A stretch of DNA of 64,000 nt from contig NZ_CABPSK010000002.1 of assembly GCF_902459645.1 (NCBI RefSeq), positions 1,302,001 through 1,366,000 of the forward strand, written 5' to 3'. The notes under the pieces were generated by a model. It was not told the origin of the DNA. It was given only the letters and a program-made list of their open reading frames with translations, and ran no database searches. This DNA comes from Pandoraea pneumonica. Its GTDB lineage: Bacteria; Pseudomonadota; Gammaproteobacteria; Burkholderiales; Burkholderiaceae. How positions within the stretch are numbered: the first letter of the stretch is position 1; the number at the start of each line of letters is the position of its first letter. Of this stretch, positions 1 to 64,000 are shown piece after piece. The position numbers and the translations under genes were made by a program.

Positions 1-128
1 GTCATAGCGCGATTCCGTAGAGCAGTAGAGCAGGGACAGGAACGAGCGCGCATTGTAGCGCGGGGCGACTCTCGCCGCCCCGCGTGTCATGCATCGTGCG
101 CCGTTGCGGCGCACGTGTCGGTATTGCT

Positions 129-1571
129 TTAGTCGACTGCTTTGACCATCTCTTCGACGACCTTCTTCGCGTCGCCGAACACCATCATCGTCTTGTCGAG
201 ATAGAACAACTCGTTGTCCAGGCCGGCGTAACCGGCGGCCATCGAGCGCTTGTTCACGATGATCGTCTTGGCCTTATAGGCTTCGAGAATCGGCATGCCT
301 GCGATCGGTGACTGCGGATCGTTCTTTGCGGCCGGGTTGACCACGTCGTTCGCGCCCAGCACCAGCACCACGTCGGTCTGACCGAATTCGCCGTTGATCT
401 CGTCCATTTCCAGCACTTGATCGTAGGGGACTTCGGCTTCCGCGAGCAACACGTTCATGTGCCCCGGCATACGGCCTGCGACCGGGTGAATGGCGTAGCG
501 CACTTGCACACCTTTCTCGGAGAGCTTGTCGGTCAGTTCCTTGAGCGCGTGCTGGGCGCGGGCGACGGCCAGACCGTAGCCCGGCACGATCACCAGCGAT
601 TCTGCGTTGCTCATGAGGAACGCTGCGTCGTCAGGCGAGCCCGACTTCACCGGGCGTTGCTGTTGTTCGCCACCCGCTGCCGCTGCCCCCGGTTGTGCAC
701 CGAAGCCGCCCAGAATCACGTTGAAGAACGAGCGATTCATCGCCTTGCACATGATGTACGACAGAATCGCACCCGACGAACCCACCAGCGAACCGGCGAT
801 GATGAGCATCGGGTTGTTCAGCGAGAAGCCGATGCCTGCCGCTGCCCAGCCTGAATACGAGTTCAGCATCGACACCACCACCGGCATGTCGGCACCGCCA
901 ATCGGGATGATGATCAGCACGCCCAGCACGAAGGCGATAGCGGCCATCAGAATGAACGGCAGCCAGCTTTGCGACAGGAAGAAGATCACGCCGAAGCCAA
1001 GCATGGCGATGGCGAGCAGCAGGTTGATCGTGTGCTGGCCCGTGAACTGCACCGGTGCGCCCTGGAACAGGCGGAACTTGTACTTGCCCGAGAGCTTGCC
1101 GAATGCGATGACCGACCCCGAGAACGTAATCGCGCCGACGAACGTACCGATGAACAACTCGATACGGTTGCCCGGCGGCAGCAGCGTCTCACCCGCTGGC
1201 ACGATACCGAAGGCAGCCGGTTCAGCGACCGCTGCGACAGCGATACACACGGCGGCTAGACCGATCAGCGAGTGCATTGCTGCGACCAGTTCCGGCATCT
1301 TCGTCATCTCGACCTTACGAGCGACGAAAGCACCGATACCGCCACCGACGACCAACCCCGCGAGAATCAAGGCAAGACCCGAGTAATTACCGCCCGAGAG
1401 ACGGCGCAATTCGTAAATCAGCGCAATGGTGGTGACGGCGGCGATGGCCATACCGATCATGCCGAACGCGTTGCCGCGTCGCGCCATCTTCGGATTCGAC
1501 AGGCCTTTGAGTGCCTGAATGAAACAGACCGACGCGACCAGATACAGCAGCGTGACGAGATTCATGCTCAT
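129..1571 (-). CDS. pntB: NAD(P) transhydrogenase subunit beta
   Basis: Beta subunit (480 aa, usual length) of the proton-translocating transhydrogenase, which uses the proton gradient to drive hydride transfer from NADH to NADP+ in the inner membrane. The N-terminal half (about residues 1-270) is a run of hydrophobic helices. The C-terminal part (about 300-480) is the NADP-binding dIII domain, with a glycine-rich loop around VPGYGLAVA and the later [10 protein letters not shown] motif. The start codon overlaps the stop of the upstream pntAB (ATGA), so the two are translationally coupled. It is the last gene of a pntAA-pntAB-pntB operon. Function is certain from the family signature. Confidence 0.97.
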
Positions 1572-1888
1572 TGCTTGCTCTCCTCAGCCTTTACCGGCTT
1601 GTCTTTCTTCTTGAACATCTCGAGCATGCGTTGCGTAACGAGGAAGCCCCCGAACACATTCACGGCGGCCAGTGCCACAGCAATAACGCCCATCGTCTTG
1701 CCCAGACCGCCTTCGGTCAGCCCAGCCGCGAGCATCGCGCCCACGATGACGATGGCCGAAATGGCGTTGGTCACCGCCATGAGCGGCGTGTGCAGCGCCG
1801 GTGTGACGTTCCATACCACGTGATAGCCGACGTACACCGCCAGCACAAAGATGATCAGATTGATCACCGTGTGATTGATCATTTCCAT
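1568..1888 (-). CDS. pntAB: NAD(P) transhydrogenase subunit alpha part 2 (membrane part)
   Basis: A 106-aa membrane protein that matches the C-terminal membrane portion of E. coli PntA. It has three or four hydrophobic helices (for example [15 protein letters not shown] and [15 protein letters not shown]) and ends in a short Lys-rich cytoplasmic tail. In this organism the alpha subunit is split into two genes, as in Rhodospirillum rubrum. It lies between pntAA (16 bp upstream) and pntB (4-bp overlap). Confidence 0.95.
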
Positions 1889-1904
1889 TCTTATGTCCCC
1901 CTTC

Positions 1905-3035
1905 TTATGCGGCGCGTAATACCTGACCGTCGCGGCACATCAGGCACGCGGCGACGATGTCGTCGTTGGTATCGATGACGAGCTTGTTTTCCTTGTCGAT
2001 CACCAGCTTGAGGAAGTCGAGTACGTTGCGGGCATAAAGCGCGGATGCGTCAGCCGCGACCATGCCTGCCAAGTTCGTGTAACCCGCAATCGTCACGCCA
2101 TGCACCTTCACGATCTCGTCGGCCACCGACAGCGGGCAATTGCCGCCGCCGTTGGCACCACGTCCTGCGGCGAGGTCGATGATGACCGAGCCGGGCTTCA
2201 TAGCCTTGACGGTGTCTTCAGCGATCAGCGTCGGTGCAGCGCGGCCCGGGATCAGGGCGGTGGAAATGACGATGTCGGCTTGCGTCAAACGCGTGTGCAC
2301 CAGTTGCGACTGACGCGCGAGCCATGCGGCAGGCATCGGACGGGCATAGCCGCCCACGCCCTTGGCGATCTCGCGTTCTTCATCGGTTTCGAACGGCACG
2401 TCGATGAACTTTGCGCCGAGCGATTCGATCTGCTCGCGCACGGCCGGACGCACGTCCGACGCTTCGATCACTGCGCCCAAGCGCTTGGCCGTAGCGATGG
2501 CCTGCAAGCCTGCAACGCCCGCGCCCAGCACTACGAGGCGCGCGGCCTTCACCGTACCGGCTGCCGTCATCAGCATCGGCATAAAGCGCTGATAGAGGTT
2601 CGCGGCAAGCATCACGGCTTTATAGCCAGCGATGTTCGCCTGTGAGGAAAGCACGTCCATGCTTTGCGCCCGCGTGGTACGCGGCGCAGCTTCGAGCGCG
2701 AAGGCGGTGATGCCTGCGGCGGCCATGCGCGAGTTGTTCTCGGCATCGAAGGGATTGAGCATGCCCACGAGCACGCTGCTGCGCGGGATTTGTGCGAGTT
2801 CTTCCGGTGATGGGGCGCGGACTTTCAGGACGAGCTCTGCCCCTAAAGCCTCGGCGGCGCTGCCAATCGACGCACCTGCGGCGACGAAGGCTGCGTCGGG
2901 TACGCTAGCTGCGTCTCCGGCGCCATGGGCAACTACGACTTGATGTCCTGACGCGACCAGCTTTTTGACCGTTTCTGGCGTGGCCGCCACACGGGTTTCG
3001 CCGGCAAGCGTCTCGGCGGGAATGCCGATTCTCAT
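1905..3035 (-). CDS. pntAA: NAD(P) transhydrogenase subunit alpha part 1 (NAD-binding)
   Basis: Soluble NAD(H)-binding dI domain, 376 aa, first gene of the transhydrogenase operon. The N-terminus ([15 protein letters not shown]) is typical of the alanine dehydrogenase/PNT family. The Rossmann motif [20 protein letters not shown] is near residues 168-187. The conserved [13 protein letters not shown] stretch and the IPGRAAP loop follow. The ATG is preceded by a good Shine-Dalgarno sequence (AAGGAGAG on the minus strand). The alpha chain is split from its membrane part, encoded just downstream. Confidence 0.96.
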
Positions 3036-3451
3036 TGCGTCTCTCCTTGGGTTTGTGAACTGATCTCATCAACGGCCAAGGAGCCGCAGCCAGTGCTGCC
3101 GGGGAGCAAGGCGGCCGGGGCGGCGCCCCGCGCCGGCCATATCGCCACTGATGACATTAGTCCTGCAACAAACCACTGCGAACGAACTACTGCACAAACC
3201 GGTAAGGCGGGACTGCCACTGCACACTGCTGGTGCTCGAAGCTTACCCGAAGATGACAAACGCGCCTATTGCGCGAAACGGCATATGGATATTCAGGTTT
3301 AACGGGGTGCCGCGCCTCGCTGGGCCGACCGACCGGTCGGTCGCCAGCGCCCTCGGCCGTCCTTTCCCCCCCGTTGTGAGCGCCAAACACCGCCAGACGG
3401 TAAAATGTCGCTTTTATCGGGGTAACGTCCCGCGACCTGTGAGGATGCGCC
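3036..3451. other. intergenic region between divergent pntAA and NUDIX gene
   Basis: 416 bp with no convincing gene. It must hold the divergent promoters of the transhydrogenase operon and of the NUDIX-mnmA unit, but I cannot point to a clear promoter. Short reading frames here overlap one another on both strands and look non-coding. Confidence 0.6.
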
Positions 3452-3928
3452 ATGGATGAGCGCTGGAAGCCCAACGTGACGGTCGCGGCGGTTGTCGAGC
3501 GCGACGGCCGCTTTCTCTTCGTCGAAGAACAGAAAAGCGCGGGCCTGTTGATCAACCAACCGGCCGGTCATCTGGACCATGGCGAGTCGATCCTCGACGC
3601 CGTGCGACGCGAAGTGCTTGAAGAGACGGCGTACGTCTTCACGCCACGGCACCTGCTCGGCATCTATCTGGCACCGGGCCCGGGCGACATCACCTACCTG
3701 CGGTTTGCCTTCACCGGCGAGCTTGGCGAGCACGATGCCTCGCGCACGCTCGACGAGGGCATCGTGGGTACCGTCTGGCTCACGCCGGACGAGGTGCGCG
3801 CCCAGCGCGCGCGCCATCGCTCGCCGCTGCTGGAGCGGTGCGTGGACGATTACCTGCGGGGCGTACGATACGACCTCGCCATACTTCAGACCCATCCGGG
3901 CGTGACCGGAGGGCAAGGCAACACATGA
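3452..3928 (+). CDS. NUDIX hydrolase (NudJ-like)
   Basis: A 158-aa NUDIX phosphohydrolase, the length of the E. coli NudJ phosphatase family. The NUDIX box is clear near residues 34-56: GHLDHGE, seven residues, then REVLEE. The E-rich end of the box binds the divalent metal. It likely cleaves small nucleoside di/triphosphates or thiamine pyrophosphates; the substrate is not readable from sequence. Its stop overlaps the mnmA start by ATGA. In many proteobacteria a NudJ gene sits directly before mnmA, which supports the assignment. Confidence 0.88.
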
Positions 3929-5097
3929 GTCAAAAACGCGTAGTGGTGGGCATGTCGGGCGGCGTCGATTCGTCGGTCACGGCATGGCTGCTCAAACAAC
4001 AAGGCTACGACGTCGTCGGTCTGTTCATGAAGAACTGGGAAGACGATGACGACAGCGAGTATTGCTCGACCCGGCAAGACTGGATCGACGTGGTGTCGGT
4101 CGCCGATTTGATCGGTATCGACGTCGAAGCCGTGAACTTCGCTGCCGAATACAAGGACCGCGTGTTCGCGGAATTCCTGCGCGAATACTCGGCGGGCCGC
4201 ACGCCCAACCCGGACGTGCTGTGCAACGCGGAAATCAAGTTCAAGGCATTCCTCGATCACGCCATCGCGCTGGGCGGCGAGACGATCGCCACCGGGCACT
4301 ACGCCCGCGTTCGCGAACGCGAAGGGCGGTTCGAGTTGCTCAAGGCCGTCGATCATACGAAAGACCAGAGTTACTTCCTGCATCGTCTGAATCAGCATCA
4401 GCTCTCGCGCACGATGTTCCCGCTGGGCGAAATGCCGAAAACGAAGGTGCGCGAGATCGCAGCGCAGATCGGCCTGCCGAATGCCAAGAAGAAGGACTCC
4501 ACGGGCATTTGCTTTATCGGCGAGCGCCCGTTCCGCGACTTCCTGAATCGCTATCTGCCGACGAAGCCGGGCCCGATGAAGACGCCTGACGGCGCCGTCG
4601 TGGGCGAGCACGTCGGTCTCGCGTTCTATACGCTCGGACAGCGCAAGGGCATTGGCCTGGGCGGCAGCCGCGATGGCTCGGGAGAGCCGTGGTTCGTCGC
4701 ACGCAAGGACATGGCGAACAACACGCTGTACGTTGTGCAAGGTCACGACCATCCGTGGCTGCTCTCGGGCACGCTGCAAGCCGAAGACGTGTCGTGGGTG
4801 GCGGGCGAAGCCCCTGCGCAGGGTCTGCGTTGCGGCGCCAAGACTCGCTATCGTCAGGCGGACGCGGCCTGCGAAGTGGTGCAGGCGAGCGGCCAAGCGC
4901 TGACGTTGTCGTTCGGCGAGCCGCAATGGGCGGTCACGCCGGGCCAGTCGGCCGTGCTTTATGACGGCGATATTTGTCTGGGCGGCGGCATCATCGCATC
5001 GACGACGGCCATCGACCCGTCAGACGTGCGCGCAAGCAGCACCGCGTCGAACGCCGCGAATCAAACGATCCTCAATACGCACCTCAACACGAATTAA
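3925..5097 (+). CDS. mnmA: tRNA-specific 2-thiouridylase MnmA
   Basis: Adenylates and thiolates U34 of the wobble base in tRNA-Lys, -Glu and -Gln (390 aa). The PP-loop [10 protein letters not shown] is at residues 9-18. Two catalytic cysteines are visible, in [12 protein letters not shown] and in [13 protein letters not shown]. The start at 3925 is chosen because [13 protein letters not shown] is the normal N-terminus; the frame is open a further 29 codons upstream without family similarity. Translationally coupled to the NUDIX gene. The last ~20 residues are a Thr/Ser/Asn-rich tail beyond the usual end. Confidence 0.97.
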
Positions 5098-5114
5098 AGC
5101 CGCCGGCGCTCGCC

Positions 5115-5152
5115 GGGGGGACACCCGGCAGCGTGCCGGCGTGTGTCCCCCC
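5115..5152 (+). other. strong inverted repeat before the glutamate synthase-like gene
   Basis: A long hairpin can form just after mnmA: an outer 10-bp stem (GGGGGGACAC with GTGTCCCCCC) around an inner 6-bp stem (CCGGCA with TGCCGG), separated by a 3-base bulge. It lies 6 bases before the Shine-Dalgarno of the next gene and has no U-tract. It could be an mRNA-end or attenuation structure. Confidence 0.5.
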
Positions 5153-5169
5153 CAAAGCAAGGAGGTTTC

Positions 5170-6771
5170 ATGTTTTCGCGCCGATTCCTGGCACTGTGGC
5201 TGGCTGTCGCGTTGCTCGTCGCAACGCTTGCGTTAGTGCTGTTCGACGGCTGGCATCCGCTCTGGCCGTTGCCGTTTGCGGCGTTGGTGGCGCTCGGGGC
5301 ATGGGACGTGGTGCAGCAACGCCACGCAGTGTTGCGCAACTACCCGCTGTGGGGACACTTCCGCTTTCTGTTCGAATTCATTCGTCCGGAAATTCGCCAG
5401 TATTTCGTTGAAGACGACACCTCCGAGACCCCGTTCTCGCGCGCGCAGCGCAGCATCGTCTATCAGCGCGCCAAGGGAGATGTCGATAGCCGGCCGTTCG
5501 GCACCGAAATCGACGTGAAGGCCACGGGCTACGAATGGATCGCCCATTCGCTCGCGCCCACCGTGCTCGACACGCACGACTTTCGTATCACCATCGGGCC
5601 GGACCGCGCCCAGCCGTACTCGGCGTCGATCTTCAATATTTCGGCGATGAGTTTCGGCGCGCTGTCGGCCAATGCCATCCGCTCGCTCAATCGCGGCGCC
5701 AAGCTCGGCAACTTTATCCACGACACGGGCGAGGGATCGATCTCGCCCCATCACCGCGAACAAGGCGGCGATCTGATCTGGGAAGTGGCGTCGGGCTACT
5801 TCGGCTGCCGCAACGACGACGGTACGTTCAACGCCGAGAAGTTCACCGCGCAGGCGACCACGCCGCAAGTGAAGATGATCGAGGTGAAGCTCTCGCAAGG
5901 TGCTAAGCCCGGTCACGGCGGGGTGTTGCCAGCCGCGAAGATCACCCCTGAGATTTCCGCCACGCGCGGCGTGCCGATGGGGCAGGACTGCATCTCGCCG
6001 TCGCGTCATAGCGAGTTCTCCACGCCGCTGGGGCTGCTGCAATTCGTCGAGCGCTTGCGCAATCTTTCGGGTGGCAAGCCGACCGGTTTCAAGCTGTGCA
6101 TCGGGCATCCGTGGGAGTTCTTCGGCATCGTCAAAGCGATGCTGGAGAGCGGCATCCTGCCCGACTTCATCGTGGTGGATGGCTCGGAAGGCGGCACCGG
6201 CGCCGCACCGTTGGAATTCACCGACCATGTGGGCGCGCCGCTTCAAGAAGGGCTGCTGCTCGTCCACAACACGCTCGTAGGCGCTGGGTTGCGCGACAAG
6301 ATTCGCATCGGTGCGTCGGGCAAGATCGTTACAGCGTTCGACATTGCACGCACGCTCGCGATTGGCGCCGACTGGTGCAATTCGGCACGCGGCTTCATGT
6401 TTGCCATCGGCTGCATTCAGTCGCAGAAGTGCCACACCGACCGCTGCCCGACCGGTGTGGCTACGCAAGACCCGCTGCGCCAACGTGCGCTTGTGGTGCC
6501 CGATAAGGCCGAGCGTGTGCATCAGTTCCACGAGCACACCTTGCATGCGTTGCAGGAGTTGATTCAGGCGGCCGGGCTCGCGCATCCGTCGGATCTGCGG
6601 GCGCATCACATCGTCAAACGGGTGTCGTCCAACGAGATTCGTCTGATGTCCGAGTCGCTGAAGTATCTCGAACCGGGCGACTTGCTGCGCGGGCAATTCC
6701 GTTATCAGCTTTATGAGAAGTACTGGCCGATGGCGCGCGCCGATAGCTTCTCTCCGGCCCCGGTGGCCTGA
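5170..6771 (+). CDS. FMN-binding glutamate synthase family protein
   Basis: A 533-aa protein with the FMN-binding domain of glutamate synthase large subunit, standing alone. Two hydrophobic helices lie at the N-terminus (about residues 4-25 and 33-50), followed by the barrel domain with AMSFGALSANAI, DTGEGSISPHH, GAKPGHGGVLP, VDGSEGGTGAAPLEF and a cysteine cluster in CIQSQKCHTDRCPTGVA (cofactor binding). It lacks the glutaminase domain, so the ammonia donor and real substrate are unknown. The ATG at 5170 was chosen for its strong AAGGAGG site. Confidence 0.9.
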   Translation: MFSRRFLALWLAVALLVATLALVLFDGWHPLWPLPFAALVALGAWDVVQQRHAVLRNYPLWGHFRFLFEFIRPEIRQYFVEDDTSETPFSRAQRSIVYQRAKGDVDSRPFGTEIDVKATGYEWIAHSLAPTVLDTHDFRITIGPDRAQPYSASIFNISAMSFGALSANAIRSLNRGAKLGNFIHDTGEGSISPHHREQGGDLIWEVASGYFGCRNDDGTFNAEKFTAQATTPQVKMIEVKLSQGAKPGHGGVLPAAKITPEISATRGVPMGQDCISPSRHSEFSTPLGLLQFVERLRNLSGGKPTGFKLCIGHPWEFFGIVKAMLESGILPDFIVVDGSEGGTGAAPLEFTDHVGAPLQEGLLLVHNTLVGAGLRDKIRIGASGKIVTAFDIARTLAIGADWCNSARGFMFAIGCIQSQKCHTDRCPTGVATQDPLRQRALVVPDKAERVHQFHEHTLHALQELIQAAGLAHPSDLRAHHIVKRVSSNEIRLMSESLKYLEPGDLLRGQFRYQLYEKYWPMARADSFSPAPVA

Positions 6772-6807
6772 GCAAAACCGCAAAATGTTCGCGGATGAAA
6801 AAACGAC

Positions 6808-6836
6808 AACCCGGCGCAAAAACGCCGGGTTTTTTC
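6808..6836 (+). terminator. rho-independent terminator after the glutamate synthase-like gene
   Basis: A perfect 9-bp stem AACCCGGCG / CGCCGGGTT with a 6-base loop, followed by a T-run. Sits 37 bases past the stop and ends the mnmA-side transcription before the T3SS island. Confidence 0.93.
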
Positions 6837-6987
6837 ATGTTTTCGACAAACGGAGCGCAATCGCGATAACGCAGCGGCGACGCCACTCACTTTAAGGTCT
6901 CTACCGGATGACATTCACAAGCGCACCCGCCTATCTTGCGGGGACTGACTTTGTTATCCCGCCCTGAACTTCCGTACAGGAGGACCT

Positions 6988-7788
6988 ATGAGTACGGTGC
7001 GCTTTCTCATCAGCCACCACGACACCAATCTGAAAGTGAATGGTCTCGTGCAAGCCTTGCCCGCCGGTAGCATGACGGCAACCAGTTCCGACGCCGTCAC
7101 CGATTCCCCAGATCGAACGACAGCCCACGACTTTCACGTGTGCGACTTGCAGGCGTTGTATCCCGATGTTGTCGACCTGCTCGACCGGCGCCCGCTCGGT
7201 GTCTTTCACCGGCAGGCCGCGCGTACGCTACTGCTCGAACCCAGCATGCTCGATGTGGCGGTCGCGTTGCAGAACATCGACCGCATGGCGATGCTGCGCT
7301 TCTTCTACGTTTATTGCCTGTGCCGCGATCAGCGATATTTCTCCGCGATGCTGCGGCAGTCGATCGCAGGCAGTCATTCGCTGTTCGATTTTGTCGAAGC
7401 CAATTTCCACAAACCCTGGCCTGTGGGGCGTTTAGCCGATGAATTCGGCATGCCGCTGCGCAAGTTCCGCTATCTCTTCCAACAAACCTATGGCATGCCC
7501 GCCAAGCAATGGCTGCTCGAGCGACGTTTGCGGCTCGCGCGCGATTTGCTGCTGTCGACTCGGCACAAGGTGCTCGACATTGCGCTGGAATGCGGTTTTA
7601 CGAATCACGCGCATTTCACCGACACGTTCCGCAAGCGCTTCGATTGCGCACCTACGGAAATCCGGCTGGGGACGCCGCCACTGCGTGGCGGGCAGCGCGT
7701 GGCGATGACCCGTACCGATGCTTACGCCGCGCTGCGCGCGGATCTCGTGGCCGGACATGGGGCACTGGTAGACGAGGAACTCGCGTGA
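6988..7788 (+). CDS. AraC-family transcriptional activator of the T3SS
   Basis: A 266-aa AraC/XylS regulator. The C-terminal two-helix-turn-helix domain spans about residues 135-230: FGMPLRKFRYLFQQTYGM for the first motif and ALECGFTNHAHFTDTFRKRF for the second. The N-terminal ~130 residues have no clear effector domain, as in the ExsA/VirF-type T3SS activators. A strong AGGAGG site precedes the ATG. Its TGA overlaps the GTG of the needle gene, so it heads and is co-transcribed with the sctF-sctW block, which suggests positive autoregulation. The target promoters are not known. Confidence 0.88.
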   Translation: MSTVRFLISHHDTNLKVNGLVQALPAGSMTATSSDAVTDSPDRTTAHDFHVCDLQALYPDVVDLLDRRPLGVFHRQAARTLLLEPSMLDVAVALQNIDRMAMLRFFYVYCLCRDQRYFSAMLRQSIAGSHSLFDFVEANFHKPWPVGRLADEFGMPLRKFRYLFQQTYGMPAKQWLLERRLRLARDLLLSTRHKVLDIALECGFTNHAHFTDTFRKRFDCAPTEIRLGTPPLRGGQRVAMTRTDAYAALRADLVAGHGALVDEELA

Positions 7789-8003
7789 ACGTCGAGGAAA
7801 TCAATAGCCAGTTCGGCGAGTCGTCGCGGCGTATTTCAGAACAGGCCATGCAGAGTTTGCGCACGCGTAAGCTCGACAATCCGTCCGACCTGATTGCCGT
7901 GCAGTTCGAATTGCAGCAAGCCACCACGATGTATGGCATGCACAGCGCGATCATCAAGCTCATCAAAGACACGCTGATGGGCATCATTGCCAAGATTGCA
8001 TGA
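7785..8003 (+). CDS. sctF: T3SS needle subunit SctF (SsaG-like)
   Basis: A 72-aa needle protomer, the right size for the family (about 70-85 aa). The C-terminal helix IIKLIKDTLMGIIAKIA and the middle segment LDNPSDLIAVQFELQQ closely match what I recall of Salmonella SsaG, less so Yersinia YscF, which places the system in the SPI-2 group. Starts with GTG at 7785, overlapping the araC stop. The needle polymerises outside the cell after export through the apparatus encoded here. Confidence 0.9.
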   Translation: MNVEEINSQFGESSRRISEQAMQSLRTRKLDNPSDLIAVQFELQQATTMYGMHSAIIKLIKDTLMGIIAKIA

Positions 8004-8431
8004 CGCCCGGCACCTTTGAAATCACACCGGTTCCGCAAGTTGCCAGCCCTCACGAAGTGGGGCGATGGCTCGATGCGTCGACCCGGCAGATGATCGTCGA
8101 ACTGGCTTTTGCAGGCGCGTGCCACGGCATGACGTGCGAAGCGCGAACGATTCTCGGCGCCTTGCCGCATCTCGTCGACGATACCGTCACACAGCATTGG
8201 CTTCATGCGGCGTTGCTGTTGGCGCTCGGCGATACCGATGCGGCGCGTAACGCGCTCGCCCGTGATGACGAGGGCGATGTTTCCGCCGCTGCCACAGTTA
8301 ATGGCGCATCGGATCTCGCCGCAATGCAGGCGCTGCATCAGTGGCTGGCCGCCATGCCAGCCGCGCCAGCAAGTGCGAACGATGCCTCGCGCAGCATTTC
8401 CACTTCCTTCTCCCGTATCGCCAAATCATGA
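8000..8431 (+). CDS. sctG: T3SS needle co-chaperone, SctG (SsaH/YscG-like)
   Basis: A 143-aa cytoplasmic protein rich in short amphipathic helices (EARTILGALPHLVDD, HAALLLALGDTDAARNAL), the TPR-like pattern of YscG-type proteins that hold the needle subunit soluble. It follows the needle gene with a 4-bp overlap and precedes the inner rod gene, the position of ssaH in SPI-2. The last ~30 residues are Ala/Ser-rich and probably disordered. Its partner is expected to be the SctE protein at 12717-12968. Family assignment is by position and helix pattern. Confidence 0.72.
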   Translation: MTPGTFEITPVPQVASPHEVGRWLDASTRQMIVELAFAGACHGMTCEARTILGALPHLVDDTVTQHWLHAALLLALGDTDAARNALARDDEGDVSAAATVNGASDLAAMQALHQWLAAMPAAPASANDASRSISTSFSRIAKS

Positions 8432-8775
8432 GTGTCGATTCGATTCACGATAGCGTGCAGCGACTTTCCGCTGCGAGTTTGCCATCGGCCACGCCAACGC
8501 CTTCTGACGACAGCGACGCTGCGCGTTTTGCCGGGGCTCTAGCGCATGCCACGCCGTTGCCTGAGCATCACTTGCTGAGTGCTGCCAGCCAGCTCGCCGA
8601 AAATACCAACGACTTGACGACGCGCGCGACGCTCGACAGCCGCACGATCAACGATCCGCAACAGCTGCTCGCGTCGCAGCGCGAACTGACTGAACGTGTG
8701 CTGTCGCTCGAACTCGTCGCGAAGGTTGCCGGTGCCACCACGCAAGGCGTGAACAAACTCGTTCACATGCAATGA
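8428..8775 (+). CDS. sctI: T3SS inner rod protein SctI
   Basis: A 115-aa protein with an unstructured N-terminus and a C-terminal amphipathic helix, LELVAKVAGATTQGVNKLVH. The ending closely resembles SsaI (SGAASQALNKL) and the general YscI/PrgJ rod family. A second family mark is the DPQQLLASQRELTERVLSLE segment before it. The start at 8428 is set by the ATGA overlap with sctG. It assembles inside the basal body below the needle. Confidence 0.85.
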   Translation: MSVDSIHDSVQRLSAASLPSATPTPSDDSDAARFAGALAHATPLPEHHLLSAASQLAENTNDLTTRATLDSRTINDPQQLLASQRELTERVLSLELVAKVAGATTQGVNKLVHMQ

Positions 8776-9596
8776 AGCGGGTATCGATACGTCGAAGTAC
8801 CGCAGTGCTGGTGCTCGCGCTTCTGGTGTCCGGCTGCAAAGAGGATTTGCATCGTGCGCTGGGCGAGACCGAAGCCAATCAGATGCTCGCGTTGCTCCTC
8901 ATTTCGGGCGTGGACGCCGATAAACGCGCCGAGACGACGGGCGCGACGGTGCGCGTGGCGCGAAGCGATTTTGTGCGAGCGGTCGAAGTGTTGCGTCAGC
9001 ACGGTTTGCCGCGCGAGAAGCGTGCGTCGGTGGAGGATGTCTTCCCACCGGGGCAACTCGTCAGTTCGCCTGTGCAGGAGCAGGCGAAGCTCGTCTACCT
9101 CAAAGAACAGCGTCTCGAGCGCATGCTCGCGGCACTCGACGGCGTGATGATCGCCGAAGTCTCGATTGCCCAAGTCCCTGTCGATTCCGCCGGGCGCGCG
9201 ACATTGCCGCCCGGCGTTGCCGTTTTCGTGAAATACAGCCCGGAGATCAACATGACGAAGCGCATGACCGATATTCGCAGCCTGATTCACGACAGCGTGC
9301 CGGGCGTCGCACCGGAGCGCATCAGTGTGGTGATGCAGCCCGCCGACTATCGGCTGCCGCGTTCCTCGCTGGCATCGGACAGCACGCGTGACGCAACCGC
9401 TGCAACCACACCAAGCGGTGCAAGCAACACGAACCGCACAAACAGTCCAAACAGTACAAACGGCAGCGAGCCAACTGGCCGTCGCTTATCGGGTCGGCAA
9501 TGGTTCTCAGGCATTGCCGCAACGCTCGTGCTGATCGTTGCGACGGCGCTCGGTCTGCGCATGCGTTCGAAGGGAAAGCGGGTAGCGCAGGCGTGA
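8772..9596 (+). CDS. sctJ: T3SS inner-membrane ring lipoprotein SctJ
   Basis: A 274-aa lipoprotein of the YscJ/PrgK/SsaJ family that forms the inner MS-like ring. There is a signal peptide with a lipobox, LVSGC, cysteine at about residue 22. Ring-building domains follow: EANQMLALLLISGVDA (RBM1) and the second domain around PPGVAVFVKYSPEINM. A single C-terminal membrane helix is at about residues 247-265 with a short basic tail. A Ser/Thr/Asn-rich linker (about 205-240) separates the domains from the helix. Confidence 0.97.
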   Translation: MKRVSIRRSTAVLVLALLVSGCKEDLHRALGETEANQMLALLLISGVDADKRAETTGATVRVARSDFVRAVEVLRQHGLPREKRASVEDVFPPGQLVSSPVQEQAKLVYLKEQRLERMLAALDGVMIAEVSIAQVPVDSAGRATLPPGVAVFVKYSPEINMTKRMTDIRSLIHDSVPGVAPERISVVMQPADYRLPRSSLASDSTRDATAATTPSGASNTNRTNSPNSTNGSEPTGRRLSGRQWFSGIAATLVLIVATALGLRMRSKGKRVAQA

Positions 9597-10252
9597 TGAT
9601 GCGATCACCCCATGCCAGCGCAATACCTGAGGTGGTCACACAACTCGCGAGGCTCATCTGGCAACCCGGGCGCTACATGCATGCCCGTTGGTGGCAGGTG
9701 TTGGACATGTCGGCGTGGCAGTCCGCCTACCGGCAGCGACCGGCAACACGAGCGTCGATCGACCGTCAACTGATTGCACGCCGCGGGTGGCCGGACAGCA
9801 CAAGCGCACTAGGTGCCGCGCTCACACCAAGCAACGCGGCCTGTGCCGTGCTTCACCTTGTTCCCAATCTCCGCCGTGTGGCCTTGGCTCACGGCGTTCG
9901 CGCGATGGGATGTCCGGACTACTTGCTGGTCGGACACTACCGGCGTGCGCTTGCGCCTTGGCTCGATGCACGGCAATGCGACCGGTTGCTGCTCACGCGT
10001 CGTGACTGGCCGACGCCCTCGGTATTGCCCCCGGAGCAACTCGTCGACGCGGCCCTTGCAACGACGGGCGCGTGGCTCGACGAGATGCAGGTGAGTGCCT
10101 CTCCCGATATTGCCGCCGCGCATCGTGCGATGCGTGTTTTGTTGCCGCCAGGTGATTCGTTCACGCGCTCGGGGCAGGTGCCCGTGTCGGATGCGTGGGC
10201 ACGGCTGGCGGCGTTGGAGAAGATGCTATGTATGTCGTCGACTACCCGCTGA
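9596..10252 (+). CDS. sctK: T3SS sorting-platform protein SctK
   Basis: A 218-aa cytoplasmic protein in the SctK position between sctJ and sctL, with the family-like pattern of Trp-rich N-terminus (HARWWQVLD) and LRRVALAHGVRAMGCPDYLL in the middle. SctK joins the SctQ pods to the inner ring. The start is not certain: GTG 9593, ATG 9596 and ATG 9599 are all possible. ATG 9596 overlaps the sctJ stop by one base. Family similarity is weak, as usual for SctK, so the call rests partly on order. Confidence 0.78.
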   Translation: MMRSPHASAIPEVVTQLARLIWQPGRYMHARWWQVLDMSAWQSAYRQRPATRASIDRQLIARRGWPDSTSALGAALTPSNAACAVLHLVPNLRRVALAHGVRAMGCPDYLLVGHYRRALAPWLDARQCDRLLLTRRDWPTPSVLPPEQLVDAALATTGAWLDEMQVSASPDIAAAHRAMRVLLPPGDSFTRSGQVPVSDAWARLAALEKMLCMSSTTR

Positions 10253-10917
10253 CGTCGATAGAACCGATTCATGGTCCGGTCCCACCGGGCCCTCTCATTA
10301 CGCGCGAGACGCTCGATCTGATGCGCGATCAATCCCGATGTCGTGACCAGTGGCTGGCGGAAGCACGTGCCTGCCGCGACGCCGCCTATGCGGAACGCGA
10401 GCGCATGCAGGCGGAAAGCGAAGCCATGCGTTCGGCAATGCTCGACGAGGCTCGCGCGCAGGCAACGCAGCACGCGACGCAGCAGGCGGAGGAAGCGCGG
10501 CGTACCGCGCTCGCCCAGGCGATCGATTGGCTAGTCGACGAAGCCGCCATGGAGCGCGCGACAGTGCAATCGTTGGAGCGACGCATTGCCGATGCGATGG
10601 TCGGTGCGCTTTCGAACTTCGTCGCCACGCTCGACATCGGCGAGCGTTTTGCGCATCGCGTGGCCAAAACCCTGCCTTCGCTCGTGCGCCACGGCGCCTT
10701 AGTGCTGCATGTGCCGCCAGTGCATCACGCGTCGGTGGCGAGTGCGCTCCGGCGGGCGGATATCGTGCTCGCGTGCGAGCCCGACCAGGCGCTCAGCGGT
10801 CATCGGGCACGCCTGGAAAGTGAATGGGTGACGCTTTGTATCGACCTGGATGCCGATCTTTCGGCGGTTGTCGACAGGTTGCGTGTGGTGCCGAATCTGG
10901 AGGTCGCTTATGGTTGA
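10228..10917 (+). CDS. sctL: T3SS stator protein SctL
   Basis: A 229-aa HrpE/YscL/FliH-type stator that links the ATPase to the cytoplasmic sorting platform. A long charged helix spans about residues 40-105, with coiled-coil-like Ala/Glu/Arg spacing (ERERMQAESEAMRSAMLDEA). A globular C-terminal domain that binds SctN follows. The ATG at 10228 lies inside the end of sctK (25-bp overlap). Confidence 0.88.
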   Translation: MYVVDYPLTSIEPIHGPVPPGPLITRETLDLMRDQSRCRDQWLAEARACRDAAYAERERMQAESEAMRSAMLDEARAQATQHATQQAEEARRTALAQAIDWLVDEAAMERATVQSLERRIADAMVGALSNFVATLDIGERFAHRVAKTLPSLVRHGALVLHVPPVHHASVASALRRADIVLACEPDQALSGHRARLESEWVTLCIDLDADLSAVVDRLRVVPNLEVAYG

Positions 10918-12043
10918 TGGCGTCCAGAACCCGGCGCAGGCAAGACCTGCCACGTCCAGCGAGAACCGCGCACTAGAGAGCATTCTCGATGACGAGATGC
11001 TCGAACTCGAAGGCGCGTTGCCGGACGTTGGGCGAAGCGCGGTACGCCAGCCCGCCAATGCTGTCGGCGGCTACGTCGCGATGATCGAAGCGGCCATCGC
11101 GCACGACGACGATGCGGCACTCGCCGAGTCGCAAGAGAATCTCAGCCTGGCGCTGGGAGTGCGTTTCCGGCGCCCGGGGCGAGCCGACCCGCGCGACGAC
11201 AAAGCCCGCGCCCGCGCGTTGCTGGAGCAACAGACGCGGCGCCTCTCACGCGTCAATCGCGCCCAGCTCGATGCACTGCGCCAGCAGCTACGCGATCTTC
11301 CTCACTCGCCCGACCCTGCCGAATTGATTCGCCGCGCCAGTTTGTCCGGCGGTCACGCCGCGCTAGTGGTCGCCGCGTGGCTTGCGGACGATAACCTGCA
11401 CCCAGCGGTGCGCGCCCGTTTGCGTCGTTTGCTCGGCGAACTGACATCGGGCGACGACTGGGCCATTGAAGCCTTCGCCGCGCTCGAATGCGGCAATCCC
11501 GGCACGGCGTTGCTCCAGCAACTCAAAACACTGTATCGCCAAGCCCACGGTCAGCAGCGCTCGCTCGTGCAGTGGTTCGACGAGTGCCGTCGGTTCGGGC
11601 AACGACGCGCCCGTTTGCGGGCACTGTTGCAGGCCCTGGGGCTGGAACTTGGGGCACAGAATGCCGACGCTGACACGGCCCATCTTGCGGGCGTGATCGA
11701 CGATCTACGGCGCGTCGTGTTGTTTCTCACCCTTGAGTCGACTTGCGAGCAATCCGCTGCGGCGCTGCGCACCGCCGGATATGCGGCATGCGAGACCGAC
11801 ACGATGATTGCTGAAATGCTCACTGTGCTCGACCAGCCGTGGGCGGGGGGCGAATGGTTTGCGCAGCGGGCTTCGTATCTGGGCATGACGTCGTTGGCCA
11901 CGCAGTACGCGTTCGCTCGGGAACTCACCCTTTTGGTGAAATCTGCGCACGAGGGGTGTTTTCGCGACGAGACACAACGCGACGCACTGAGCGAGGCGCT
12001 CGATACCTGGCGCACGAATCTCGCGCAAGACGAACTGTGGTGA
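10910..12043 (+). CDS. sctW: T3SS gatekeeper SctW (SsaL/YopN-TyeA fusion type)
   Basis: A 377-aa gatekeeper of the InvE/SsaL/YopN family that keeps effectors back until translocators are exported. The N-terminal 40 residues are flexible, the middle is all-helical, and the C-terminal ~90 residues (from about LTVLDQPWAGGEWF) look like the TyeA part, so this is the fused form. Overlaps sctL by 8 bp and is the last gene of the sctF block. In SPI-2 it acts with SsaB and SsaM; homologues of both are encoded nearby. Confidence 0.85.
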   Translation: MVDGVQNPAQARPATSSENRALESILDDEMLELEGALPDVGRSAVRQPANAVGGYVAMIEAAIAHDDDAALAESQENLSLALGVRFRRPGRADPRDDKARARALLEQQTRRLSRVNRAQLDALRQQLRDLPHSPDPAELIRRASLSGGHAALVVAAWLADDNLHPAVRARLRRLLGELTSGDDWAIEAFAALECGNPGTALLQQLKTLYRQAHGQQRSLVQWFDECRRFGQRRARLRALLQALGLELGAQNADADTAHLAGVIDDLRRVVLFLTLESTCEQSAAALRTAGYAACETDTMIAEMLTVLDQPWAGGEWFAQRASYLGMTSLATQYAFARELTLLVKSAHEGCFRDETQRDALSEALDTWRTNLAQDELW

Positions 12044-12072
12044 CGTTTGACGCCGGGGTGGCGCGTTGTGAA

Positions 12073-12092
12073 GGCCGCCTGCGCCGGCGGCC
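12073..12092. terminator. hairpin between convergent sctW and chaperone gene
   Basis: A 7-bp GC stem (GGCCGCC/GGCGGCC) with a 6-base loop lies in the 104-bp gap between convergent genes. It has no T-run, so it is at best a weak bidirectional terminator. Confidence 0.35.
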
Positions 12093-12147
12093 ATGAGGGG
12101 AATGAAGTCGTTAGAGAAGACGCGGGGCGCGGCGCGCCACTGCCTAG

Positions 12148-12561
12148 TCAAGCCCGCAGGTGTTCGCGGCACAGTTTGATGCGGTCGTAGAAGTCCGTGA
12201 GCGCTTGAGCGAATGGCTCCGGCTCGGAGGAAGCGTCCTCGTTCACCAGCGCGTGGAGCACGAGCCGGTTGTCTTGTGCACGCAGTTGCACGTGACCGGT
12301 GATGGCCCATTCGGCAGGTTCGATCAGCAGTTGGAGAAGGCGCTCGCTGTTGGCGCGATGCAGTCGCGCGGCCTCGTCGGTGGCGACAATCGAGTGAAGT
12401 CCGCAGGTATGCTGTTCCAGCGTTTCCACAATGATGCTCGGCGACGCGTTGAACGTCAGTTCGATAGGGGAGTGATTGTCGACGGAGTGGATCTTGCCCG
12501 GATCGCAGCCGATCAGCTTGAGAGCGTCTACAAGGGTCTGCGCGAGGTCGTGACGTGGCAT
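12148..12561 (-). CDS. putative T3SS class I chaperone (CesT-like)
   Basis: A 137-aa acidic protein whose length, helix-strand pattern and location suggest a CesT/InvB-type secretion chaperone: an N-terminal helix LAQTLVDALKLIG, strands such as PIELTFNASPSIIVE, and a C-terminal amphipathic helix FAQALTDFYDRIKLCREHL. It is the last gene of the minus-strand T3SS block, after sctE. No effector gene sits beside it, so its client is unknown. The start at 12561 is chosen because upstream in-frame residues are basic and unlike the rest. I do not recognise a specific orthologue. Confidence 0.6.
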   Translation of the reverse strand: MPRHDLAQTLVDALKLIGCDPGKIHSVDNHSPIELTFNASPSIIVETLEQHTCGLHSIVATDEAARLHRANSERLLQLLIEPAEWAITGHVQLRAQDNRLVLHALVNEDASSEPEPFAQALTDFYDRIKLCREHLRA

Positions 12562-12716
12562 GGTGTACGTGCTCTTAAATGGTGACGGTAGTGTGTGGCC
12601 TCGGGCATTTCGCGAGCGCACGATATGGCGAACAAAATAGCGAACGATATGGCACGCGCGAAGGCCGCGGTGCCGAATGTTCACACGCGGTGGCGTCGCC
12701 GACTTTCGTTACGTGA

Positions 12717-12968
12717 TCATGGTTGTCGCTTCCCGGCGTGGCCGTACGAAGAACCAAAGCGCTGGGTGAGTCGCGTCAGAATTTTGATCGCCGCGTCGAG
12801 CGCCTCGGCCTGAATTCGCGCGTGTTGATGTGCCCCGGGAGATAACGGCGACTGGAGTGCGTCTTTCAGTTTTCGCTCGGCATGTTTGAGTTGTGCGAGC
12901 TTGTTGGCCGTGGTGTCGAGCGGCGATTCGGCAAGCTGGTCCTCAATCTGCGTCAGTCGTAGCGTCAT
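12717..12968 (-). CDS. sctE: T3SS needle co-chaperone SctE (SsaE/YscE-like)
   Basis: An 83-aa helical protein. TQIEDQL, LKHAERKLKDAL and LDAAIKILTRLTQRF match the two-helix YscE pattern. YscE-type proteins bind the needle subunit together with SctG. It follows sctD with a 26-bp overlap, just as ssaE follows ssaD in SPI-2. Gene symbols differ between schemes: this is not the translocator that some papers also call SctE. Confidence 0.75.
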   Translation of the reverse strand: MTLRLTQIEDQLAESPLDTTANKLAQLKHAERKLKDALQSPLSPGAHQHARIQAEALDAAIKILTRLTQRFGSSYGHAGKRQP

Positions 12969-14301
12969 AAGTGGACTCCGGTGTCAGTGGCAAATAAAAC
13001 AATCGCTCGTGCGCCGCAATCGACACGCCATCGGCCGCAACGGCCACGACATGAGCACCGCCTGCCAGCCTTGCCCCGGTCATGAGCCGCGTTCCGTCGG
13101 CGAGAGTGATATGGGGTGCGTCGGGCGATCCGCCAATGCTGGCGAGCGGCGCAGGCAGTCCTGTCTCGGCCAGCGTCGGCATACGTACGGGCAAAGGTTC
13201 GATGCGCAGACGCAGCGTGCGTGATGCGTCGTTCCATGTGTCGGCGAGTGACTGCAACGCCGCTTCACGGCGGGGCGACAGCGGCCCGGTGATTCGCCAG
13301 CCGTCGCGCTCGCGCGTCACGTTGATCCCGCGTAGCTGACCGGCGTCTTTCAGGTGTTGCACGACGGTATCGAAGCCGTCGGCTTCGTCGTTGTCGACGC
13401 GCCAGCCGTGCGGCAGGTCGAGTCCATCGAGGGCGTCCGACGTGGCTCGCCAACGTGCGTCTGCTACGAACGCCCCGCTAATCACGATTTCTCCGCCTGG
13501 CGCGAGGCCGACATAGGCCGAACCGTAGCCGTATAGCCTGAGCAGCGTTTGAACGGATTGGATCAGGTCGGCCGGGCACCATGTCTCATCCCGGATGGCA
13601 CGTCCCGACTTGCGTGCTTCGGCGCGTAGGCGCGCGCGTGCATCCTCGGGGACGCAGCCACCCGATAACTGCACCGCGTTTTCTGAAACCGACACCGAGA
13701 CGCCGGGTGCAATGCGAGCGGCCAGCAAGTTGAGTGCGTCGGCGTCGGCCGGGGGCGCGATGACGTTGGCGGCGCCGGTGCGCCACACCATTGCCCCGGC
13801 TGCCATGACGGCGAGCGAAGTGAATGCCGCCGCTAACCAAGTCATCGTTCGAAGGCGGGCTGGCCGCGACCATCGCGGGGACGCGGTCGTTTGCGAAGGC
13901 AAGGGCATCGATGTGTCGAGCGGTGGGGCGGTCGAGACGACACGTGCAGGGCGTCTGGGTAGCGGCACGGGCAGATCGGCGTCTGCATCGCTCAACCAGA
14001 GGCCGAGGCCAGCCAGATCGATCACCGAGTGCAGCGGCAACAGCGGCGCGGCATCGACGCCTATTTCGCGCTCCTCGCTGTCCTCGTGCAGCGCCAGCGG
14101 TGCGCCGTCGATCCAGACCGGGACGGCCGTCAACAAGCGCACGCCGTCGTCCCCGACATGCAGCAGCGCCGTGACGCCGCATTCCAATGCCATCGCGATA
14201 TCGGAGTCCTCGGCGCCCAGCGAGAACTCGCCCGGTGGCAGAGGCAATGCGCGCCCGGCGAGCGGGCCGTCGAGCAGGGTGAGCGTGTACATCGTCGTCA
14301 T
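12943..14301 (-). CDS. sctD: T3SS inner-membrane ring protein SctD
   Basis: A 452-aa bitopic protein of the YscD/PrgH/SsaD family that makes the outer part of the inner ring. The N-terminal ~110 residues form the cytoplasmic FHA-like domain, followed by a Pro/Thr linker. One membrane helix is at about residues 154-171 (WLAAAFTSLAVMAAGAMVW). The periplasmic part has repeated BON-like ring-building domains (for example VSVSENAVQLSGGC). The start overlaps the sctC stop (ATGA). Confidence 0.9.
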   Translation of the reverse strand: MTTMYTLTLLDGPLAGRALPLPPGEFSLGAEDSDIAMALECGVTALLHVGDDGVRLLTAVPVWIDGAPLALHEDSEEREIGVDAAPLLPLHSVIDLAGLGLWLSDADADLPVPLPRRPARVVSTAPPLDTSMPLPSQTTASPRWSRPARLRTMTWLAAAFTSLAVMAAGAMVWRTGAANVIAPPADADALNLLAARIAPGVSVSVSENAVQLSGGCVPEDARARLRAEARKSGRAIRDETWCPADLIQSVQTLLRLYGYGSAYVGLAPGGEIVISGAFVADARWRATSDALDGLDLPHGWRVDNDEADGFDTVVQHLKDAGQLRGINVTRERDGWRITGPLSPRREAALQSLADTWNDASRTLRLRIEPLPVRMPTLAETGLPAPLASIGGSPDAPHITLADGTRLMTGARLAGGAHVVAVAADGVSIAAHERLFYLPLTPESTYDATTDAD

Positions 14302-15863
14302 GCTTTCGGTTCGCCAGTCGTCGGCTCGGCTTTGATCAAAAACAGCCGGATAACGCTCTCGTTGCGGTTGGTCGTCGAACTGAACAGCCGTCCGAGAAAC
14401 GGGATATCGCCGAGCAACGGGATCTTGCTCTCCTGCTCGTGCTGAGTGTCTTGAACGAAGCCGCCAAGCAACAGGCTTTGCCCGGCTTGCAGCGTGGCTT
14501 GCGTCGATATGGCGGAGTTGCGAATCGATGGCACGTCGTTGCGCGAATCTCGCGGACTGCGGATTTCCCCGCCATCTTCGATGTTGAGCGTGAGCATCAC
14601 TTGTTCGTGTCCGCTCGCTTCGTCCGGCACGAGCCGCGGCGTGACACGCAACAGCGAGCCCGACGTCACGCTTTCGAGCTTGGCCACTTTCTCGCCGGTG
14701 ACTTTCGTATAGAACGTCACACTGCGATCGAGCACCGCCTGCATGTTGTCGAGCGTGACGATGGACGGGCGCGAAAGCACACGCGCTTTCGAATTCCGCT
14801 CAAGCGCGGAGAGATTGACCATGAACTTGTTGGTGTCGCCGACCACCGCAGAGAACGTGCCCTGATCGCCGCCGCCATCGTCGCGAAGCTGCCCGCTGTT
14901 CAGGCTCAAGGTACCGAAGCCGCCGAATCGCGCGCTCCCCGCAATATCGACGCCCAATTCGGCGATATCGCTGGCGTTCACATCAATGATGGCGACCGAG
15001 ATGTCGACGAGGCGGGGGCGTACGTCCAATTGCGCGATGAGGTCGGCGTACAGCGGCAGGTTGCGCCGCCGCTCGCGCACCACGACGGCGTTGCGGCGCG
15101 CGTCGGCCGAAAAGCGTGGCGTGTTGGCGCGCGGCGGACTTTGCGTCACATCTGTGGTAGCCCCCGCGACGGGCACGAGCGGGCCAGCGCCGAGTATCAG
15201 GTCCTGCAATACGCTGACGACGCCCGGCACGACGACTTCCTGTCCGCGATAAGAGTACCTAGTGTCGGCGGCCGTCGCGAATTTAAGGGGAAAAATCTCG
15301 ATGGTCTCTTCGCTCTCTTGCTGATCGCGTGCGTCGCGTTCCAAATGCTCGGCAAGCATCTTCACGGTTTCAAGGCACGCGGGTACGCCGGCAATCTCCA
15401 GCGCCCGGGCGGCAGGAATGGCCCGTGCGACGCAGTGTTGCGGGTGAAGCACCCCGGCGTTGCGCAAATGCGAAAGCAGATCGTCCGGCGACGCATAACG
15501 CAGTGACGTCACCTGTCGCGCCGCTTCGCTGGCCTTATCGATGTGCAACGTCTGGCCGTTGAAATACCACGAAAGCCGATAACGTTCGGATAACGCGTCG
15601 AGCGTCGCCTGAGGTGAACCGGGAGGCAGCGTGCCGACAAAACGGTCGGTGACCAATGCACTGACGAGCGTCGGTACGCGGTGATGCGCGCCGAAGTCGC
15701 GCAATAGCTCGGCGAGGGGGGTGCCCGCGCTCTGGAAGAGGAATGGGCCGCCTTGCCAGAGGGGCACGGTAGGCGCAGCGGGTGGCGCAGACATGACCGC
15801 CGTGCTGAGCAGCACGGCGGCGAGCGTGAGGAGTGGAATCGAGCGACGTGTCCCCATGGTCAT
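14298..15863 (-). CDS. sctC: T3SS outer-membrane secretin SctC
   Basis: A 521-aa secretin forming the outer-membrane gate. There is a signal peptide (about residues 1-25, ending near AVMSAPP). Periplasmic N-domains follow, starting FLFQSAGTPLAELLRDFG, and the secretin core carries the signature GQSLLLGGFVQD, then IPLLGDIPFLGRLFSS. The start at 15863 makes an ATGA overlap with the SsaB-like gene and puts the signal peptide first. ATG 15857 is an alternative. The frame is open another 164 codons upstream but that part encodes the SsaB-like protein in another frame. Confidence 0.95.
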   Translation of the reverse strand: MTMGTRRSIPLLTLAAVLLSTAVMSAPPAAPTVPLWQGGPFLFQSAGTPLAELLRDFGAHHRVPTLVSALVTDRFVGTLPPGSPQATLDALSERYRLSWYFNGQTLHIDKASEAARQVTSLRYASPDDLLSHLRNAGVLHPQHCVARAIPAARALEIAGVPACLETVKMLAEHLERDARDQQESEETIEIFPLKFATAADTRYSYRGQEVVVPGVVSVLQDLILGAGPLVPVAGATTDVTQSPPRANTPRFSADARRNAVVVRERRRNLPLYADLIAQLDVRPRLVDISVAIIDVNASDIAELGVDIAGSARFGGFGTLSLNSGQLRDDGGGDQGTFSAVVGDTNKFMVNLSALERNSKARVLSRPSIVTLDNMQAVLDRSVTFYTKVTGEKVAKLESVTSGSLLRVTPRLVPDEASGHEQVMLTLNIEDGGEIRSPRDSRNDVPSIRNSAISTQATLQAGQSLLLGGFVQDTQHEQESKIPLLGDIPFLGRLFSSTTNRNESVIRLFLIKAEPTTGEPKA

Positions 15864-16315
15864 GACCGGCGCATTGCGGAACGTGAGGGACTTGAGGAGG
15901 GTGCCGATGCGCCGTGCGCGGGATGCGTAGCGGCCTTGGGGGCGACGAGCTGGCAGGCAAGCATCTGGCGGCGAAGCTGTGACTCGACGATGGCCGGACA
16001 CGCGTCGCTGGCGAAGCGATGCACCCACCAAACCTCGCCGTGAGCGATGCACAAGCTGTCGTCGCGAAGATCCGGCTGCGCTGCGATCACCAGCGCGAGG
16101 TGCGTGAGCCAGCGTGGCGGCGGTATTTCGTTGCCGGGGGCGATTGCGCCTGCCCGATGGTGCGTAGGCACCGGTATGCCAGTGGCCACACAGTAGCCGA
16201 CGTCGTCGGAGACGACCCAGCCACGCTGGTCGTCGAGATCGATGAGGTGACGCGCGCCTTGCACGTCGCGCGGGGTAATCCAGTCGAGCGCGGCGAGCGC
16301 AAAGGGCAAACGCAT
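15860..16315 (-). CDS. ssaB: SsaB/SpiC-like T3SS gatekeeper component
   Basis: A 151-aa protein directly upstream of sctC, the position of ssaB (spiC) in SPI-2. The segment RWLTHLALVIAAQPDLRDDS aligns well with what I recall of SpiC (LAYVTLLLAAHPDVHD), followed in both by a Trp-containing stretch and a conserved-looking MLACQLV near the end. Salmonella SpiC is about 133 aa; here the C-terminal ~20 residues are extra, Pro/Ser-rich. In Salmonella it forms a complex with SsaM and SsaL that controls the translocator-to-effector switch. ATG 16315 is preferred; GTG 16351 is possible. Confidence 0.68.
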   Translation of the reverse strand: MRLPFALAALDWITPRDVQGARHLIDLDDQRGWVVSDDVGYCVATGIPVPTHHRAGAIAPGNEIPPPRWLTHLALVIAAQPDLRDDSLCIAHGEVWWVHRFASDACPAIVESQLRRQMLACQLVAPKAATHPAHGASAPSSSPSRSAMRRS

Positions 16316-16735
16316 ACGTGGAGGAGAGTGTCGGGAGTGAGGAGGGAACACGCAAAACGACCCGTGAAACTACGCAAAGCGCGAGGGCATCGATGTCGGT
16401 CGAAACCTCTGTCGGATGCGCTCATTCCCGGGAAAGACGCGACGAAAAACCACACGATCGGCCAGCACTGCGCGCTAACCATGTTCGGCGAACGAGGACA
16501 ATCCGAATGGGTGGCCGACGCCCGCAAAGACCGAAATTGTCGCGCACGGGATGGCGGGAGTCATCCGGCGCAGACCTGATTTGACGGTGCCTCACACCAC
16601 TTAAGGGCGTTCGCCTAACGCCATGTCGTGCGCAGGAGACGGGAGGAATCCCGAGAGTCTGCTAGCTAATTCGGATACCAAAATTATGGTCAAAAATCCG
16701 TATATCCATAAATCGCAAATGTCCAGGAGTCGGGA
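16316..16735. promoter_or_regulatory. divergent regulatory region of the T3SS island
   Basis: 420 bp between the minus-strand ssaB-sctC block and the plus-strand ssrB-like gene, without a credible gene. The right end (about 16660-16720) is strikingly AT-rich compared with the rest of the window, as is usual for promoters bound by SsrB/H-NS type proteins. I cannot define -35/-10 boxes with confidence. It should carry the promoters of both blocks. Confidence 0.55.
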
Positions 16736-17395
16736 ATGACGGGATGCACAGGGGTAATCGTTGTAGAGGACCACGAGTTGCTGGCAGATGGGATGTGTCG
16801 GCTCGTCGAGGTGGATCTCAAGTGGCGTGTGTTAGCCCGTGTCGGTAATGGGCTCGATGTCTACCGCGCCTGTCAGGTGCATCGGCCCGACTTGATCATG
16901 CTCGATCTCGGCTTGCCGGGCATGGATGGCATCGACGTGATTCGGCAGTGCTGTCAACGCTGGCTCGGCCTGCGGGTATTGGTCCACTCGGCGAGCGACG
17001 ACGGTGAGCGTGCGCGGCAGGCGCTCGATGCGGGCGCGGCAGCGTATGTCCTCAAAAGCAGTGCGCGCGATACGTTGATTCAGGCGGCTAGACAGGTGAT
17101 GGCCGGTCGGCGCTTTATCGATCCCGCCGTGTTCGGCGTGGTGCGTTCGCCGACGCAGCCCTCGGCGCTGTCGTGTGCTTGCGACAACGACACCCCGGAG
17201 CGCCTGCTCACCCTGCGTGAGCGTCAAGTGCTCAAACTCGTCGCCGAGGGGCAGCGCAATCGCGATATTGCTGCGCTGCTATCGATCAGCATCAAAACGG
17301 TAGAGACACACCGGCTGAATATGATGCGCAAGCTCGACGCACATAACGTGGCCGACATCGTGAATTGGGCACACCGCCTGCGCATGATGTTGTGA
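16736..17395 (+). CDS. SsrB-like NarL/FixJ-family response regulator
   Basis: A 219-aa two-component response regulator. The receiver domain has the acidic pocket (VEDHE), the phospho-acceptor Asp in LIMLDLGLPG and the Lys of VLKSS. The C-terminal LuxR-type helix-turn-helix is LLTLRERQVLKLVAEG, then ISIKTVETHRLNMMRKLDAH. These segments are very close to what I recall of Salmonella SsrB, including NGLDVYRAC and the MRKL end, so it is probably the activator of this island. No sensor kinase gene adjoins it. An AGGAG site lies 9 bases before the ATG. Confidence 0.88.
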   Translation: MTGCTGVIVVEDHELLADGMCRLVEVDLKWRVLARVGNGLDVYRACQVHRPDLIMLDLGLPGMDGIDVIRQCCQRWLGLRVLVHSASDDGERARQALDAGAAAYVLKSSARDTLIQAARQVMAGRRFIDPAVFGVVRSPTQPSALSCACDNDTPERLLTLRERQVLKLVAEGQRNRDIAALLSISIKTVETHRLNMMRKLDAHNVADIVNWAHRLRMML

Positions 17396-17531
17396 CCATC
17401 GGGAGGTGCCACGCATCGGATCGAAGTTCAGGTATGCGCCGGATGGTCGGGCAAGCGCGCCCGAGCGACCATCGCCGTGGTTTTCCCCCTCCCACTCTCC
17501 GAGCACCTGGCCGGTATCCGGCGCACGCCGC

Positions 17532-17990
17532 ATGCACGTTTCCCCGATCGATCTCCAGACGCAACGCAAACTCGAACAGCTCGTCGAACTGATGGCGCTG
17601 CCGCCGCGCGCTATCGAACCGTGCATGCGAGTCAGCCTCTCGCCTTGTTTGCTCATGATCGAGGCGGGGACGCCGGGCGTAACGCTGGCACTGACATTGA
17701 TCGACCGGGCGGCGCGTGCGGAGCGCTGGCTGCCGCTGCTGCTGCAAACCTGCGCGCCCGAGTGGAGTCAGGGCATTCCGGTGAAAGCCTGCGTCGCGCA
17801 GGGGCGCCCGATGCTGATCGCCACGCCGCCTGCTGCGTCTCGTATGCAGGCTGGCGACTGGCTGCAATGTCTCACGCGCATGCGGCGGGTGCTCGAGCGT
17901 ATCGACCGCGAGCAGCAGCGCGACGCATCGTGTTCCGCTGATGCATCGAGCGCTCGCGCGGCGAGTCTGCCCCGGGAGCCACACGCATGA
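17532..17990 (+). CDS. ssaM: SsaM-like T3SS protein upstream of sctV
   Basis: A 152-aa protein with CesT-chaperone-like organisation: helix QRKLEQLVELMALPPRAI, strands CLLMIEAG and VTLALTLID, and a C-terminal helix WLQCLTRMRRVLERI. It sits immediately before sctV with an ATGA overlap, exactly the ssaM position in SPI-2, and shows loose similarity to SsaM (122 aa). With the SsaB- and SctW-like proteins it would complete the SPI-2 gatekeeper. The alternative is an ordinary class I chaperone. Start is uncertain: the frame is open upstream to 17406 without family-like sequence. Confidence 0.6.
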   Translation: MHVSPIDLQTQRKLEQLVELMALPPRAIEPCMRVSLSPCLLMIEAGTPGVTLALTLIDRAARAERWLPLLLQTCAPEWSQGIPVKACVAQGRPMLIATPPAASRMQAGDWLQCLTRMRRVLERIDREQQRDASCSADASSARAASLPREPHA

Positions 17991-20062
17991 CACGCCTGAT
18001 GTCGTGGCTCAGCGCAGCCGCCGGTCGGCAGGACATCGTGCTCGCCGCGTTGTTGCTCGTCACCGTACTGATGATCATCATCCCGATGCCGCCATCGGTG
18101 ATGGACATGCTTATCGCGCTGAATCTTGCTGTGTCCCTGCTGCTCCTGATGGTGGCGTTGTACGTCAACGAGCCACTCGACTTCTCAGTTTTCCCCTCCG
18201 TCCTCTTGATGACCACGCTGTTCCGGCTCGGGCTGACCATCAGCACCAGCCGGTTGATCCTGCTGCGCGCCGATGCGGGAGACATCGTCTACACGTTTGG
18301 CGATTTTGCTGCGGGCGGCAACATTGTGGTGGGGATGATCGTGTTCCTGATCATCACGGTTGTGAACTTCATCGTGATTACCAAAGGGTCCGAGCGCGTC
18401 GCGGAAGTGGGGGCGCGGTTCTCGCTCGACGGCATGCCGGGCAAACAGATGAGCATCGACGGCGATCTGCGCGCTGGCACCATCGACGCGTTGGAAGCGG
18501 GACGCCTGCGCCGTGTCGTGCAGAAGGAAAGTCAGTTCTATGGGGCGATGGACGGGGCGATGAAATTCGTCAAGGGCGACGCCATTGCCGGGCTCGTCAT
18601 CATCGTCGTCAACTTGCTGGGCGGCATCGGCGTCGGCGTGTTCATGCACGGCATGAGTGCGAGCGAGGCAGGTTCGCTTTACACCATCTTGTCGATCGGC
18701 GACGGACTCGTCTCGCAGATTCCCGCGCTGCTGATTTCGGTCACCGCGGGCATTATCGTGACGCGCGTGCCCGGCGAGCAACGGCACAACCTTGCGCGGG
18801 AATTGACGGATCAACTGGCCGCGCAGCCCCAGTCGTTAATGGTGGCGGCGGTGGTGCTGGTGCTGTTCGGCTTGATTCCCGGCTTCCCGATGCATTACTT
18901 CGTTTTGTTGGCCGCGATGTCGGGCACGGCGGCTTGGTGGGTGCGTCGTCGCGCACGGGAAGGCAGCAAGACCGCAGACGGCACGAGCGCAGACGGGGGC
19001 GCGGACGCGGCGAATGCAGGCCGTCCCGGCGCACAGCCGCTGCAAGTGCGCGTGGGCGGTGCGTTGGCAAGCGCGTCGGGTGGGGCGAGTGTGCTGAGCG
19101 AGAAAATCGATGCCCTGCGCGATCGGAAATTCGAGCAATTCGGCGTGCCGATGCCGGAAGTGTGTTTGGTGATCGATGCGACGCTTGCGCCGGACATGCT
19201 CGACATCCAGCTCTATCACGAGAGTGTGTTGAGCGTCGTCATGGCACCGGACATGGCGATGGCTCAGTTCGATGGCGAGCGTACGGCCGTCATGTTGCGC
19301 GAGCTCGTTGTGGACGACTTGCCGAGTACGCCGGTGCCGTTCGGCGGACACCGGCTGTACTGGCTGGCGCACGCGCAACGCGACCTTTGGCGCGCGCATG
19401 GCGGTGCTGCGATGGAAGGGGCCGATCGGGTGGCGCAGTGCGTGTCGCTGGTGATCGACGCGCACGCGGCCGACTTCCTAGGCGTGCAGGAAACGCGTTT
19501 CTTGATGGACGCCATGGAAGACCGGTACGGCGAACTCGTGAAGGAATTGCAACGTCAATTGCCGATTAACCGCACCGCCGAAGTCTTGCAGCGATTGGTC
19601 GCGGAAGGCATTTCGATTCGCGACCTGCGGCGCGTATTCGAGGCGCTGATCGAATGGGCGCCGCGCGAGCGGGATCAGATCATGCTCACCGAATACGTAC
19701 GGCTCGGCCTTCGCCGCCACATCGCGCGGCGCTTTCGCCATGGCAATGCCCAGATCGCCGGTTGGAATGTCGGGCAAGGGATCGAAGACGTGGTGCGTGC
19801 GGCCGTACGACAGACGTCGTCAGGCTCGTATGCCGATTTGAACGTTGAGCAAACGGAAGCGATTCTGAATGCCATCGACGACATGCTGGCCGTGCATGAC
19901 GGGACCCCAGCGGTGTTGTTCACCGCGATGGATGTGCGCCGCTTCGTGCGAAAGCTTGTGGAGCGCGAACGGGCCGATCTGGCGGTGCTGTCGTTTCAGG
20001 AAGTCGCCGACGAGCCGCAAGTGCGCGTGCTGGGCACGATCGATCTGCAAGGGGCGTACTGA
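17987..20062 (+). CDS. sctV: T3SS export gate protein SctV
   Basis: A 691-aa FlhA/LcrD/SsaV-family protein that forms the nonameric export gate. The N-terminal ~320 residues hold about eight membrane helices with the conserved cytoplasmic loop ([20 protein letters not shown] and [17 protein letters not shown]). The C-terminal ~340 residues form the cytoplasmic ring domain that receives chaperone-substrate complexes. The linker (about 325-365) is Ala/Gly-rich. First large gene of the sctV-sctU run. Confidence 0.97.
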
Positions 20063-20063
20063 G

Positions 20064-21461
20064 ATGCGCCAACCCGATGCCATTCGTGTTGCGAATGCGT
20101 TGCGGCGCTCGCTCAAAGCGCGGCGCAAAGCGTGTGACGAGTGGCGTGCGGCCCCGGGGCGCGATATCCCGCACGGACGCATCGACAAAGTGACGCCGAA
20201 TGCGCTGCGTGCCCGACTGCCGGGGGCGTCGCTGGGCGAGCAGTGCCGCATTGTGTCGCCGGTTATCGACGCCGAGGTCATTGCGGTGGAAGGCCCGCAC
20301 GTCTGGCTGTCACCTTATGCGGAGCCGCGCGGCGTCGCCAATGGCGCGCTGGTGTACGCGCTCGGCACACCGTCGCAGGTCGCCGTTGGCGAGCATCTGA
20401 CAGGGCAGGTGCTCGACGGTCTGGGGCGCAGATTGGACGGGGCGAACGAATCTCCACTGCCGGATGACTTGTGTGAAAGGGCACCAGAAGACTTCCCACC
20501 GCGCGGCATCGTTTGGCGTGCGCTAGAGGCCCCGCCGCCACCGGCGATGACGCGTGCGCTGGTGAGCGCGCCGCTGCCGCTTGGCATCCGTGCCATCGAC
20601 GGGTTACTGACGTGCGGCCGGGGGCAGCGGCTCGGCATTTTCGCGGCGGCCGGGGGCGGCAAAAGCACGTTGCTTGCGATGATGTGTCAGGGCACGCAAG
20701 CCGACGTGATCGTGCTCGCGTTAATTGGCGAGCGCGGGCGGGAAGTGCGTGAGTTTCTCGAACACGCGCTCACACCTGCGGCCAGAGCGCGCACGGTGTG
20801 CGTCGTGGCGACCTCGGATCGTCCGGCGCTAGAGCGCATGAAGGCCGCCTATACCGCGACGGCCATCGCAGAGGCGTTTCGCGATCAGGGCAAGGACGTG
20901 CTGCTGCTGATGGACTCGCTCACTCGCTTCGGCCGCGCGGTACGAGATATCGGCATGGCCGCAGGCGAGCCGCTGGGGGCCACTAGCGGGCTTCCGCCGA
21001 GCTTCTATGCCCGTCTTCCGCGATTGCTCGAGCGTGCCGGTACCGCCGAGCGCGGTAGCATCACCGCGTTCTACACGGTGCTGGTCGAGGGGGACAACCT
21101 CGATGAGCCGCTGGCCGATGAAGTCCGCTCGATTCTCGACGGTCATATCGTGCTCTCGCGCCGTCTCGCGCAAGAAAACCACTACCCCGCCATCGATATC
21201 GCAGCGAGCCTGTCGCGTGTGATGGGCAACGTGGCTGGCAAAGGACACGTCGCGGCGGCCGCGCGAATACGCCGTGCGATGGCGCTTGCCACCGAGGTCG
21301 AGTTGCTCGTGCGCGTCGGTGAATATCAAACCGGGCAAGACCCGGATACGGACGATGCACTCGCGCGTGTTTCCGCTATCAAGGCGTTTCTGTGCCAGTC
21401 GCAGGGCGATATCGCGCCGTTCGACGAGACCCAAGCATGGCTCGCCCGTCTCGCGAGTTGA
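20064..21461 (+). CDS. sctN: T3SS ATPase SctN
   Basis: A 465-aa F1-beta-like ATPase that strips chaperones and energises export. The P-loop is [12 protein letters not shown] (normally GVGKST, so the Val before GK is Gly here), followed by [11 protein letters not shown] and the Walker B strand [19 protein letters not shown] lies near the C-terminus. The start at 20064 is one base after the sctV stop and gives the usual length. The C-terminal domain binds SctO and SctL. Confidence 0.97.
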
Positions 21462-21850
21462 AGGACATGGCACAGATCGCCGCGTTGGCGTCACTCGCCC
21501 GGCGACGAGAGGCGAGCTTGCGCGCCGCCGTGGCACACGCTGTCCAATCGCTCGACGCCGCGGAGGCAACGCTAGCGCAGCGGCGCCGCGTGTACGAGGC
21601 ACAACGGCAACGCTGGCACGACGCGCTCGCGCGTAGCGGGGTGTACGGTCAGCGCGCGCTTGGGACAGCCAGCCATGGTGTCGAGGCCGAACGCGCGGCA
21701 CTGGCCGGTGCGCTCACGACTAAAGAAGCCGCCGCCGCAAGTGCGGCGCAAGCACGGTCGAATTTGCAAGCGCAGCGCGCGCTGCTGCAAGAAAACGCAC
21801 GCAAGCAGGAAAAGCTTCGCGAATTGCTGGCGTCGTTGCAGGCGTCGTAG
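21437..21850 (+). CDS. sctO: T3SS ATPase stalk protein SctO
   Basis: A 137-aa protein predicted to be one long coiled-coil hairpin (rich in Ala, Arg, Gln and Glu with heptad spacing from about residue 20 to the end), the form of YscO/FliJ/SsaO, which turns inside the ATPase ring and touches SctV. It lies directly after sctN. ATG 21437 overlaps sctN by 25 bp; ATG 21467 is an alternative. Sequence similarity is low, as is normal for this family. Confidence 0.75.
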
Positions 21851-21946
21851 CGGTCGTCGCTTAGGGCCTGAAGCAATACGCGGCGGTCGTGCCGCCATGA
21901 CCACAAGACGCTCCCGAATTTCATTCGCAACCAAGAGGACATCACG

Positions 21947-22399
21947 ATGAGCTCCATCCGCCGCAATGGCATGTCAGCCGAGGCATTCGCCAATATGGGG
22001 GCCAATTTGTCGGGATCGCATCGAAACACGTGCGAAGGCACGGGCCCACGGCGGCAAATGGAGGATGACGACGAGCGGGAGTTCACCCTAAGCGTCGAGA
22101 CGACACCGCGTGTCACGGGGCCCGGCGATGTGCTTCGTTGGCTTCGGGTGTGGCATGCGCGCCAGGAACAAGCGTGGGATGGCGGGAACGCGTTGCGCAT
22201 CTGCGTGCATGGTGGCGTGCTCGACGAGATGGTCGTGGAAGCCCGGCGCGGGTTGCATGGCGTGACGATCAGTTTGCTATCGCCGCGCTTGACGCTATAC
22301 CGGCGCTTGCTGACGCAACGCGGCCGCCTTGCCCGGACGATGACGTGGCGGCTCGGTTTGCCGGTAACGGTGGAAGTCGAGGCACGTTATGCCCCCTGA
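21947..22399 (+). CDS. sctP: T3SS needle-length/switch protein SctP (short form)
   Basis: A 150-aa protein between sctO and sctQ, the position of sctP. The second half (LRICVHGGVLDEMVVEARRG, then VTISLLSPRLTLYRRLLTQR) resembles the C-terminal switch domain of YscP/HpaP. The N-terminal ~60 residues are polar. It is much shorter than YscP (about 515 aa) or SpaN and nearer to EscP size, so its ruler segment is small. Assignment rests on position plus this weak similarity. Confidence 0.65.
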   Translation: MSSIRRNGMSAEAFANMGANLSGSHRNTCEGTGPRRQMEDDDEREFTLSVETTPRVTGPGDVLRWLRVWHARQEQAWDGGNALRICVHGGVLDEMVVEARRGLHGVTISLLSPRLTLYRRLLTQRGRLARTMTWRLGLPVTVEVEARYAP

Positions 22400-23600
22400 C
22401 ACGCGAGCGCCGGACGTAGTGCTTAGCCAACTGTTCGGTGGGTCGCTGGGCGGTGCTAGCAGTGTTTCCTTCGTTCAAGACGATATGCAGGTGCACGTTG
22501 GTTGGCTGCACGTGGGCGGCGATGGCCTGATCGTCGCCGCGCGTGTCGACCAAGGTCCGGTTGGCGAGTTGCGCTTCTGGTGCGACACGCAGCAGTGGTG
22601 CGATTGGCTGGCCCCGTGGCTGCCCGTCCCCTCGTTCGACGCGTTGCCGCAGGCATGGCTCGACATCGCGGCGTCGTTGACGTTGTCAGGCGCGTCCGAG
22701 GAGGCGGGCGAGGGGGCATTCGGGGCCGTCGACAAATCGTTTGACGACTCGTGCGACGCCGCAGCGTATCCCGCTTATCCCGCCGATTCCGCGTATTCGG
22801 CGTATGCCGATGCCTGGCCGAGCGCTACCCAGTTGACGCCTGGCGCCGTGACGCTCGAATGGCGCGTCGGCATGGTATTGCAGCGGGAGGGCCGACGGCT
22901 CGCATTGGCTTGGCTCACCGGCGACGGCTCGCAGGACGAGGCGAGCGCATGGCTTCGCGAGCGATGCGCGCGCGCGATGCCTGGCGCACAGCCGCTCGAT
23001 CCGGCGGGTGTACCGCAACGCGACGGCGTCTTAGTCGCTGGCTGGGCGGATATCTCAAGCGCGCAATGGGATGCCTTGGGTGATGGCGACGCCGTAATTC
23101 TCGACAAGAGCGCCGACGTGGCGAACGGTGCGTATTGGGTCGTCGATGGCGATTACGCGCTGGCTTACCCCGGCAACGCCGCCGCCCAGCGTGGCGCGGT
23201 CAATGCCGCCGAGGTTCTTCGGTTCGACGACTGCCCCTTTGCGACAACGGATGGCACCTCTCCCGCACGGGTCTTCGCGGTGCTGACGACTCAACCTTTC
23301 CCGGTGCCCACGCTCGACGCGTGGAGAACAGGCAGGCTCCCCGACATACGGTCGTGCCACGCGACACACGGGGTCGCCTCATCGCCCGACGCGCCCGTGC
23401 TGCATACGACGCGTGTGACGCTGTGGCGCAACGGCATCGCGTGCGGCGCGGCCCGTCTGCTGCGTTTCGACGATGGTCGACTGGCGGTGTGCCGCGAAGG
23501 CGAACGCAAAGGCGACATGTCCATCGCAGCGCACGACTCCCCCCAAAAGCCGACCAATTCGGGTGGCGACCTGATGGGCGTGTACCCGTTGTCCCCCTAA
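22389..23600 (+). CDS. sctQ: T3SS cytoplasmic ring protein SctQ
   Basis: A 403-aa protein in the SctQ (YscQ/SsaQ) position. The C-terminal third has a diverged SPOA fold (VPTLDAWRTGRLPDI, then VTLWRNGIACGAARLLRFDD and GRLAVCREG), the domain that builds the sorting-platform pods. Near residues 115-140 is a compositionally odd, repeat-like stretch alternating Ala/Tyr with Pro or Ser. A second SPOA domain is not obvious. Overlaps sctP by 11 bp. Confidence 0.78.
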   Translation: MPPDTRAPDVVLSQLFGGSLGGASSVSFVQDDMQVHVGWLHVGGDGLIVAARVDQGPVGELRFWCDTQQWCDWLAPWLPVPSFDALPQAWLDIAASLTLSGASEEAGEGAFGAVDKSFDDSCDAAAYPAYPADSAYSAYADAWPSATQLTPGAVTLEWRVGMVLQREGRRLALAWLTGDGSQDEASAWLRERCARAMPGAQPLDPAGVPQRDGVLVAGWADISSAQWDALGDGDAVILDKSADVANGAYWVVDGDYALAYPGNAAAQRGAVNAAEVLRFDDCPFATTDGTSPARVFAVLTTQPFPVPTLDAWRTGRLPDIRSCHATHGVASSPDAPVLHTTRVTLWRNGIACGAARLLRFDDGRLAVCREGERKGDMSIAAHDSPQKPTNSGGDLMGVYPLSP

Positions 23601-23659
23601 GATCGCGACACTTCAACGCCGCACATGCGTGCTGGCCTCGGATGTTCAACGGAGTCTGT

Positions 23660-24310
23660 ATGTCCCTGCTCGACCACCCGGTGCAGCTCGTGGTGTTGCT
23701 CTCGCTGCTCTCGATCTTGCCGTTGCTGGTGGTGCTCGGGACGGCCTTTCTGAAACTGGCGGTGGTGTTCGCGCTATTACGCAACGCGCTCGGCACACAG
23801 CAGATTCCCCCCAACATTGCGATCTATGGTCTTTCGCTCGTGCTGACCTGTTTCATCATGGCCCCCGTCGTTTTCGACATCGAAGCCAATCTCGCGAAGC
23901 GGCCTGTCACGCTATCGTCGCCGAGTGCCGTGGCCGATGCGGACGCGGGCATTCTCGTGCCTTATCGCGCTTTCCTCACGCGTCATACCGATCCGCGCCA
24001 ACGCGAGTTCTTCGCGGGCATTGCCGCCGACACCTGGCCGGAAAAGCATCGTGCGCGTATCGGCCCCGATTCGCTGCTCGTGCTCATGCCCGCTTTCACC
24101 CTGAGCCAACTGGCAGAGGCCTTCAAGATCGGGCTGCTGCTCTATCTCCCCTTCGTCGTCATCGATCTGGTGATTTCGAACATCCTGCTCGCCATGGGGA
24201 TGATGATGGTCTCGCCCATGACCATTGCGCTGCCGTTCAAGTTGCTGGTGTTCGTGATGATGAACGGCTGGGAGCAATTGGTGCGCCAGTTGCTGCTTTC
24301 CTACGCATAA
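23660..24310 (+). CDS. sctR: T3SS export apparatus protein SctR
   Basis: A 216-aa FliP/YscR/SsaR-family membrane protein of the export gate, with four hydrophobic helices. Conserved segments are FLKLAVVFALLRNALGTQQI, PAFTLSQLAEAFKIGLLLYL and FVVIDLVISNILLAMGMMMV. The ATG at 23660 follows a GGAG site; the frame is open upstream but that part lies inside sctQ. With SctS and SctT it forms the helical entry pore. Confidence 0.96.
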   Translation: MSLLDHPVQLVVLLSLLSILPLLVVLGTAFLKLAVVFALLRNALGTQQIPPNIAIYGLSLVLTCFIMAPVVFDIEANLAKRPVTLSSPSAVADADAGILVPYRAFLTRHTDPRQREFFAGIAADTWPEKHRARIGPDSLLVLMPAFTLSQLAEAFKIGLLLYLPFVVIDLVISNILLAMGMMMVSPMTIALPFKLLVFVMMNGWEQLVRQLLLSYA

Positions 24311-24316
24311 GCCGAC

Positions 24317-24583
24317 ATGAGTGAAGCGATCGTCGTCAAGTTCACGAGCGAAATGCTCTGGCTCACGCTGCTGCTGTCGTTGCCCACGGTCATTGTGGCG
24401 TCGGCGGTCGGTGTGTTCGTGTCGCTGGTGCAGGCACTCACGCAAGTGCAGGATCAGACGGTGCAGTTTCTGATCAAGCTGCTTGCCGTGTCGATCACGC
24501 TGGTGGTGACCTATGGCTGGATGGGCAACGTGTTGCTCAACTATGCCGGTAGCGCGTTCGAGCAAATTAGCCGGATGCAATGA
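24317..24583 (+). CDS. sctS: T3SS export apparatus protein SctS
   Basis: An 88-aa FliQ/YscS-family protein with two membrane helices (LLLSLPTVIVASAVGVFVSL and LLAVSITLVVTYGWMGNVLL) joined by the conserved loop QALTQVQDQTVQF. Usual length. It lies between sctR and sctT, as in all systems of this type. Confidence 0.96.
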   Translation: MSEAIVVKFTSEMLWLTLLLSLPTVIVASAVGVFVSLVQALTQVQDQTVQFLIKLLAVSITLVVTYGWMGNVLLNYAGSAFEQISRMQ

Positions 24584-24599
24584 CCGGAGCCCGCCCCCT

Positions 24600-25466
24600 A
24601 TGTCGTCGATCATGACCTCGCTGGGCCCTGCGCTGGGCGCTGTGGGCGCCTTGGACGACGCGGCGTTCGCGCGCCACTGGGCAGACCTGTACGACTGGCT
24701 GCTCGCGTGGGCGGTGGCGATGCTGCGTCCGCTGGGCATTGCGATGCTGTTGCCGGTGTTCTCGCCGGGCATGCTCGGCGCAGGGATGCTGCGCAATGCC
24801 CTCGTGTTGGCGCTCGCGTTGCCGGTCGTGCCAATGGTGCACGCCGGGGCCGACATCGCGCCGCAATGGGGCGCGTGGGCCATGGTGATCCTGGGGGAGT
24901 TGAGCGTCGGCCTGTTGCTCGGGTTTGCGGCCGCGTTGCCGTTCTGGGCGGTTGATATGACGGGGTACGTGATCGACACCATTCGCGGCGCGTCGATGGC
25001 GAGCGTGCTCAACCCGCTCATGGGCGCGCAGTCGTCGATCTTCGGCATCGCGTTGACGCAAATGCTGTGTGTGCTGTTCTTCATTACCCCCGCCGCGCAC
25101 GCCGTGCTAAGCGCGCTGTACGACTCATACGACGCGCTGCCGGTCGGCACGTCCTGGCATTGGCAAGAGGCGGGGGTGCCTTGGCTGCTCACGCTGTGGC
25201 AGGCGATGCAAACGATGTGCGTCGCGGTCGCGCTGCCCGCCATGGTGGTGATGGTGCTCGTCGACATGGCGATGGGTTTCATCAACCGTGCCGCCCAGCA
25301 GCTCAACGTGTTCTTCCTCGCTATGCCGGTCAAGAGTGCGATGGCGCTGCTCGTCACGCTGGCGAGCCTGCCGTTTGCCATTGCGGTGCCATTGGCCCAT
25401 TGGTACCGACTGCCGGAGGGCTTCAGAGCGTGGGTCGTGGCGGCGCTTGCGCAAGGGGGAGGGTGA
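24600..25466 (+). CDS. sctT: T3SS export apparatus protein SctT
   Basis: A 288-aa FliR/YscT/SsaT-family protein with about six to eight membrane helices. ARPL-type start of the core (MLRPLGIAMLLPVFSPGMLG) and GYVIDTIRGASMASVLNP are the family segments. ATG 24600 was chosen since the upstream open frame overlaps sctS. It completes the R5-S4-T1 export core. Confidence 0.94.
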   Translation: MSSIMTSLGPALGAVGALDDAAFARHWADLYDWLLAWAVAMLRPLGIAMLLPVFSPGMLGAGMLRNALVLALALPVVPMVHAGADIAPQWGAWAMVILGELSVGLLLGFAAALPFWAVDMTGYVIDTIRGASMASVLNPLMGAQSSIFGIALTQMLCVLFFITPAAHAVLSALYDSYDALPVGTSWHWQEAGVPWLLTLWQAMQTMCVAVALPAMVVMVLVDMAMGFINRAAQQLNVFFLAMPVKSAMALLVTLASLPFAIAVPLAHWYRLPEGFRAWVVAALAQGGG

Positions 25467-25472
25467 GCGCCG

Positions 25473-26579
25473 ATGAGCGAAAAGAACCAACCGCCCACAC
25501 CGAAGAAGATTCAAGACGAGCGCAAGAAGGGGCGCGTCGCGAAGAGCGCCGACCTGGCTGTCTGCGCGCAACTCGGCATCGTGCTGGCCTGGCTCGTCTT
25601 CGAAGGCCCGGCCCTTTACGTGGCGTGTATGGGGCTGGTGCAGCGCATGCTGCTCGTGCTTGGCGACCCGGTAGACGAAGCGGTGCGTGGCCTGTTGGTG
25701 CCGTCGCTGTTGCTGCTCCTGCGTTTTTGCGGCGGGCTGGCCGTCGTGCTGATCGTATGCACTTGGCTGGTGATGGTGCTGCAAATCGGCGCGCTGGTGG
25801 CGCCCGAAGCGATCACGCCGAAGTACGAGCGCATCGATCCCGTGGCAAAGGCCAAGCAATTGTTTTCGCTTCAGTCGCTCTTCGAATTCGCGAAGTCGCT
25901 GCTCAAGGTCGCGGTGCTGGGGACGGTTTTCTTCTATCTGATTCGCCAATACACGCCGTCGCTCGCGGTGCTGCCGCAGTGCGGCGCGGATTGCGGGCTC
26001 ACGCTCACGGCGCGCTTGCTGTTCTGGCTGATGTCGGCGCTCGTCATCGCCTATGTGGTGTTCGGTGCGCTCGATTTTGCTTTTCAGAAATACAACTTGC
26101 ACAAGCAACTGATGATGTCGCACGACGAGATTAAGCGCGAATACAAGGAGATCGACGGCAATCCGGAAATCAAGCACAAGCGTCGTGAAATTCATCGGGA
26201 GACGATCGAGAGCGGCAGTCTTGCCAACAACGTGAAGCGCTCGACCGTGGTCGTGCGTAACCCGACGCGGCTTGCCGTCTGCCTGCGCTATGTCGCGGGG
26301 GAGACGCCGGTGCCTTGTGTCATCGAGAAGGGACGCAACGCACGCGCGCGCACCATCGTTGCACTCGCTGAGCGCGAGGGTATTCCGGTTGTCGAGCACA
26401 TTCCGGTGGCACGGCGGCTGATGGCGGAAGTCGATATCGATGCGCCCATTCCTGCGGATCTATTCGATGTGGTGGCGTCGATACTGCGCTTGGCCCTCGA
26501 TTTGCCTTACGAAGCGCAGGACGCCGAGGGTGCACAGGCGGACAAGGAGAAGCGCCCGGACGAGCGTGGGCGGCGATGA
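25473..26579 (+). CDS. sctU: T3SS substrate-switch protein SctU with NPTR in place of NPTH
   Basis: A 368-aa FlhB/YscU/SsaU-family protein. The N-terminus PPTPKKIQDERKKGRVAKSA is typical; four membrane helices follow, then a cytoplasmic domain. In nearly all family members this domain cleaves itself within an NPTH motif. Here residues 263-266 read N-P-T-R (codons at 26259-26270), so the His is Arg. The Asn-Pro bond and neighbours (VVVRNPT, then RYVAGETPVP) are kept, so cleavage may still occur. The C-terminal ~25 residues are acidic and basic mixed. Stop overlaps the next gene (ATGA). Confidence 0.95.
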   Translation: MSEKNQPPTPKKIQDERKKGRVAKSADLAVCAQLGIVLAWLVFEGPALYVACMGLVQRMLLVLGDPVDEAVRGLLVPSLLLLLRFCGGLAVVLIVCTWLVMVLQIGALVAPEAITPKYERIDPVAKAKQLFSLQSLFEFAKSLLKVAVLGTVFFYLIRQYTPSLAVLPQCGADCGLTLTARLLFWLMSALVIAYVVFGALDFAFQKYNLHKQLMMSHDEIKREYKEIDGNPEIKHKRREIHRETIESGSLANNVKRSTVVVRNPTRLAVCLRYVAGETPVPCVIEKGRNARARTIVALAEREGIPVVEHIPVARRLMAEVDIDAPIPADLFDVVASILRLALDLPYEAQDAEGAQADKEKRPDERGRR

Positions 26580-27514
26580 GAATATCGACGCTCGGCGCTT
26601 GGATTGCCCTCGCGCTCGTGTGCGCACCAGCGGTCGCGGCGAGCGCGCAGACGGACATCGCACTGCCGCTGCATCCGCGCATGACCGATGCCGGAGTCGA
26701 GGTCCCTGAGCGGAAAGCACCGTCAAAGGCATCGACGGTGCCGTCGCCTGTTTCGTCGCCGGTGCCTTCGCCGATATTCACTGCCGACCCAGCGCCCGCA
26801 TCCACTGGCACGACAAATCAACAACTCAACGCGATTGCGCCCGCACCTTCGCCGTCATTACCGTTCGACACGCTGGTTCAAACGACCGCGCGCGACTATT
26901 CGCTCGACGCGGCGCTGCTGCATGCGATGGTCAGCGTGGAGTCGGGCTACGACGCACTCGCGGTCTCGCCCAAGGGGGCCATAGGTTTGATGCAGGTGCG
27001 GCCGCAGACCGGGGCGCGCTTCGGGTTTCGACGTCTGGAAGACCCGGCCGAGAATTTGCGGGCCGGGGCGTCCTACTTGCAATGGTTGCTCACCCGCTTC
27101 GACGGGGATTTGTCGCTGGCGCTGGCGGCGTACAACGCAGGGGAGGGCGCGGTGCTGCGTTACGGGCGGCAAGTGCCGCCGTTTCGCGAAACACAGGATT
27201 ACGTGCGCAAAGTGATGGCGGGGTATTCGCGGCTGACGGTCATGCCGTCGAAAAACACGGAAACCGTCGTTGCGCCTGCTTCGCCAAGCGCTACCGCCGC
27301 GACGCCCACCGATGTGGCTAAGGTTCGGGCGCTGCCGCGCGATCGGCGCGATGGCCATGGAAGCCGTGAGAGCGGCGATGTGCGGGCGTGGCAGATTTTG
27401 CGGGGGCTTGGCGCCCTGGTGACGCGCAGCCCGTCAAAGCGGACCGCGCCCACGATGGGCCGCGATCAACCGGCTGTCGTCATGCCAGCGAGCCAGACTC
27501 GCCGGTCGCCATGA
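26576..27514 (+). CDS. lytic transglycosylase of the T3SS (IagB-like) with long extensions
   Basis: A 312-aa periplasmic peptidoglycan-cutting enzyme that would open the wall for the needle complex. A signal peptide covers about residues 1-24. The SLT domain is at about 97-215: SVESGYDALAVSPKGAIGLM with catalytic Glu122, then LALAAYNAGEGAV. IagB-type partners are usually about 150-160 aa. This one has an extra Pro/Ser-rich N-terminal linker (about 40-95) and a basic, low-complexity C-terminal tail of about 90 residues. Coupled to sctU by ATGA; last gene of the island. Confidence 0.9.
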   Translation: MRISTLGAWIALALVCAPAVAASAQTDIALPLHPRMTDAGVEVPERKAPSKASTVPSPVSSPVPSPIFTADPAPASTGTTNQQLNAIAPAPSPSLPFDTLVQTTARDYSLDAALLHAMVSVESGYDALAVSPKGAIGLMQVRPQTGARFGFRRLEDPAENLRAGASYLQWLLTRFDGDLSLALAAYNAGEGAVLRYGRQVPPFRETQDYVRKVMAGYSRLTVMPSKNTETVVAPASPSATAATPTDVAKVRALPRDRRDGHGSRESGDVRAWQILRGLGALVTRSPSKRTAPTMGRDQPAVVMPASQTRRSP

Positions 27515-27532
27515 CGCGCCGATCAATGCCGC

Positions 27533-29823
<2,291 letters not shown>

Positions 29824-29847
29824 CGCTAAGCCGTACCGCTGTAAATG

Positions 29848-29874
29848 AAAAGGGCCGCTGATGCGGCCCTTTTT
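29848..29874 (+). terminator. rho-independent terminator after purB
   Basis: Stem AAAGGGCCGC / GCGGCCCTTT with a 4-base loop and a T-run, 24 bases after the purB stop. Confidence 0.93.
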
Positions 29875-29943
29875 GCGTGTCATACGGGGTACTGAGTAGC
29901 TTGTGTATCATAGCCGGACAATTCATAAGGAGAATCCCCGCAA

Positions 29944-30393
29944 ATGAAGCTCGCCCTTGCACTCGCTACTCTCGCCGCAGCGCTGGTCCCGGCACTTTCG
30001 CACGCGCAATTCGCCAAGCCGGAAGACGCCGTGGAGTACCGCCAGTCGGCCCTGTTCCTGCTCGGTAACCACTTCGGCCGCATCGGTGCGGTCGTCAAGG
30101 GCGACGCGCCGTTCAACAAGGACGACGTGGCCAAGAACGCCGAACTCGTCGCCACGCTCTCGAAGCTGCCGTGGCCCGCGTTCGAAGGCGGTCAGACGAC
30201 CGCTAAGAGCAAGGCAAAGCCGGAAGTCTTCACCGACAAGGTGAAGTTCCAGCAAGCGCAGGAGAAGATGGAAACGGCCGTGGCGCAGCTCAACACGGTG
30301 GCCAAGGGCGGCGATCTGGCATCGATCAAGAAGGCCTTCGGCGACGCCGCACAGACCTGCAAGAGCTGCCACGACAACTTCCGCGCGAAGTAA
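29944..30393 (+). CDS. cytochrome c' (class II c-type cytochrome)
   Basis: 149 aa. Signal peptide at about residues 1-21 (ends SHAQF). The rest is a four-helix cytochrome c' fold with the haem-binding CKSCH at residues 139-143, near the C-terminus, as in class II cytochromes. Acts in the periplasm, often binding NO or serving as an electron carrier. It converges with a cytochrome b561-type gene, a likely redox partner. SD: AAGGAG 9-10 bases before the ATG. Confidence 0.95.
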   Translation: MKLALALATLAAALVPALSHAQFAKPEDAVEYRQSALFLLGNHFGRIGAVVKGDAPFNKDDVAKNAELVATLSKLPWPAFEGGQTTAKSKAKPEVFTDKVKFQQAQEKMETAVAQLNTVAKGGDLASIKKAFGDAAQTCKSCHDNFRAK

Positions 30394-30444
30394 GTCGATT
30401 CATTGCGTCGGTGAGGAGGCTTTCGCCATGGCGGACCTCCCATG

Positions 30445-30482
30445 AAAAAGACCGGTCCCCGAAAGGGCACCGGTCTTTTTTT
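30445..30482 (+). terminator. rho-independent terminator after cytochrome c'
   Basis: Stem AAAGACCGGT / ACCGGTCTTT around a short GC-rich loop, followed by seven T; also A-rich on the other side, so it may serve the converging b561 gene. Confidence 0.88.
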
Positions 30483-30528
30483 GTCTCGCGAGGGCGCTTG
30501 TCGGCGCTTGCTCGATGCGCGTCCGAAA

Positions 30529-31215
30529 TCAGTACGACGGCAGCGAAGCGACGGCCGGCGTGAGATGCACGATGCGATACACCACCGCCGACGCCAGCAC
30601 GATCAGCACCAGTGCGCCGGCGCGCACGCGCCAGTCGTCGCGCGCGGGCGGCGTGGGCGTCGCGAGCGGCTTGTCGCCGACGATCATCGGCGTAATCAGG
30701 TCCTTCTTACGGCGCACGCGATAGTAGACAATCGCCACCACGTGCAACACCACCAACGCGACGAGCACCCACTGGTTGCGTTGATGCCAGCCGGTCAGCC
30801 AGTCGCTCAAATCCTTATCGATGAATTTGACGAGCGGGCCGTCGTTGAAGATGTCGTCGTTCGAGAAGAGCCCGAGCACTGCCTGAATGCCAAAGAACAG
30901 CAGCATGGCGATGACCGAGAGTCCGCCCAACGGCGTGTGACCGGCGAAGCGGGCATCAGTGGTGTCGGGCGCGCGCAGCGATTTGAAAAACGTACGCGGG
31001 CCGGTCATGAAGTCGCAAAAACGTGCGTAGCGCGGCCCCACGAGCCCCCAAACCAAGCGGAACATCAGCAGCGCGAGAATCGCGTAGCCGCACCAGAAGT
31101 GATAGATCATCGCGTTGCCGCCGGTCTTCGCGGTGACATAGGCGGTGAGCGCCAGCACGACGAACGACCAGTGGAACAAACGGGTGGGCAGGTCCCAGAT
31201 GCGGATCGGTTTCAT
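30529..31215 (-). CDS. cytochrome b561-type di-haem membrane protein
   Basis: A 228-aa membrane cytochrome b of the bacterial CybB / Ni,Fe-hydrogenase b-subunit fold. WDLPTRLFHWSFVVLALTAY carries a haem-ligand His. Further His residues lie in IYHFWCGYAIL, FAGHTPLGGLS and LVVLHVVAIVYY, spread over four main helices plus a C-terminal anchor. It should pass electrons from the quinone pool to a soluble cytochrome; the converging cytochrome c' is the obvious candidate. Start at 31215 (MKPIRIWDLP) chosen by family N-terminus. Confidence 0.92.
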   Translation of the reverse strand: MKPIRIWDLPTRLFHWSFVVLALTAYVTAKTGGNAMIYHFWCGYAILALLMFRLVWGLVGPRYARFCDFMTGPRTFFKSLRAPDTTDARFAGHTPLGGLSVIAMLLFFGIQAVLGLFSNDDIFNDGPLVKFIDKDLSDWLTGWHQRNQWVLVALVVLHVVAIVYYRVRRKKDLITPMIVGDKPLATPTPPARDDWRVRAGALVLIVLASAVVYRIVHLTPAVASLPSY

Positions 31216-31240
31216 GGCGGAGAAAGGCGTGAATAATGGA

Positions 31241-31271
31241 AAAAAACCGCCGGACATGCCGGCGGTTTTTT
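31241..31271 (-). terminator. terminator between secF and the b561 gene
   Basis: Long stem AAAAAACCGCCGG / CCGGCGGTTTTTT with a short loop. Symmetric A/T flanks; on the minus strand it follows secF, and it lies just upstream of the b561 start. Confidence 0.9.
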
Positions 31272-31299
31272 GACTGACTGCTAACGCATCGCGTGTCGA

Positions 31300-32277
31300 T
31301 CAGACACGTGCACCGAAGTTCGGATCGTTGCGGTCGACGCCGTCTTCTTCGTCCTTGCCGCTGTGCTTGATGAGGTCTTCGCGCTTCACGCCGAACCACA
31401 TCGCCAATGCAGCTGCCACGAACACCGACGAGTAGATACCGAACAGAATACCCACGGTCAGTGCCAGTGCGAAGTAGTGCAGCGTCTGGCCACCGAAGAA
31501 GAACATCGAGAGCACCATCATTTCCGTGCTGGCGTGGGTGATGATCGTACGCGACATGGTCGTCGTAATCGCGTGGTCGATCACCTCCTGCACGGTGGCC
31601 TTGCGCATCTTGCGGAAGGTCTCGCGAATCCGGTCGAAGATAACGACCGACTCGTTCACCGAGTAGCCCAGCACTGCCAGCACCCCCGCAAGCACCGCCA
31701 GTGAGAACTCCCACTGGAAGTACGCGAAGAAGCCCAGAATGATCACCACGTCGTGCAAGTTGGCGATCACGCCGGCCACTGCGAATTTCCATTCGAAGCG
31801 GAACGACAGGTAAATGATGATGCCCACCACCACGAACGTGAGCGCCAGCAACCCGTCGGTGAAGAGCTCGTGGCCGATCTGCGGGCCGACGAATTCCACG
31901 CGGCGAAGCTGCACGTCAGGCGTGTCGGCCTTCAAGGCGCCCATCACGGCGTCGCTTTGCTGCGCGCTGGTGATTTGCTTGCCGTCCGGGCCGTTCTGAA
32001 TCGGCAGACGGATCATCACGTCGCGCGAGGTGCCGAAGCTCTGCACCTGCACGTCGCGATAGCCCAGCTTGCCGACTTCGCCGCGAATCTTCTCGAGATC
32101 GGCTGCCTGCGTGTAAGCCACTTCCATGACCGTCCCGCCGGTGAACTCGATCGACATATGCAAACCGCGCGTCGCCAAGAAGAACACCGCCGCCACGAAC
32201 GTGAGCGCCGAGATGATGTTGAAGATCAGGGCGTGCCGCATGAACGGCACGTCTTTCTTGATGCGGAAAAATTCCAT
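31300..32277 (-). CDS. secF: protein translocase subunit SecF
   Basis: 325 aa. Works with SecD and YajC to pull exported proteins through SecYEG, driven by protons. Six membrane helices: the first at about residues 16-37, then a periplasmic domain, then five. The family segments are SIEFTGGTVMEV and GYSVNESVVIFDRIRE. It follows secD by 24 bp in the queA-tgt-yajC-secD-secF run. The C-terminal tail is acidic. Confidence 0.98.
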   Translation of the reverse strand: MEFFRIKKDVPFMRHALIFNIISALTFVAAVFFLATRGLHMSIEFTGGTVMEVAYTQAADLEKIRGEVGKLGYRDVQVQSFGTSRDVMIRLPIQNGPDGKQITSAQQSDAVMGALKADTPDVQLRRVEFVGPQIGHELFTDGLLALTFVVVGIIIYLSFRFEWKFAVAGVIANLHDVVIILGFFAYFQWEFSLAVLAGVLAVLGYSVNESVVIFDRIRETFRKMRKATVQEVIDHAITTTMSRTIITHASTEMMVLSMFFFGGQTLHYFALALTVGILFGIYSSVFVAAALAMWFGVKREDLIKHSGKDEEDGVDRNDPNFGARV

Positions 32278-32301
32278 GACTGTTTCCTCTCGCGCCTGCG
32301 G

Positions 32302-34194
32302 TTATTGCTCGCCTGCGTCGGGTGCGTTCTTCGCACCGTCCGGGCGCCAGACTTGACCGATCGCCAGCGACTTAAGCTTGCGACGGCCGCCGTACCACAG
32401 GTTGACCAGGCCGCGCGAGAAGAACACGGCAGAGAACATCGAGGTCAGGATACCCAGGCAGTGCACCACGGCAAACGCGCGCACCGGGCCCGAACCGAAG
32501 GCCAGCAGCGCCAGACCGGCGATCAGCGTGGTCACGTTCGAGTCCAGAATCGTGGCCCAAGCATGTTCGAAGCCCAGCGAGATGGCCTTTTGCGCCGAAG
32601 CGCCGGCCCGCAGTTCTTCACGAATACGCTCGTTGATCAGCACGTTCGCGTCGATGGCCATACCGAGCGTGAGCGCGATAGCGGCGATACCCGGCAGCGT
32701 CAACGTGGCTTGCATCAACGAGAGCATGGCCACGAGCAGCAACAGGTTGAACAGCAGAGCGATCACCGAGAACACGCCGAACAGCATGTAGTACATCATC
32801 ATGAACAGGGCGATGGCGATCAGGCCGTACATCACCGAGTCCACACCCTTTTGCACGTTGTCGGCACCGAGGCTCGGGCCGATCGTGCGTTCTTCGATGA
32901 TTTCCATCGGCGCAGCCAGCGAACCGGCGCGCAGCAGCAGCGCCAGATCGTTAGCACCCTGTGCCGAGCCCATGCCGGTGATCTGGAAGCTCTGGCCCAG
33001 TTCGCTGCGGATGTTCGCCACCGTCAGCACTTCGCCCTTGCCCTTTTCGAACAGCACGATCGCCATCGGCTTGCCGATGTTGTCGCGCGAGACATCGCGC
33101 AACACGCGTCCGCCTGCGGCGTCGAGCTTGATGTTCACCGACGGTTGCTGGTGATCGTCGAAACCGGCGGCGGCGCTCGTGATGCGATCGCCGCTGAAGA
33201 TCACCGAACGCTTGAGCAGCACCGGCGCGCCATTGCCGTGCAGGAACAGTTCGTCCTGCGGCGGCACCGGCGTGTCGGCCGACACGATACGCGGTGCGTC
33301 CGGGTCAGCCAGGCGGGCTTCGAGCGTTGCCGTACGACCGATGATGTCCTTTGCCTTGGCCGTGTCTTGCACGCCCGGCAACTGAACCACGATGCGGTCC
33401 GGACCTTCTTGCTGAATCACCGGTTCGGCCACGCCGAGTTCGTTCACGCGGTTATGCAGCGTGACGATGTTCTGCTTGACGGCGTTGTCCTGCACCGCGC
33501 GGCGCGCGGCTTCGGTGAACGCACCCACGACCTTGAACGTGCCGTTCGGGCCAGCTTGCGTGGTGTAGGTGAGGTCAGGCAGGCCATCGGCGAGCACGCC
33601 ACGGGCACGATCGGCATCGGCTTGATCCGTGAAGGCGACTTCGATACCGCTATCCGTGCGCGTCACACCGTTGTGGCGAATGTTCTTGTCGCGCAGCAGG
33701 GAACGGGCGTCGGCAGCCGAAGCGTCGAGGCGCTTCGTGATGGCGCCGGCCATGTCGACTTGCAACAGGAAGTGCACACCACCGCGCAGGTCGAGACCGA
33801 GGTACATCGGCAGCGCGTGAATCTTGGTCAGCCAGGTCGGCGAAGCCGAGAGCAGGTTGAGCGCGACGACATAGGTCGGATCGGTCGGATCGGTGTTCAG
33901 CGACGACTGGAGAAGATCTTTGGCACGAAGCTGCGTGTCGGTATCGGAGAAGCGAATACGCACGCTCGGGTTGCTACCCGTGCTGTCGAACACGGCACCT
34001 TGATAGGTGATGTTCTGTGCCTTGAGCGCGTCTTCAGCGCGCGAGAGCGTCGAGGGATCGACCTTGACGGTCGCCTTGACGCTGGAAATCTGTACCGCCG
34101 GTGTTTCACCGAACAGGTTCGGCAGCGTGTAGAGCACCCCGATGGCAAGCGCCACCAGAATGATGATGTATTTCCAGAGAGGATAGCGATTCAT
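32302..34194 (-). CDS. secD: protein translocase subunit SecD
   Basis: 630 aa. First membrane helix at the N-terminus (WKYIIILVALAIGVLYTLPN), a large periplasmic domain with LGLDLRGGVHFLLQVD, then five C-terminal helices with MAIDANVLINERIREEL. Length is normal for the betaproteobacterial form. Upstream of secF and downstream of yajC, so one operon. Confidence 0.98.
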   Translation of the reverse strand: MNRYPLWKYIIILVALAIGVLYTLPNLFGETPAVQISSVKATVKVDPSTLSRAEDALKAQNITYQGAVFDSTGSNPSVRIRFSDTDTQLRAKDLLQSSLNTDPTDPTYVVALNLLSASPTWLTKIHALPMYLGLDLRGGVHFLLQVDMAGAITKRLDASAADARSLLRDKNIRHNGVTRTDSGIEVAFTDQADADRARGVLADGLPDLTYTTQAGPNGTFKVVGAFTEAARRAVQDNAVKQNIVTLHNRVNELGVAEPVIQQEGPDRIVVQLPGVQDTAKAKDIIGRTATLEARLADPDAPRIVSADTPVPPQDELFLHGNGAPVLLKRSVIFSGDRITSAAAGFDDHQQPSVNIKLDAAGGRVLRDVSRDNIGKPMAIVLFEKGKGEVLTVANIRSELGQSFQITGMGSAQGANDLALLLRAGSLAAPMEIIEERTIGPSLGADNVQKGVDSVMYGLIAIALFMMMYYMLFGVFSVIALLFNLLLLVAMLSLMQATLTLPGIAAIALTLGMAIDANVLINERIREELRAGASAQKAISLGFEHAWATILDSNVTTLIAGLALLAFGSGPVRAFAVVHCLGILTSMFSAVFFSRGLVNLWYGGRRKLKSLAIGQVWRPDGAKNAPDAGEQ

Positions 34195-34333
34195 AGCGGC
34201 GGGCTAGGGTGATGCCTCGTGGCAAACCGTGCTTCAGACCAGGCGCATGGCGGCACCCGTTGCCCCGAGGGCAGAGATGCCGCCAAACGCTGCGGCCGCC
34301 AGATACGGCGGCCGCGTGCGGTTGCGCGAAGGA

Positions 34334-34660
34334 TCAGAGCGCCTTGATGGTGCCCTTCGGCAGCAGGGTCGTGATCGCGCCCTTCTGCACGTTGATCTCG
34401 ACGTTCTCGGCGATTTCAACGGTCACGAAGGTTTCACCGACCTTCGAGATACGGCCAGCGAGGCCACCCGAGGTCACGACTTCGTCGCCCTTGGCGAGCG
34501 CAGCCAGCATGTTGCGGGTTTCTTTCTGACGCTTCATTTGCGGACGGATCATGATGAAGTACAGCACCACGAACATCAGCACGAGCGGCAGGAAGCTCAT
34601 CAGGTTGCTGGTCGAGCTAGCGGCGCCAGCCGTCTGAGCGAAGGCTTCGGAAATCAGCAC
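34334..34660 (-). CDS. yajC: preprotein translocase subunit YajC
   Basis: 108 aa with one membrane helix (about residues 21-39, FLPLVLMFVVLYFIMIRPQ), followed by the typical QMKRQKETRNMLAALAKGDE and VVTSGGLAGRI. Starts with GTG at 34660 behind a good AAGGAGA site. Accessory subunit of the SecDF complex. Confidence 0.96.
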   Translation of the reverse strand: MLISEAFAQTAGAASSTSNLMSFLPLVLMFVVLYFIMIRPQMKRQKETRNMLAALAKGDEVVTSGGLAGRISKVGETFVTVEIAENVEINVQKGAITTLLPKGTIKAL

Positions 34661-34828
34661 GTTCGGTTCTCCTTATGTGTAAGACGTGTAAAAGCCGCGT
34701 GTGGCCGGTTGCCCGGTCACGCGCGGCATGTGTTTCGGTGCGAGGATGCAGGATCCAAGCCCGGCATTTTACCACCGCCCGACCCCGTTCCTCCGGGGAT
34801 TCGGTGCCTGAGTTTCAGGCACGCACCT

Positions 34829-36049
<1,221 letters not shown>

Positions 36050-36165
36050 CTATTGTACCGGGTCGGGCAGGGGCGGTTAGAGAAGTGTCGTACAGACGGC
36101 GGCTGGCCGGGAGCGGAGACGGTGCGACGGCACCAGCCAGCCGCGCCGGCCAAGCCAGCGATGCA

Positions 36166-37248
36166 TCAAGCCGCCGCTTTCGGCGCTTCGTGCATCTCTT
36201 CGCGCGACAGAATCATCGCGTCGCCATAGCTGAAGAAGCGGTAACGCTGCTCGATGGCGTGACGGTAGGCCGCGCGGATCGTCTCCATGCCCGAGAACGC
36301 CGACACGAGCATGAGCAGCGTCGACTTGGGCAAGTGGAAGTTGGTGATCAAGCGGTCGACCAGTTGGAAGCGGTAGCCCGGCGTGATGAAGATATCGGTC
36401 TCGGTACTGCCCGCACGCAACGTGCCGGGTTCGCCACCCGCTGCCAGCGCCGCCTGCGCGGCCGATTCGAGCGCCCGCATCGACGTCGTGCCCACGGCGA
36501 TCACGCGGCCGCCGCGTGCGCGCGTGGCGGCGATAGCCTCGACCAGTTCGGGGGTGATTTCGTACCACTCCGAGTGCATCTTGTGTTCGTCGAGCTTTTC
36601 CACGCGCACGGGCTGGAACGTACCGGCGCCCACATGCAGCGTGAGCGTCGCGCGCTGCACACCGAGGGCATCGAGTCGTGCGAAGAGCCCGTCGTCGAAG
36701 TGCAGCCCAGCGGTCGGGGCCGCCACGGCACCGGGGTTGCGGGCGTAGACGGTCTGATAGCGCGTCTCGTCGCCCGCATCGGCTTCATGGGCGATATACG
36801 GCGGCAGCGGCAGACGCCCGTAGGTTTCCAGCAAGGGATAGCAGTCGCTCGGGAAGTGCAGCGTGTAGAACGGATCGACGCGCTCGCCGACGGTGACTTC
36901 GAAGGCATCGGCCAGCCGCAGCACCGTGCCCGGCCCCGGGCTCTTGCTCGCGCGGATCTGGGCGAGCACCGTGGTGCTGTCGATCACGCGCTCGACGAGG
37001 ACTTCGATCTTGCCGCCGCTGGCCTTCTGGCCGAACAGGCGCGCCTTGATGACGCGAGTGTCGTTGAACACGAGCAAATCGCCGGGTGCCAGCAGACCGG
37101 GCAGGTCGGCGAAACGGCGATCGTAGAGATGGGGCGGCGTGACGCTGCCGTCGACCTCCAGCAAGCGGCTGGCGGTGCGCTCGGCGAGCGCGGTCTGCGC
37201 GATCAGTTCGGGCGGCAGGTCGAAATCGAAATCGGAAAGGGTATACAT
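36166..37248 (-). CDS. queA: S-adenosylmethionine:tRNA ribosyltransferase-isomerase
   Basis: 360 aa. Adds the epoxycyclopentanediol group from SAM to 7-aminomethyl-7-deazaguanine in tRNA, the queuosine step after Tgt. The N-terminus [17 protein letters not shown] and the segments [20 protein letters not shown] and [17 protein letters not shown] are all family hallmarks. Usual length. First gene of the queA-tgt-yajC-secD-secF run, divergent from recG. Confidence 0.98.
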
Positions 37249-37348
37249 CAGCGTTTACAATGCGTAGCAACCGACATTTTACTTGGTTCGTCGGGTGCCT
37301 TGCCGATATGGCGTGCACCCGGGGATCAACCCCTGACGCCGCGACTGC

Positions 37349-39670
37349 ATGACCGAACGCCGAATGCCCGCCCCAGCGCCTGCTGCCGACCTTGTGGATC
37401 TCGCCGATGCTGCCGAAAGTGCACCCGGGGAGACCGGGGCCGCACGCCGGGGCAAGGTGCCAGCAAAGCCGAAGGCAGCCACCAAGCGTGGTGCAAAAGC
37501 GAAAGCTGCGAAGTCCGCCAATGACAGCGCAGACGACAGCGCCAACGGTGCCGCAGTCAACGGAAAATCCGCCAAAAAGCCTGCCGAAAAGCCCGCCCCG
37601 GGCAGCAGCGCCGCCCGCAAAGGCAGCGCGGATAAGCTCGCCAAGCTCGGTCTCAAACGTGACATCGATCTGATCCTGCATCTGCCGATGCGCTACGAGG
37701 ACGAGACACGCCTGAGCAAGATCGGCGATGTGCTCCCCAGCGAGTTGGCGCAGGTCGAAGGCACGGTCACGTCTAGCGAAGTCGCCTACCGTCCGCGCCG
37801 CCAATGGCTGGTACGCATCGAAGACGAAGGGCACGAATTAGTGCTGCGTTTTCTGAATTTCTACGGCAGTCAGCAAAAACAACTCTCTGTGGGAACCCGA
37901 GTGCGCGTGCGCGGCGAAGTGCGTGGCGGTTTCTTCGGGCTGGAGATGGTGCATCCGGCGTATCGCGTGGTGTCCGATGCCTCGCAACCGCTGCCTGAAG
38001 CGCTCACGCCGGTCTATCCAAGCGCCGCCGGGTTGTCGCAAGCGTATCTGCGCAAAGCCATCCACAACGCCATGGAGCGCACGCCGCTCCCCGAACTGCT
38101 GCCGCCTGGATTGCTGCAAGCGGCCATTGGTCCGGACCATCCGCTGCCGCCGTTGGCCGACGCCGTACGGCTGCTGCACGCACCGCCCCCCAAAGTTTCC
38201 GAAACCTCGCTCATGGAGCGTTCGCACCCCGCATGGCTGCGGATCAAGTGCGAAGAACTGCTGGCGCAACAACTCTCGCTCAAGCGGGCGCAGGCGGCAC
38301 GCCGACGTCTGGCCGCGCCGTCGCTCGGTAAGCACGTCCCCGGCGGACTGCTCGAGCGATTCGAAGCGGCGCTGCCGTTCAAGCTGACGGGCGCCCAGCA
38401 GCGCGTGTGGGCCGAGATTCGTGCCGATTTAGCCGAGCCGCATCCGATGCAGCGTCTGTTGCAAGGCGATGTGGGCAGCGGCAAGACCATCATTGCGGCG
38501 CTCGCCGCGACGCAGGCCATCGACGCGGGCTTTCAGGCCGCCATCATGGCCCCGACGGAAATTCTCGCCGAGCAGCATCTACGCAAGCTTTCCGCATGGC
38601 TCACCCCGTTGGGCGTGGAAGTCGCGTGGCTCGCGGGCAGCATGAAGGCGAAGGAAAAGCGCGAAGCGCTCGCACGCGTGGCGAGCGGCGAAGCACAGCT
38701 TGTCATCGGCACGCACGCGATCATTCAGGACACGGTGACCTTCGCCCGTCTCGGCATGGCGGTGGTCGACGAGCAGCACCGCTTCGGCGTGGCACAGCGT
38801 CTGGCATTGCGCAGCAAGATGGCGACCGCAGGCATGGGTGCAAACGCCATGCCGCACCAACTGATGATGAGTGCGACGCCGATTCCGCGCACGCTCGCCA
38901 TGACGTACTACGCCGATCTCGACGTCTCCGTCATCGACGAGTTACCGCCGGGGCGCAGCCCTGTGGTGACGAAGCTGATCAGCGACACGCGCCGCGCCGA
39001 AGTGGTCGATCGCGTGCGCGCGGCGGCGCTGGCGGGGCGTCAGGTCTACTGGGTGTGTCCGCTCATCGAGGAAAGCGAGGCGCTGCAATTGCAGACCGCC
39101 GTCGACACGCATGCGCAACTGGTCGCGGCGTTGCCCGAGTTGCGCGTGGGGCTGGTGCATGGCCGCCTAGCACCCGCGGAGAAGGCCGCCGTCATGGACG
39201 ACTTCACGCGCGGCGACACGCATCTGCTCGTCGCCACGACTGTGATCGAAGTGGGCGTTGACGTGCCCAATGCGTCGCTCATGGTGATCGAGCACGCGGA
39301 GCGTTTCGGCCTTGCACAGTTGCACCAGTTGCGTGGGCGAGTGGGGCGCGGCTCGGCCGAATCGGTGTGCTTGCTGATGTACGCGTCGCCGCTGTCGATG
39401 GGGGCCAAGGCGCGCCTGCAAACGATGCGGGAAACGACCGACGGCTTCGTCATCGCCCGTCGCGACCTTGAAATTCGCGGCCCGGGCGAGTTTCTCGGCG
39501 CTCGGCAGTCTGGCGCGGCGATGCTGCGCTTTGTCGATCTGAACGAGGACGGCTGGATGATTCCCGGCGCGCAGGAAGCGGCGGAACAACTGCTGGCGTC
39601 GCATCCTGGCGCGGTCGCGGCCCATTTGGAGCGTTGGCTCGGCGCTCGCGAGGACTATTTGAAAGCCTGA
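37349..39670 (+). CDS. recG: ATP-dependent DNA helicase RecG with N-terminal extension
   Basis: 773 aa; E. coli RecG is 693. It remodels stalled forks and Holliday junctions. The wedge domain begins near residue 100 (LAKLGLKRDIDLILHLPMRYE), with Walker A GDVGSGKT, DEQHRFGVAQR (motif II), MSATPIPRTLA and the TRG-like C-terminal motifs (IEHAERFGLAQLHQLRGRVG). The first ~95 residues are a Lys/Ala/Pro-rich, disordered extension absent from E. coli. Whether the ATG at 37349 is the real start is not certain. Confidence 0.96.
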   Translation: MTERRMPAPAPAADLVDLADAAESAPGETGAARRGKVPAKPKAATKRGAKAKAAKSANDSADDSANGAAVNGKSAKKPAEKPAPGSSAARKGSADKLAKLGLKRDIDLILHLPMRYEDETRLSKIGDVLPSELAQVEGTVTSSEVAYRPRRQWLVRIEDEGHELVLRFLNFYGSQQKQLSVGTRVRVRGEVRGGFFGLEMVHPAYRVVSDASQPLPEALTPVYPSAAGLSQAYLRKAIHNAMERTPLPELLPPGLLQAAIGPDHPLPPLADAVRLLHAPPPKVSETSLMERSHPAWLRIKCEELLAQQLSLKRAQAARRRLAAPSLGKHVPGGLLERFEAALPFKLTGAQQRVWAEIRADLAEPHPMQRLLQGDVGSGKTIIAALAATQAIDAGFQAAIMAPTEILAEQHLRKLSAWLTPLGVEVAWLAGSMKAKEKREALARVASGEAQLVIGTHAIIQDTVTFARLGMAVVDEQHRFGVAQRLALRSKMATAGMGANAMPHQLMMSATPIPRTLAMTYYADLDVSVIDELPPGRSPVVTKLISDTRRAEVVDRVRAAALAGRQVYWVCPLIEESEALQLQTAVDTHAQLVAALPELRVGLVHGRLAPAEKAAVMDDFTRGDTHLLVATTVIEVGVDVPNASLMVIEHAERFGLAQLHQLRGRVGRGSAESVCLLMYASPLSMGAKARLQTMRETTDGFVIARRDLEIRGPGEFLGARQSGAAMLRFVDLNEDGWMIPGAQEAAEQLLASHPGAVAAHLERWLGAREDYLKA

Positions 39671-39840
39671 GCGGGCACGGGCGGCGCAATCTGCGGTGAA
39701 TTCGACGGGTTGCGCATCGTGATCCATGGTGTGCCCACGATCGGGCGTCGCCTGAAAACGGGCAATGGCCGCTCGATTGTGCTATAAAAAACAAAATCTA
39801 TCGATTGCGGTAATCCGATTAATTTACAGGTTAGGACGAC

Positions 39841-40785
39841 ATGACCCTCACGGAACTCAAGTACATCGTGGCGGTGGCGCGAGAACGCCATTTCGGTCGC
39901 GCAGCGGAAGCCTGTTTCGTCAGCCAGCCGACGCTCTCGGTGGCGATCAAGAAGCTCGAAGACGAGCTCAATGTGCAGATTTTCGAGCGGGGTGCCGCCG
40001 AAGTGAGCGTCACGCCGCTCGGTGAGCAGATCGTGGCGCAGGCGCAGCGTGTGCTCGAACAAACCATTGCCATCAAGGAAATTGCCAAGCAGGGCCGCGA
40101 CCCGCTCGCCGGCCCGCTGCGTTTAGGCGTGATCTATACGATTGGGCCGTATCTGCTGCCCGCGCTGGTCAAGCAGATGATCGAGACCACGCCGCAGATG
40201 CCGCTCATGCTGCAAGAGAACTACACGCTCAAGCTGATCGAGTTGCTCAAGCAGGGCGAGATCGATGCGGCGATCATGGCGCTGCCGTTCCCCGAGAGCG
40301 GTTTGATGGTGCGCCCGCTCTACGACGAGCCGTTCGTGGTGGCGTTGCCGCGTTCGCACCCTTGGGCGACGCGCGAGCAGATCGACGCGGGCGACCTGAA
40401 GCAGGAAACGATGCTGCTGCTCGGCAGCGGGCATTGCTTCCGCGATCACGTACTCGGCGTTTGCCCCGAGTTGATGCGCTTCTCGCAGAATGCCGACGGC
40501 ATTCAGAAAACCTTCGAAGGCTCGTCGCTCGAAACCATTCGTCACATGGTGGCGAGCGGCGTCGGCATCACCGTGTTGCCAAAGACGTCGGTGCCCGAGT
40601 CGCAAGCGCCCGATAGTCTGCTGCGCTACGTGCCGTTCTCGGCACCGGTGCCCGACCGTCGCGTGGTGCTCGCATGGCGCAAGAGCTTCACGCGCCTGCC
40701 CGCCATCGAGGCGGTGGCACAAGCCATCGCCCGCTGCAATTTGCCCGGCGTGATTCCGCTCGATCTGCCGGCAACGGCAAACTAA
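39841..40785 (+). CDS. oxyR: hydrogen peroxide-sensing regulator OxyR
   Basis: A 314-aa LysR-type regulator. The N-terminal winged helix is RHFGRAAEACFVSQPTLSVA. The redox cysteines are in GSGHCFRDHVLGVCPEL, with the nine-residue spacing of OxyR Cys199/Cys208. It activates antioxidant genes on peroxide stress. A catalase gene lies 340 bp downstream, a likely direct target. In relatives recG-oxyR adjacency is common. Confidence 0.97.
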   Translation: MTLTELKYIVAVARERHFGRAAEACFVSQPTLSVAIKKLEDELNVQIFERGAAEVSVTPLGEQIVAQAQRVLEQTIAIKEIAKQGRDPLAGPLRLGVIYTIGPYLLPALVKQMIETTPQMPLMLQENYTLKLIELLKQGEIDAAIMALPFPESGLMVRPLYDEPFVVALPRSHPWATREQIDAGDLKQETMLLLGSGHCFRDHVLGVCPELMRFSQNADGIQKTFEGSSLETIRHMVASGVGITVLPKTSVPESQAPDSLLRYVPFSAPVPDRRVVLAWRKSFTRLPAIEAVAQAIARCNLPGVIPLDLPATAN

Positions 40786-41125
40786 GCCAAAACACGCAGC
40801 AAACCCCTCAGACCCCGTCAGACCCCGATGCGCCGCCGCTTCCCGCCGCGGCGCATTGTTTTTCCCTATTCGATAGATATAGACAATTAATTCGACCGTT
40901 TTAATTGGAATTATTAACCTAGCGACATGCGTTTGCGAACCCCTCGCCACGCACCTGAGGTGACCACGATGACCGCACTGAAGACCTATTTGCACGACAT
41001 CGAAGCCACGCTGGAACACGTGCTTGCCGAGTTTGCGCAGATGGCGGCGTAAGTCGATTCCAACGCGTCCATCCCCACGCAACCCGCCCGACGGGTTGAC
41101 CGATCAAGAAACAGGAGAGCCTCGC
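40786..41125 (+). promoter_or_regulatory. oxyR-catalase intergenic region
   Basis: 340 bp. An AT-rich patch near 40860-40920 (including TATAGACAATTAATTCGAC and TTTTAATTGGAATTATT) stands out and is the probable promoter/OxyR operator of the catalase. A possible 27-aa reading frame lies at 40969-41052 (separate entry). No terminator was seen after oxyR. Confidence 0.5.
40969..41052 (+). CDS. possible 27-aa small protein before the catalase
   Basis: A short frame, starting [19 protein letters not shown], predicted as a single amphipathic helix. A CTGAGGTG purine patch sits about 5-10 bases before the ATG. It lies between the AT-rich promoter region and the catalase, so it would be in the catalase mRNA leader. 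No family is recognised; it may be chance. Confidence 0.3.
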
Positions 41126-42577
41126 ATGTCCGACACCAAGAAACTCACGACCGCCGCCGGTGCGCCGGTGCCCGATAACCAGAACACGATGACGGCAGGG
41201 CCGCGTGGCCCGGCGTTGTTGCAAGACGTGTGGTTCCTCGAAAAGCTCGCTCACTTCGACCGCGAAGTCATTCCTGAGCGCCGCGTGCACGCCAAGGGCT
41301 CCGGTGCCTACGGCAAGCTCACCATCACGCACGACATCACCCGCTTTAGCCGCGCACGCGTGTTCGAAGCCGTCGGCAAGGAGACGCCGGTATTCCTGCG
41401 CTTTTCCACCGTCGCAGGCGAGCGCGGTGCTGCCGATGCCGAGCGCGACGTGCGTGGTTTCGCGCTGAAGTTCTATACCGACGAAGGCAACTGGGATCTC
41501 GTGGGCAACAACACGCCGGTGTTCTTCGTGCGCGATCCGCTCAAGTTTCCCGACTTCATCCACACGCAAAAGCGCGACCCGAAGACGAATCTGCGTAACC
41601 CGACAGCGGCATGGGACTTCTGGTCACGCCATCCGGAATCGCTCCATCAAGTCACCATTCTGATGAGTGACCGTGGCTTGCCTGCGAACTATCGCCAACA
41701 GCACGGCTTCGGCTCGCACACGTTCAGCTTTATCAACGCGGCGAACGAGCGCTTCTGGGTGAAGTTCCACTTCAAGTCGATGCAGGGTGTCGAGAACCTG
41801 ACCAACGCGCAAGCGGCCGAAGTGGTTGCCGGTGATCGCGAGAGCGCCCAGCGCGACCTGTTCGATGCCATCGAGGCCGGTAACTTCCCGCGCTGGCGCA
41901 TGCAAGTGCAAGTGATGCCCGAGGCCGATGCCGCGACGTACGCCATCAACCCGTTCGATCTGACGAAGGTGTGGCCGCACGGGGACTATCCGTTGATCGA
42001 CGTGGGCGTGCTCGAGCTCAATCGCAATCCGGAGAACTACTTCGCGGAAGTCGAGCAGGCGGCGTTCAATCCGGCGAACGTGGTGCCGGGGATCAGCTTC
42101 TCGCCGGACCGCATGTTGCAGGGCCGTTTGTTCTCGTACGGCGACACGCAGCGTTATCGCCTCGGGGTGAATCACAGCGCCATTCCCGTGAACGCGCCGA
42201 AGTGCCCGTTCCACAACAGCTTCCACCGCGATGGTGCGATGCGCGTGGACGGCAATCTGGGCGGCACCACGAACTATGAGCCGAACCGCTACGGTGCGTT
42301 TGCCGATCAACCGGAGTTCCGCGATCCGCCGGAAGCCGTGGGCGCAGTGGCCGATCGCTACGACCATCGCGAGGACGACGACTACTACTCGCAGCCGCGC
42401 GCGTTGTTCCGGTTGTTCGACGATGGGCAGAAGTCGCGCCTGTTCGGCAATATCGCTGCCGCCATGCAGGGCGTGCCGGACGATGTGGCCGATCGGCAAC
42501 TTGAGCATTTCACCAAGATCGATCCGGCGTATGCGCAAGGGGTGAAAGCGGCTCGCGAGGCGCTGGCGAAGCGGTAA
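41126..42577 (+). CDS. katA: monofunctional haem catalase (small-subunit, clade 3)
   Basis: 483 aa, the length of small-subunit catalases. Breaks down hydrogen peroxide. The distal His is in [18 protein letters not shown], the distal Asn in [14 protein letters not shown], and the proximal haem Tyr in [19 protein letters not shown]-site residues around [12 protein letters not shown] are present. AGGAG site before ATG 41126. Follows oxyR. Confidence 0.97.
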
Positions 42578-42668
42578 CGACGGGACCGTTACTTAGAAGT
42601 GATGCAGAGGCGGCACAGGGGCGAGGCGGCTCACACCGTCTCGCCAGTGTCGTTCTCGCAGTGTGAAT

Positions 42669-43346
42669 TCAGCCCGCGGGCCAGAACGCGCGAATGGCGG
42701 CGACGCCGTGGGCACCTGCGTTGCGTGCGGTGCTCAGGGTCTCGGCGCGCATGCCGCCGAGGGCGAACACCGGCAGCGTCGTTTGCGCGGCGAGCGCTGA
42801 GAAAGCAGGCCAGCCAAGCGGCGTGGCATCGGGATGCGTTGCGGTGGCGAGCACCGGCGAGAGGGTCACGAAGTCAGCACCGATGCGGTGGGCTTGCGCG
42901 AGTTGCGCGGCATCGTGACAGGCGGCGCTCACGAGTTTCCATCCTGCGGGCCGTGCGGCGCATGCCAGCAGCCGCGCGCTGGTCAGGTGCCAGCCATCGG
43001 CGTGCGGGACAGTATCCGCGTGCAATCCGTTCGCGGCATCGAGCCAAAGGTCGGCGACGTCAGCGCGTGGATTGAGCAGCAACTGCGCGCCTGCGGCATG
43101 GGTGAGGGCCAATGCCGACTCCGCCAACGCGCGGTAACCGTCGGCATCGAGCGAACGGTTGCGCAGTTGCACCAGGCGAATGCCGCGCGCCAACGCCTGC
43201 GCGAGCAGAGACGCAAACGACGCGATCTGCGCAACGGAGGTGACTTCCGGTGTCACCAGAAGCTGACGGGGAAGCGCGGGGTCGGCAGCGCCGGTTGCGC
43301 TGGACAGGCTGGACATCGACAGGAATCGGGCAAGGTCGGCGGGCAT
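42669..43346 (-). CDS. thiamine phosphate synthase/TenI-like barrel protein
   Basis: About 225 aa with the ThiE/TenI barrel: [19 protein letters not shown], then [56 protein letters not shown] and FALGGMRAE. The pyrophosphate-binding Lys seen in true ThiE (Q-L-R-E-K) is Asn here (QLRNR), and the Cys/Ser pattern is TenI-like. In many proteobacteria such a domain is fused to a MutT NUDIX domain; here it stands alone. Several starts are possible (43367, 43346, 43316). Confidence 0.8.
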
Positions 43347-43455
43347 GCGGCAGTGTAACCGGAACATTAATCGCGTTACCGCATCAGACCAAGTGTGTAA
43401 CTCGTATCGCGACGCGATGCGGGTAACCCTAGTGAATCAAACGAACGGAGTCATC

Positions 43456-43944
43456 ATGGCAAAGAAAAACAACGTCGCCACCGTGAACATTGGCATTAGT
43501 GAGAAGGATCGTAAGCGCATCGTCGAAGGGCTGAATCACCTGCTCGCCGACACCTACACGCTGTATCTGAAGACGCACAACTTCCATTGGAACGTCACCG
43601 GCCCGATGTTCAACACACTGCATCTGATGTTCGAAGGGCAGTACAACGAACTGGCGCTGGCCGTCGACCAAATTGCCGAGCGTATTCGTGCGCTGGGCTA
43701 TCCGGCACCGGGCACTTATAAGGAATTCGCGAAGCTATCGTCGATTCCCGAGGCCGAAGGCGTGCCGAGTGCTGAAGAGATGATTCGTCAGCTTGTCGAG
43801 GGGCAGGAAGCCGTGACGCGCACCGCGCGCGGCATCTTCCCGACGGTGGACGCGGCCTCGGACGAGCCGACCGCCGACTTGCTCACCCAGCGCATGCAAC
43901 TGCACGAAAAGAACGCGTGGATGCTGCGTAGCTTGTTGGCTTAA
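43456..43944 (+). CDS. dps: DNA-protecting ferritin-like protein Dps
   Basis: 162 aa. Oxidises ferrous iron with peroxide and protects DNA in a 12-mer shell. The ferroxidase ligands are in [20 protein letters not shown] and in [18 protein letters not shown]. The N-terminal Lys-rich tail (MAKKNN) fits DNA binding. ATG 43456 is the family start; the frame is open upstream. Fits with the nearby oxyR-catalase pair as a stress gene. Confidence 0.96.
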
Positions 43945-44092
43945 CGCGCTAGCACACGCTAGTACGCGCTTGTTCGCGTCGGTATGCGCCGGATTCCCGG
44001 CGCATACCACCGGCACCTTTATCACCCCTATCGAATGAGAAATGTCATAGAGAAAGGGTGCACTCATATGGGCAGTCCAGTACACTCGCTGG

Positions 44093-44884
44093 ATGCCCAC
44101 CGATTGGCTTTTCCGCAACCTCCTCGTCGGTTTGTTTCTGCCGCCCGCCAATGTTTTGGTGCTGGCGGCGCTTGCGCTGATTGTCTGGCGGCGCTGCCCG
44201 CGTATCGGTAAGACGCTCGCCGTGACGGCCGCATTGGCGCTATGGCTTCAGGCGATGCCCTGGGTGGGCGATCGTCTGACGCGCAGCTTGAGCGTCGGCA
44301 CACCGGTGGACGTGAAAGCCCTCGACGCGGCACGCCAGTCACCGCAGAGCGCTGGCGAACTGCCGCAGGCCGTCGTCATTCTTGGCGGTGGGACCAGCGT
44401 CGGCGCAACGGAATTCGGCCGCGCCGAGGGGGCCGATTTGCCCCCGATGGCAATCGCCCGCGTGCGCTATGGCGCGTTTCTCGCACGCCATGCACAACTG
44501 CCTGTTCTCGTGTCCGGCGGTGCGCCGTCGGGCTTTCCCATTGCAGAGGGTCGCCTGATGGCGCAAATCCTCACCGAAGAATTCGGCGTACCGGTCCGCT
44601 GGACTGAGGCTCAATCGCTGAACACGGCGCAAAACGCCATCTTTAGCGCGCGCATGCTGACCAATTCCGGTATCACGCGCGTGTATCTGGTCACGAGCGC
44701 CTGGCATATGCGCCGCGCCCGCGATCAGTTTGTGCGCGCTGGGCTCACGGTGGTACCCGCACCGTGCTGCAACGAGCGCGCACTCGATCCCGAGGTCATT
44801 CCCGGCTGGTGGCCGACACTCGACGGCATGCGCAGTACGCGCTTCGCCCTGCGCGAGTGGATGGCGATCGCCGTAGGGCACTAA
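44093..44884 (+). CDS. YdcF/ElyC-family DUF218 envelope protein
   Basis: 263 aa. Two N-terminal membrane helices (VLVLAALALIVW and TLAVTAALALWLQAMPW), then the DUF218 domain: QAVVILGGGTS, LPVLVSGG, ESQ-like EAQSLNTAQNA and VYLVTSAWHMRRARDQFVRAG. ElyC, a family member in E. coli, affects envelope biogenesis. Exact reaction unknown. Confidence 0.9.
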   Translation: MPTDWLFRNLLVGLFLPPANVLVLAALALIVWRRCPRIGKTLAVTAALALWLQAMPWVGDRLTRSLSVGTPVDVKALDAARQSPQSAGELPQAVVILGGGTSVGATEFGRAEGADLPPMAIARVRYGAFLARHAQLPVLVSGGAPSGFPIAEGRLMAQILTEEFGVPVRWTEAQSLNTAQNAIFSARMLTNSGITRVYLVTSAWHMRRARDQFVRAGLTVVPAPCCNERALDPEVIPGWWPTLDGMRSTRFALREWMAIAVGH

Positions 44885-44917
44885 GCCGCTTTTCACCCAA
44901 CTGAATGAGAGAGACAT

Positions 44918-45325
44918 ATGAAGACGAAAGCCGTCCTGACCGCTGAAGACGTACAGAAGATCAACGCTGCTGCCGTGGCCGAAGCCACCGCGAACGGCTG
45001 GAATGTGTGCATCACGATCGTCGACGACGGCGGTCACGCGTTGTCGCTGCATCGCATGGACGGTGCTGCCCCCAGCACCGCAATGATGTCGCTGGGCAAG
45101 GCGCAGACGTCGGCCGTGGGGCGTCGCGACAGCGGTGTGTTCGAAGAGATGATCAACGGTGGCCGCTTCGCGTTCCTGAGCGCGCCGAACACGGCGATGC
45201 TCGAAGGCGGCGTCGCGATCGTGTTCGAGGGCAATGTGATCGGTGCAGTGGGCGTGTCGGGCGTGAAGTCGGTGCAGGACGCACAGATTGCCCGTGCCGG
45301 TATTGCTGCGGTGGTTGGCGCGTAA
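44918..45325 (+). CDS. GlcG/HbpS-family (DUF336) haem-binding protein
   Basis: 135 aa, the full length of the DUF336 fold. Family marks are CITIVDDGGHALSLHRMDGA, and the end VIGAVGVSGVKSVQDAQIA. Members bind haem or act beside glycolate and other oxidation genes; no such genes adjoin here. GAGAGA before ATG 44918. Confidence 0.9.
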   Translation: MKTKAVLTAEDVQKINAAAVAEATANGWNVCITIVDDGGHALSLHRMDGAAPSTAMMSLGKAQTSAVGRRDSGVFEEMINGGRFAFLSAPNTAMLEGGVAIVFEGNVIGAVGVSGVKSVQDAQIARAGIAAVVGA

Positions 45326-45334
45326 GCACCAAAA

Positions 45335-45394
45335 AGAAAACCCGCAGCTCGTGAGCGGGTGAAAAAAGAAAACCCGCTCTCGCGAGCGGGTTAA
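45335..45394 (-). terminator. two tandem hairpins, minus-strand terminators
   Basis: Two near-identical hairpins (CCCGC...GCGGG stems at about 45340-45360 and 45371-45393). Each has an A-run on its left side, that is a U-run only for minus-strand RNA. They could end transcripts that come from hemP about 300 bases away. For the plus-strand gene they follow no T-run. Confidence 0.7.
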
Positions 45395-45708
45395 AGGCTT
45401 GTCAGGCCGGATGGCCGCAACCTGAGGCTTGGCAGGCTGGGCCACGAGGAGAACATCAATGAAACCCTTGTGGCTGGACAAAAAAAGTGGCTTGGCTGGC
45501 GCGCAACGCAGGTAGAGAGGGGCTTGCCGTAACTACATGGGATCGCGTTGCGTTCGCTGGCTACTGCCAAACACCTCTTAGGCGAGGTGGTCCCCACAAA
45601 ACTCGGTGAAGGCGGCGGCAAGGTCGTGGTCAAGCCACCGCCAAAATTCTTTACTTCGCCTTCGTACTGCCGGTTGCTACAAGTGACTGAGGGTACGGCT
45701 AACTTCGG
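45395..45708 (-). other. non-coding stretch downstream of hemP
   Basis: About 314 bp with no credible gene; the one minus-strand frame uses a TTG start and has no protein-like composition. Given the terminators at its far end it is probably transcribed as hemP 3' UTR. Confidence 0.45.
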
Positions 45709-45960
45709 TTACTTCGTCAGAATCAACTTGCCGTAGCGCGTAGCGCGCAACTGGTAAGTCTGACCGTTGTGCAAGATGTTCACGCATTGCGTGCCTTGCA
45801 GCAGATGGTCGCTCGTCAAGACGCGGCCGGTTGCGTTGCTGGCCGGCTTCGCTGCTGCCGGGCTGGCCACTTGCGTACGCGACACCGACAAGGTGCGGCG
45901 CGGCGCCGTAGCGGGCGTGGTCTGGCGTGCAGTGGTGTGGCTTGCGCTCATCTGGCTCAT
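45709..45960 (-). CDS. hemP: hemin uptake protein HemP
   Basis: 83 aa with the HemP domain at the C-terminus (VNILHNGQTYQLRATRYGKL, ending ILTK). HemP proteins are small and linked with iron/haem uptake; in Burkholderia relatives HemP acts as a positive regulator of haem receptor genes. The N-terminal ~45 residues are Thr/Ala-rich and probably disordered. A Fur-box-like site lies 31 bases upstream. No haem receptor adjoins. Confidence 0.88.
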   Translation of the reverse strand: MSQMSASHTTARQTTPATAPRRTLSVSRTQVASPAAAKPASNATGRVLTSDHLLQGTQCVNILHNGQTYQLRATRYGKLILTK

Positions 45961-45991
45961 CCGTATGTCTGACTGTGAGAAGAATCTTAAA

Positions 45992-46006
45992 TGAGAATCA
46001 TTCCCA
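45992..46006 (-). promoter_or_regulatory. Fur-box-like operator of hemP
   Basis: A 7-1-7 inverted repeat, TGAGAAT-C-ATTCCCA, with one mismatch between arms, in an AT-rich patch 31 bases before hemP. Close to the Fur consensus; suggests iron repression. Confidence 0.75.
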
Positions 46007-46110
46007 TTTATATTTGAATTTGACTATTGTTCTCAAGTCGGCAATAGATTTTCTGGATTCGAGAACGCCGGACGCGATGACGACGCGTCCGGCGTGAAGA
46101 TGCGCGCTGC

Positions 46111-46581
46111 TTAGTCGAGCGCGCCTTGTTCGGCGAGGGCGCGGATGTGCGCGATGGTGTCGATATCGGCCTCGCGATAGGCCGATTTCACGAACTCGCT
46201 GTACCGGGTGTCGGCGCTCGGCGCGTCTTCGGGCAGCGTGGTGCTGTAGATGAAGCGCACGAAGTAGTGCGTGGGCGTCGGCTCCTCGATCTTCATCGTG
46301 AGTGTGCCGCCCGCGTGCTGGTCGGTGGCCGCCGTTTCATAGCGCACCGATTGCAGCGCCTCGAAGATCACGCGATCGCGCACCACCGCTTGTCCGAAGC
46401 GAAGCTCGCGCACCAACGTGTCGTCCGTGCGCTCGTGCACGATGCACTCGTCGAGCCCCAGCACGAAGTTGGCCGGTTGCTCAGCACGCAGCACGAGGCC
46501 GTTCCAGAGTTGCTCGCGCGAGAGCGCAAAGGCCAGCGGGTTCAGGAGGTCGTTAACCTCGATCAGGTGTTCGTACTGCAA
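46111..46581 (-). CDS. SRPBCC-fold DUF1857 family protein
   Basis: 156 aa from a TTG start at 46581 behind an AGGGGA site. The N-terminus YEHLIEVNDLLNPLAFALSR and REQLWNGLVLRAEQP are DUF1857 marks, and the segment ELRFGQAVVRDRVIFEALQS follows. The fold is a START-like ligand pocket; no function is known. Similarity starts at the TTG, and the longer upstream frame lies over the OsmC gene, so TTG is preferred. Confidence 0.82.
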   Translation of the reverse strand: MQYEHLIEVNDLLNPLAFALSREQLWNGLVLRAEQPANFVLGLDECIVHERTDDTLVRELRFGQAVVRDRVIFEALQSVRYETAATDQHAGGTLTMKIEEPTPTHYFVRFIYSTTLPEDAPSADTRYSEFVKSAYREADIDTIAHIRALAEQGALD

Positions 46582-46694
46582 GAAGTTTCCCCTTGAATTG
46601 ATAACCGCCAGCGCGCCATTCTGGCGGGCCGGCGGAGCAGGTTCGGGCTGCGACAGTCGACGGTGACCCGTCTCGGCGTATTGGCGTCTCGGCG

Positions 46695-47105
46695 TTACTC
46701 GATCAGCGAACTGTCGATGGCAATCGTTCCCGACAATACCTTGTGAATTGGGCACGCGTTGGCGATTTCCAAGAGGCGCTGCCGTTGTTCTTCCGACAGA
46801 TCGCCACCCAGCTCGATCTTGCGCGTGATTTGCGTCGTCCCCGCGGCCGGTTTGCCGTCCGGATTCATGGCCAGCGTGACTTTCACTTCCTTGAGCGGCC
46901 ATTCCTTGCGGCGGGCGTACATCTGCAACGTGATCGACGTGCACGCACCCAAGCTCGAGAGCAGCAGCGCGGACGGCATGGGACCTAGATCGCCACCGCC
47001 AAGCGAGGCGGGCTCGTCGCCAATCCATTCGTGCTTGCCATCCGAGAGACGCGTGGTGAAACCGGCGGCGCCCAGATGGGCGGTGACAATCGCTTCTGCG
47101 CTCAT
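46695..47105 (-). CDS. OsmC-family peroxiredoxin-like protein
   Basis: 136 aa. The two catalytic cysteines are in [17 protein letters not shown] and in [14 protein letters not shown]. OsmC proteins reduce organic hydroperoxides. Start at 47105 (MSAEAIV) behind AGGAG. It precedes the DUF1857 gene on the same strand. Confidence 0.93.
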
Positions 47106-47199
47106 AACAACTCCTGTTAGATGCACTCATGGGTCACAACGCACTATGCGTGTCATTGTGACCCAATTCAGTCCTGCAAGTGCAATGCACGCGCGTCGA

Positions 47200-48090
47200 T
47201 CAGGCTCCCGTTGCCGGAATGTGGCCCATCCGTCCGGCCTGAAAGTCGAGAATCGCCTGACGAATCTCGCCTTCCGTGTTCATCACGAACGGGCCGTAAC
47301 GTGCCACCGGCTCACCCAGCGGCTTGCCGCCGATCAGCAGGAACGACAGCGGGGTGTCGCTCTCGTTGCGCACGGTGACGCCTTCGCCCTCGTTACCGAA
47401 CACGACCATCTGGTGCTTCTTGGCAGCCGTCGGCTCGGCTCCGAATTGCCCTTCGCCGTCGACCACATAGGCAAACACATTGAAGTCGGCCGGCACCGAT
47501 TGTTCGAGCACCGCTTGCGGCTGCAACGTGAAGTGCTGATACAGAATCGGCGTGCGGGTCTCGATTGCGGCCTTCGTGCCGAGCGCCTCACCGGCGATCA
47601 CACGCACCGACACCTTGCCGTCATCGCTGGTGGCGACAGGAATCCCGGCCGCAGGCAGTTCCTGATAGCGCGGCGTCATCATCTTATCGACACGCGGCAG
47701 GTTCACCCAAAGCTGGAAGCCGTGCATCTCGCCGCCGCGCTCCTGAAACGCCTTCGACGGCATTTCGGAGTGAATGACCCCGGCACCGGCCGTCATCCAC
47801 TGCACGTCGCCGGGCGTGAGCTTGCCCGCATGACCTTGCGAGTCACGGTGCTCCATTTCGCCTGCCAGCAGATACGTCACGGTCTCGAAGCCGCGGTGCG
47901 GGTGATCGGGCGCGCCCTTGGCTTCGCCCGGTTCGACCTGCATCGGCCCCATTTCGTCGAGCAGTAGGAACGGATCGAAATCCATCAGCATGCGCGTCGG
48001 AAACGGACGGTTGACGTAAAAGCCGGCACCCTCCTGCGTTTGCGCAGCCGTGAAGACGCGGGCCACCGGGCGGGTTTGGGTCGTACTCAT
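47200..48090 (-). CDS. pirin family protein
   Basis: 296 aa bicupin. The N-terminal cupin has the metal ligands in APDHPHRGFETVTYLLAGEM and the nearby EHRDSQGH. The second cupin runs to the C-terminus. Some pirins have quercetinase activity; this cannot be told here. Start at 48090 (MSTTQTR), 14 codons into the open frame. Confidence 0.94.
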   Translation of the reverse strand: MSTTQTRPVARVFTAAQTQEGAGFYVNRPFPTRMLMDFDPFLLLDEMGPMQVEPGEAKGAPDHPHRGFETVTYLLAGEMEHRDSQGHAGKLTPGDVQWMTAGAGVIHSEMPSKAFQERGGEMHGFQLWVNLPRVDKMMTPRYQELPAAGIPVATSDDGKVSVRVIAGEALGTKAAIETRTPILYQHFTLQPQAVLEQSVPADFNVFAYVVDGEGQFGAEPTAAKKHQMVVFGNEGEGVTVRNESDTPLSFLLIGGKPLGEPVARYGPFVMNTEGEIRQAILDFQAGRMGHIPATGA

Positions 48091-48246
48091 GAGGGGACTC
48101 TCCTGTGTGGGCTGATACGCATAGGGCGTCATCAGTCCGTTGTCATGTGCAGACTATATCGGGGCGAGTGGGGCGGGGAGTAGCCCGGAAGCGGGGAAGG
48201 ATTGTTACCCGATTGGAACAATCGAGCGGAAGTCGGTGCGGCAGAC

Positions 48247-48281
48247 GAAAAAAAGCGCGGTGATGAACACCGCGCTTTTCG
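48247..48281 (-). terminator. rho-independent terminator after exbD
   Basis: Stem AAAAGCGCGGTG / CACCGCGCTTTT with a 5-base loop and an A-run on the left, so a U-run for minus-strand RNA; 30 bases after exbD. Confidence 0.92.
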
Positions 48282-48310
48282 TTTCAGCGATTCGTGAATC
48301 GACCGGTGGC

Positions 48311-48733
<423 letters not shown>

Positions 48734-48760
48734 GGCGAACTCCTTCTCTCTTGCTGCGGC

Positions 48761-49501
48761 TTAGCTGGCGCTGGCCGGGGTGGACTTGCGCACCGGCGTG
48801 ACGTTGCTCGCGAACTGCGGCGAATGCAGGCTGGCGCCGGTCAGGAAGTAGGCGTGCAGGCTGTGGGCAAAGCGGTTGAGCTTCGAGACCACACCCTTGT
48901 TGCCGCGCGTCAGGGCGTTGTAGCCGAGCACTGCCGGGATCGCGACGAACAGACCGAAGGCGGTCATGATCAGGGCTTCACCCACGGGGCCGGCCACTTT
49001 GTCGATGGTCGTCTGACCCGATGCGCCGATGGCCAGCAGGGCGTGATAAATACCCCAAACCGTACCGAACAGACCGACGAACGGCGAGGTCGAGCCGATG
49101 GAGGCGAGCAAGGCCAGACCGCTTTGCAGGCGCGAGACCGTGTCGTCCACCGAGTTCTTCAGGGCACGCGTGATCCAGTCGCTCACGTCCATCTTGTCGT
49201 GCAGATGGGGCTGGCTTTGGCGATGGTGTTCGGCGGCGTCCTGACCGGCGAGGGCCAGTGCGAGGAACGGGTTGTTGTTGCCCGACGATTCGCCCAGCTT
49301 TTGCAGACCGGCGGTGAAGTTCTCCGAGTGCCAGAAGTCGGGTTCGGCAGTGCGCGTGAGGCGGCTCAGACGGAAGATCTGCGTGCCCTTGATGATGATG
49401 ACCGTCCACGACAGCACCGACATCACCAACAACACGATCGCGATGGCACGGGTGACGAAATCGCCCTGCGCCCAGACGTGGCTCAAACCATACTCTTGCA
49501 T
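48761..49501 (-). CDS. exbB: TonB-system proton channel subunit ExbB
   Basis: 246 aa, three membrane helices with the MotA/TolQ/ExbB domain. Segments TSPFVGLFGTVWGIYHALLA and VGEALIMTAFGLFVAIPAVL are diagnostic. Lies between tonB (39 bp) and exbD. Confidence 0.97.
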   Translation of the reverse strand: MQEYGLSHVWAQGDFVTRAIAIVLLVMSVLSWTVIIIKGTQIFRLSRLTRTAEPDFWHSENFTAGLQKLGESSGNNNPFLALALAGQDAAEHHRQSQPHLHDKMDVSDWITRALKNSVDDTVSRLQSGLALLASIGSTSPFVGLFGTVWGIYHALLAIGASGQTTIDKVAGPVGEALIMTAFGLFVAIPAVLGYNALTRGNKGVVSKLNRFAHSLHAYFLTGASLHSPQFASNVTPVRKSTPASAS

Positions 49502-49540
49502 TTTGCGTTCCTCTGGAAATCCAGTTCGTGAATCGTTACG

Positions 49541-50242
49541 TTAATTATTGAGATTAAACCCGAAGGCCTTGACTGCCGTCGTCTCGACCGCGCGGCCGTT
49601 CTGCATCGCGGGCGTGCAGCGCATCTTGTTCGCAGATTCAATGGCGGCTTTATCAAGACGAGGGAAACCGCTCGACTTGGTGACTTCTGCGCTCGTTACC
49701 CGGCCGTTCGCGCCGATGACGAGGCGCAACGTCGTCGTACCTTCTTCGGCGTTGCGGCGCGACATCGACGGGTAGATCAGCGGCGGATCCGGGCACTCGA
49801 TCTTCAATCCTTCTACACGTCCCGGCGGTGCGGCAGCGGGGGCGGGCGTCGGCGGTGCCGGCGGCGCGGGTGGGGCCGTATCTTTCACTGGCTCGGATTG
49901 CTGCGGCGGGGCAACGGGTTCGGCCTTCTGCGTAATCGCATTCTCAGGCTGCACACGCGGCTTGGGCGGCGGCGGGGCGACCTTTGGCTTCGGCGGCTCT
50001 GGGGTCGGCTTCGGCGGCGTGGGCTGCGGCGGCGTCGGTGCGACTTGCGGCGGGATGATCGTGGCGGAGAAGACCGTCGGAACAATCGTCGCCTTCTCAG
50101 GCTCGTTGCGCAGTTGCGACAAACCAATGAGTGCGGCGAGGTGGACGGCCACAATCGCCACCGCGATCGCGATCGCTCGCGGCGACGTTAACGGATCGCG
50201 GCTCGGCGTGAGCGCGAGGGTCGTAGGGGGCACGGTCGACAT
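49541..50242 (-). CDS. tonB: energy transducer TonB
   Basis: 233 aa. N-terminal membrane anchor (about residues 24-44), a Pro/Lys/Glu-rich linker spanning the periplasm (repeats such as PTPPKPTPEPPKP), and the C-terminal TonB domain: RRNAEEGTTTLRLVIGANG, then KSSGFPRLDKAAIESANKMR. Drives siderophore/haem receptors; expected to serve the hemP-linked uptake. No Fur-like box seen just upstream. Confidence 0.96.
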   Translation of the reverse strand: MSTVPPTTLALTPSRDPLTSPRAIAIAVAIVAVHLAALIGLSQLRNEPEKATIVPTVFSATIIPPQVAPTPPQPTPPKPTPEPPKPKVAPPPPKPRVQPENAITQKAEPVAPPQQSEPVKDTAPPAPPAPPTPAPAAAPPGRVEGLKIECPDPPLIYPSMSRRNAEEGTTTLRLVIGANGRVTSAEVTKSSGFPRLDKAAIESANKMRCTPAMQNGRAVETTAVKAFGFNLNN

Positions 50243-50338
50243 GGTAACGGCTAGGGTACGCTAATTGCGGCGATGAACGGTGAGTGAAGCGCGCTGTGCG
50301 GAACTCGGGGTTCGGATGGGCCGGACGTGCGATCAAAG

Positions 50339-50362
50339 GAAAACCGCGCCAAGGGGCGCGGT
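50339..50362 (-). terminator. terminator downstream of the 20-aa peptide gene
   Basis: Stem ACCGCGCC / GGCGCGGT with a 4-base loop, followed on the minus strand by TTTTCCTTT. It lies 45 bases after the small reading frame at 50407-50469, upstream of tonB. Confidence 0.75.
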
Positions 50363-50406
50363 CGGCGAATACAGCGAATGCGCGAAGCAGACAGCCTGAC
50401 GTGCAC

Positions 50407-50469
50407 TCACCTTCGAAACAGGAAGAACGATAAGCATAACGTCGATACAAAGCCAATCAGGAGTTCCAT
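50407..50469 (-). CDS. 20-aa hydrophobic peptide with strong ribosome site
   Basis: An ORF of 20 codons, starting MELLIGFVSTLCLSFFLF and ending in two Arg. It is a single predicted membrane helix with a positive C-end. The Shine-Dalgarno GGAGGTG lies 5 bases before the ATG, stronger than for most genes here. A terminator follows 45 bases on. It lies in the 377-bp gap between bfd and tonB. No family is recognised (it is not clearly KdpF-like). It may be a real small membrane protein or a leader peptide. Confidence 0.55.
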   Translation of the reverse strand: MELLIGFVSTLCLSFFLFRR

Positions 50470-50619
50470 TTGACACCTCCGGGGGTGACGCGAATCGCTG
50501 GCTGGCGCATGGCCGCCTGATGCGGTTGACCGCATGCGAGACGCCTGGCTGGCTCCCTTGCCTTCGCGACTTACCGCAGTGTCGCAACGGCGAATTCCTA
50601 ACGGTTGGCGCGCGCTGAA

Positions 50620-50883
50620 TTACGCGGCCAACGCAAGTTCTTGCATGACGACGACTTCGGTCGTGGTCGTGGTGACGTCGCAAGCCGACTGGCAGCAGCC
50701 ACCGCACGAGCGGCCACAGCAGGGCGTGGCACCCGCGACCATTTCTTGAACGTACGGACCGCACTTGCCGCAGCATAGGGCTACGCCGAGGTCGATCTGA
50801 AGATCTTCCATCGAGGTGGCGCCAGCGTCGAGACAGGCCTTGATCTGGCGCTCGGAGACGGATTTGCAGACACAGACGATCAT
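50620..50883 (-). CDS. bfd: bacterioferritin-associated ferredoxin with Cys-rich tail
   Basis: 87 aa. Binds a [2Fe-2S] cluster and reduces bacterioferritin to release iron. The cluster cysteines are in MIVCVCKSVSER and ALCCGKCGPYV. E. coli Bfd ends around residue 64. Here a tail adds CCGRSCGGCCQSAC, six more cysteines in 14 residues, then a Thr/Val run. A Fur-box-like site lies 28 bases upstream. bfr is 1.2 kb away. Confidence 0.92.
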   Translation of the reverse strand: MIVCVCKSVSERQIKACLDAGATSMEDLQIDLGVALCCGKCGPYVQEMVAGATPCCGRSCGGCCQSACDVTTTTTEVVVMQELALAA

Positions 50884-50910
50884 GATGAAAACGTCAAAAT
50901 GTAACACTAA

Positions 50911-50925
50911 TGAGAATAATTATTA
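50911..50925 (-). promoter_or_regulatory. Fur-box-like operator of bfd
   Basis: TGAGAAT-A-ATTATTA, a 7-1-7 inverted repeat close to the Fur consensus, inside an AT-rich promoter patch upstream of bfd. Confidence 0.78.
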
Positions 50926-51096
50926 TTTAAGCAATCGGATTTTGCAAGCCCCAATGACCTATCCCATGGCACGCACATGGATATACGGGTGTTTGAATCG
51001 GGCTAAACAGTTGGACGTCGTGGGAAGGTTGTGCAGCCCGAATTTGGGCTGAACGCCCGTGTGGCGGGCTTCGGCGGGCGGTGCCCGCCGTCCGGT

Positions 51097-51969
51097 TCAG
51101 TCGGCGAGCGCCGAGGCTGTTTTGATGGCCGTGTCGGTTGCGGGCCACACGGCACCGTCAATTCGACCGATTTCGACGGTCTGCGCGACGGGCGGATTCA
51201 CGAGCAGGCGGTCCGCCATGGTCTGAAGGGCGTGAACGTTCGCTGTCGTGAATAACTGCATATCGCCGCTCGCGCCGGGTGTGCGGGGAGCGCACAGATC
51301 ATCCGCTTCGAGGCGGCGCTGCAATTGGCGGGCGATGGCGGCGCCGGTGTCGATGAGCGTCAGCGCGCCGCCGAAGCGCTGTTGTATTGCCGGGATCAGA
51401 AACGGGTAGTGCGTGCAGCCCAGCACCAGCGTGTCGGCCCCTTGCGCCACCATCGGTGCGACGTAGCGTTCGAGCAACGCCATGACGGCAGGGGAGTCGA
51501 CGTCGCCCGCTTCGATGCGTTCCACGAGGCCGTGCCCCGGTTGGCAAAGAAAGCGCTGACCTTGCGCCGTGTGACGGGCGAGTAAGTCGGCGAAGCGCGC
51601 GCTACGCAGCGTGGCGGCCGTTGCCAGCACCCCGATCACGCCGCTGCGCGATGCGGTGGCGGCGGGCTTGATGCCAGGCTCCACGCCTACGACCGGCCAC
51701 GACGCGTCGGCGCGCAACGCGGCGACGCCGTGAGCGGTGGCCGTGTTGCAGGCAACGACGAAGGCTTTGGCACCGCGCTCGCGCAGCCAACGCCCTACGG
51801 CGAGACTGCGCTCGGCAATGAAGGCATCGGGACGTTCGCCATAGGGGGCGAAGGCGGAGTCGGCCACATAGAGCAGCGACTCGTGCGGGAGCAGGGCGCG
51901 TACGGCTTGGAGGACCGAGAGGCCGCCGAGACCGGAATCGAAGACGCCAATCGGCGCGTTGGAGGGCAT
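51097..51969 (-). CDS. murI: glutamate racemase
   Basis: 290 aa. Makes D-glutamate for peptidoglycan. The two catalytic cysteines are in VVACNTATAHG and in LVLGCTHYPFL. N-terminus IGVFDSGLGGLSVLQAV is typical. Usual length. Confidence 0.97.
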   Translation of the reverse strand: MPSNAPIGVFDSGLGGLSVLQAVRALLPHESLLYVADSAFAPYGERPDAFIAERSLAVGRWLRERGAKAFVVACNTATAHGVAALRADASWPVVGVEPGIKPAATASRSGVIGVLATAATLRSARFADLLARHTAQGQRFLCQPGHGLVERIEAGDVDSPAVMALLERYVAPMVAQGADTLVLGCTHYPFLIPAIQQRFGGALTLIDTGAAIARQLQRRLEADDLCAPRTPGASGDMQLFTTANVHALQTMADRLLVNPPVAQTVEIGRIDGAVWPATDTAIKTASALAD

Positions 51970-52016
51970 GGCAAATAGAAAAGGGCCGGCAAATTGCCGG
52001 CCCCGAAATTCTAGCG

Positions 52017-52055
52017 CAAAGCCCGTTGGGCGGTGTTGACCAGCGGGCTTTGTGC
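52017..52055 (-). terminator. hairpin after bfr
   Basis: Stem CAAAGCCCG / CGGGCTTTG with a longer internal loop, just after the bfr stop. It has only a short T stretch, so termination is plausible but not strong. Confidence 0.55.
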
Positions 52056-52071
52056 GTTTGTCTTACGTGGT

Positions 52072-52551
52072 TCAGTCTTCGAACGAAGCCATGCCCGACT
52101 GTTGGTAGTTTTGCAGGCCGACCTTGGCGATCAGTTCGATCTGCGTTTCCAGCCAGTCGATGTGTTCTTCCGTGTCGTGGAGAATTTCGTTGAAGATTTC
52201 GCGCGAGACGAAGTCTTTCACGCTTTCGCAGTGGGCGACGCCTTCCTTGCAGGTCTTTTGCGAGAGGTATTCGAGCTTCAGGTCGCAAGCCAGAATTTCT
52301 TCCGTGTTCTCGCCGATGAGCAGCTTGTGGAGGTCTTGCAGGTTCGGCAGGCCGTCGAGCATGAAAATGCGCTCGATGAGCTTGTCGGCGTGCTTCATCT
52401 CACCGATCGACTCGTCGTACTCGTGCTTGCCGAGCTTGTCGAGGCCCCAGTGTTTGTACATGCGGGCGTGCAGAAAGTACTGGTTGATCGCGGTCAGTTC
52501 GTTGGTGAGCTGAGCGTTGAGGAGTTCGAGGACTTTCTTGTCGCCTTTCAT
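52072..52551 (-). CDS. bfr: bacterioferritin
   Basis: 159 aa, 24-mer iron store with haem. Di-iron ligands: Glu in [11 protein letters not shown], Glu and His in [16 protein letters not shown], and Glu and His in [12 protein letters not shown]. The haem ligand Met (residue 52) is in GEMKHADK. Pairs with bfd. Confidence 0.98.
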
Positions 52552-52701
52552 TTCGGATCCCTATATGCAGTTGTGCAATTTGCAAGCGGTTGAACGATAG
52601 CCTGAAAACCGCCGAAAGCCAAGCCCTGTAAGGCTTTTCGTGAACCGAGACACGAATGGTAACGCGATCCATTCGCGTTGATTTTGCATCGTCTTTCGCA
52701 A

Positions 52702-52731
52702 GAAAAAGGCCCGGACAGTGCCGGGCCTTTG
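52702..52731 (-). terminator. rho-independent terminator after fumarase
   Basis: Stem AAAGGCCCGG / CCGGGCCTTT with a short loop and an A-run on the left (U-run for the minus strand), 24 bases after the fumarase stop. Confidence 0.9.
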
Positions 52732-52754
52732 ACTACAACATCGCTACCGCTGGA

Positions 52755-54278
52755 TTACTCCGCCGCGACCGGAATCTTACCGATCTTGGCTTGCCATTCC
52801 TTCGGGCCGGTTTGGTGCACCGACACGCCGGTGGCATCCACGGCGACGGTGACAGGCATGTCCTTCACGTCGAATTCGTAGATGGCTTCCATGCCCAGGT
52901 CTTCGAAGGCCAGCACGCGTGCGGCGCGGATTGCCTTCGACACGAGGTAGGCGGCGCCGCCCACGGCCATCAGGTATGCAGCCTTGTGCTTCTTGATGGC
53001 TTCGATGGCAGCCGGGCCACGTTCCGACTTGCCGATCATGACGGCGAGGCCCGTCTTCGACAGCATCATGTCGGTGAACTTGTCCATACGCGTGGACGTG
53101 GTCGGACCGGCCGGGCCGACGACTTCATCGCGTACCGGATCGACCGGGCCGACGTAATAAATCGCACGGCCATTGAAGTCGACCGGCAGCGGCTCGCCCT
53201 TGGCGATCATGTCGGCGATGCGCTTGTGGGCAGCGTCGCGGCCCGTGAGCATCTTGCCCGAGAGCAGCAGGGTCTGACCCGGCTTCCAGCTGGCGACTTC
53301 TTCCGGCGTGAGCGTGTCGAGGTCGACGCGCTTGCTCGTCTCGGTGTTCGGTGCCCAGTGCACGTTCGGCCAGGCGTCGAGCGACGGAGCGGCGAGGAAC
53401 GAGGGGCCCGAGCCGTCGAGCGTGAAGTGGGCGTGGCGCGTAGCGGCGCAGTTCGGGATCATCGCGACCGGCTTCGACGCGGCGTGCGTCGGGTAGTCGA
53501 GAATCTTCACGTCCAGCACGGTGGCCAGACCGCCGAGACCTTGCGCGCCGATACCCAGTGCGTTGACCTTCTCGAACAGCTCGATACGCAGCTCTTCGTT
53601 CCAGTTTTGCGGGCCGCGCTTGATCACGTCATGAATGTCGATCGGGTCCATGAGCGATTCTTTGGCGAGCACCATGGCTTTCTCGGCCGTGCCACCGATA
53701 CCGATGCCGAGCATGCCCGGCGGGCACCAACCGGCGCCCATCGTCGGCACGGTCTTCACCACCCAGTCGACGATCGAATCGGACGGGTTGAGCATCACGA
53801 ACTTCGACTTGTTTTCCGAGCCGCCGCCCTTGGCTGCGACCGTGATGTCGACCTTGTCGCCTTCCACGATCTCGTAGTGGATGACAGCGGGCGTGTTGTC
53901 CTTCGTGTTCTTACGGCCGGCTTCGGGCGGGGCGACGATCGAGGCGCGCAGGACGTTGTCCGGGTGCATGTAAGCCTGACGCACGCCTTCGTTGATCATG
54001 TCGGTGAGGCTGCGCTTGGCATCCCACTGCACGTTCATGCCGACCTTCACGAAGACCGTCACGATCCCGGTGTCCTGACACAGCGGACGGTGGCCTTCGG
54101 CGCACATGCGGCTGTTGGTCAGAATCTGTGCGATGGCATCTTTAGCAGCGGGGCTTTCTTCGGCCTCGTAGGCGCGGCCCAGTGCTTGGATGTAATCGTC
54201 CGGATGGTAGTAGCTGATGTATTGCAGGGCACCGGCGACGCTCTGAATGACGTCGTCTTCTTTAATGACGGTAGACAT
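52755..54278 (-). CDS. class I fumarate hydratase
   Basis: 507 aa, [4Fe-4S] fumarase. Cluster cysteines are in RPLCQDTGIV, AMIPNCAATRHA and possibly GAGWCPPGMLGIG. The C-terminal beta part has GKMLTGRDAAHKRI and VGPAGPTTSTRMD. Converts fumarate to malate in the TCA cycle. Single-chain form. Shares strand with the UPF0114 gene 37 bp upstream. Confidence 0.96.
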   Translation of the reverse strand: MSTVIKEDDVIQSVAGALQYISYYHPDDYIQALGRAYEAEESPAAKDAIAQILTNSRMCAEGHRPLCQDTGIVTVFVKVGMNVQWDAKRSLTDMINEGVRQAYMHPDNVLRASIVAPPEAGRKNTKDNTPAVIHYEIVEGDKVDITVAAKGGGSENKSKFVMLNPSDSIVDWVVKTVPTMGAGWCPPGMLGIGIGGTAEKAMVLAKESLMDPIDIHDVIKRGPQNWNEELRIELFEKVNALGIGAQGLGGLATVLDVKILDYPTHAASKPVAMIPNCAATRHAHFTLDGSGPSFLAAPSLDAWPNVHWAPNTETSKRVDLDTLTPEEVASWKPGQTLLLSGKMLTGRDAAHKRIADMIAKGEPLPVDFNGRAIYYVGPVDPVRDEVVGPAGPTTSTRMDKFTDMMLSKTGLAVMIGKSERGPAAIEAIKKHKAAYLMAVGGAAYLVSKAIRAARVLAFEDLGMEAIYEFDVKDMPVTVAVDATGVSVHQTGPKEWQAKIGKIPVAAE

Positions 54279-54315
54279 GAAACGGCTCTCGACTTAGTGG
54301 GGACTTGGTGAGGAT

Positions 54316-54888
54316 TTAGTGGGTATTGGTATTGGGTACAGCTTGGGGGGTAGCGTATGCCGGGGCGTGGCTGTCGTTGGTCATTTTGTTGACCACGGCC
54401 ATCACGACGGCAGAAAGCAGGAACGAGATGTGGATAACGACTTGCCACATGATCGTGTGCGGCGTCTGTTGCGCCGCATCGATAAACGTTTTGAGCAGGT
54501 GGATCGACGAGATGCTGATGAGCGCCATCGAGAGTTTCACCTTGAGCACACCGGCATTCACGTGATCGAGCCATTCGGGCTCGTCGGGGTGGCCTTCCAC
54601 GCCGAGGCGGGAGACGAAGGTCTCGTAGCCGCCGATGATCACCATGATGAGCAGGTTCGAGATCATCACCACATCGATCAGGCCGAGCACGACGAGCATG
54701 ATCTGCGTTTCGTCGAAGCTTGCTGCGTGGGTGACGAGGTGCCAGAGTTCGGCGAGGAATTTATAGACGTAGACGCCTTGCGCAGCGATCAGGCCGAGGT
54801 AGAGCGGCAGTTGCAGCCAGCGGCTGAAGAAAATGATGCGAGGCAGCGGGCGCATCGGCGCGTCGGAGGGGCGGCCGGGAGTCGACAT
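54316..54888 (-). CDS. UPF0114/YqhA-family membrane protein
   Basis: 190 aa with four predicted membrane helices: [54 protein letters not shown] and [20 protein letters not shown]. The family segment [13 protein letters not shown] follows the second helix. Function unknown. Confidence 0.92.
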
Positions 54889-55057
54889 GGCAATCTTGAC
54901 GAAGTGGGGGACATTCGCCTGCGCCCGAAGCCGCAGGCCATTTTTATCAAATCAACATCAATCGAAGCATTTGAAGCGTTTGAAGCATCTGGCTGGTCTC
55001 GTGATACGAAAACCGGCACCGGCGGCATTTTACAACGTCTTGCCGCCGGGGCTGCCG

Positions 55058-56044
55058 CTATCTGGCGGCAACCTTTTTCGCCGCCCCGGCACTTGGCAGC
55101 GCGGCCAGCACGATGCCCGAGACCGTCAGCGCGAGTGCAGCCCCTTGGGCGATCGTCAGTTGTTCGCCCAGAAACACGACGCCGTAGGCCGTTGCTGCGA
55201 CCGGTACCATCGCCGTGAAAACGCCCGCCAACTGGGCGCTCACATGCCGAATGCCGCGCATCCAGAGGAAGAACGAGAACACGCTGGCGGCGAGTCCGTA
55301 CCAGACGATGAGCGCCCAGTGACCGGGCGTGAGCGCCGAGTAATCGACGGCCATCAGCCCGACGATACCCAGCGGCAGCATCATCGCGCCACCGAGCAGG
55401 TGGGTGTAAGCGCAGATATCGATGGCGGCCATCTCCGAGGCCAGACGCTTGGAGACGATCACGTAGATCCCCTCGCAAACCACCGCGCCCAGCACCAGCG
55501 CGTTGCCCAGCCACGCATTGCTGCTCGATCCAGCGGCCCCGGCCCCGTGCGAATCGCCGCGCGACAGATTCAGCAGCGCCACACCGAGAATCGCGAGGCC
55601 AATGCTAACCAGCGTGCGCCGCGACGGATGCTCGCGCAGCACGGCCCATGAGAGCAGGGCGACGCAGGCGGGCAGCGTGGCGGTAATCACCCCAGCAGCC
55701 GTCGCCGTGGTCTGCCGCACGCCGTAGAGCATCAGCAGCGTGAAGAGAAACGTGCCGAAGAACGTCTGCACGAAAAGGTTGCGCCATTGCGAGCGGGTGA
55801 CGAGTCGCATTCTCGCCGGGCGATAACGCGGGGCGAGGGCGATGACGGCGATCACGAAGCGCCAGAGTGCGAAGGCGGCCACGGGCATGACGGCGACCAT
55901 GGTTTTCCCGATGCCCACATTGGTGCCGACAAAGAACATCGCGAGCGCCAGAGCGAAGCTTGGAAAGCGGGCAAACAGCCGGTCGGTCGACGAGGGCAGC
56001 GCTTGTGCGGCGGGCGTCGAAGGGGGCGAAGAGGTCGAATTCAC
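55058..56044 (-). CDS. DMT-family (EamA) transporter
   Basis: About 328 aa with ten membrane helices in two EamA repeats (for example LFTLLMLYGVRQTTATAAGV and IVWYGLAASVFSFFLWMRGI). Exports or imports a small metabolite; the substrate is not readable. GTG at 56044 behind GGAG is the preferred start; the frame is open 42 codons further without clear similarity. C-terminal tail is Lys/Ala-rich. Confidence 0.85.
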   Translation of the reverse strand: MNSTSSPPSTPAAQALPSSTDRLFARFPSFALALAMFFVGTNVGIGKTMVAVMPVAAFALWRFVIAVIALAPRYRPARMRLVTRSQWRNLFVQTFFGTFLFTLLMLYGVRQTTATAAGVITATLPACVALLSWAVLREHPSRRTLVSIGLAILGVALLNLSRGDSHGAGAAGSSSNAWLGNALVLGAVVCEGIYVIVSKRLASEMAAIDICAYTHLLGGAMMLPLGIVGLMAVDYSALTPGHWALIVWYGLAASVFSFFLWMRGIRHVSAQLAGVFTAMVPVAATAYGVVFLGEQLTIAQGAALALTVSGIVLAALPSAGAAKKVAAR

Positions 56045-56281
56045 GGGCGCTCCGGGCGAGTCCGGGGTTGGCGGGATAGGGATGATGCGGGTAGGATTGT
56101 AGCGAATACGCCACGGTCTGCTGCACCGCAGTGACGCGCTTACGTGAGTCCCGCACGCGAGAGACGTCACGCGGGTGCACCAGTGTAAGGCGTTAGTAAG
56201 TCGCTCGTCTTAATGTGGCGTTAGCGATTTGTTTTGGCTTGATTGCAATGGTTTTTGCATATCCATAAGAGGGGACAACTC

Positions 56282-58264
56282 ATGGCAGCAATTGAATCGG
56301 TATTGCAGGAGCAGCGCGTCTTCGCGCCGCCGCAGGCGCTTGTCGCCAAAGCGAACATCTCCGGCATGCCCGCCTATGAGGCGCTGTGCGCCGAGGCCGA
56401 GAAAGATTACGAGGGATTCTGGGCGCGTCAGGCGCGCGAGAATCTGGCCTGGCACAAGCCGTTCACCAAAGTCCTTGATGAGACCCAAGCCCCGTTCTAC
56501 ACGTGGTTCGAAGATGGTCAACTCAACGCGTCTTACAACTGTCTGGACCGCCAAATCGAAGCGGGTCTGGGCGACAAAACCGCCATTCTCTTTGAAGCCG
56601 ACGACGGCACGGTGACCCCGGTTACCTACCGCGACCTGCTCTCGCGCGTGAATCGCTTTGCGAACGCGCTCAAGGCAAAGGGCGTGAAGAAGGGCGATCG
56701 CGTCGTGATCTACATGCCGATGTCGATCGAAGGCGTGGTGGCCATGCAGGCTTGCGCGCGTATCGGCGCGACGCACTCGGTGGTGTTCGGTGGCTTCTCG
56801 GCCAAATCGCTGAACGAACGTGTGATCGACGCGGGCGCCGTGGCGATCGTGACGGCTGACGAGCAGATGCGCGGCGGAAAGGCGCTGCCGCTCAAGGCGA
56901 TCGTCGACGAAGCGCTGGGCATGGGCGGTTGCGATCACGTGAAGTCGGTGATCGTCTATCGCCGCACGGGCGGCAATGTGACGATGCAGGCCGGGCGTGA
57001 CGAAGTGCTGCAAGACTTGGTCGCGACGCAATCGGACAAGTGCGAGCCGGAGTGGGTGGGCGCGGAGCATCCGCTGTTCATTCTTTACACGTCGGGTTCG
57101 ACGGGTAAGCCGAAGGGCGTGCAGCACAGCACGGGCGGCTATTTGCTGTGGGCGTCGCTCACGATGCAATGGACGTTCGACATCAAGCCGGACGACGTTT
57201 TCTGGTGCACGGCCGACATCGGCTGGATCACTGGTCACACGTACATCGCCTACGGCCCGCTCGCGGTCGGTGCGACGCAGGTGGTGTTCGAAGGTGTGCC
57301 GACGTATCCGAACGCTGGCCGTTTCTGGGAAATGATCGGCCGCCACAAGGTGTCGGTGTTCTACACCGCGCCGACGGCGATTCGTTCGCTGATCAAGGCG
57401 GCGGAACAGGCCCCGGACGTGCATCCGAAGAAATACGATCTGTCGTCGCTGCGCATTCTCGGGTCGGTCGGTGAGCCGATCAATCCGGAAGCGTGGATGT
57501 GGTACTACGAAAACATTGGCGGCGGCCGTTGCCCGATCGTTGATACGTGGTGGCAGACGGAGACGGGTGGTCATGTGATCACGCCGCTGCCGGGCGCGAC
57601 GCCGCTGGTGCCGGGTTCGTGCACGCTGGGGTTGCCGGGTATCGATGTGGCGATTGTCGACGAGACCGGTCAGGACGTGCCGAACGGTCAGGGCGGCATG
57701 CTGGTCATCAAGCGTGCGTGGCCGTCGATGATTCGTACGATCTGGGGCGATCCGGAGCGTTACAAGTCGAGCTACTTCCCGCCGGAGTTGGGCGGCAAGA
57801 TTTATCTGGCGGGTGACGGTTCGATTCGCGATGCGAAGACGGGGTACTTCACGATCATGGGGCGTATCGACGACGTGCTGAACGTCTCGGGTCACCGCAT
57901 GGGCACGATGGAGATCGAGTCGGCGCTGGTGGCGAACCCGATCGTGGCGGAAGCTGCGGTGGTGGGCCGTCCGGACGATACGACGGGTGAGGCGATTGTG
58001 GCGTTTGTGGTGCTCAAGCGTTCGCGCCCGACGGGCGACGAGGCGAAGCAACTGGCGCTGGAGTTGCGTAACTGGGTGGGTAAGGAGATCGGTCCGATCG
58101 CCAAGCCGAAGGACATCCGCTTCGGTGACAACCTGCCGAAGACGCGTTCGGGCAAGATCATGCGCCGTCTGTTGCGCGTGATTGCGAAGGGCGAGGAGAT
58201 TACGCAAGACACCTCCACGCTGGAAAACCCGGCGATTCTCGAGCAACTCAAGCAAGCGCAGTAA
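56282..58264 (+). CDS. acs: acetyl-CoA synthetase
   Basis: 660 aa, usual length. AMP-forming: acetate to acetyl-AMP to acetyl-CoA. The AMP-binding motif is [26 protein letters not shown] and the C-terminal acetylation-controlled Lys in [13 protein letters not shown] are present. ATG 56282 fits the family. DUF4212 and symporter genes downstream suggest a carboxylate-uptake module. Confidence 0.98.
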
Positions 58265-58485
58265 GTTGGCTGCCGCGTCGTCGAAGTGTGGCGACGCGGC
58301 GGTGTGGCGTGGGGCGTCATCGTGAGTGGTGACGCCCCATGTCGCATGAGGCATGCGCTGCGATGGTTTTTTGACGCCATTTCTGGCGTTCTTTCCGTGC
58401 GCATGGGCTGACGACTGCGAGCGTCGACACAACATCCCCTATGCAGTGCCGATGGGGCTTCCGTCAGGTGACTGACCGCGCGCCG

Positions 58486-58956
58486 ATGGTGAATCCTTTG
58501 AAGACCCGTAACGGCGACTCGACAGCGACATCGGGCCAGACCGACGACCTGCCGCGCAATTCGCATTGGCATCGGGAGGCGGCGGCCATCGCTGCGCGCC
58601 ACTGGCACCGCACGTTGTGGCTGGTGGCGGTGTTGATGGTGATCGGCTTCGTGGTGACGTTCGTGCCGCAGTTCTGGGCGCGCGAATGGATGTCGGTGAG
58701 ATTTGCAGGCTGGCCGATACCGTTCTATATGGGCGCACAGGGATCGATCCTGATCGATATCGGGTTGATCGTTATCTATGCGTTGATCCAGCGTCGCAAC
58801 GACGCGCGGTATCACGGTGAGTTGCAAGCGCTGCGCCGGGCGCGTAGTGACAGTCTTGGGCTTGGTGATGCGGCTGGGACTGGAATTGCTGGCGGTGTGC
58901 AGAATGCCACTTCTCGTATGACATCTCGCGCCACATCGGCGCCGAATTCCCAATGA
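58486..58956 (+). CDS. DUF4212 small subunit of a sodium:solute symporter
   Basis: 156 aa, two membrane helices (LWLVAVLMVIGFVVTFVPQF and GSILIDIGLIVIYALIQRRN) with FYMGAQGS between them, the DUF4212 pattern. Such genes always come just before a VC_2705-type symporter. The stop overlaps the symporter start (ATGA). The long Thr/Ser/Gly-rich tail is variable in the family. Confidence 0.92.
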   Translation: MVNPLKTRNGDSTATSGQTDDLPRNSHWHREAAAIAARHWHRTLWLVAVLMVIGFVVTFVPQFWAREWMSVRFAGWPIPFYMGAQGSILIDIGLIVIYALIQRRNDARYHGELQALRRARSDSLGLGDAAGTGIAGGVQNATSRMTSRATSAPNSQ

Positions 58957-60971
58957 GTTTCACGCGCAGGCTGCTGCGCTACTACCTGTATTACACGGCG
59001 GGGTTCTTCGCGTTCGTGCTGATGATTGGCTTGCTTGAGCGGGTCAACGGGCCGGGCGTGTGGATCGGCTATGCGTTTCTGTTCGTGACGATCGCCGTGT
59101 ATGCCGTGATCGGGCTGATTTCTCGCACGTCTGATGCTACGGAGTACTACGTGGCCGGGCGGCGTGTGCCGCCGATATTCAACGGGATGGCATGTGCTGC
59201 CGACTGGATGAGCGCGGCGTCGTTCATGGGGTTGGCTGGGTCGTTGTATGTGTCTGGGTATGACGGGCTTGCCTATGTGATGGGCTGGACGGGCGGGTAT
59301 TGCTTAGTGGCGTTTTTGCTCGCACCGTATCTGCGGAAGATGGGGCGTTACACGGTGCCTGATTTTTTGGGCACGCGGTACGACAGCAATCTTGTGCGGG
59401 CGTTGGGGGTGTTCTCGACGATTCTTTGCTCTTTCGTCTATCTCGTTGCGCAGATTCAGGGCGTGGGGTTGATCGCGTCGCGGTTCATCGGCGTGGAGTT
59501 CACGATTGGCATCTTCTTCGGGCTGGCGGGCATTCTGGTGTGCTCATTCCTCGGCGGGATGCGTGCCGTGACTTGGACGCAGGTGGCGCAGTACATCATC
59601 ATGATCACGGCGTTTCTGGTGCCGACGGCGATGATCGGCCATCAGACCGGACACGGTTGGTTTCCGCAGTTCAGCTACGGCGAAGCGCTGGCGAAGGTAG
59701 AGGTGCTGGAGCGCGAAATCCAGAAATCGATACCCGAGCGCGAGGTGCGCGACTACTACCGCGAGCAAGCGGAGCAGATGCAGCGACGGCTGGATGGCCT
59801 GCCGGATAGCTTCTACAGCGAGCGGGCAGAGTTGGAGCGTCAGTTGCTCGATACGAAGCGTCATAACGGGCCGCTGCGTGAGGTGAAGGTACTGGAGGCG
59901 AAGCTCGAAGCGTTCCCGCGCGATGTGGGGGATGCGCAGAATCGCTGGCTCGAGTTGCGCAATCAATATGCGGAACGGAGTGAGCCGCCGCATGCGATGA
60001 CCGAGCCATTCCCGGCGAAGGACGATACGACGCGCAGTTCGCAGCGATTGAATTTCCTGCTGTTGATGGTCTGCCTGATGATCGGCACGGCGAGTTTGCC
60101 GCACATCCTCACGCGGTACGGGACAACGGCGACGGTGCAGGGGGCTCGCAGTTCCGTGGGCTGGACGTTGTTCTTTGTGGCGCTGTTGTATGTGAGTGCG
60201 CCGGCGTTGGCGGTGATGCTCAAGTACGACGTACTGCTGCATCTGGTCGGGGCGCGGTATGAGAACTTGCCTGCGTGGGTGATTCAGTGGCGGCATGCGA
60301 CGCCGGTGCAGCTCGACGTGTCGGATGTCTATCGCGATGGCGTAGTGCAGTGGGGCGAGATCTGGATGCAACCAGACATGCTGGTGCTGGCCGGGCCGGA
60401 GATCGCAGGGCTGCCGTACGTGATTTCGGGGCTGGTGGCAGCGGGCGCGTTGGCAGCGGTGTTGTCGACGGCGGACGGGTTGCTGCTGACGATTGCGAAC
60501 GCGCTGTCGCACGATGTGTATTTCCACATGATCGACCGGAACGCATCGAGCCAGAAGCGGGTGACGACGTCGAAGATCCTGTTGCTTTGTGTGGCGATGT
60601 TTGCGTCGTATGTGACGTCGCTGAAGCCGGGCAATATTTTGTTTTTGGTGGGGGCGGCGTTCTCGTTGGCGGCATCGTGCTTGTTCCCGGCGTTGGTGCT
60701 GGGGGTGTTCTGGAAGCGCACGACGCGTCTGGGCGCAACGGCCGGGATGGTGAGCGGGTTGCTGGTGTGCGTGTACTACATCATGACGACGTACCCGTTC
60801 TTCACACGACTGACGGGCTTCGCCGGGGCCCGTTGGTGGGGCGTGGATCCGATAGCTGCGGGGGCGTTTGGCGTGCCGGTAGGGTTCGCGGTGGCAATCC
60901 TGTTCAGCTTACTGGGCGGCCGTCCGAGCGAACGGGACGAACACCTGGTGGACCACCTGCGGCGGCCCTGA
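58953..60971 (+). CDS. sodium:solute symporter (VC_2705/ActP-like) with coiled-coil insert
   Basis: 672 aa. SSS-family core helices (EYYVAGRRVPPIFNGMACAA, DWMSAASFMGLAGSLYVSGY, GRYTVPDFLGTRYDS) as in ActP acetate permease. Between about residues 240 and 365 lies a hydrophilic, Glu/Arg-rich stretch with heptads (EVLEREIQKSIPEREVRD, AELERQLLDTKR), then the helices resume. Typical ActP is near 550 aa, so this is a large cytoplasmic or periplasmic coiled-coil insert. With acs upstream, acetate or a similar acid is the likely substrate. Confidence 0.93.
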   Translation: MSFTRRLLRYYLYYTAGFFAFVLMIGLLERVNGPGVWIGYAFLFVTIAVYAVIGLISRTSDATEYYVAGRRVPPIFNGMACAADWMSAASFMGLAGSLYVSGYDGLAYVMGWTGGYCLVAFLLAPYLRKMGRYTVPDFLGTRYDSNLVRALGVFSTILCSFVYLVAQIQGVGLIASRFIGVEFTIGIFFGLAGILVCSFLGGMRAVTWTQVAQYIIMITAFLVPTAMIGHQTGHGWFPQFSYGEALAKVEVLEREIQKSIPEREVRDYYREQAEQMQRRLDGLPDSFYSERAELERQLLDTKRHNGPLREVKVLEAKLEAFPRDVGDAQNRWLELRNQYAERSEPPHAMTEPFPAKDDTTRSSQRLNFLLLMVCLMIGTASLPHILTRYGTTATVQGARSSVGWTLFFVALLYVSAPALAVMLKYDVLLHLVGARYENLPAWVIQWRHATPVQLDVSDVYRDGVVQWGEIWMQPDMLVLAGPEIAGLPYVISGLVAAGALAAVLSTADGLLLTIANALSHDVYFHMIDRNASSQKRVTTSKILLLCVAMFASYVTSLKPGNILFLVGAAFSLAASCLFPALVLGVFWKRTTRLGATAGMVSGLLVCVYYIMTTYPFFTRLTGFAGARWWGVDPIAAGAFGVPVGFAVAILFSLLGGRPSERDEHLVDHLRRP

Positions 60972-61027
60972 CGAAGAAATTTTAGTAAGCAGACGCCGAA
61001 GGGACTGGGATATTCCCGCCGACCTGC

Positions 61028-61033
61028 TATAAT
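61028..61033 (+). promoter_or_regulatory. -10 box of tRNA-Ser
   Basis: Exact TATAAT 14 bases before the tRNA; the -35 region at the expected distance (about 61005-61010) is a poor match. Confidence 0.65.
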
Positions 61034-61046
61034 GCGCGACTCTTCA

Positions 61047-61137
61047 GGAGAGATGGATGAGCGGTTTAAGTCGCACGCCTGGAAAGCGTGTATAGGTTAA
61101 TAGCCTATCGGGGGTTCGAATCCCCCTCTCTCCGCCA
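61047..61137 (+). tRNA. tRNA-Ser(GGA)
   Basis: Acceptor stem GGAGAGA with TCTCTCC; anticodon loop CTGGAAA in a CACGC/GCGTG stem gives anticodon GGA (Ser, UCC). A long variable arm (TATAGGTTAATAGCCTATCG region) is typical of tRNA-Ser. The T-arm GGGGGTTCGAATCCCCC is perfect and CCA is encoded. tRNA-Ser genes are common prophage integration sites; a decayed integrase follows. Confidence 0.97.
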
Positions 61138-61168
61138 CCGCATTCTATAAGGCTTTCGGGCCTTATCC

Positions 61169-61205
61169 GGAAAGCCCCGTTCCCTAATCGGACGGGGCTT
61201 TCCTA
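61169..61205 (+). terminator. terminator after tRNA-Ser
   Basis: Perfect 12-bp stem GGAAAGCCCCGT / ACGGGGCTTTCC with an 11-base loop and a short T run; 31 bases after the tRNA. Confidence 0.85.
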
Positions 61206-61317
61206 TTTGCACAAATCGACTTCTCGGCAGCAGTTTGACCTTTTCGGCCTTGCCGCGGTATGAGCGTCGGGTGGTCTGGGCCGTTGTGTGCGAGAGCGGT
61301 GCGCGGGCACGTTCAAT

Positions 61318-61860
61318 CTATTCCGCGTTGCTCAACCCCCTGGCCCGCAGGTCGCGCTCGATAAGTCACTAAGAGATCTTCGTCTCAGCGGGCACCGTTC
61401 CTATGTAGCCACGCCACATCGAATCAGAGCCATCTGGGCGACCCGTCGCCTCATCGATAAAGGCGTCGCCGGTCAGCGCATGGAAAAGCCACTTTGACGC
61501 GCGCTGGGGCCGTGTTCGAATGGCGTCCGCAACTGCTTCGCGCAACTCATCTGTCCATTCGTAGATCGTGTGCTTGCCACTGCTTTCGGCGGTTTTACGC
61601 CGTTGGATGTGGATACCCACATCATCAAAGTCTCTGTCAGGTTGGTGGACGAGTGTCTCGGCGACAGCGCGAGTCTCTTCCATCTTTCCAAGTCGCTCGG
61701 CCCAAACGAGATACGCCTCGGGTACGGGCGAGCGGAGGCGTAACTGCGTTTTCCGTCCCGCAAGGACTCAAGGCCGCGCGGTACTTCGTAGTAGGCACCG
61801 CTTCGCCGACGCCAGCGTGTTGGGAGGCCGCTATTCGCTTCGCTTCTCAAGCGTCGTTTA
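61318..61860 (-). pseudogene. decayed tyrosine-type phage integrase
   Basis: Pieces of one integrase lie in different minus-strand frames: an N-terminal DNA-binding part (GLPTRWRRRSGAYYEV, 61829 down), then PEAYLVWAERLGKM in the frame at 61683, then FDDVGIHIQRRKT and YEWTDELREAVADAI of the catalytic domain, and last DLRARGLSNAE (61318-61352) in a third frame, with the usual His of HDLR being Arg. The middle with the first catalytic Arg is missing, and the Tyr end is gone. It is therefore inactive. It lies 180 bp from the tRNA-Ser, the expected site for an island integrase. Confidence 0.8.
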
Positions 61861-62000
61861 TCAATCGTTCTATCACTGACGCTTTGGTCCGAAAGCTCCG
61901 AACCCTCCTGCCTATAACTAAGACTTTGGGTCGGCACTTCGCTGGAACGCGATGGTGCTTGATATATCGACGCTCTAGCGCTATCACACACCGTTACCGC

Positions 62001-62031
62001 TTACGGCCCGCTTCTCGCGGGCCGTTTTCAC
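62001..62031 (+). terminator. hairpin before the holin-like gene
   Basis: Stem ACGGCCCGC / GCGGGCCGT with a 5-base loop followed by TTTTC. Probably ends a phage transcript lost from the island; 3-70 bases before the next gene depending on its start. Confidence 0.75.
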
Positions 62032-62069
62032 TTATGCCGTCTCTTGGCGGCGCATCAACGGCGCATCTA

Positions 62070-62258
62070 GTGACAAACGCTGAATTGGTGGTTGAAGTGA
62101 TTAAGACGTCGCCTGCTACGGCGGTTCCGGTAATGACGCTATTGGGTTACAGCATGGTGGCCGGTTGGGTAAGCATGGCGACGCTCGCCTACGTGGTGAT
62201 GTTGGCAGCGCACTACATCTACAAGAACTTTATCAAGCCTTCGCGCAATCCGGAGTGA
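62070..62258 (+). CDS. putative phage holin
   Basis: 62 aa from GTG 62070 (or 74 aa from ATG 62034); neither has a good ribosome site. Two hydrophobic helices (AVPVMTLLGYSMVAGWVSM and TLAYVVMLAAHYIYK) and a basic C-end fit a small class II holin. It lies directly before the endolysin remnant, the usual holin place in a lysis cassette. Holins make holes in the inner membrane at phage lysis. Confidence 0.6.
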   Translation: MTNAELVVEVIKTSPATAVPVMTLLGYSMVAGWVSMATLAYVVMLAAHYIYKNFIKPSRNPE

Positions 62259-62261
62259 TGC

Positions 62262-62718
62262 ATGGATAGCAAACAAAGGTTACTTGGGGAGCTTGCCTCA
62301 GGGGCGGTCGCGGCGTTGCTGGAGCTGGTCCCCCACGTTGAGGGGGGGGCGGTACGTGGCTTATCAGGATTCCGCCGGGGGATGGACGATCTGCTACGGC
62401 CATTTGCGTGGAGTACGTCCGCGAATGAAGGCAACGCGGGCATAGTGCGATGCGTGGCTCGAAGCAAACCTTCGGGGCGCGCTCGACCGAGACGTGCGTG
62501 TGCAGATATCAACCGCTGAACGCGTGGCACTCGCGGACTTCGCATTTAACTTGGGCGAAACGAACTTACGAAATAGCACGCTCTTGCGATTCGTGAATTT
62601 GGGGCGTCGCGACGATGCATGCAACGAGTATCGCCGTTGGGTTCTGGGCGGAGGGCGCAAGCTCAATGGGCTTGTGAAGCCCCGTGAGTTGGAGGAATGG
62701 CTATGCCGGATGCATTGA
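62262..62718 (+). pseudogene. broken phage endolysin (GH24 lysozyme)
   Basis: Starts ATG 62262 (MDSKQRLLGELA, membrane-like N-terminus up to LVPHVEGG) and then changes frame at a run of eight G (62342-62349). Removing one G restores RYVAYQDSAGGWTICYGH with the GH24 catalytic set Glu (VEG), Asp (QDS), Thr (WTI). In that frame a TAG stop follows (62443-62445), where a Gln codon is expected before CDAWLEANLRGALD. The rest continues open to 62718 (LADFAFNLGETN, then RRWVLGGGRKLNGLV). Two lesions, so the gene is dead. Confidence 0.85.
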
Positions 62719-63086
62719 AACCGTGGACCGCAGTGACGGCCGTTGTGTTGCTCGTGTTGGCCTGCATGGCGATCGGATGGGGCACTAACGGCTGGCGCAT
62801 GAGTGCGGGGATTGCCGAAGCTCACAAGGTGCAAGCCGTCGAACGCGAAGCATCGGCGCGTGCGGCAATGGTGGATCTAGTCGAAGGCGCTAGCAAGGTA
62901 AGGACTGCGGCCGATTCGCACGACAGCGAGCGCGCAACGATCGTGGGCAAGCTCGACCAACTTTCGAAGGACTTTTGAAACTATGCCAAGGAAAAGCCGC
63001 CGCCTGATGATTGCCACCCTGATGCTGGCCGGGTGCGCCGTCTCTCCGACGCCATTGCCGCCGCCCAGCACGCCGCAGTAGCTTAG
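62703..63086 (+). pseudogene. Rz inner-membrane spanin with premature TGA
   Basis: Starts with MPDALKPWTAVTAVVLLVLA, an N-terminal membrane anchor, then a charged helix (VEREASARAAMVDLVEGAS). It stops at TGA 62976-62978 after 91 residues, but the frame continues (NYAKEKPPPDD, then RRLSDAIAAAQHAA) to TAG 63084-63086, giving a normal 127-aa Rz if read through. It overlaps the endolysin by 16 bp. The early stop removes the part that meets the outer spanin. Confidence 0.72.
62983..63081 (+). CDS. Rz1-like outer-membrane spanin lipoprotein
   Basis: 32 aa, nested in the Rz gene in another frame. Has a basic start (MPRKSRR), a hydrophobic stretch and lipobox LMLAGC, then a short Pro-rich tail (PTPLPPP), exactly the form of Rz1. 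Too short for normal gene lists. It is intact although Rz is not. Confidence 0.7.
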   Translation: MPRKSRRLMIATLMLAGCAVSPTPLPPPSTPQ

Positions 63087-63227
63087 TGGCAAGCTGTCCG
63101 GTCCCTGACGCGCCCGTTGAGGTAGATTTTGATGTGTGGCAGGAGTGGACACAAAACACTTTGCTCAGAGCGCTTGTGAATTGTGCGCGACGTCATGCAC
63201 GAACGGTGGCGGCTTGGCCGACCTAGG
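63087..63227. other. gap between spanin genes and the unknown gene
   Basis: About 140 bp with no gene; the short plus-strand frame starting at 63183 overlaps the minus-strand gene and looks like its shadow. Confidence 0.4.
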
Positions 63228-63974
63228 CTAGCCTGCGTCCTCAACGCGATGCCAGTGAGCGAAGAATATCTCGCCCATGTCGAACACGGTCATACAGTCG
63301 CTAATAATCTGCGGGTGCAAGCTGAGAGGGCGGCTAGCTCCGTCGTCGCCTGTGCTGTGCAAAAACAAGAATGTTGGATGCTTAAGGGCATCTTGTTCTT
63401 CGCAAATCGCTGAGTACAGCCTTTTCCCTTCCGGCGTGATGTCATAACCCAGCGCAAGCTTCCTTTTGTCCAGTTCCTTGTACCGATTTGCGTTGTCCGG
63501 GTGAACGTGAAAAGGTGGCACGTATAGTGGTATGCGATGCGCAAGCGAATCGCGGTATTCCTTCTGGTATTCGATATGCCATTTCTCAAGCTCTAAAGAT
63601 TTGTTCCGGATTTCTACGGGGAAATAGTTGCGCGTCTCCGCCCGAAACATTCCGATCCACTTAACACCTTTGCGATGACCGCGCAACTGATGACGTTCGA
63701 CGAATGCCCAGGCGAAGTTCTCAAAGACGCCGTAAACATTCATCACAAACGCGTGGAGGTTGATCTGAACGTCGTGTAGCTTTTCTGTATCAAGCGGGCG
63801 AGTCGTGTTAGGAGGAAACTTCTCGAAGATATTCCCAATAGCTGTTTTGATAACACCTATCCGTCGCCCCGCACCGTATCGAAGATGGTGGGCGGTTTGT
63901 GTTTCTCCGAACGGAGCGGCGTGCCTGACACACTCGCCCATGAGGACGTCGAGGCGCTGCCGGATCTCAATCAA
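63228..63974 (-). CDS. protein of unknown function, open at the window edge
   Basis: At least 248 aa from a possible TTG; the frame remains open to the last base of the window, so the true start may lie outside. It is mainly helical, with aromatic-rich segments (NLHAFVMNVYGVFENFAWAF and RNKSLELEKWHIEYQKEYRD followed by SLAHRIPLYVPP). The pattern of a RxxxxH-like turn (RDSLAHR) and helices recalls HEPN-type proteins, but I do not recognise a family. GC is lower than in the core genes, which suggests transfer with the island. Confidence 0.6.
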   Translation of the reverse strand: MIEIRQRLDVLMGECVRHAAPFGETQTAHHLRYGAGRRIGVIKTAIGNIFEKFPPNTTRPLDTEKLHDVQINLHAFVMNVYGVFENFAWAFVERHQLRGHRKGVKWIGMFRAETRNYFPVEIRNKSLELEKWHIEYQKEYRDSLAHRIPLYVPPFHVHPDNANRYKELDKRKLALGYDITPEGKRLYSAICEEQDALKHPTFLFLHSTGDDGASRPLSLHPQIISDCMTVFDMGEIFFAHWHRVEDAG

Positions 63975-64000
63975 ATTGAGAACGAATTGACGGTACTGCT

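What the first reader, a model, noticed from the sequence alone, without database searches (positions are those of the whole stretch)
6988..27514. A full SPI-2 (Ssa-Esc) type III secretion apparatus in a betaproteobacterium
Every core part is here: SctF, G, I, J, K, L, W, E, D, C, V, N, O, P, Q, R, S, T and U. The needle end (IIKLIKDTLMGIIAKI), rod end, an SsaB/SpiC-like gene before sctC, an SsaM-like gene before sctV and an SsrB-like regulator all fit the Salmonella SPI-2 family, not the Hrp or Ysc/Bsc families common in Burkholderiales. This grouping was read by eye from remembered sequences.
Basis: partly seen in the sequence, partly recalled or inferred. Interest (0 to 1): 0.75.

Follow-up and report, generated by a model that had tools for sequence, protein, structure and literature searches.

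The report
Pandoraea injectisome with detached translocon
This stretch encodes a complete Salmonella-SPI-2-type molecular syringe in the bacterium Pandoraea; the syringe type is already known there, but the parts that pierce the host cell turn out to sit more than a million bases away, at a second site where they seem to have been exchanged as a block.

Summary
Window 6988-27514 carries an SPI-2 (Ssa-Esc) type III secretion apparatus; trees of SctV, SctN, SctC and SctJ agree. The genus is Pandoraea. Family membership is not new: PMC9967039 places a Pandoraea T3SS in Ssa-Esc and says it shares no Salmonella translocons.

Added here: an SPI-2-type translocon operon (SseA-like, EspA-like, SscA, SseC, SseD, SseE) lies 1.27 Mb away on the same contig. 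Counted by its SseC-like gene, it is in 28 of 28 genus genomes that have the apparatus island (one gutted by deletion) and in 0 of 4 without. In the four sister-genus genomes opened it adjoins araC of the apparatus, so detachment looks derived. The Pandoraea island also lacks SsrA and has an InvB/SpaK-type chaperone gene. In the window's lineage five measured cassette genes are 24-39% identical to those of G016, while apparatus genes are 55-98%, suggesting replacement in place. Secretion and function are untested.

The parts
6988..7788 (+). AraC-family regulator, first gene of the apparatus operon
   Evidence: NCBIfam AraC-type hits, best 1.7e-17, below cut-off; stands beside the translocon operon in sister genomes
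7785..8003 (+). sctF needle subunit (SsaG-like)
   Evidence: TIGR02105 43.0 bits over cut-off 41.7; PF09392 2.1e-14
8000..8431 (+). sctG/ssaH needle co-chaperone
   Evidence: TIGR02498 1e-14, 54.5 of 56.15 bits; PF06287 over cut-off
8428..8775 (+). sctI inner rod
   Evidence: TIGR02497 8.4e-11 over cut-off; SsaI model 3e-4 below cut-off; PF17001
8772..9596 (+). sctJ inner ring lipoprotein
   Evidence: TIGR02544 202 bits over cut-off; SsaJ model 199 of 260; tree
9593..10252 (+). sctK sorting platform
   Evidence: PF13327 2e-34
10228..10917 (+). sctL stator
   Evidence: TIGR02499 7.5e-11, below cut-off
10910..12043 (+). sctW gatekeeper (SsaL/YopN-TyeA-like)
   Evidence: NF011872 3e-29 below cut-off; TyeA domain TIGR02511 over cut-off
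12148..12561 (-). InvB/SpaK (Spa15)-type effector chaperone, not matched in the other SPI-2 loci as far as fetched
   Evidence: NF011864 4.3e-22 below cut-off, PF03519 over cut-off, PDB SpaK/InvB 2fm8 1.5e-13; only match in the genome
   Evidence: TIGR02501 40.0 over cut-off 38.25; PF08988
12943..14301 (-). sctD inner ring
   Evidence: TIGR02500 162 bits over cut-off 86
14298..15863 (-). sctC secretin
   Evidence: NF011873 (recalled as SsaC) 601 over cut-off 524; tree
15860..16315 (-). ssaB-like orfB, predicted class I chaperone (YscB-like) partner of the gatekeeper
16736..17395 (+). SsrB-like response regulator without an SsrA gene beside it
   Evidence: NF011896 258 over cut-off 242; SsrA-type kinase beside ssrB in sister genome G068; no full-length SsrA match in this genome
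17532..17990 (+). ssaM-like (SycN-like) chaperone
   Evidence: NF011880 3.8e-4, TIGR02503 0.0021, both below cut-off
17987..20062 (+). sctV export gate
   Evidence: NF009363 952 of 993, TIGR01399 over cut-off; tree with SsaV; PDB SsaV best
20064..21461 (+). sctN ATPase
   Evidence: NF005295 600 bits of 690; PF00006 and PF18269; tree
21467..21850 (+). sctO stalk, by position
   Evidence: PF07321 0.041, below cut-off
21947..22399 (+). sctP needle-length regulator, by position only
   Evidence: no library match; place and length
22389..23600 (+). sctQ cytoplasmic ring, divergent
   Evidence: TIGR02551 2e-4, below cut-off; no Pfam match
23660..24310 (+). sctR
   Evidence: TIGR01102 277 bits over cut-off
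24317..24583 (+). sctS
   Evidence: TIGR01403 over cut-off; NF011877 100.5 of 104
24600..25466 (+). sctT
   Evidence: TIGR01401 over cut-off; NF011876 219 of 275
25473..26579 (+). sctU switch protein
   Evidence: NF009364 (recalled as SsaU) 432 over cut-off 381
26576..27514 (+). lytic transglycosylase of the island
   Evidence: PF01464 2.6e-25

Best explanation
The island encodes an SPI-2-family injectisome: secretin and rings (SctC, D, J), export gate (SctR, S, T, U, V), ATPase and sorting platform (SctN, L, K, Q, O), needle and rod (SctF, I) with needle co-chaperones SsaE and SsaH, and a gatekeeper (SctW) probably held by two class I chaperones (orfB and SsaM-like). It works with a translocon made at a second site more than 1 Mb away: an EspA/SseB-like filament, SseC- and SseD-like pore proteins, their chaperones (SseA-like, SscA) and SseE. 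The machine locus and the host-contact cassette were neighbours around araC in the ancestor; Pandoraea carries the cassette at one fixed remote site, has no SsrA kinase beside SsrB and has a SpaK-type effector chaperone gene. In the window's lineage the cassette was probably replaced as a block by a distant one of the same type. Shown by sequence: gene content, family, separation, co-occurrence, neighbourhood in sister genera, divergence. Inferred: that the two loci build one machine, that it secretes, and that the divergence is a replacement.
For: Family. Remote cassette in this genome at C2:51440-56096: PF04888 SseC over cut-off; NCBIfam SseC-type 105 bits, SscA 70, SseE 89 and 46 bits, all below cut-off; SctB2 5e-4 and EspA 9e-4 below cut-off. 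In Pandoraea G029 (L085) EspA 1.8e-11 and SseC 5e-31 are over cut-off, and the EspA alignment finds solved EspA at 1.9e-13. Co-occurrence, by the SseC-like gene: cassette in 28 of 32 genomes, window-type SctV in 27 of 32; the odd genome G004 keeps both ends of the island with sctW to sctQ deleted; G023 and G030 show the empty site. G016 and G029 have no other non-flagellar SctV match and still carry the cassette. Linkage elsewhere: 4 of 4 sister genomes opened have the cassette beside araC; 2 more have SctV and SseC about 19 kb apart by coordinates. Replacement: and (SctV 90-91% but SseC-like 26-27% to G015, G016, G022).
Against: No expression, secretion or interaction data. No shared promoter motif between the two loci was found. 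The genomes without the island may represent only one or two evolutionary events, so the co-occurrence is not 32 independent cases, and a very divergent cassette could have been missed. The EspA, SctB, SscA and SseE assignments in the window's own cassette are below curated cut-offs. In five named relatives (L093, L095, L096, L101, L102) no cassette was matched in the stretch fetched around SctV, and in G375 the two genes are 45 kb apart, so linkage outside the genomes opened is unresolved. SsrA is also missing beside ssrB in sister genome G121, so its absence is not special to Pandoraea. In the SscA and SseE trees the window's cassette groups with Pandoraea (85/72 and 95/96), so very fast divergence in place is not excluded.
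Confidence: 0.82

Rival explanations
1. The remote cassette belongs to the other T3SS of this genome (SPI-1 type, about C2:501000-523000) or is a free-standing relic, and the window's apparatus works without a translocon, for example as an export machine.
For: The loci are 1.27 Mb apart; G004 keeps the cassette although its apparatus is gutted; the genome has a second T3SS.
Against: The second T3SS has its own SipB/SipC/IpaD-type translocon next to it (PF06511 4e-58, PF16535 3e-20, PF09599 3e-9) and falls with the Salmonella arizonae and Burkholderia dolosa systems in the trees. The cassette is of the SPI-2 kind, is the neighbour of the same apparatus in four sister genomes, and is present in G016 and G029, which have no other injectisome SctV.
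Confidence: 0.1
2. The window's cassette was not replaced but diverged very fast in place, for example under host-driven selection on surface-exposed parts.
For: SseE and SscA trees keep the window's cassette with the common Pandoraea type (95/96 and 85/72). One EspA-like protein is down to 30% identity between G016 and G029.
Against: Five measured cassette genes are low together, including cytoplasmic chaperones (SscA 39%, SseA-like 36%), and the gene content differs: one 330-residue EspA-like protein where most other cassettes read have two shorter ones. G016 against G022 stays at 85-95%. In the SseC tree a clade of the common type plus the window without G028 is rejected at p-AU 0.038, with long branches in play.
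Confidence: 0.25
3. The grouping with SPI-2 is an artefact of sampling and the system belongs to another family.
Against: Four separate core genes agree, the nearest solved structure is SsaV, and the accessory set SsaE, SsaH, EspA, SscA, SseC, SseD, SseE agrees.
Confidence: 0.02

Closest known systems
Salmonella SPI-2 T3SS (Ssa-Esc family)
   Same: Core phylogeny; gene runs orfB-sctC-sctD-ssaE, sctF-ssaH-sctI-sctJ-sctL-sctW and ssaM-sctV-N-O-P-Q-R-S-T-U; SsrB; translocon operon in the order SseA-like, EspA/SseB-like, SscA, SseC, SseD, SseE (Salmonella order recalled)
   Different: Translocon over 1 Mb away; no SsrA found; araC, SpaK-type chaperone gene and lytic transglycosylase in the island; no linked effectors recognised
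   Same: Same apparatus set with araC and, in three of the four, the lytic transglycosylase; homologous translocon operon
   Different: Translocon adjoins araC; SsrA-type kinase in G068, none beside ssrB in G121, G394 and G108 not scored; no SpaK-type gene matched
Pandoraea faecigallinarum DSM 23572 T3SS, reported in Ssa-Esc (PMC9967039, passages read)
   Same: Same genus and family assignment; gene order different from Salmonella noted
   Different: The paper says the cluster shares no Salmonella effectors or translocons; the translocon found here is at another locus
Chlamydiales and plant Hrp T3SSs with translocator genes outside the main cluster (recalled, not tested)
   Same: Translocators can be unlinked from the apparatus
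   Different: Other T3SS families; here the separation appears derived from a linked ancestor, at a fixed site

Membership tests
Ssa-Esc (SPI-2) T3SS | Core proteins fall in the Ssa-Esc clade | tested here: met
   SctV, SctN, SctC, SctJ trees
Ssa-Esc (SPI-2) T3SS | Best similarity to SPI-2 members over other families | tested here: met
   PDB SsaV first; models recalled as SsaC, SsaU and SsrB over cut-off, 11 other SPI-2 models matched below cut-off
Ssa-Esc (SPI-2) T3SS | Needle co-chaperone pair SsaE/SsaH | tested here: met
   TIGR02501 over cut-off, TIGR02498 just below; PF06287 and PF08988 over cut-off
Ssa-Esc (SPI-2) T3SS | SsaB/SsaM chaperone pair for the gatekeeper | tested here: inconclusive
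   SsaM model 3.8e-4 below cut-off; orfB has a YscB-like predicted fold but no SsaB model hit
Ssa-Esc (SPI-2) T3SS | EspA/SseB filament with SseC and SseD pore proteins | tested here: met
   At a remote site. SseC over cut-off in this genome; EspA over cut-off in Pandoraea G029 but below in this genome; SctB2 below cut-off in both
Ssa-Esc (SPI-2) T3SS | Secretes and translocates effectors into host cells | not testable with these tools
   needs experiments
Salmonella SPI-2 regulatory pair SsrA-SsrB (not family-defining: LEE lacks it, recalled) | SsrA sensor kinase together with SsrB | tested here: not met
   SsrB over cut-off; no full-length SsrA match in the genome, only partial kinase or receiver matches, best 38% identity
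Inv/Mxi-Spa (SPI-1) T3SS | Core proteins in the SPI-1 clade | tested here: not met
   Only the genome's second T3SS falls there; the window shares just the SpaK-type chaperone

The most novel reading that the evidence does not exclude
Pandoraea has split an SPI-2 injectisome into two separately evolving modules: a vertically inherited machine locus and a host-contact cassette at a fixed remote site where whole translocon sets are exchanged without matching change in the machine. The window's species would carry such an exchanged cassette.
Probability: 0.55. Interest if true: 0.7.

Novelty: new variant of a known kind. Interest (0 to 1): 0.5.

Why it matters
It qualifies a published statement that the Pandoraea Ssa-Esc cluster shares no Salmonella translocons, shows that a widespread SPI-2 machine of this genus has a second locus that cluster-based surveys miss, and offers a natural series (linked in sister genomes, detached in Pandoraea, gutted in one species, apparently exchanged in another) to ask how far the host-contact part of an injectisome can evolve apart from its engine. 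Pandoraea species are found in cystic fibrosis patients (PMC5635052, abstract in a search listing) and an endofungal strain is reported (PMC10939042, passages), so the natural host of the system is an open question.

Tried and rejected
SPI-1 origin because of the SpaK-type chaperone gene: rejected by the trees.

Co-regulation by a shared promoter motif: looked for and not found. An 11-base word common to translocon promoters is absent from the window even with one mismatch, and shared 8- or 9-mers between the loci are few and differ between the three genomes compared.

SsrA elsewhere in the genome: only partial kinase and receiver matches. Donor of the window's cassette: 398 family genomes (a sample of the family, at most 3 candidates scored in each) gave no match above 40% identity to its SseC-like protein apart from itself; donor unknown.

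Identity figures for SseE, and for orfB and araC outside the first pair, rest on short, badly cut stretches and are not used; searches are used instead. SctU there covers 141 residues in the pairs with G016. An SscA-like gene and an SseA-like gene in the window's own cassette were first missed and found later. The cassette of G028 gave no SscA or SseE match. One search stopped half-way and was completed; one search built profiles but annotated nothing because of a wrong filter, and one search did the annotation.

Claims about print rest on searches of the held library (one search listed 25 of 45 papers); subscription papers are missing from it, and supplements could not be read.
Full report
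Observation. From araC at 6988 to a lytic transglycosylase ending at 27514 the window holds an uninterrupted set of T3SS apparatus genes in three runs: araC-sctF-ssaH-sctI-sctJ-sctK-sctL-sctW (+), orfB-sctC-sctD-ssaE-spaK-like (-), and ssrB-like, ssaM-like-sctV-N-O-P-Q-R-S-T-U-transglycosylase (+). Profile matches name nearly all of them; SctQ is weak, SctO marginal and SctP is named by position. The flanks read as ordinary chromosomal genes, by my own labels from the translations: mnmA-like and gltS-like on the left, purB-like and secD/F-like on the right.

Genus. The window lies in a 5.85 Mb genome. The closest named SctV in the one genome-collection scan is Pandoraea bronchicola at 80%, and 27 of 32 genomes of the window's genus (itself included) carry an SctV 75-100% identical. 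The genus is therefore Pandoraea. The 1.2 Mb genome G018, which matched neither locus, is probably the reduced endosymbiont Ca. P. novymonadis (inference from size; that paper was seen as a search listing and one passage).

Family. SctV (49 rows), SctN (36), SctC (20) and SctJ (25) were placed in maximum-likelihood trees. In each the Pandoraea proteins fall with SPI-2-type systems: SsaV of Salmonella (SctV tree only), Yersinia, Lonsdalea, Shewanella, Citrobacter youngae, Cupriavidus, Caballeronia, Paludibacterium and Pseudomonas farris, as each gene was available. The clade has SH-aLRT 92 in the SctV tree (98 with Glomeribacter), 95 in SctN (Glomeribacter included), 100 in SctC and 97 in SctJ (quick method, SH-aLRT only). 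The second T3SS of the genome falls with Salmonella arizonae, Burkholderia dolosa and Symbiopectobacterium in SctV, SctN and SctC, and with the latter two in SctJ; I take this group as SPI-1 type (label recalled; its translocon genes agree). Among PDB chains SctV ranks SsaV first with 649 bits. NCBIfam models that I recall as SsaC, SsaU and SsrB are passed; the models for SsaE, SsaH, SsaI, SsaJ, SsaK, SsaL, SsaM, SsaN, SsaS, SsaT and SsaV (some of these names recalled) are matched below their cut-offs.

The missing translocon. The SseC family matches at only two places in this genome: inside the SPI-1-type T3SS, and at C2:52612-53799, 1.27 Mb from the window's sctV on the same contig. The second place is an operon on the minus strand at C2:51440-56096: an SseA-like protein of 115 residues (named by place and 33-36% identity), an EspA-like protein of 330 (Pfam EspA 9e-4, below cut-off), SscA-like (NCBIfam SscA model 1.2e-19, below cut-off), SseC-like (Pfam SseC 2.6e-23, over cut-off; NCBIfam 2.9e-30, below), SseD-like (Pfam SctB2 'SPI-2' 5e-4, below cut-off) and SseE-like (2.6e-25, below cut-off). 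In Pandoraea G029 the corresponding operon gives EspA 1.8e-11 over cut-off, a second EspA-like protein at 0.005, a TPR chaperone, SseC 5e-31 over cut-off and SctB2 0.0019, and an EspA alignment of 12 sequences finds solved EspA at 1.9e-13. Profile comparison links the window genome's EspA- and SseD-like proteins to the families of the common type (83% probability, E 8.5e-6; 95%, E 4e-8).

Do the two loci belong together? Counted by the SseC-like gene, the cassette is present in 28 of the 32 genomes of the genus. Of these, 27 have a window-type SctV. The 28th, G004, has no orthologous SctC (best 28% identity); its island keeps araC to part of sctW and part of sctQ to the transglycosylase, with what lies between deleted. 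The four genomes without a window-type SctV or island (G018, G023, G025, G030) also have no SseC-like match, and G023 and G030 show gltS-like followed directly by the gst and purB genes. The sites of G018 and G025 were not opened. G016 and G029 have no non-flagellar SctV match other than the window type, and both have the cassette. These absences may be few events, so this is support, not proof. In 10 of 10 other genomes fetched, and in the window's own, the cassette sits at the same site between a hydantoinase/oxoprolinase-like gene and a transporter or chemoreceptor-like gene (labels by eye). In three single-contig genomes, taken as circular, the two loci are 1.36 Mb (G016), 1.14 Mb (G020) and 1.28 Mb (G021) apart.

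Linkage elsewhere. A search of 398 family genomes with the window genome's SseC-like protein found 10 genomes of other genera, each with a best SctV match of 46-63%. I opened four. In G394, G108, G121 and G068 the cassette stands next to araC, divergent from the apparatus operon. In G366 and G352 SctV and SseC are about 19 kb apart, in G375 about 45 kb; in G208, G059 and G039 they lie on different contigs and cannot be judged. Two Yersinia loci and Lonsdalea also have the cassette within the 10 kb fetched upstream of sctV; Shewanella L097 and Enterobacteriaceae L103 show an SseE-like gene near the end of the fetched stretch; L093, L095, L096, L101 and L102 show none in the stretch fetched. So Pandoraea probably derives from a linked arrangement, with the break at the araC edge.

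Other features of the Pandoraea island. The G068 locus has a kinase that passes the NCBIfam model recalled as SsrA (929 over 852) between ssaM and ssrB. The window has none there and its genome has only partial matches of at most 38% identity; G121 also has no gene between ssaM and ssrB, so loss or absence is not unique to Pandoraea. The SpaK/InvB-type chaperone gene (12148-12561) is in all 8 other Pandoraea islands read and in P. bronchicola. It was not matched in the 11 named loci L093-L103 as far as fetched or in the four sister genomes, only in two loci of the SPI-1 group.

Cassette exchange. The window's SctV is 90-91% identical to G015, G016 and G022, yet its SseC-like protein is 26-27% identical to theirs; those three share 94-95% with each other and 56-66% with the other genomes of the common type. 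Per gene, the window against G016 gives 55-98% over the apparatus but SseA-like 36, EspA-like 27, SscA 39, SseC 29 and SseD 24%, where G016 against G022 gives 85-95%. The number of EspA-like genes differs too. G028 has a third, again distant cassette (SseC-like 27-30% to all others). The window's SseC-like protein joins G028's in a tree (98/96), and the tree that holds the window with the common type without G028 is rejected at p-AU 0.038; but the SscA and SseE trees keep the window beside the common type (85/72 and 95/96), and long branches make all of this unsure. Replacement in place by a distant cassette of the same type is the better reading; fast divergence is the rival.

Print. PMC9967039 (passages) places the T3SS of P. 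faecigallinarum in Ssa-Esc, notes a different gene order and says it shares no Salmonella effectors or translocons. PMC8565462 (passages) finds SPI-2 types sporadically in Burkholderia s.l. and does not contain the word Pandoraea. PMC5064223 (passages) names T3SS genes such as ssaJ, escN and ssaT on Pandoraea plasmids. PMC10939042 (passages) lists T3SS genes in an endofungal P. sputorum. PMC8490769 (one passage) mentions SPI-1 homologues in Pandoraea. In the listings of searches and the passages read I saw no description of a remote translocon in Pandoraea.

Verdict. Family call supported and already known. The remote translocon, its co-occurrence with the apparatus, the apparently derived detachment, the missing SsrA and the divergent cassette of the window's lineage are what this study adds. 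Function is inferred throughout.

Noticed in passing
L004/L005 = G000:C2:~501000-523000: A second T3SS of SPI-1 type with its own SipB, SipC and IpaD-like translocon in the window's genome.
   Followed up: partly
L072 (G019:C2:227001-247000); also G012:C2:143942-145963: Two Pandoraea genomes carry a further SPI-2-type SctV (58-59% identity) on a second contig, possibly a plasmid; that of G019 groups with Paludibacterium in the trees.
   Followed up: no
L073 (G020:C1:4319001-4339000): A Pandoraea T3SS whose SctV groups with Bordetella sp. BOR01, Diaphorobacter and Lampropedia.
   Followed up: no
L172 (G004:C2:1046001-1064000): Apparatus island gutted by a deletion from sctW to sctQ while both flanks and the remote cassette remain.
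   Followed up: yes
L110: The SctV of the fungal endosymbiont Candidatus Glomeribacter gigasporarum falls at the edge of the SPI-2 clade and its SctN within it.
   Followed up: no
window 61047-64000: tRNA-Ser followed by a stretch of lower G+C (0.56 at 62001-64000) with an ORF of low third-position G+C, perhaps the edge of a genomic island.
   Followed up: no
window 22389-23600: SctQ is unusually divergent (55% identity to G016 where SctR has 98%) and has no Pfam match.
   Followed up: no
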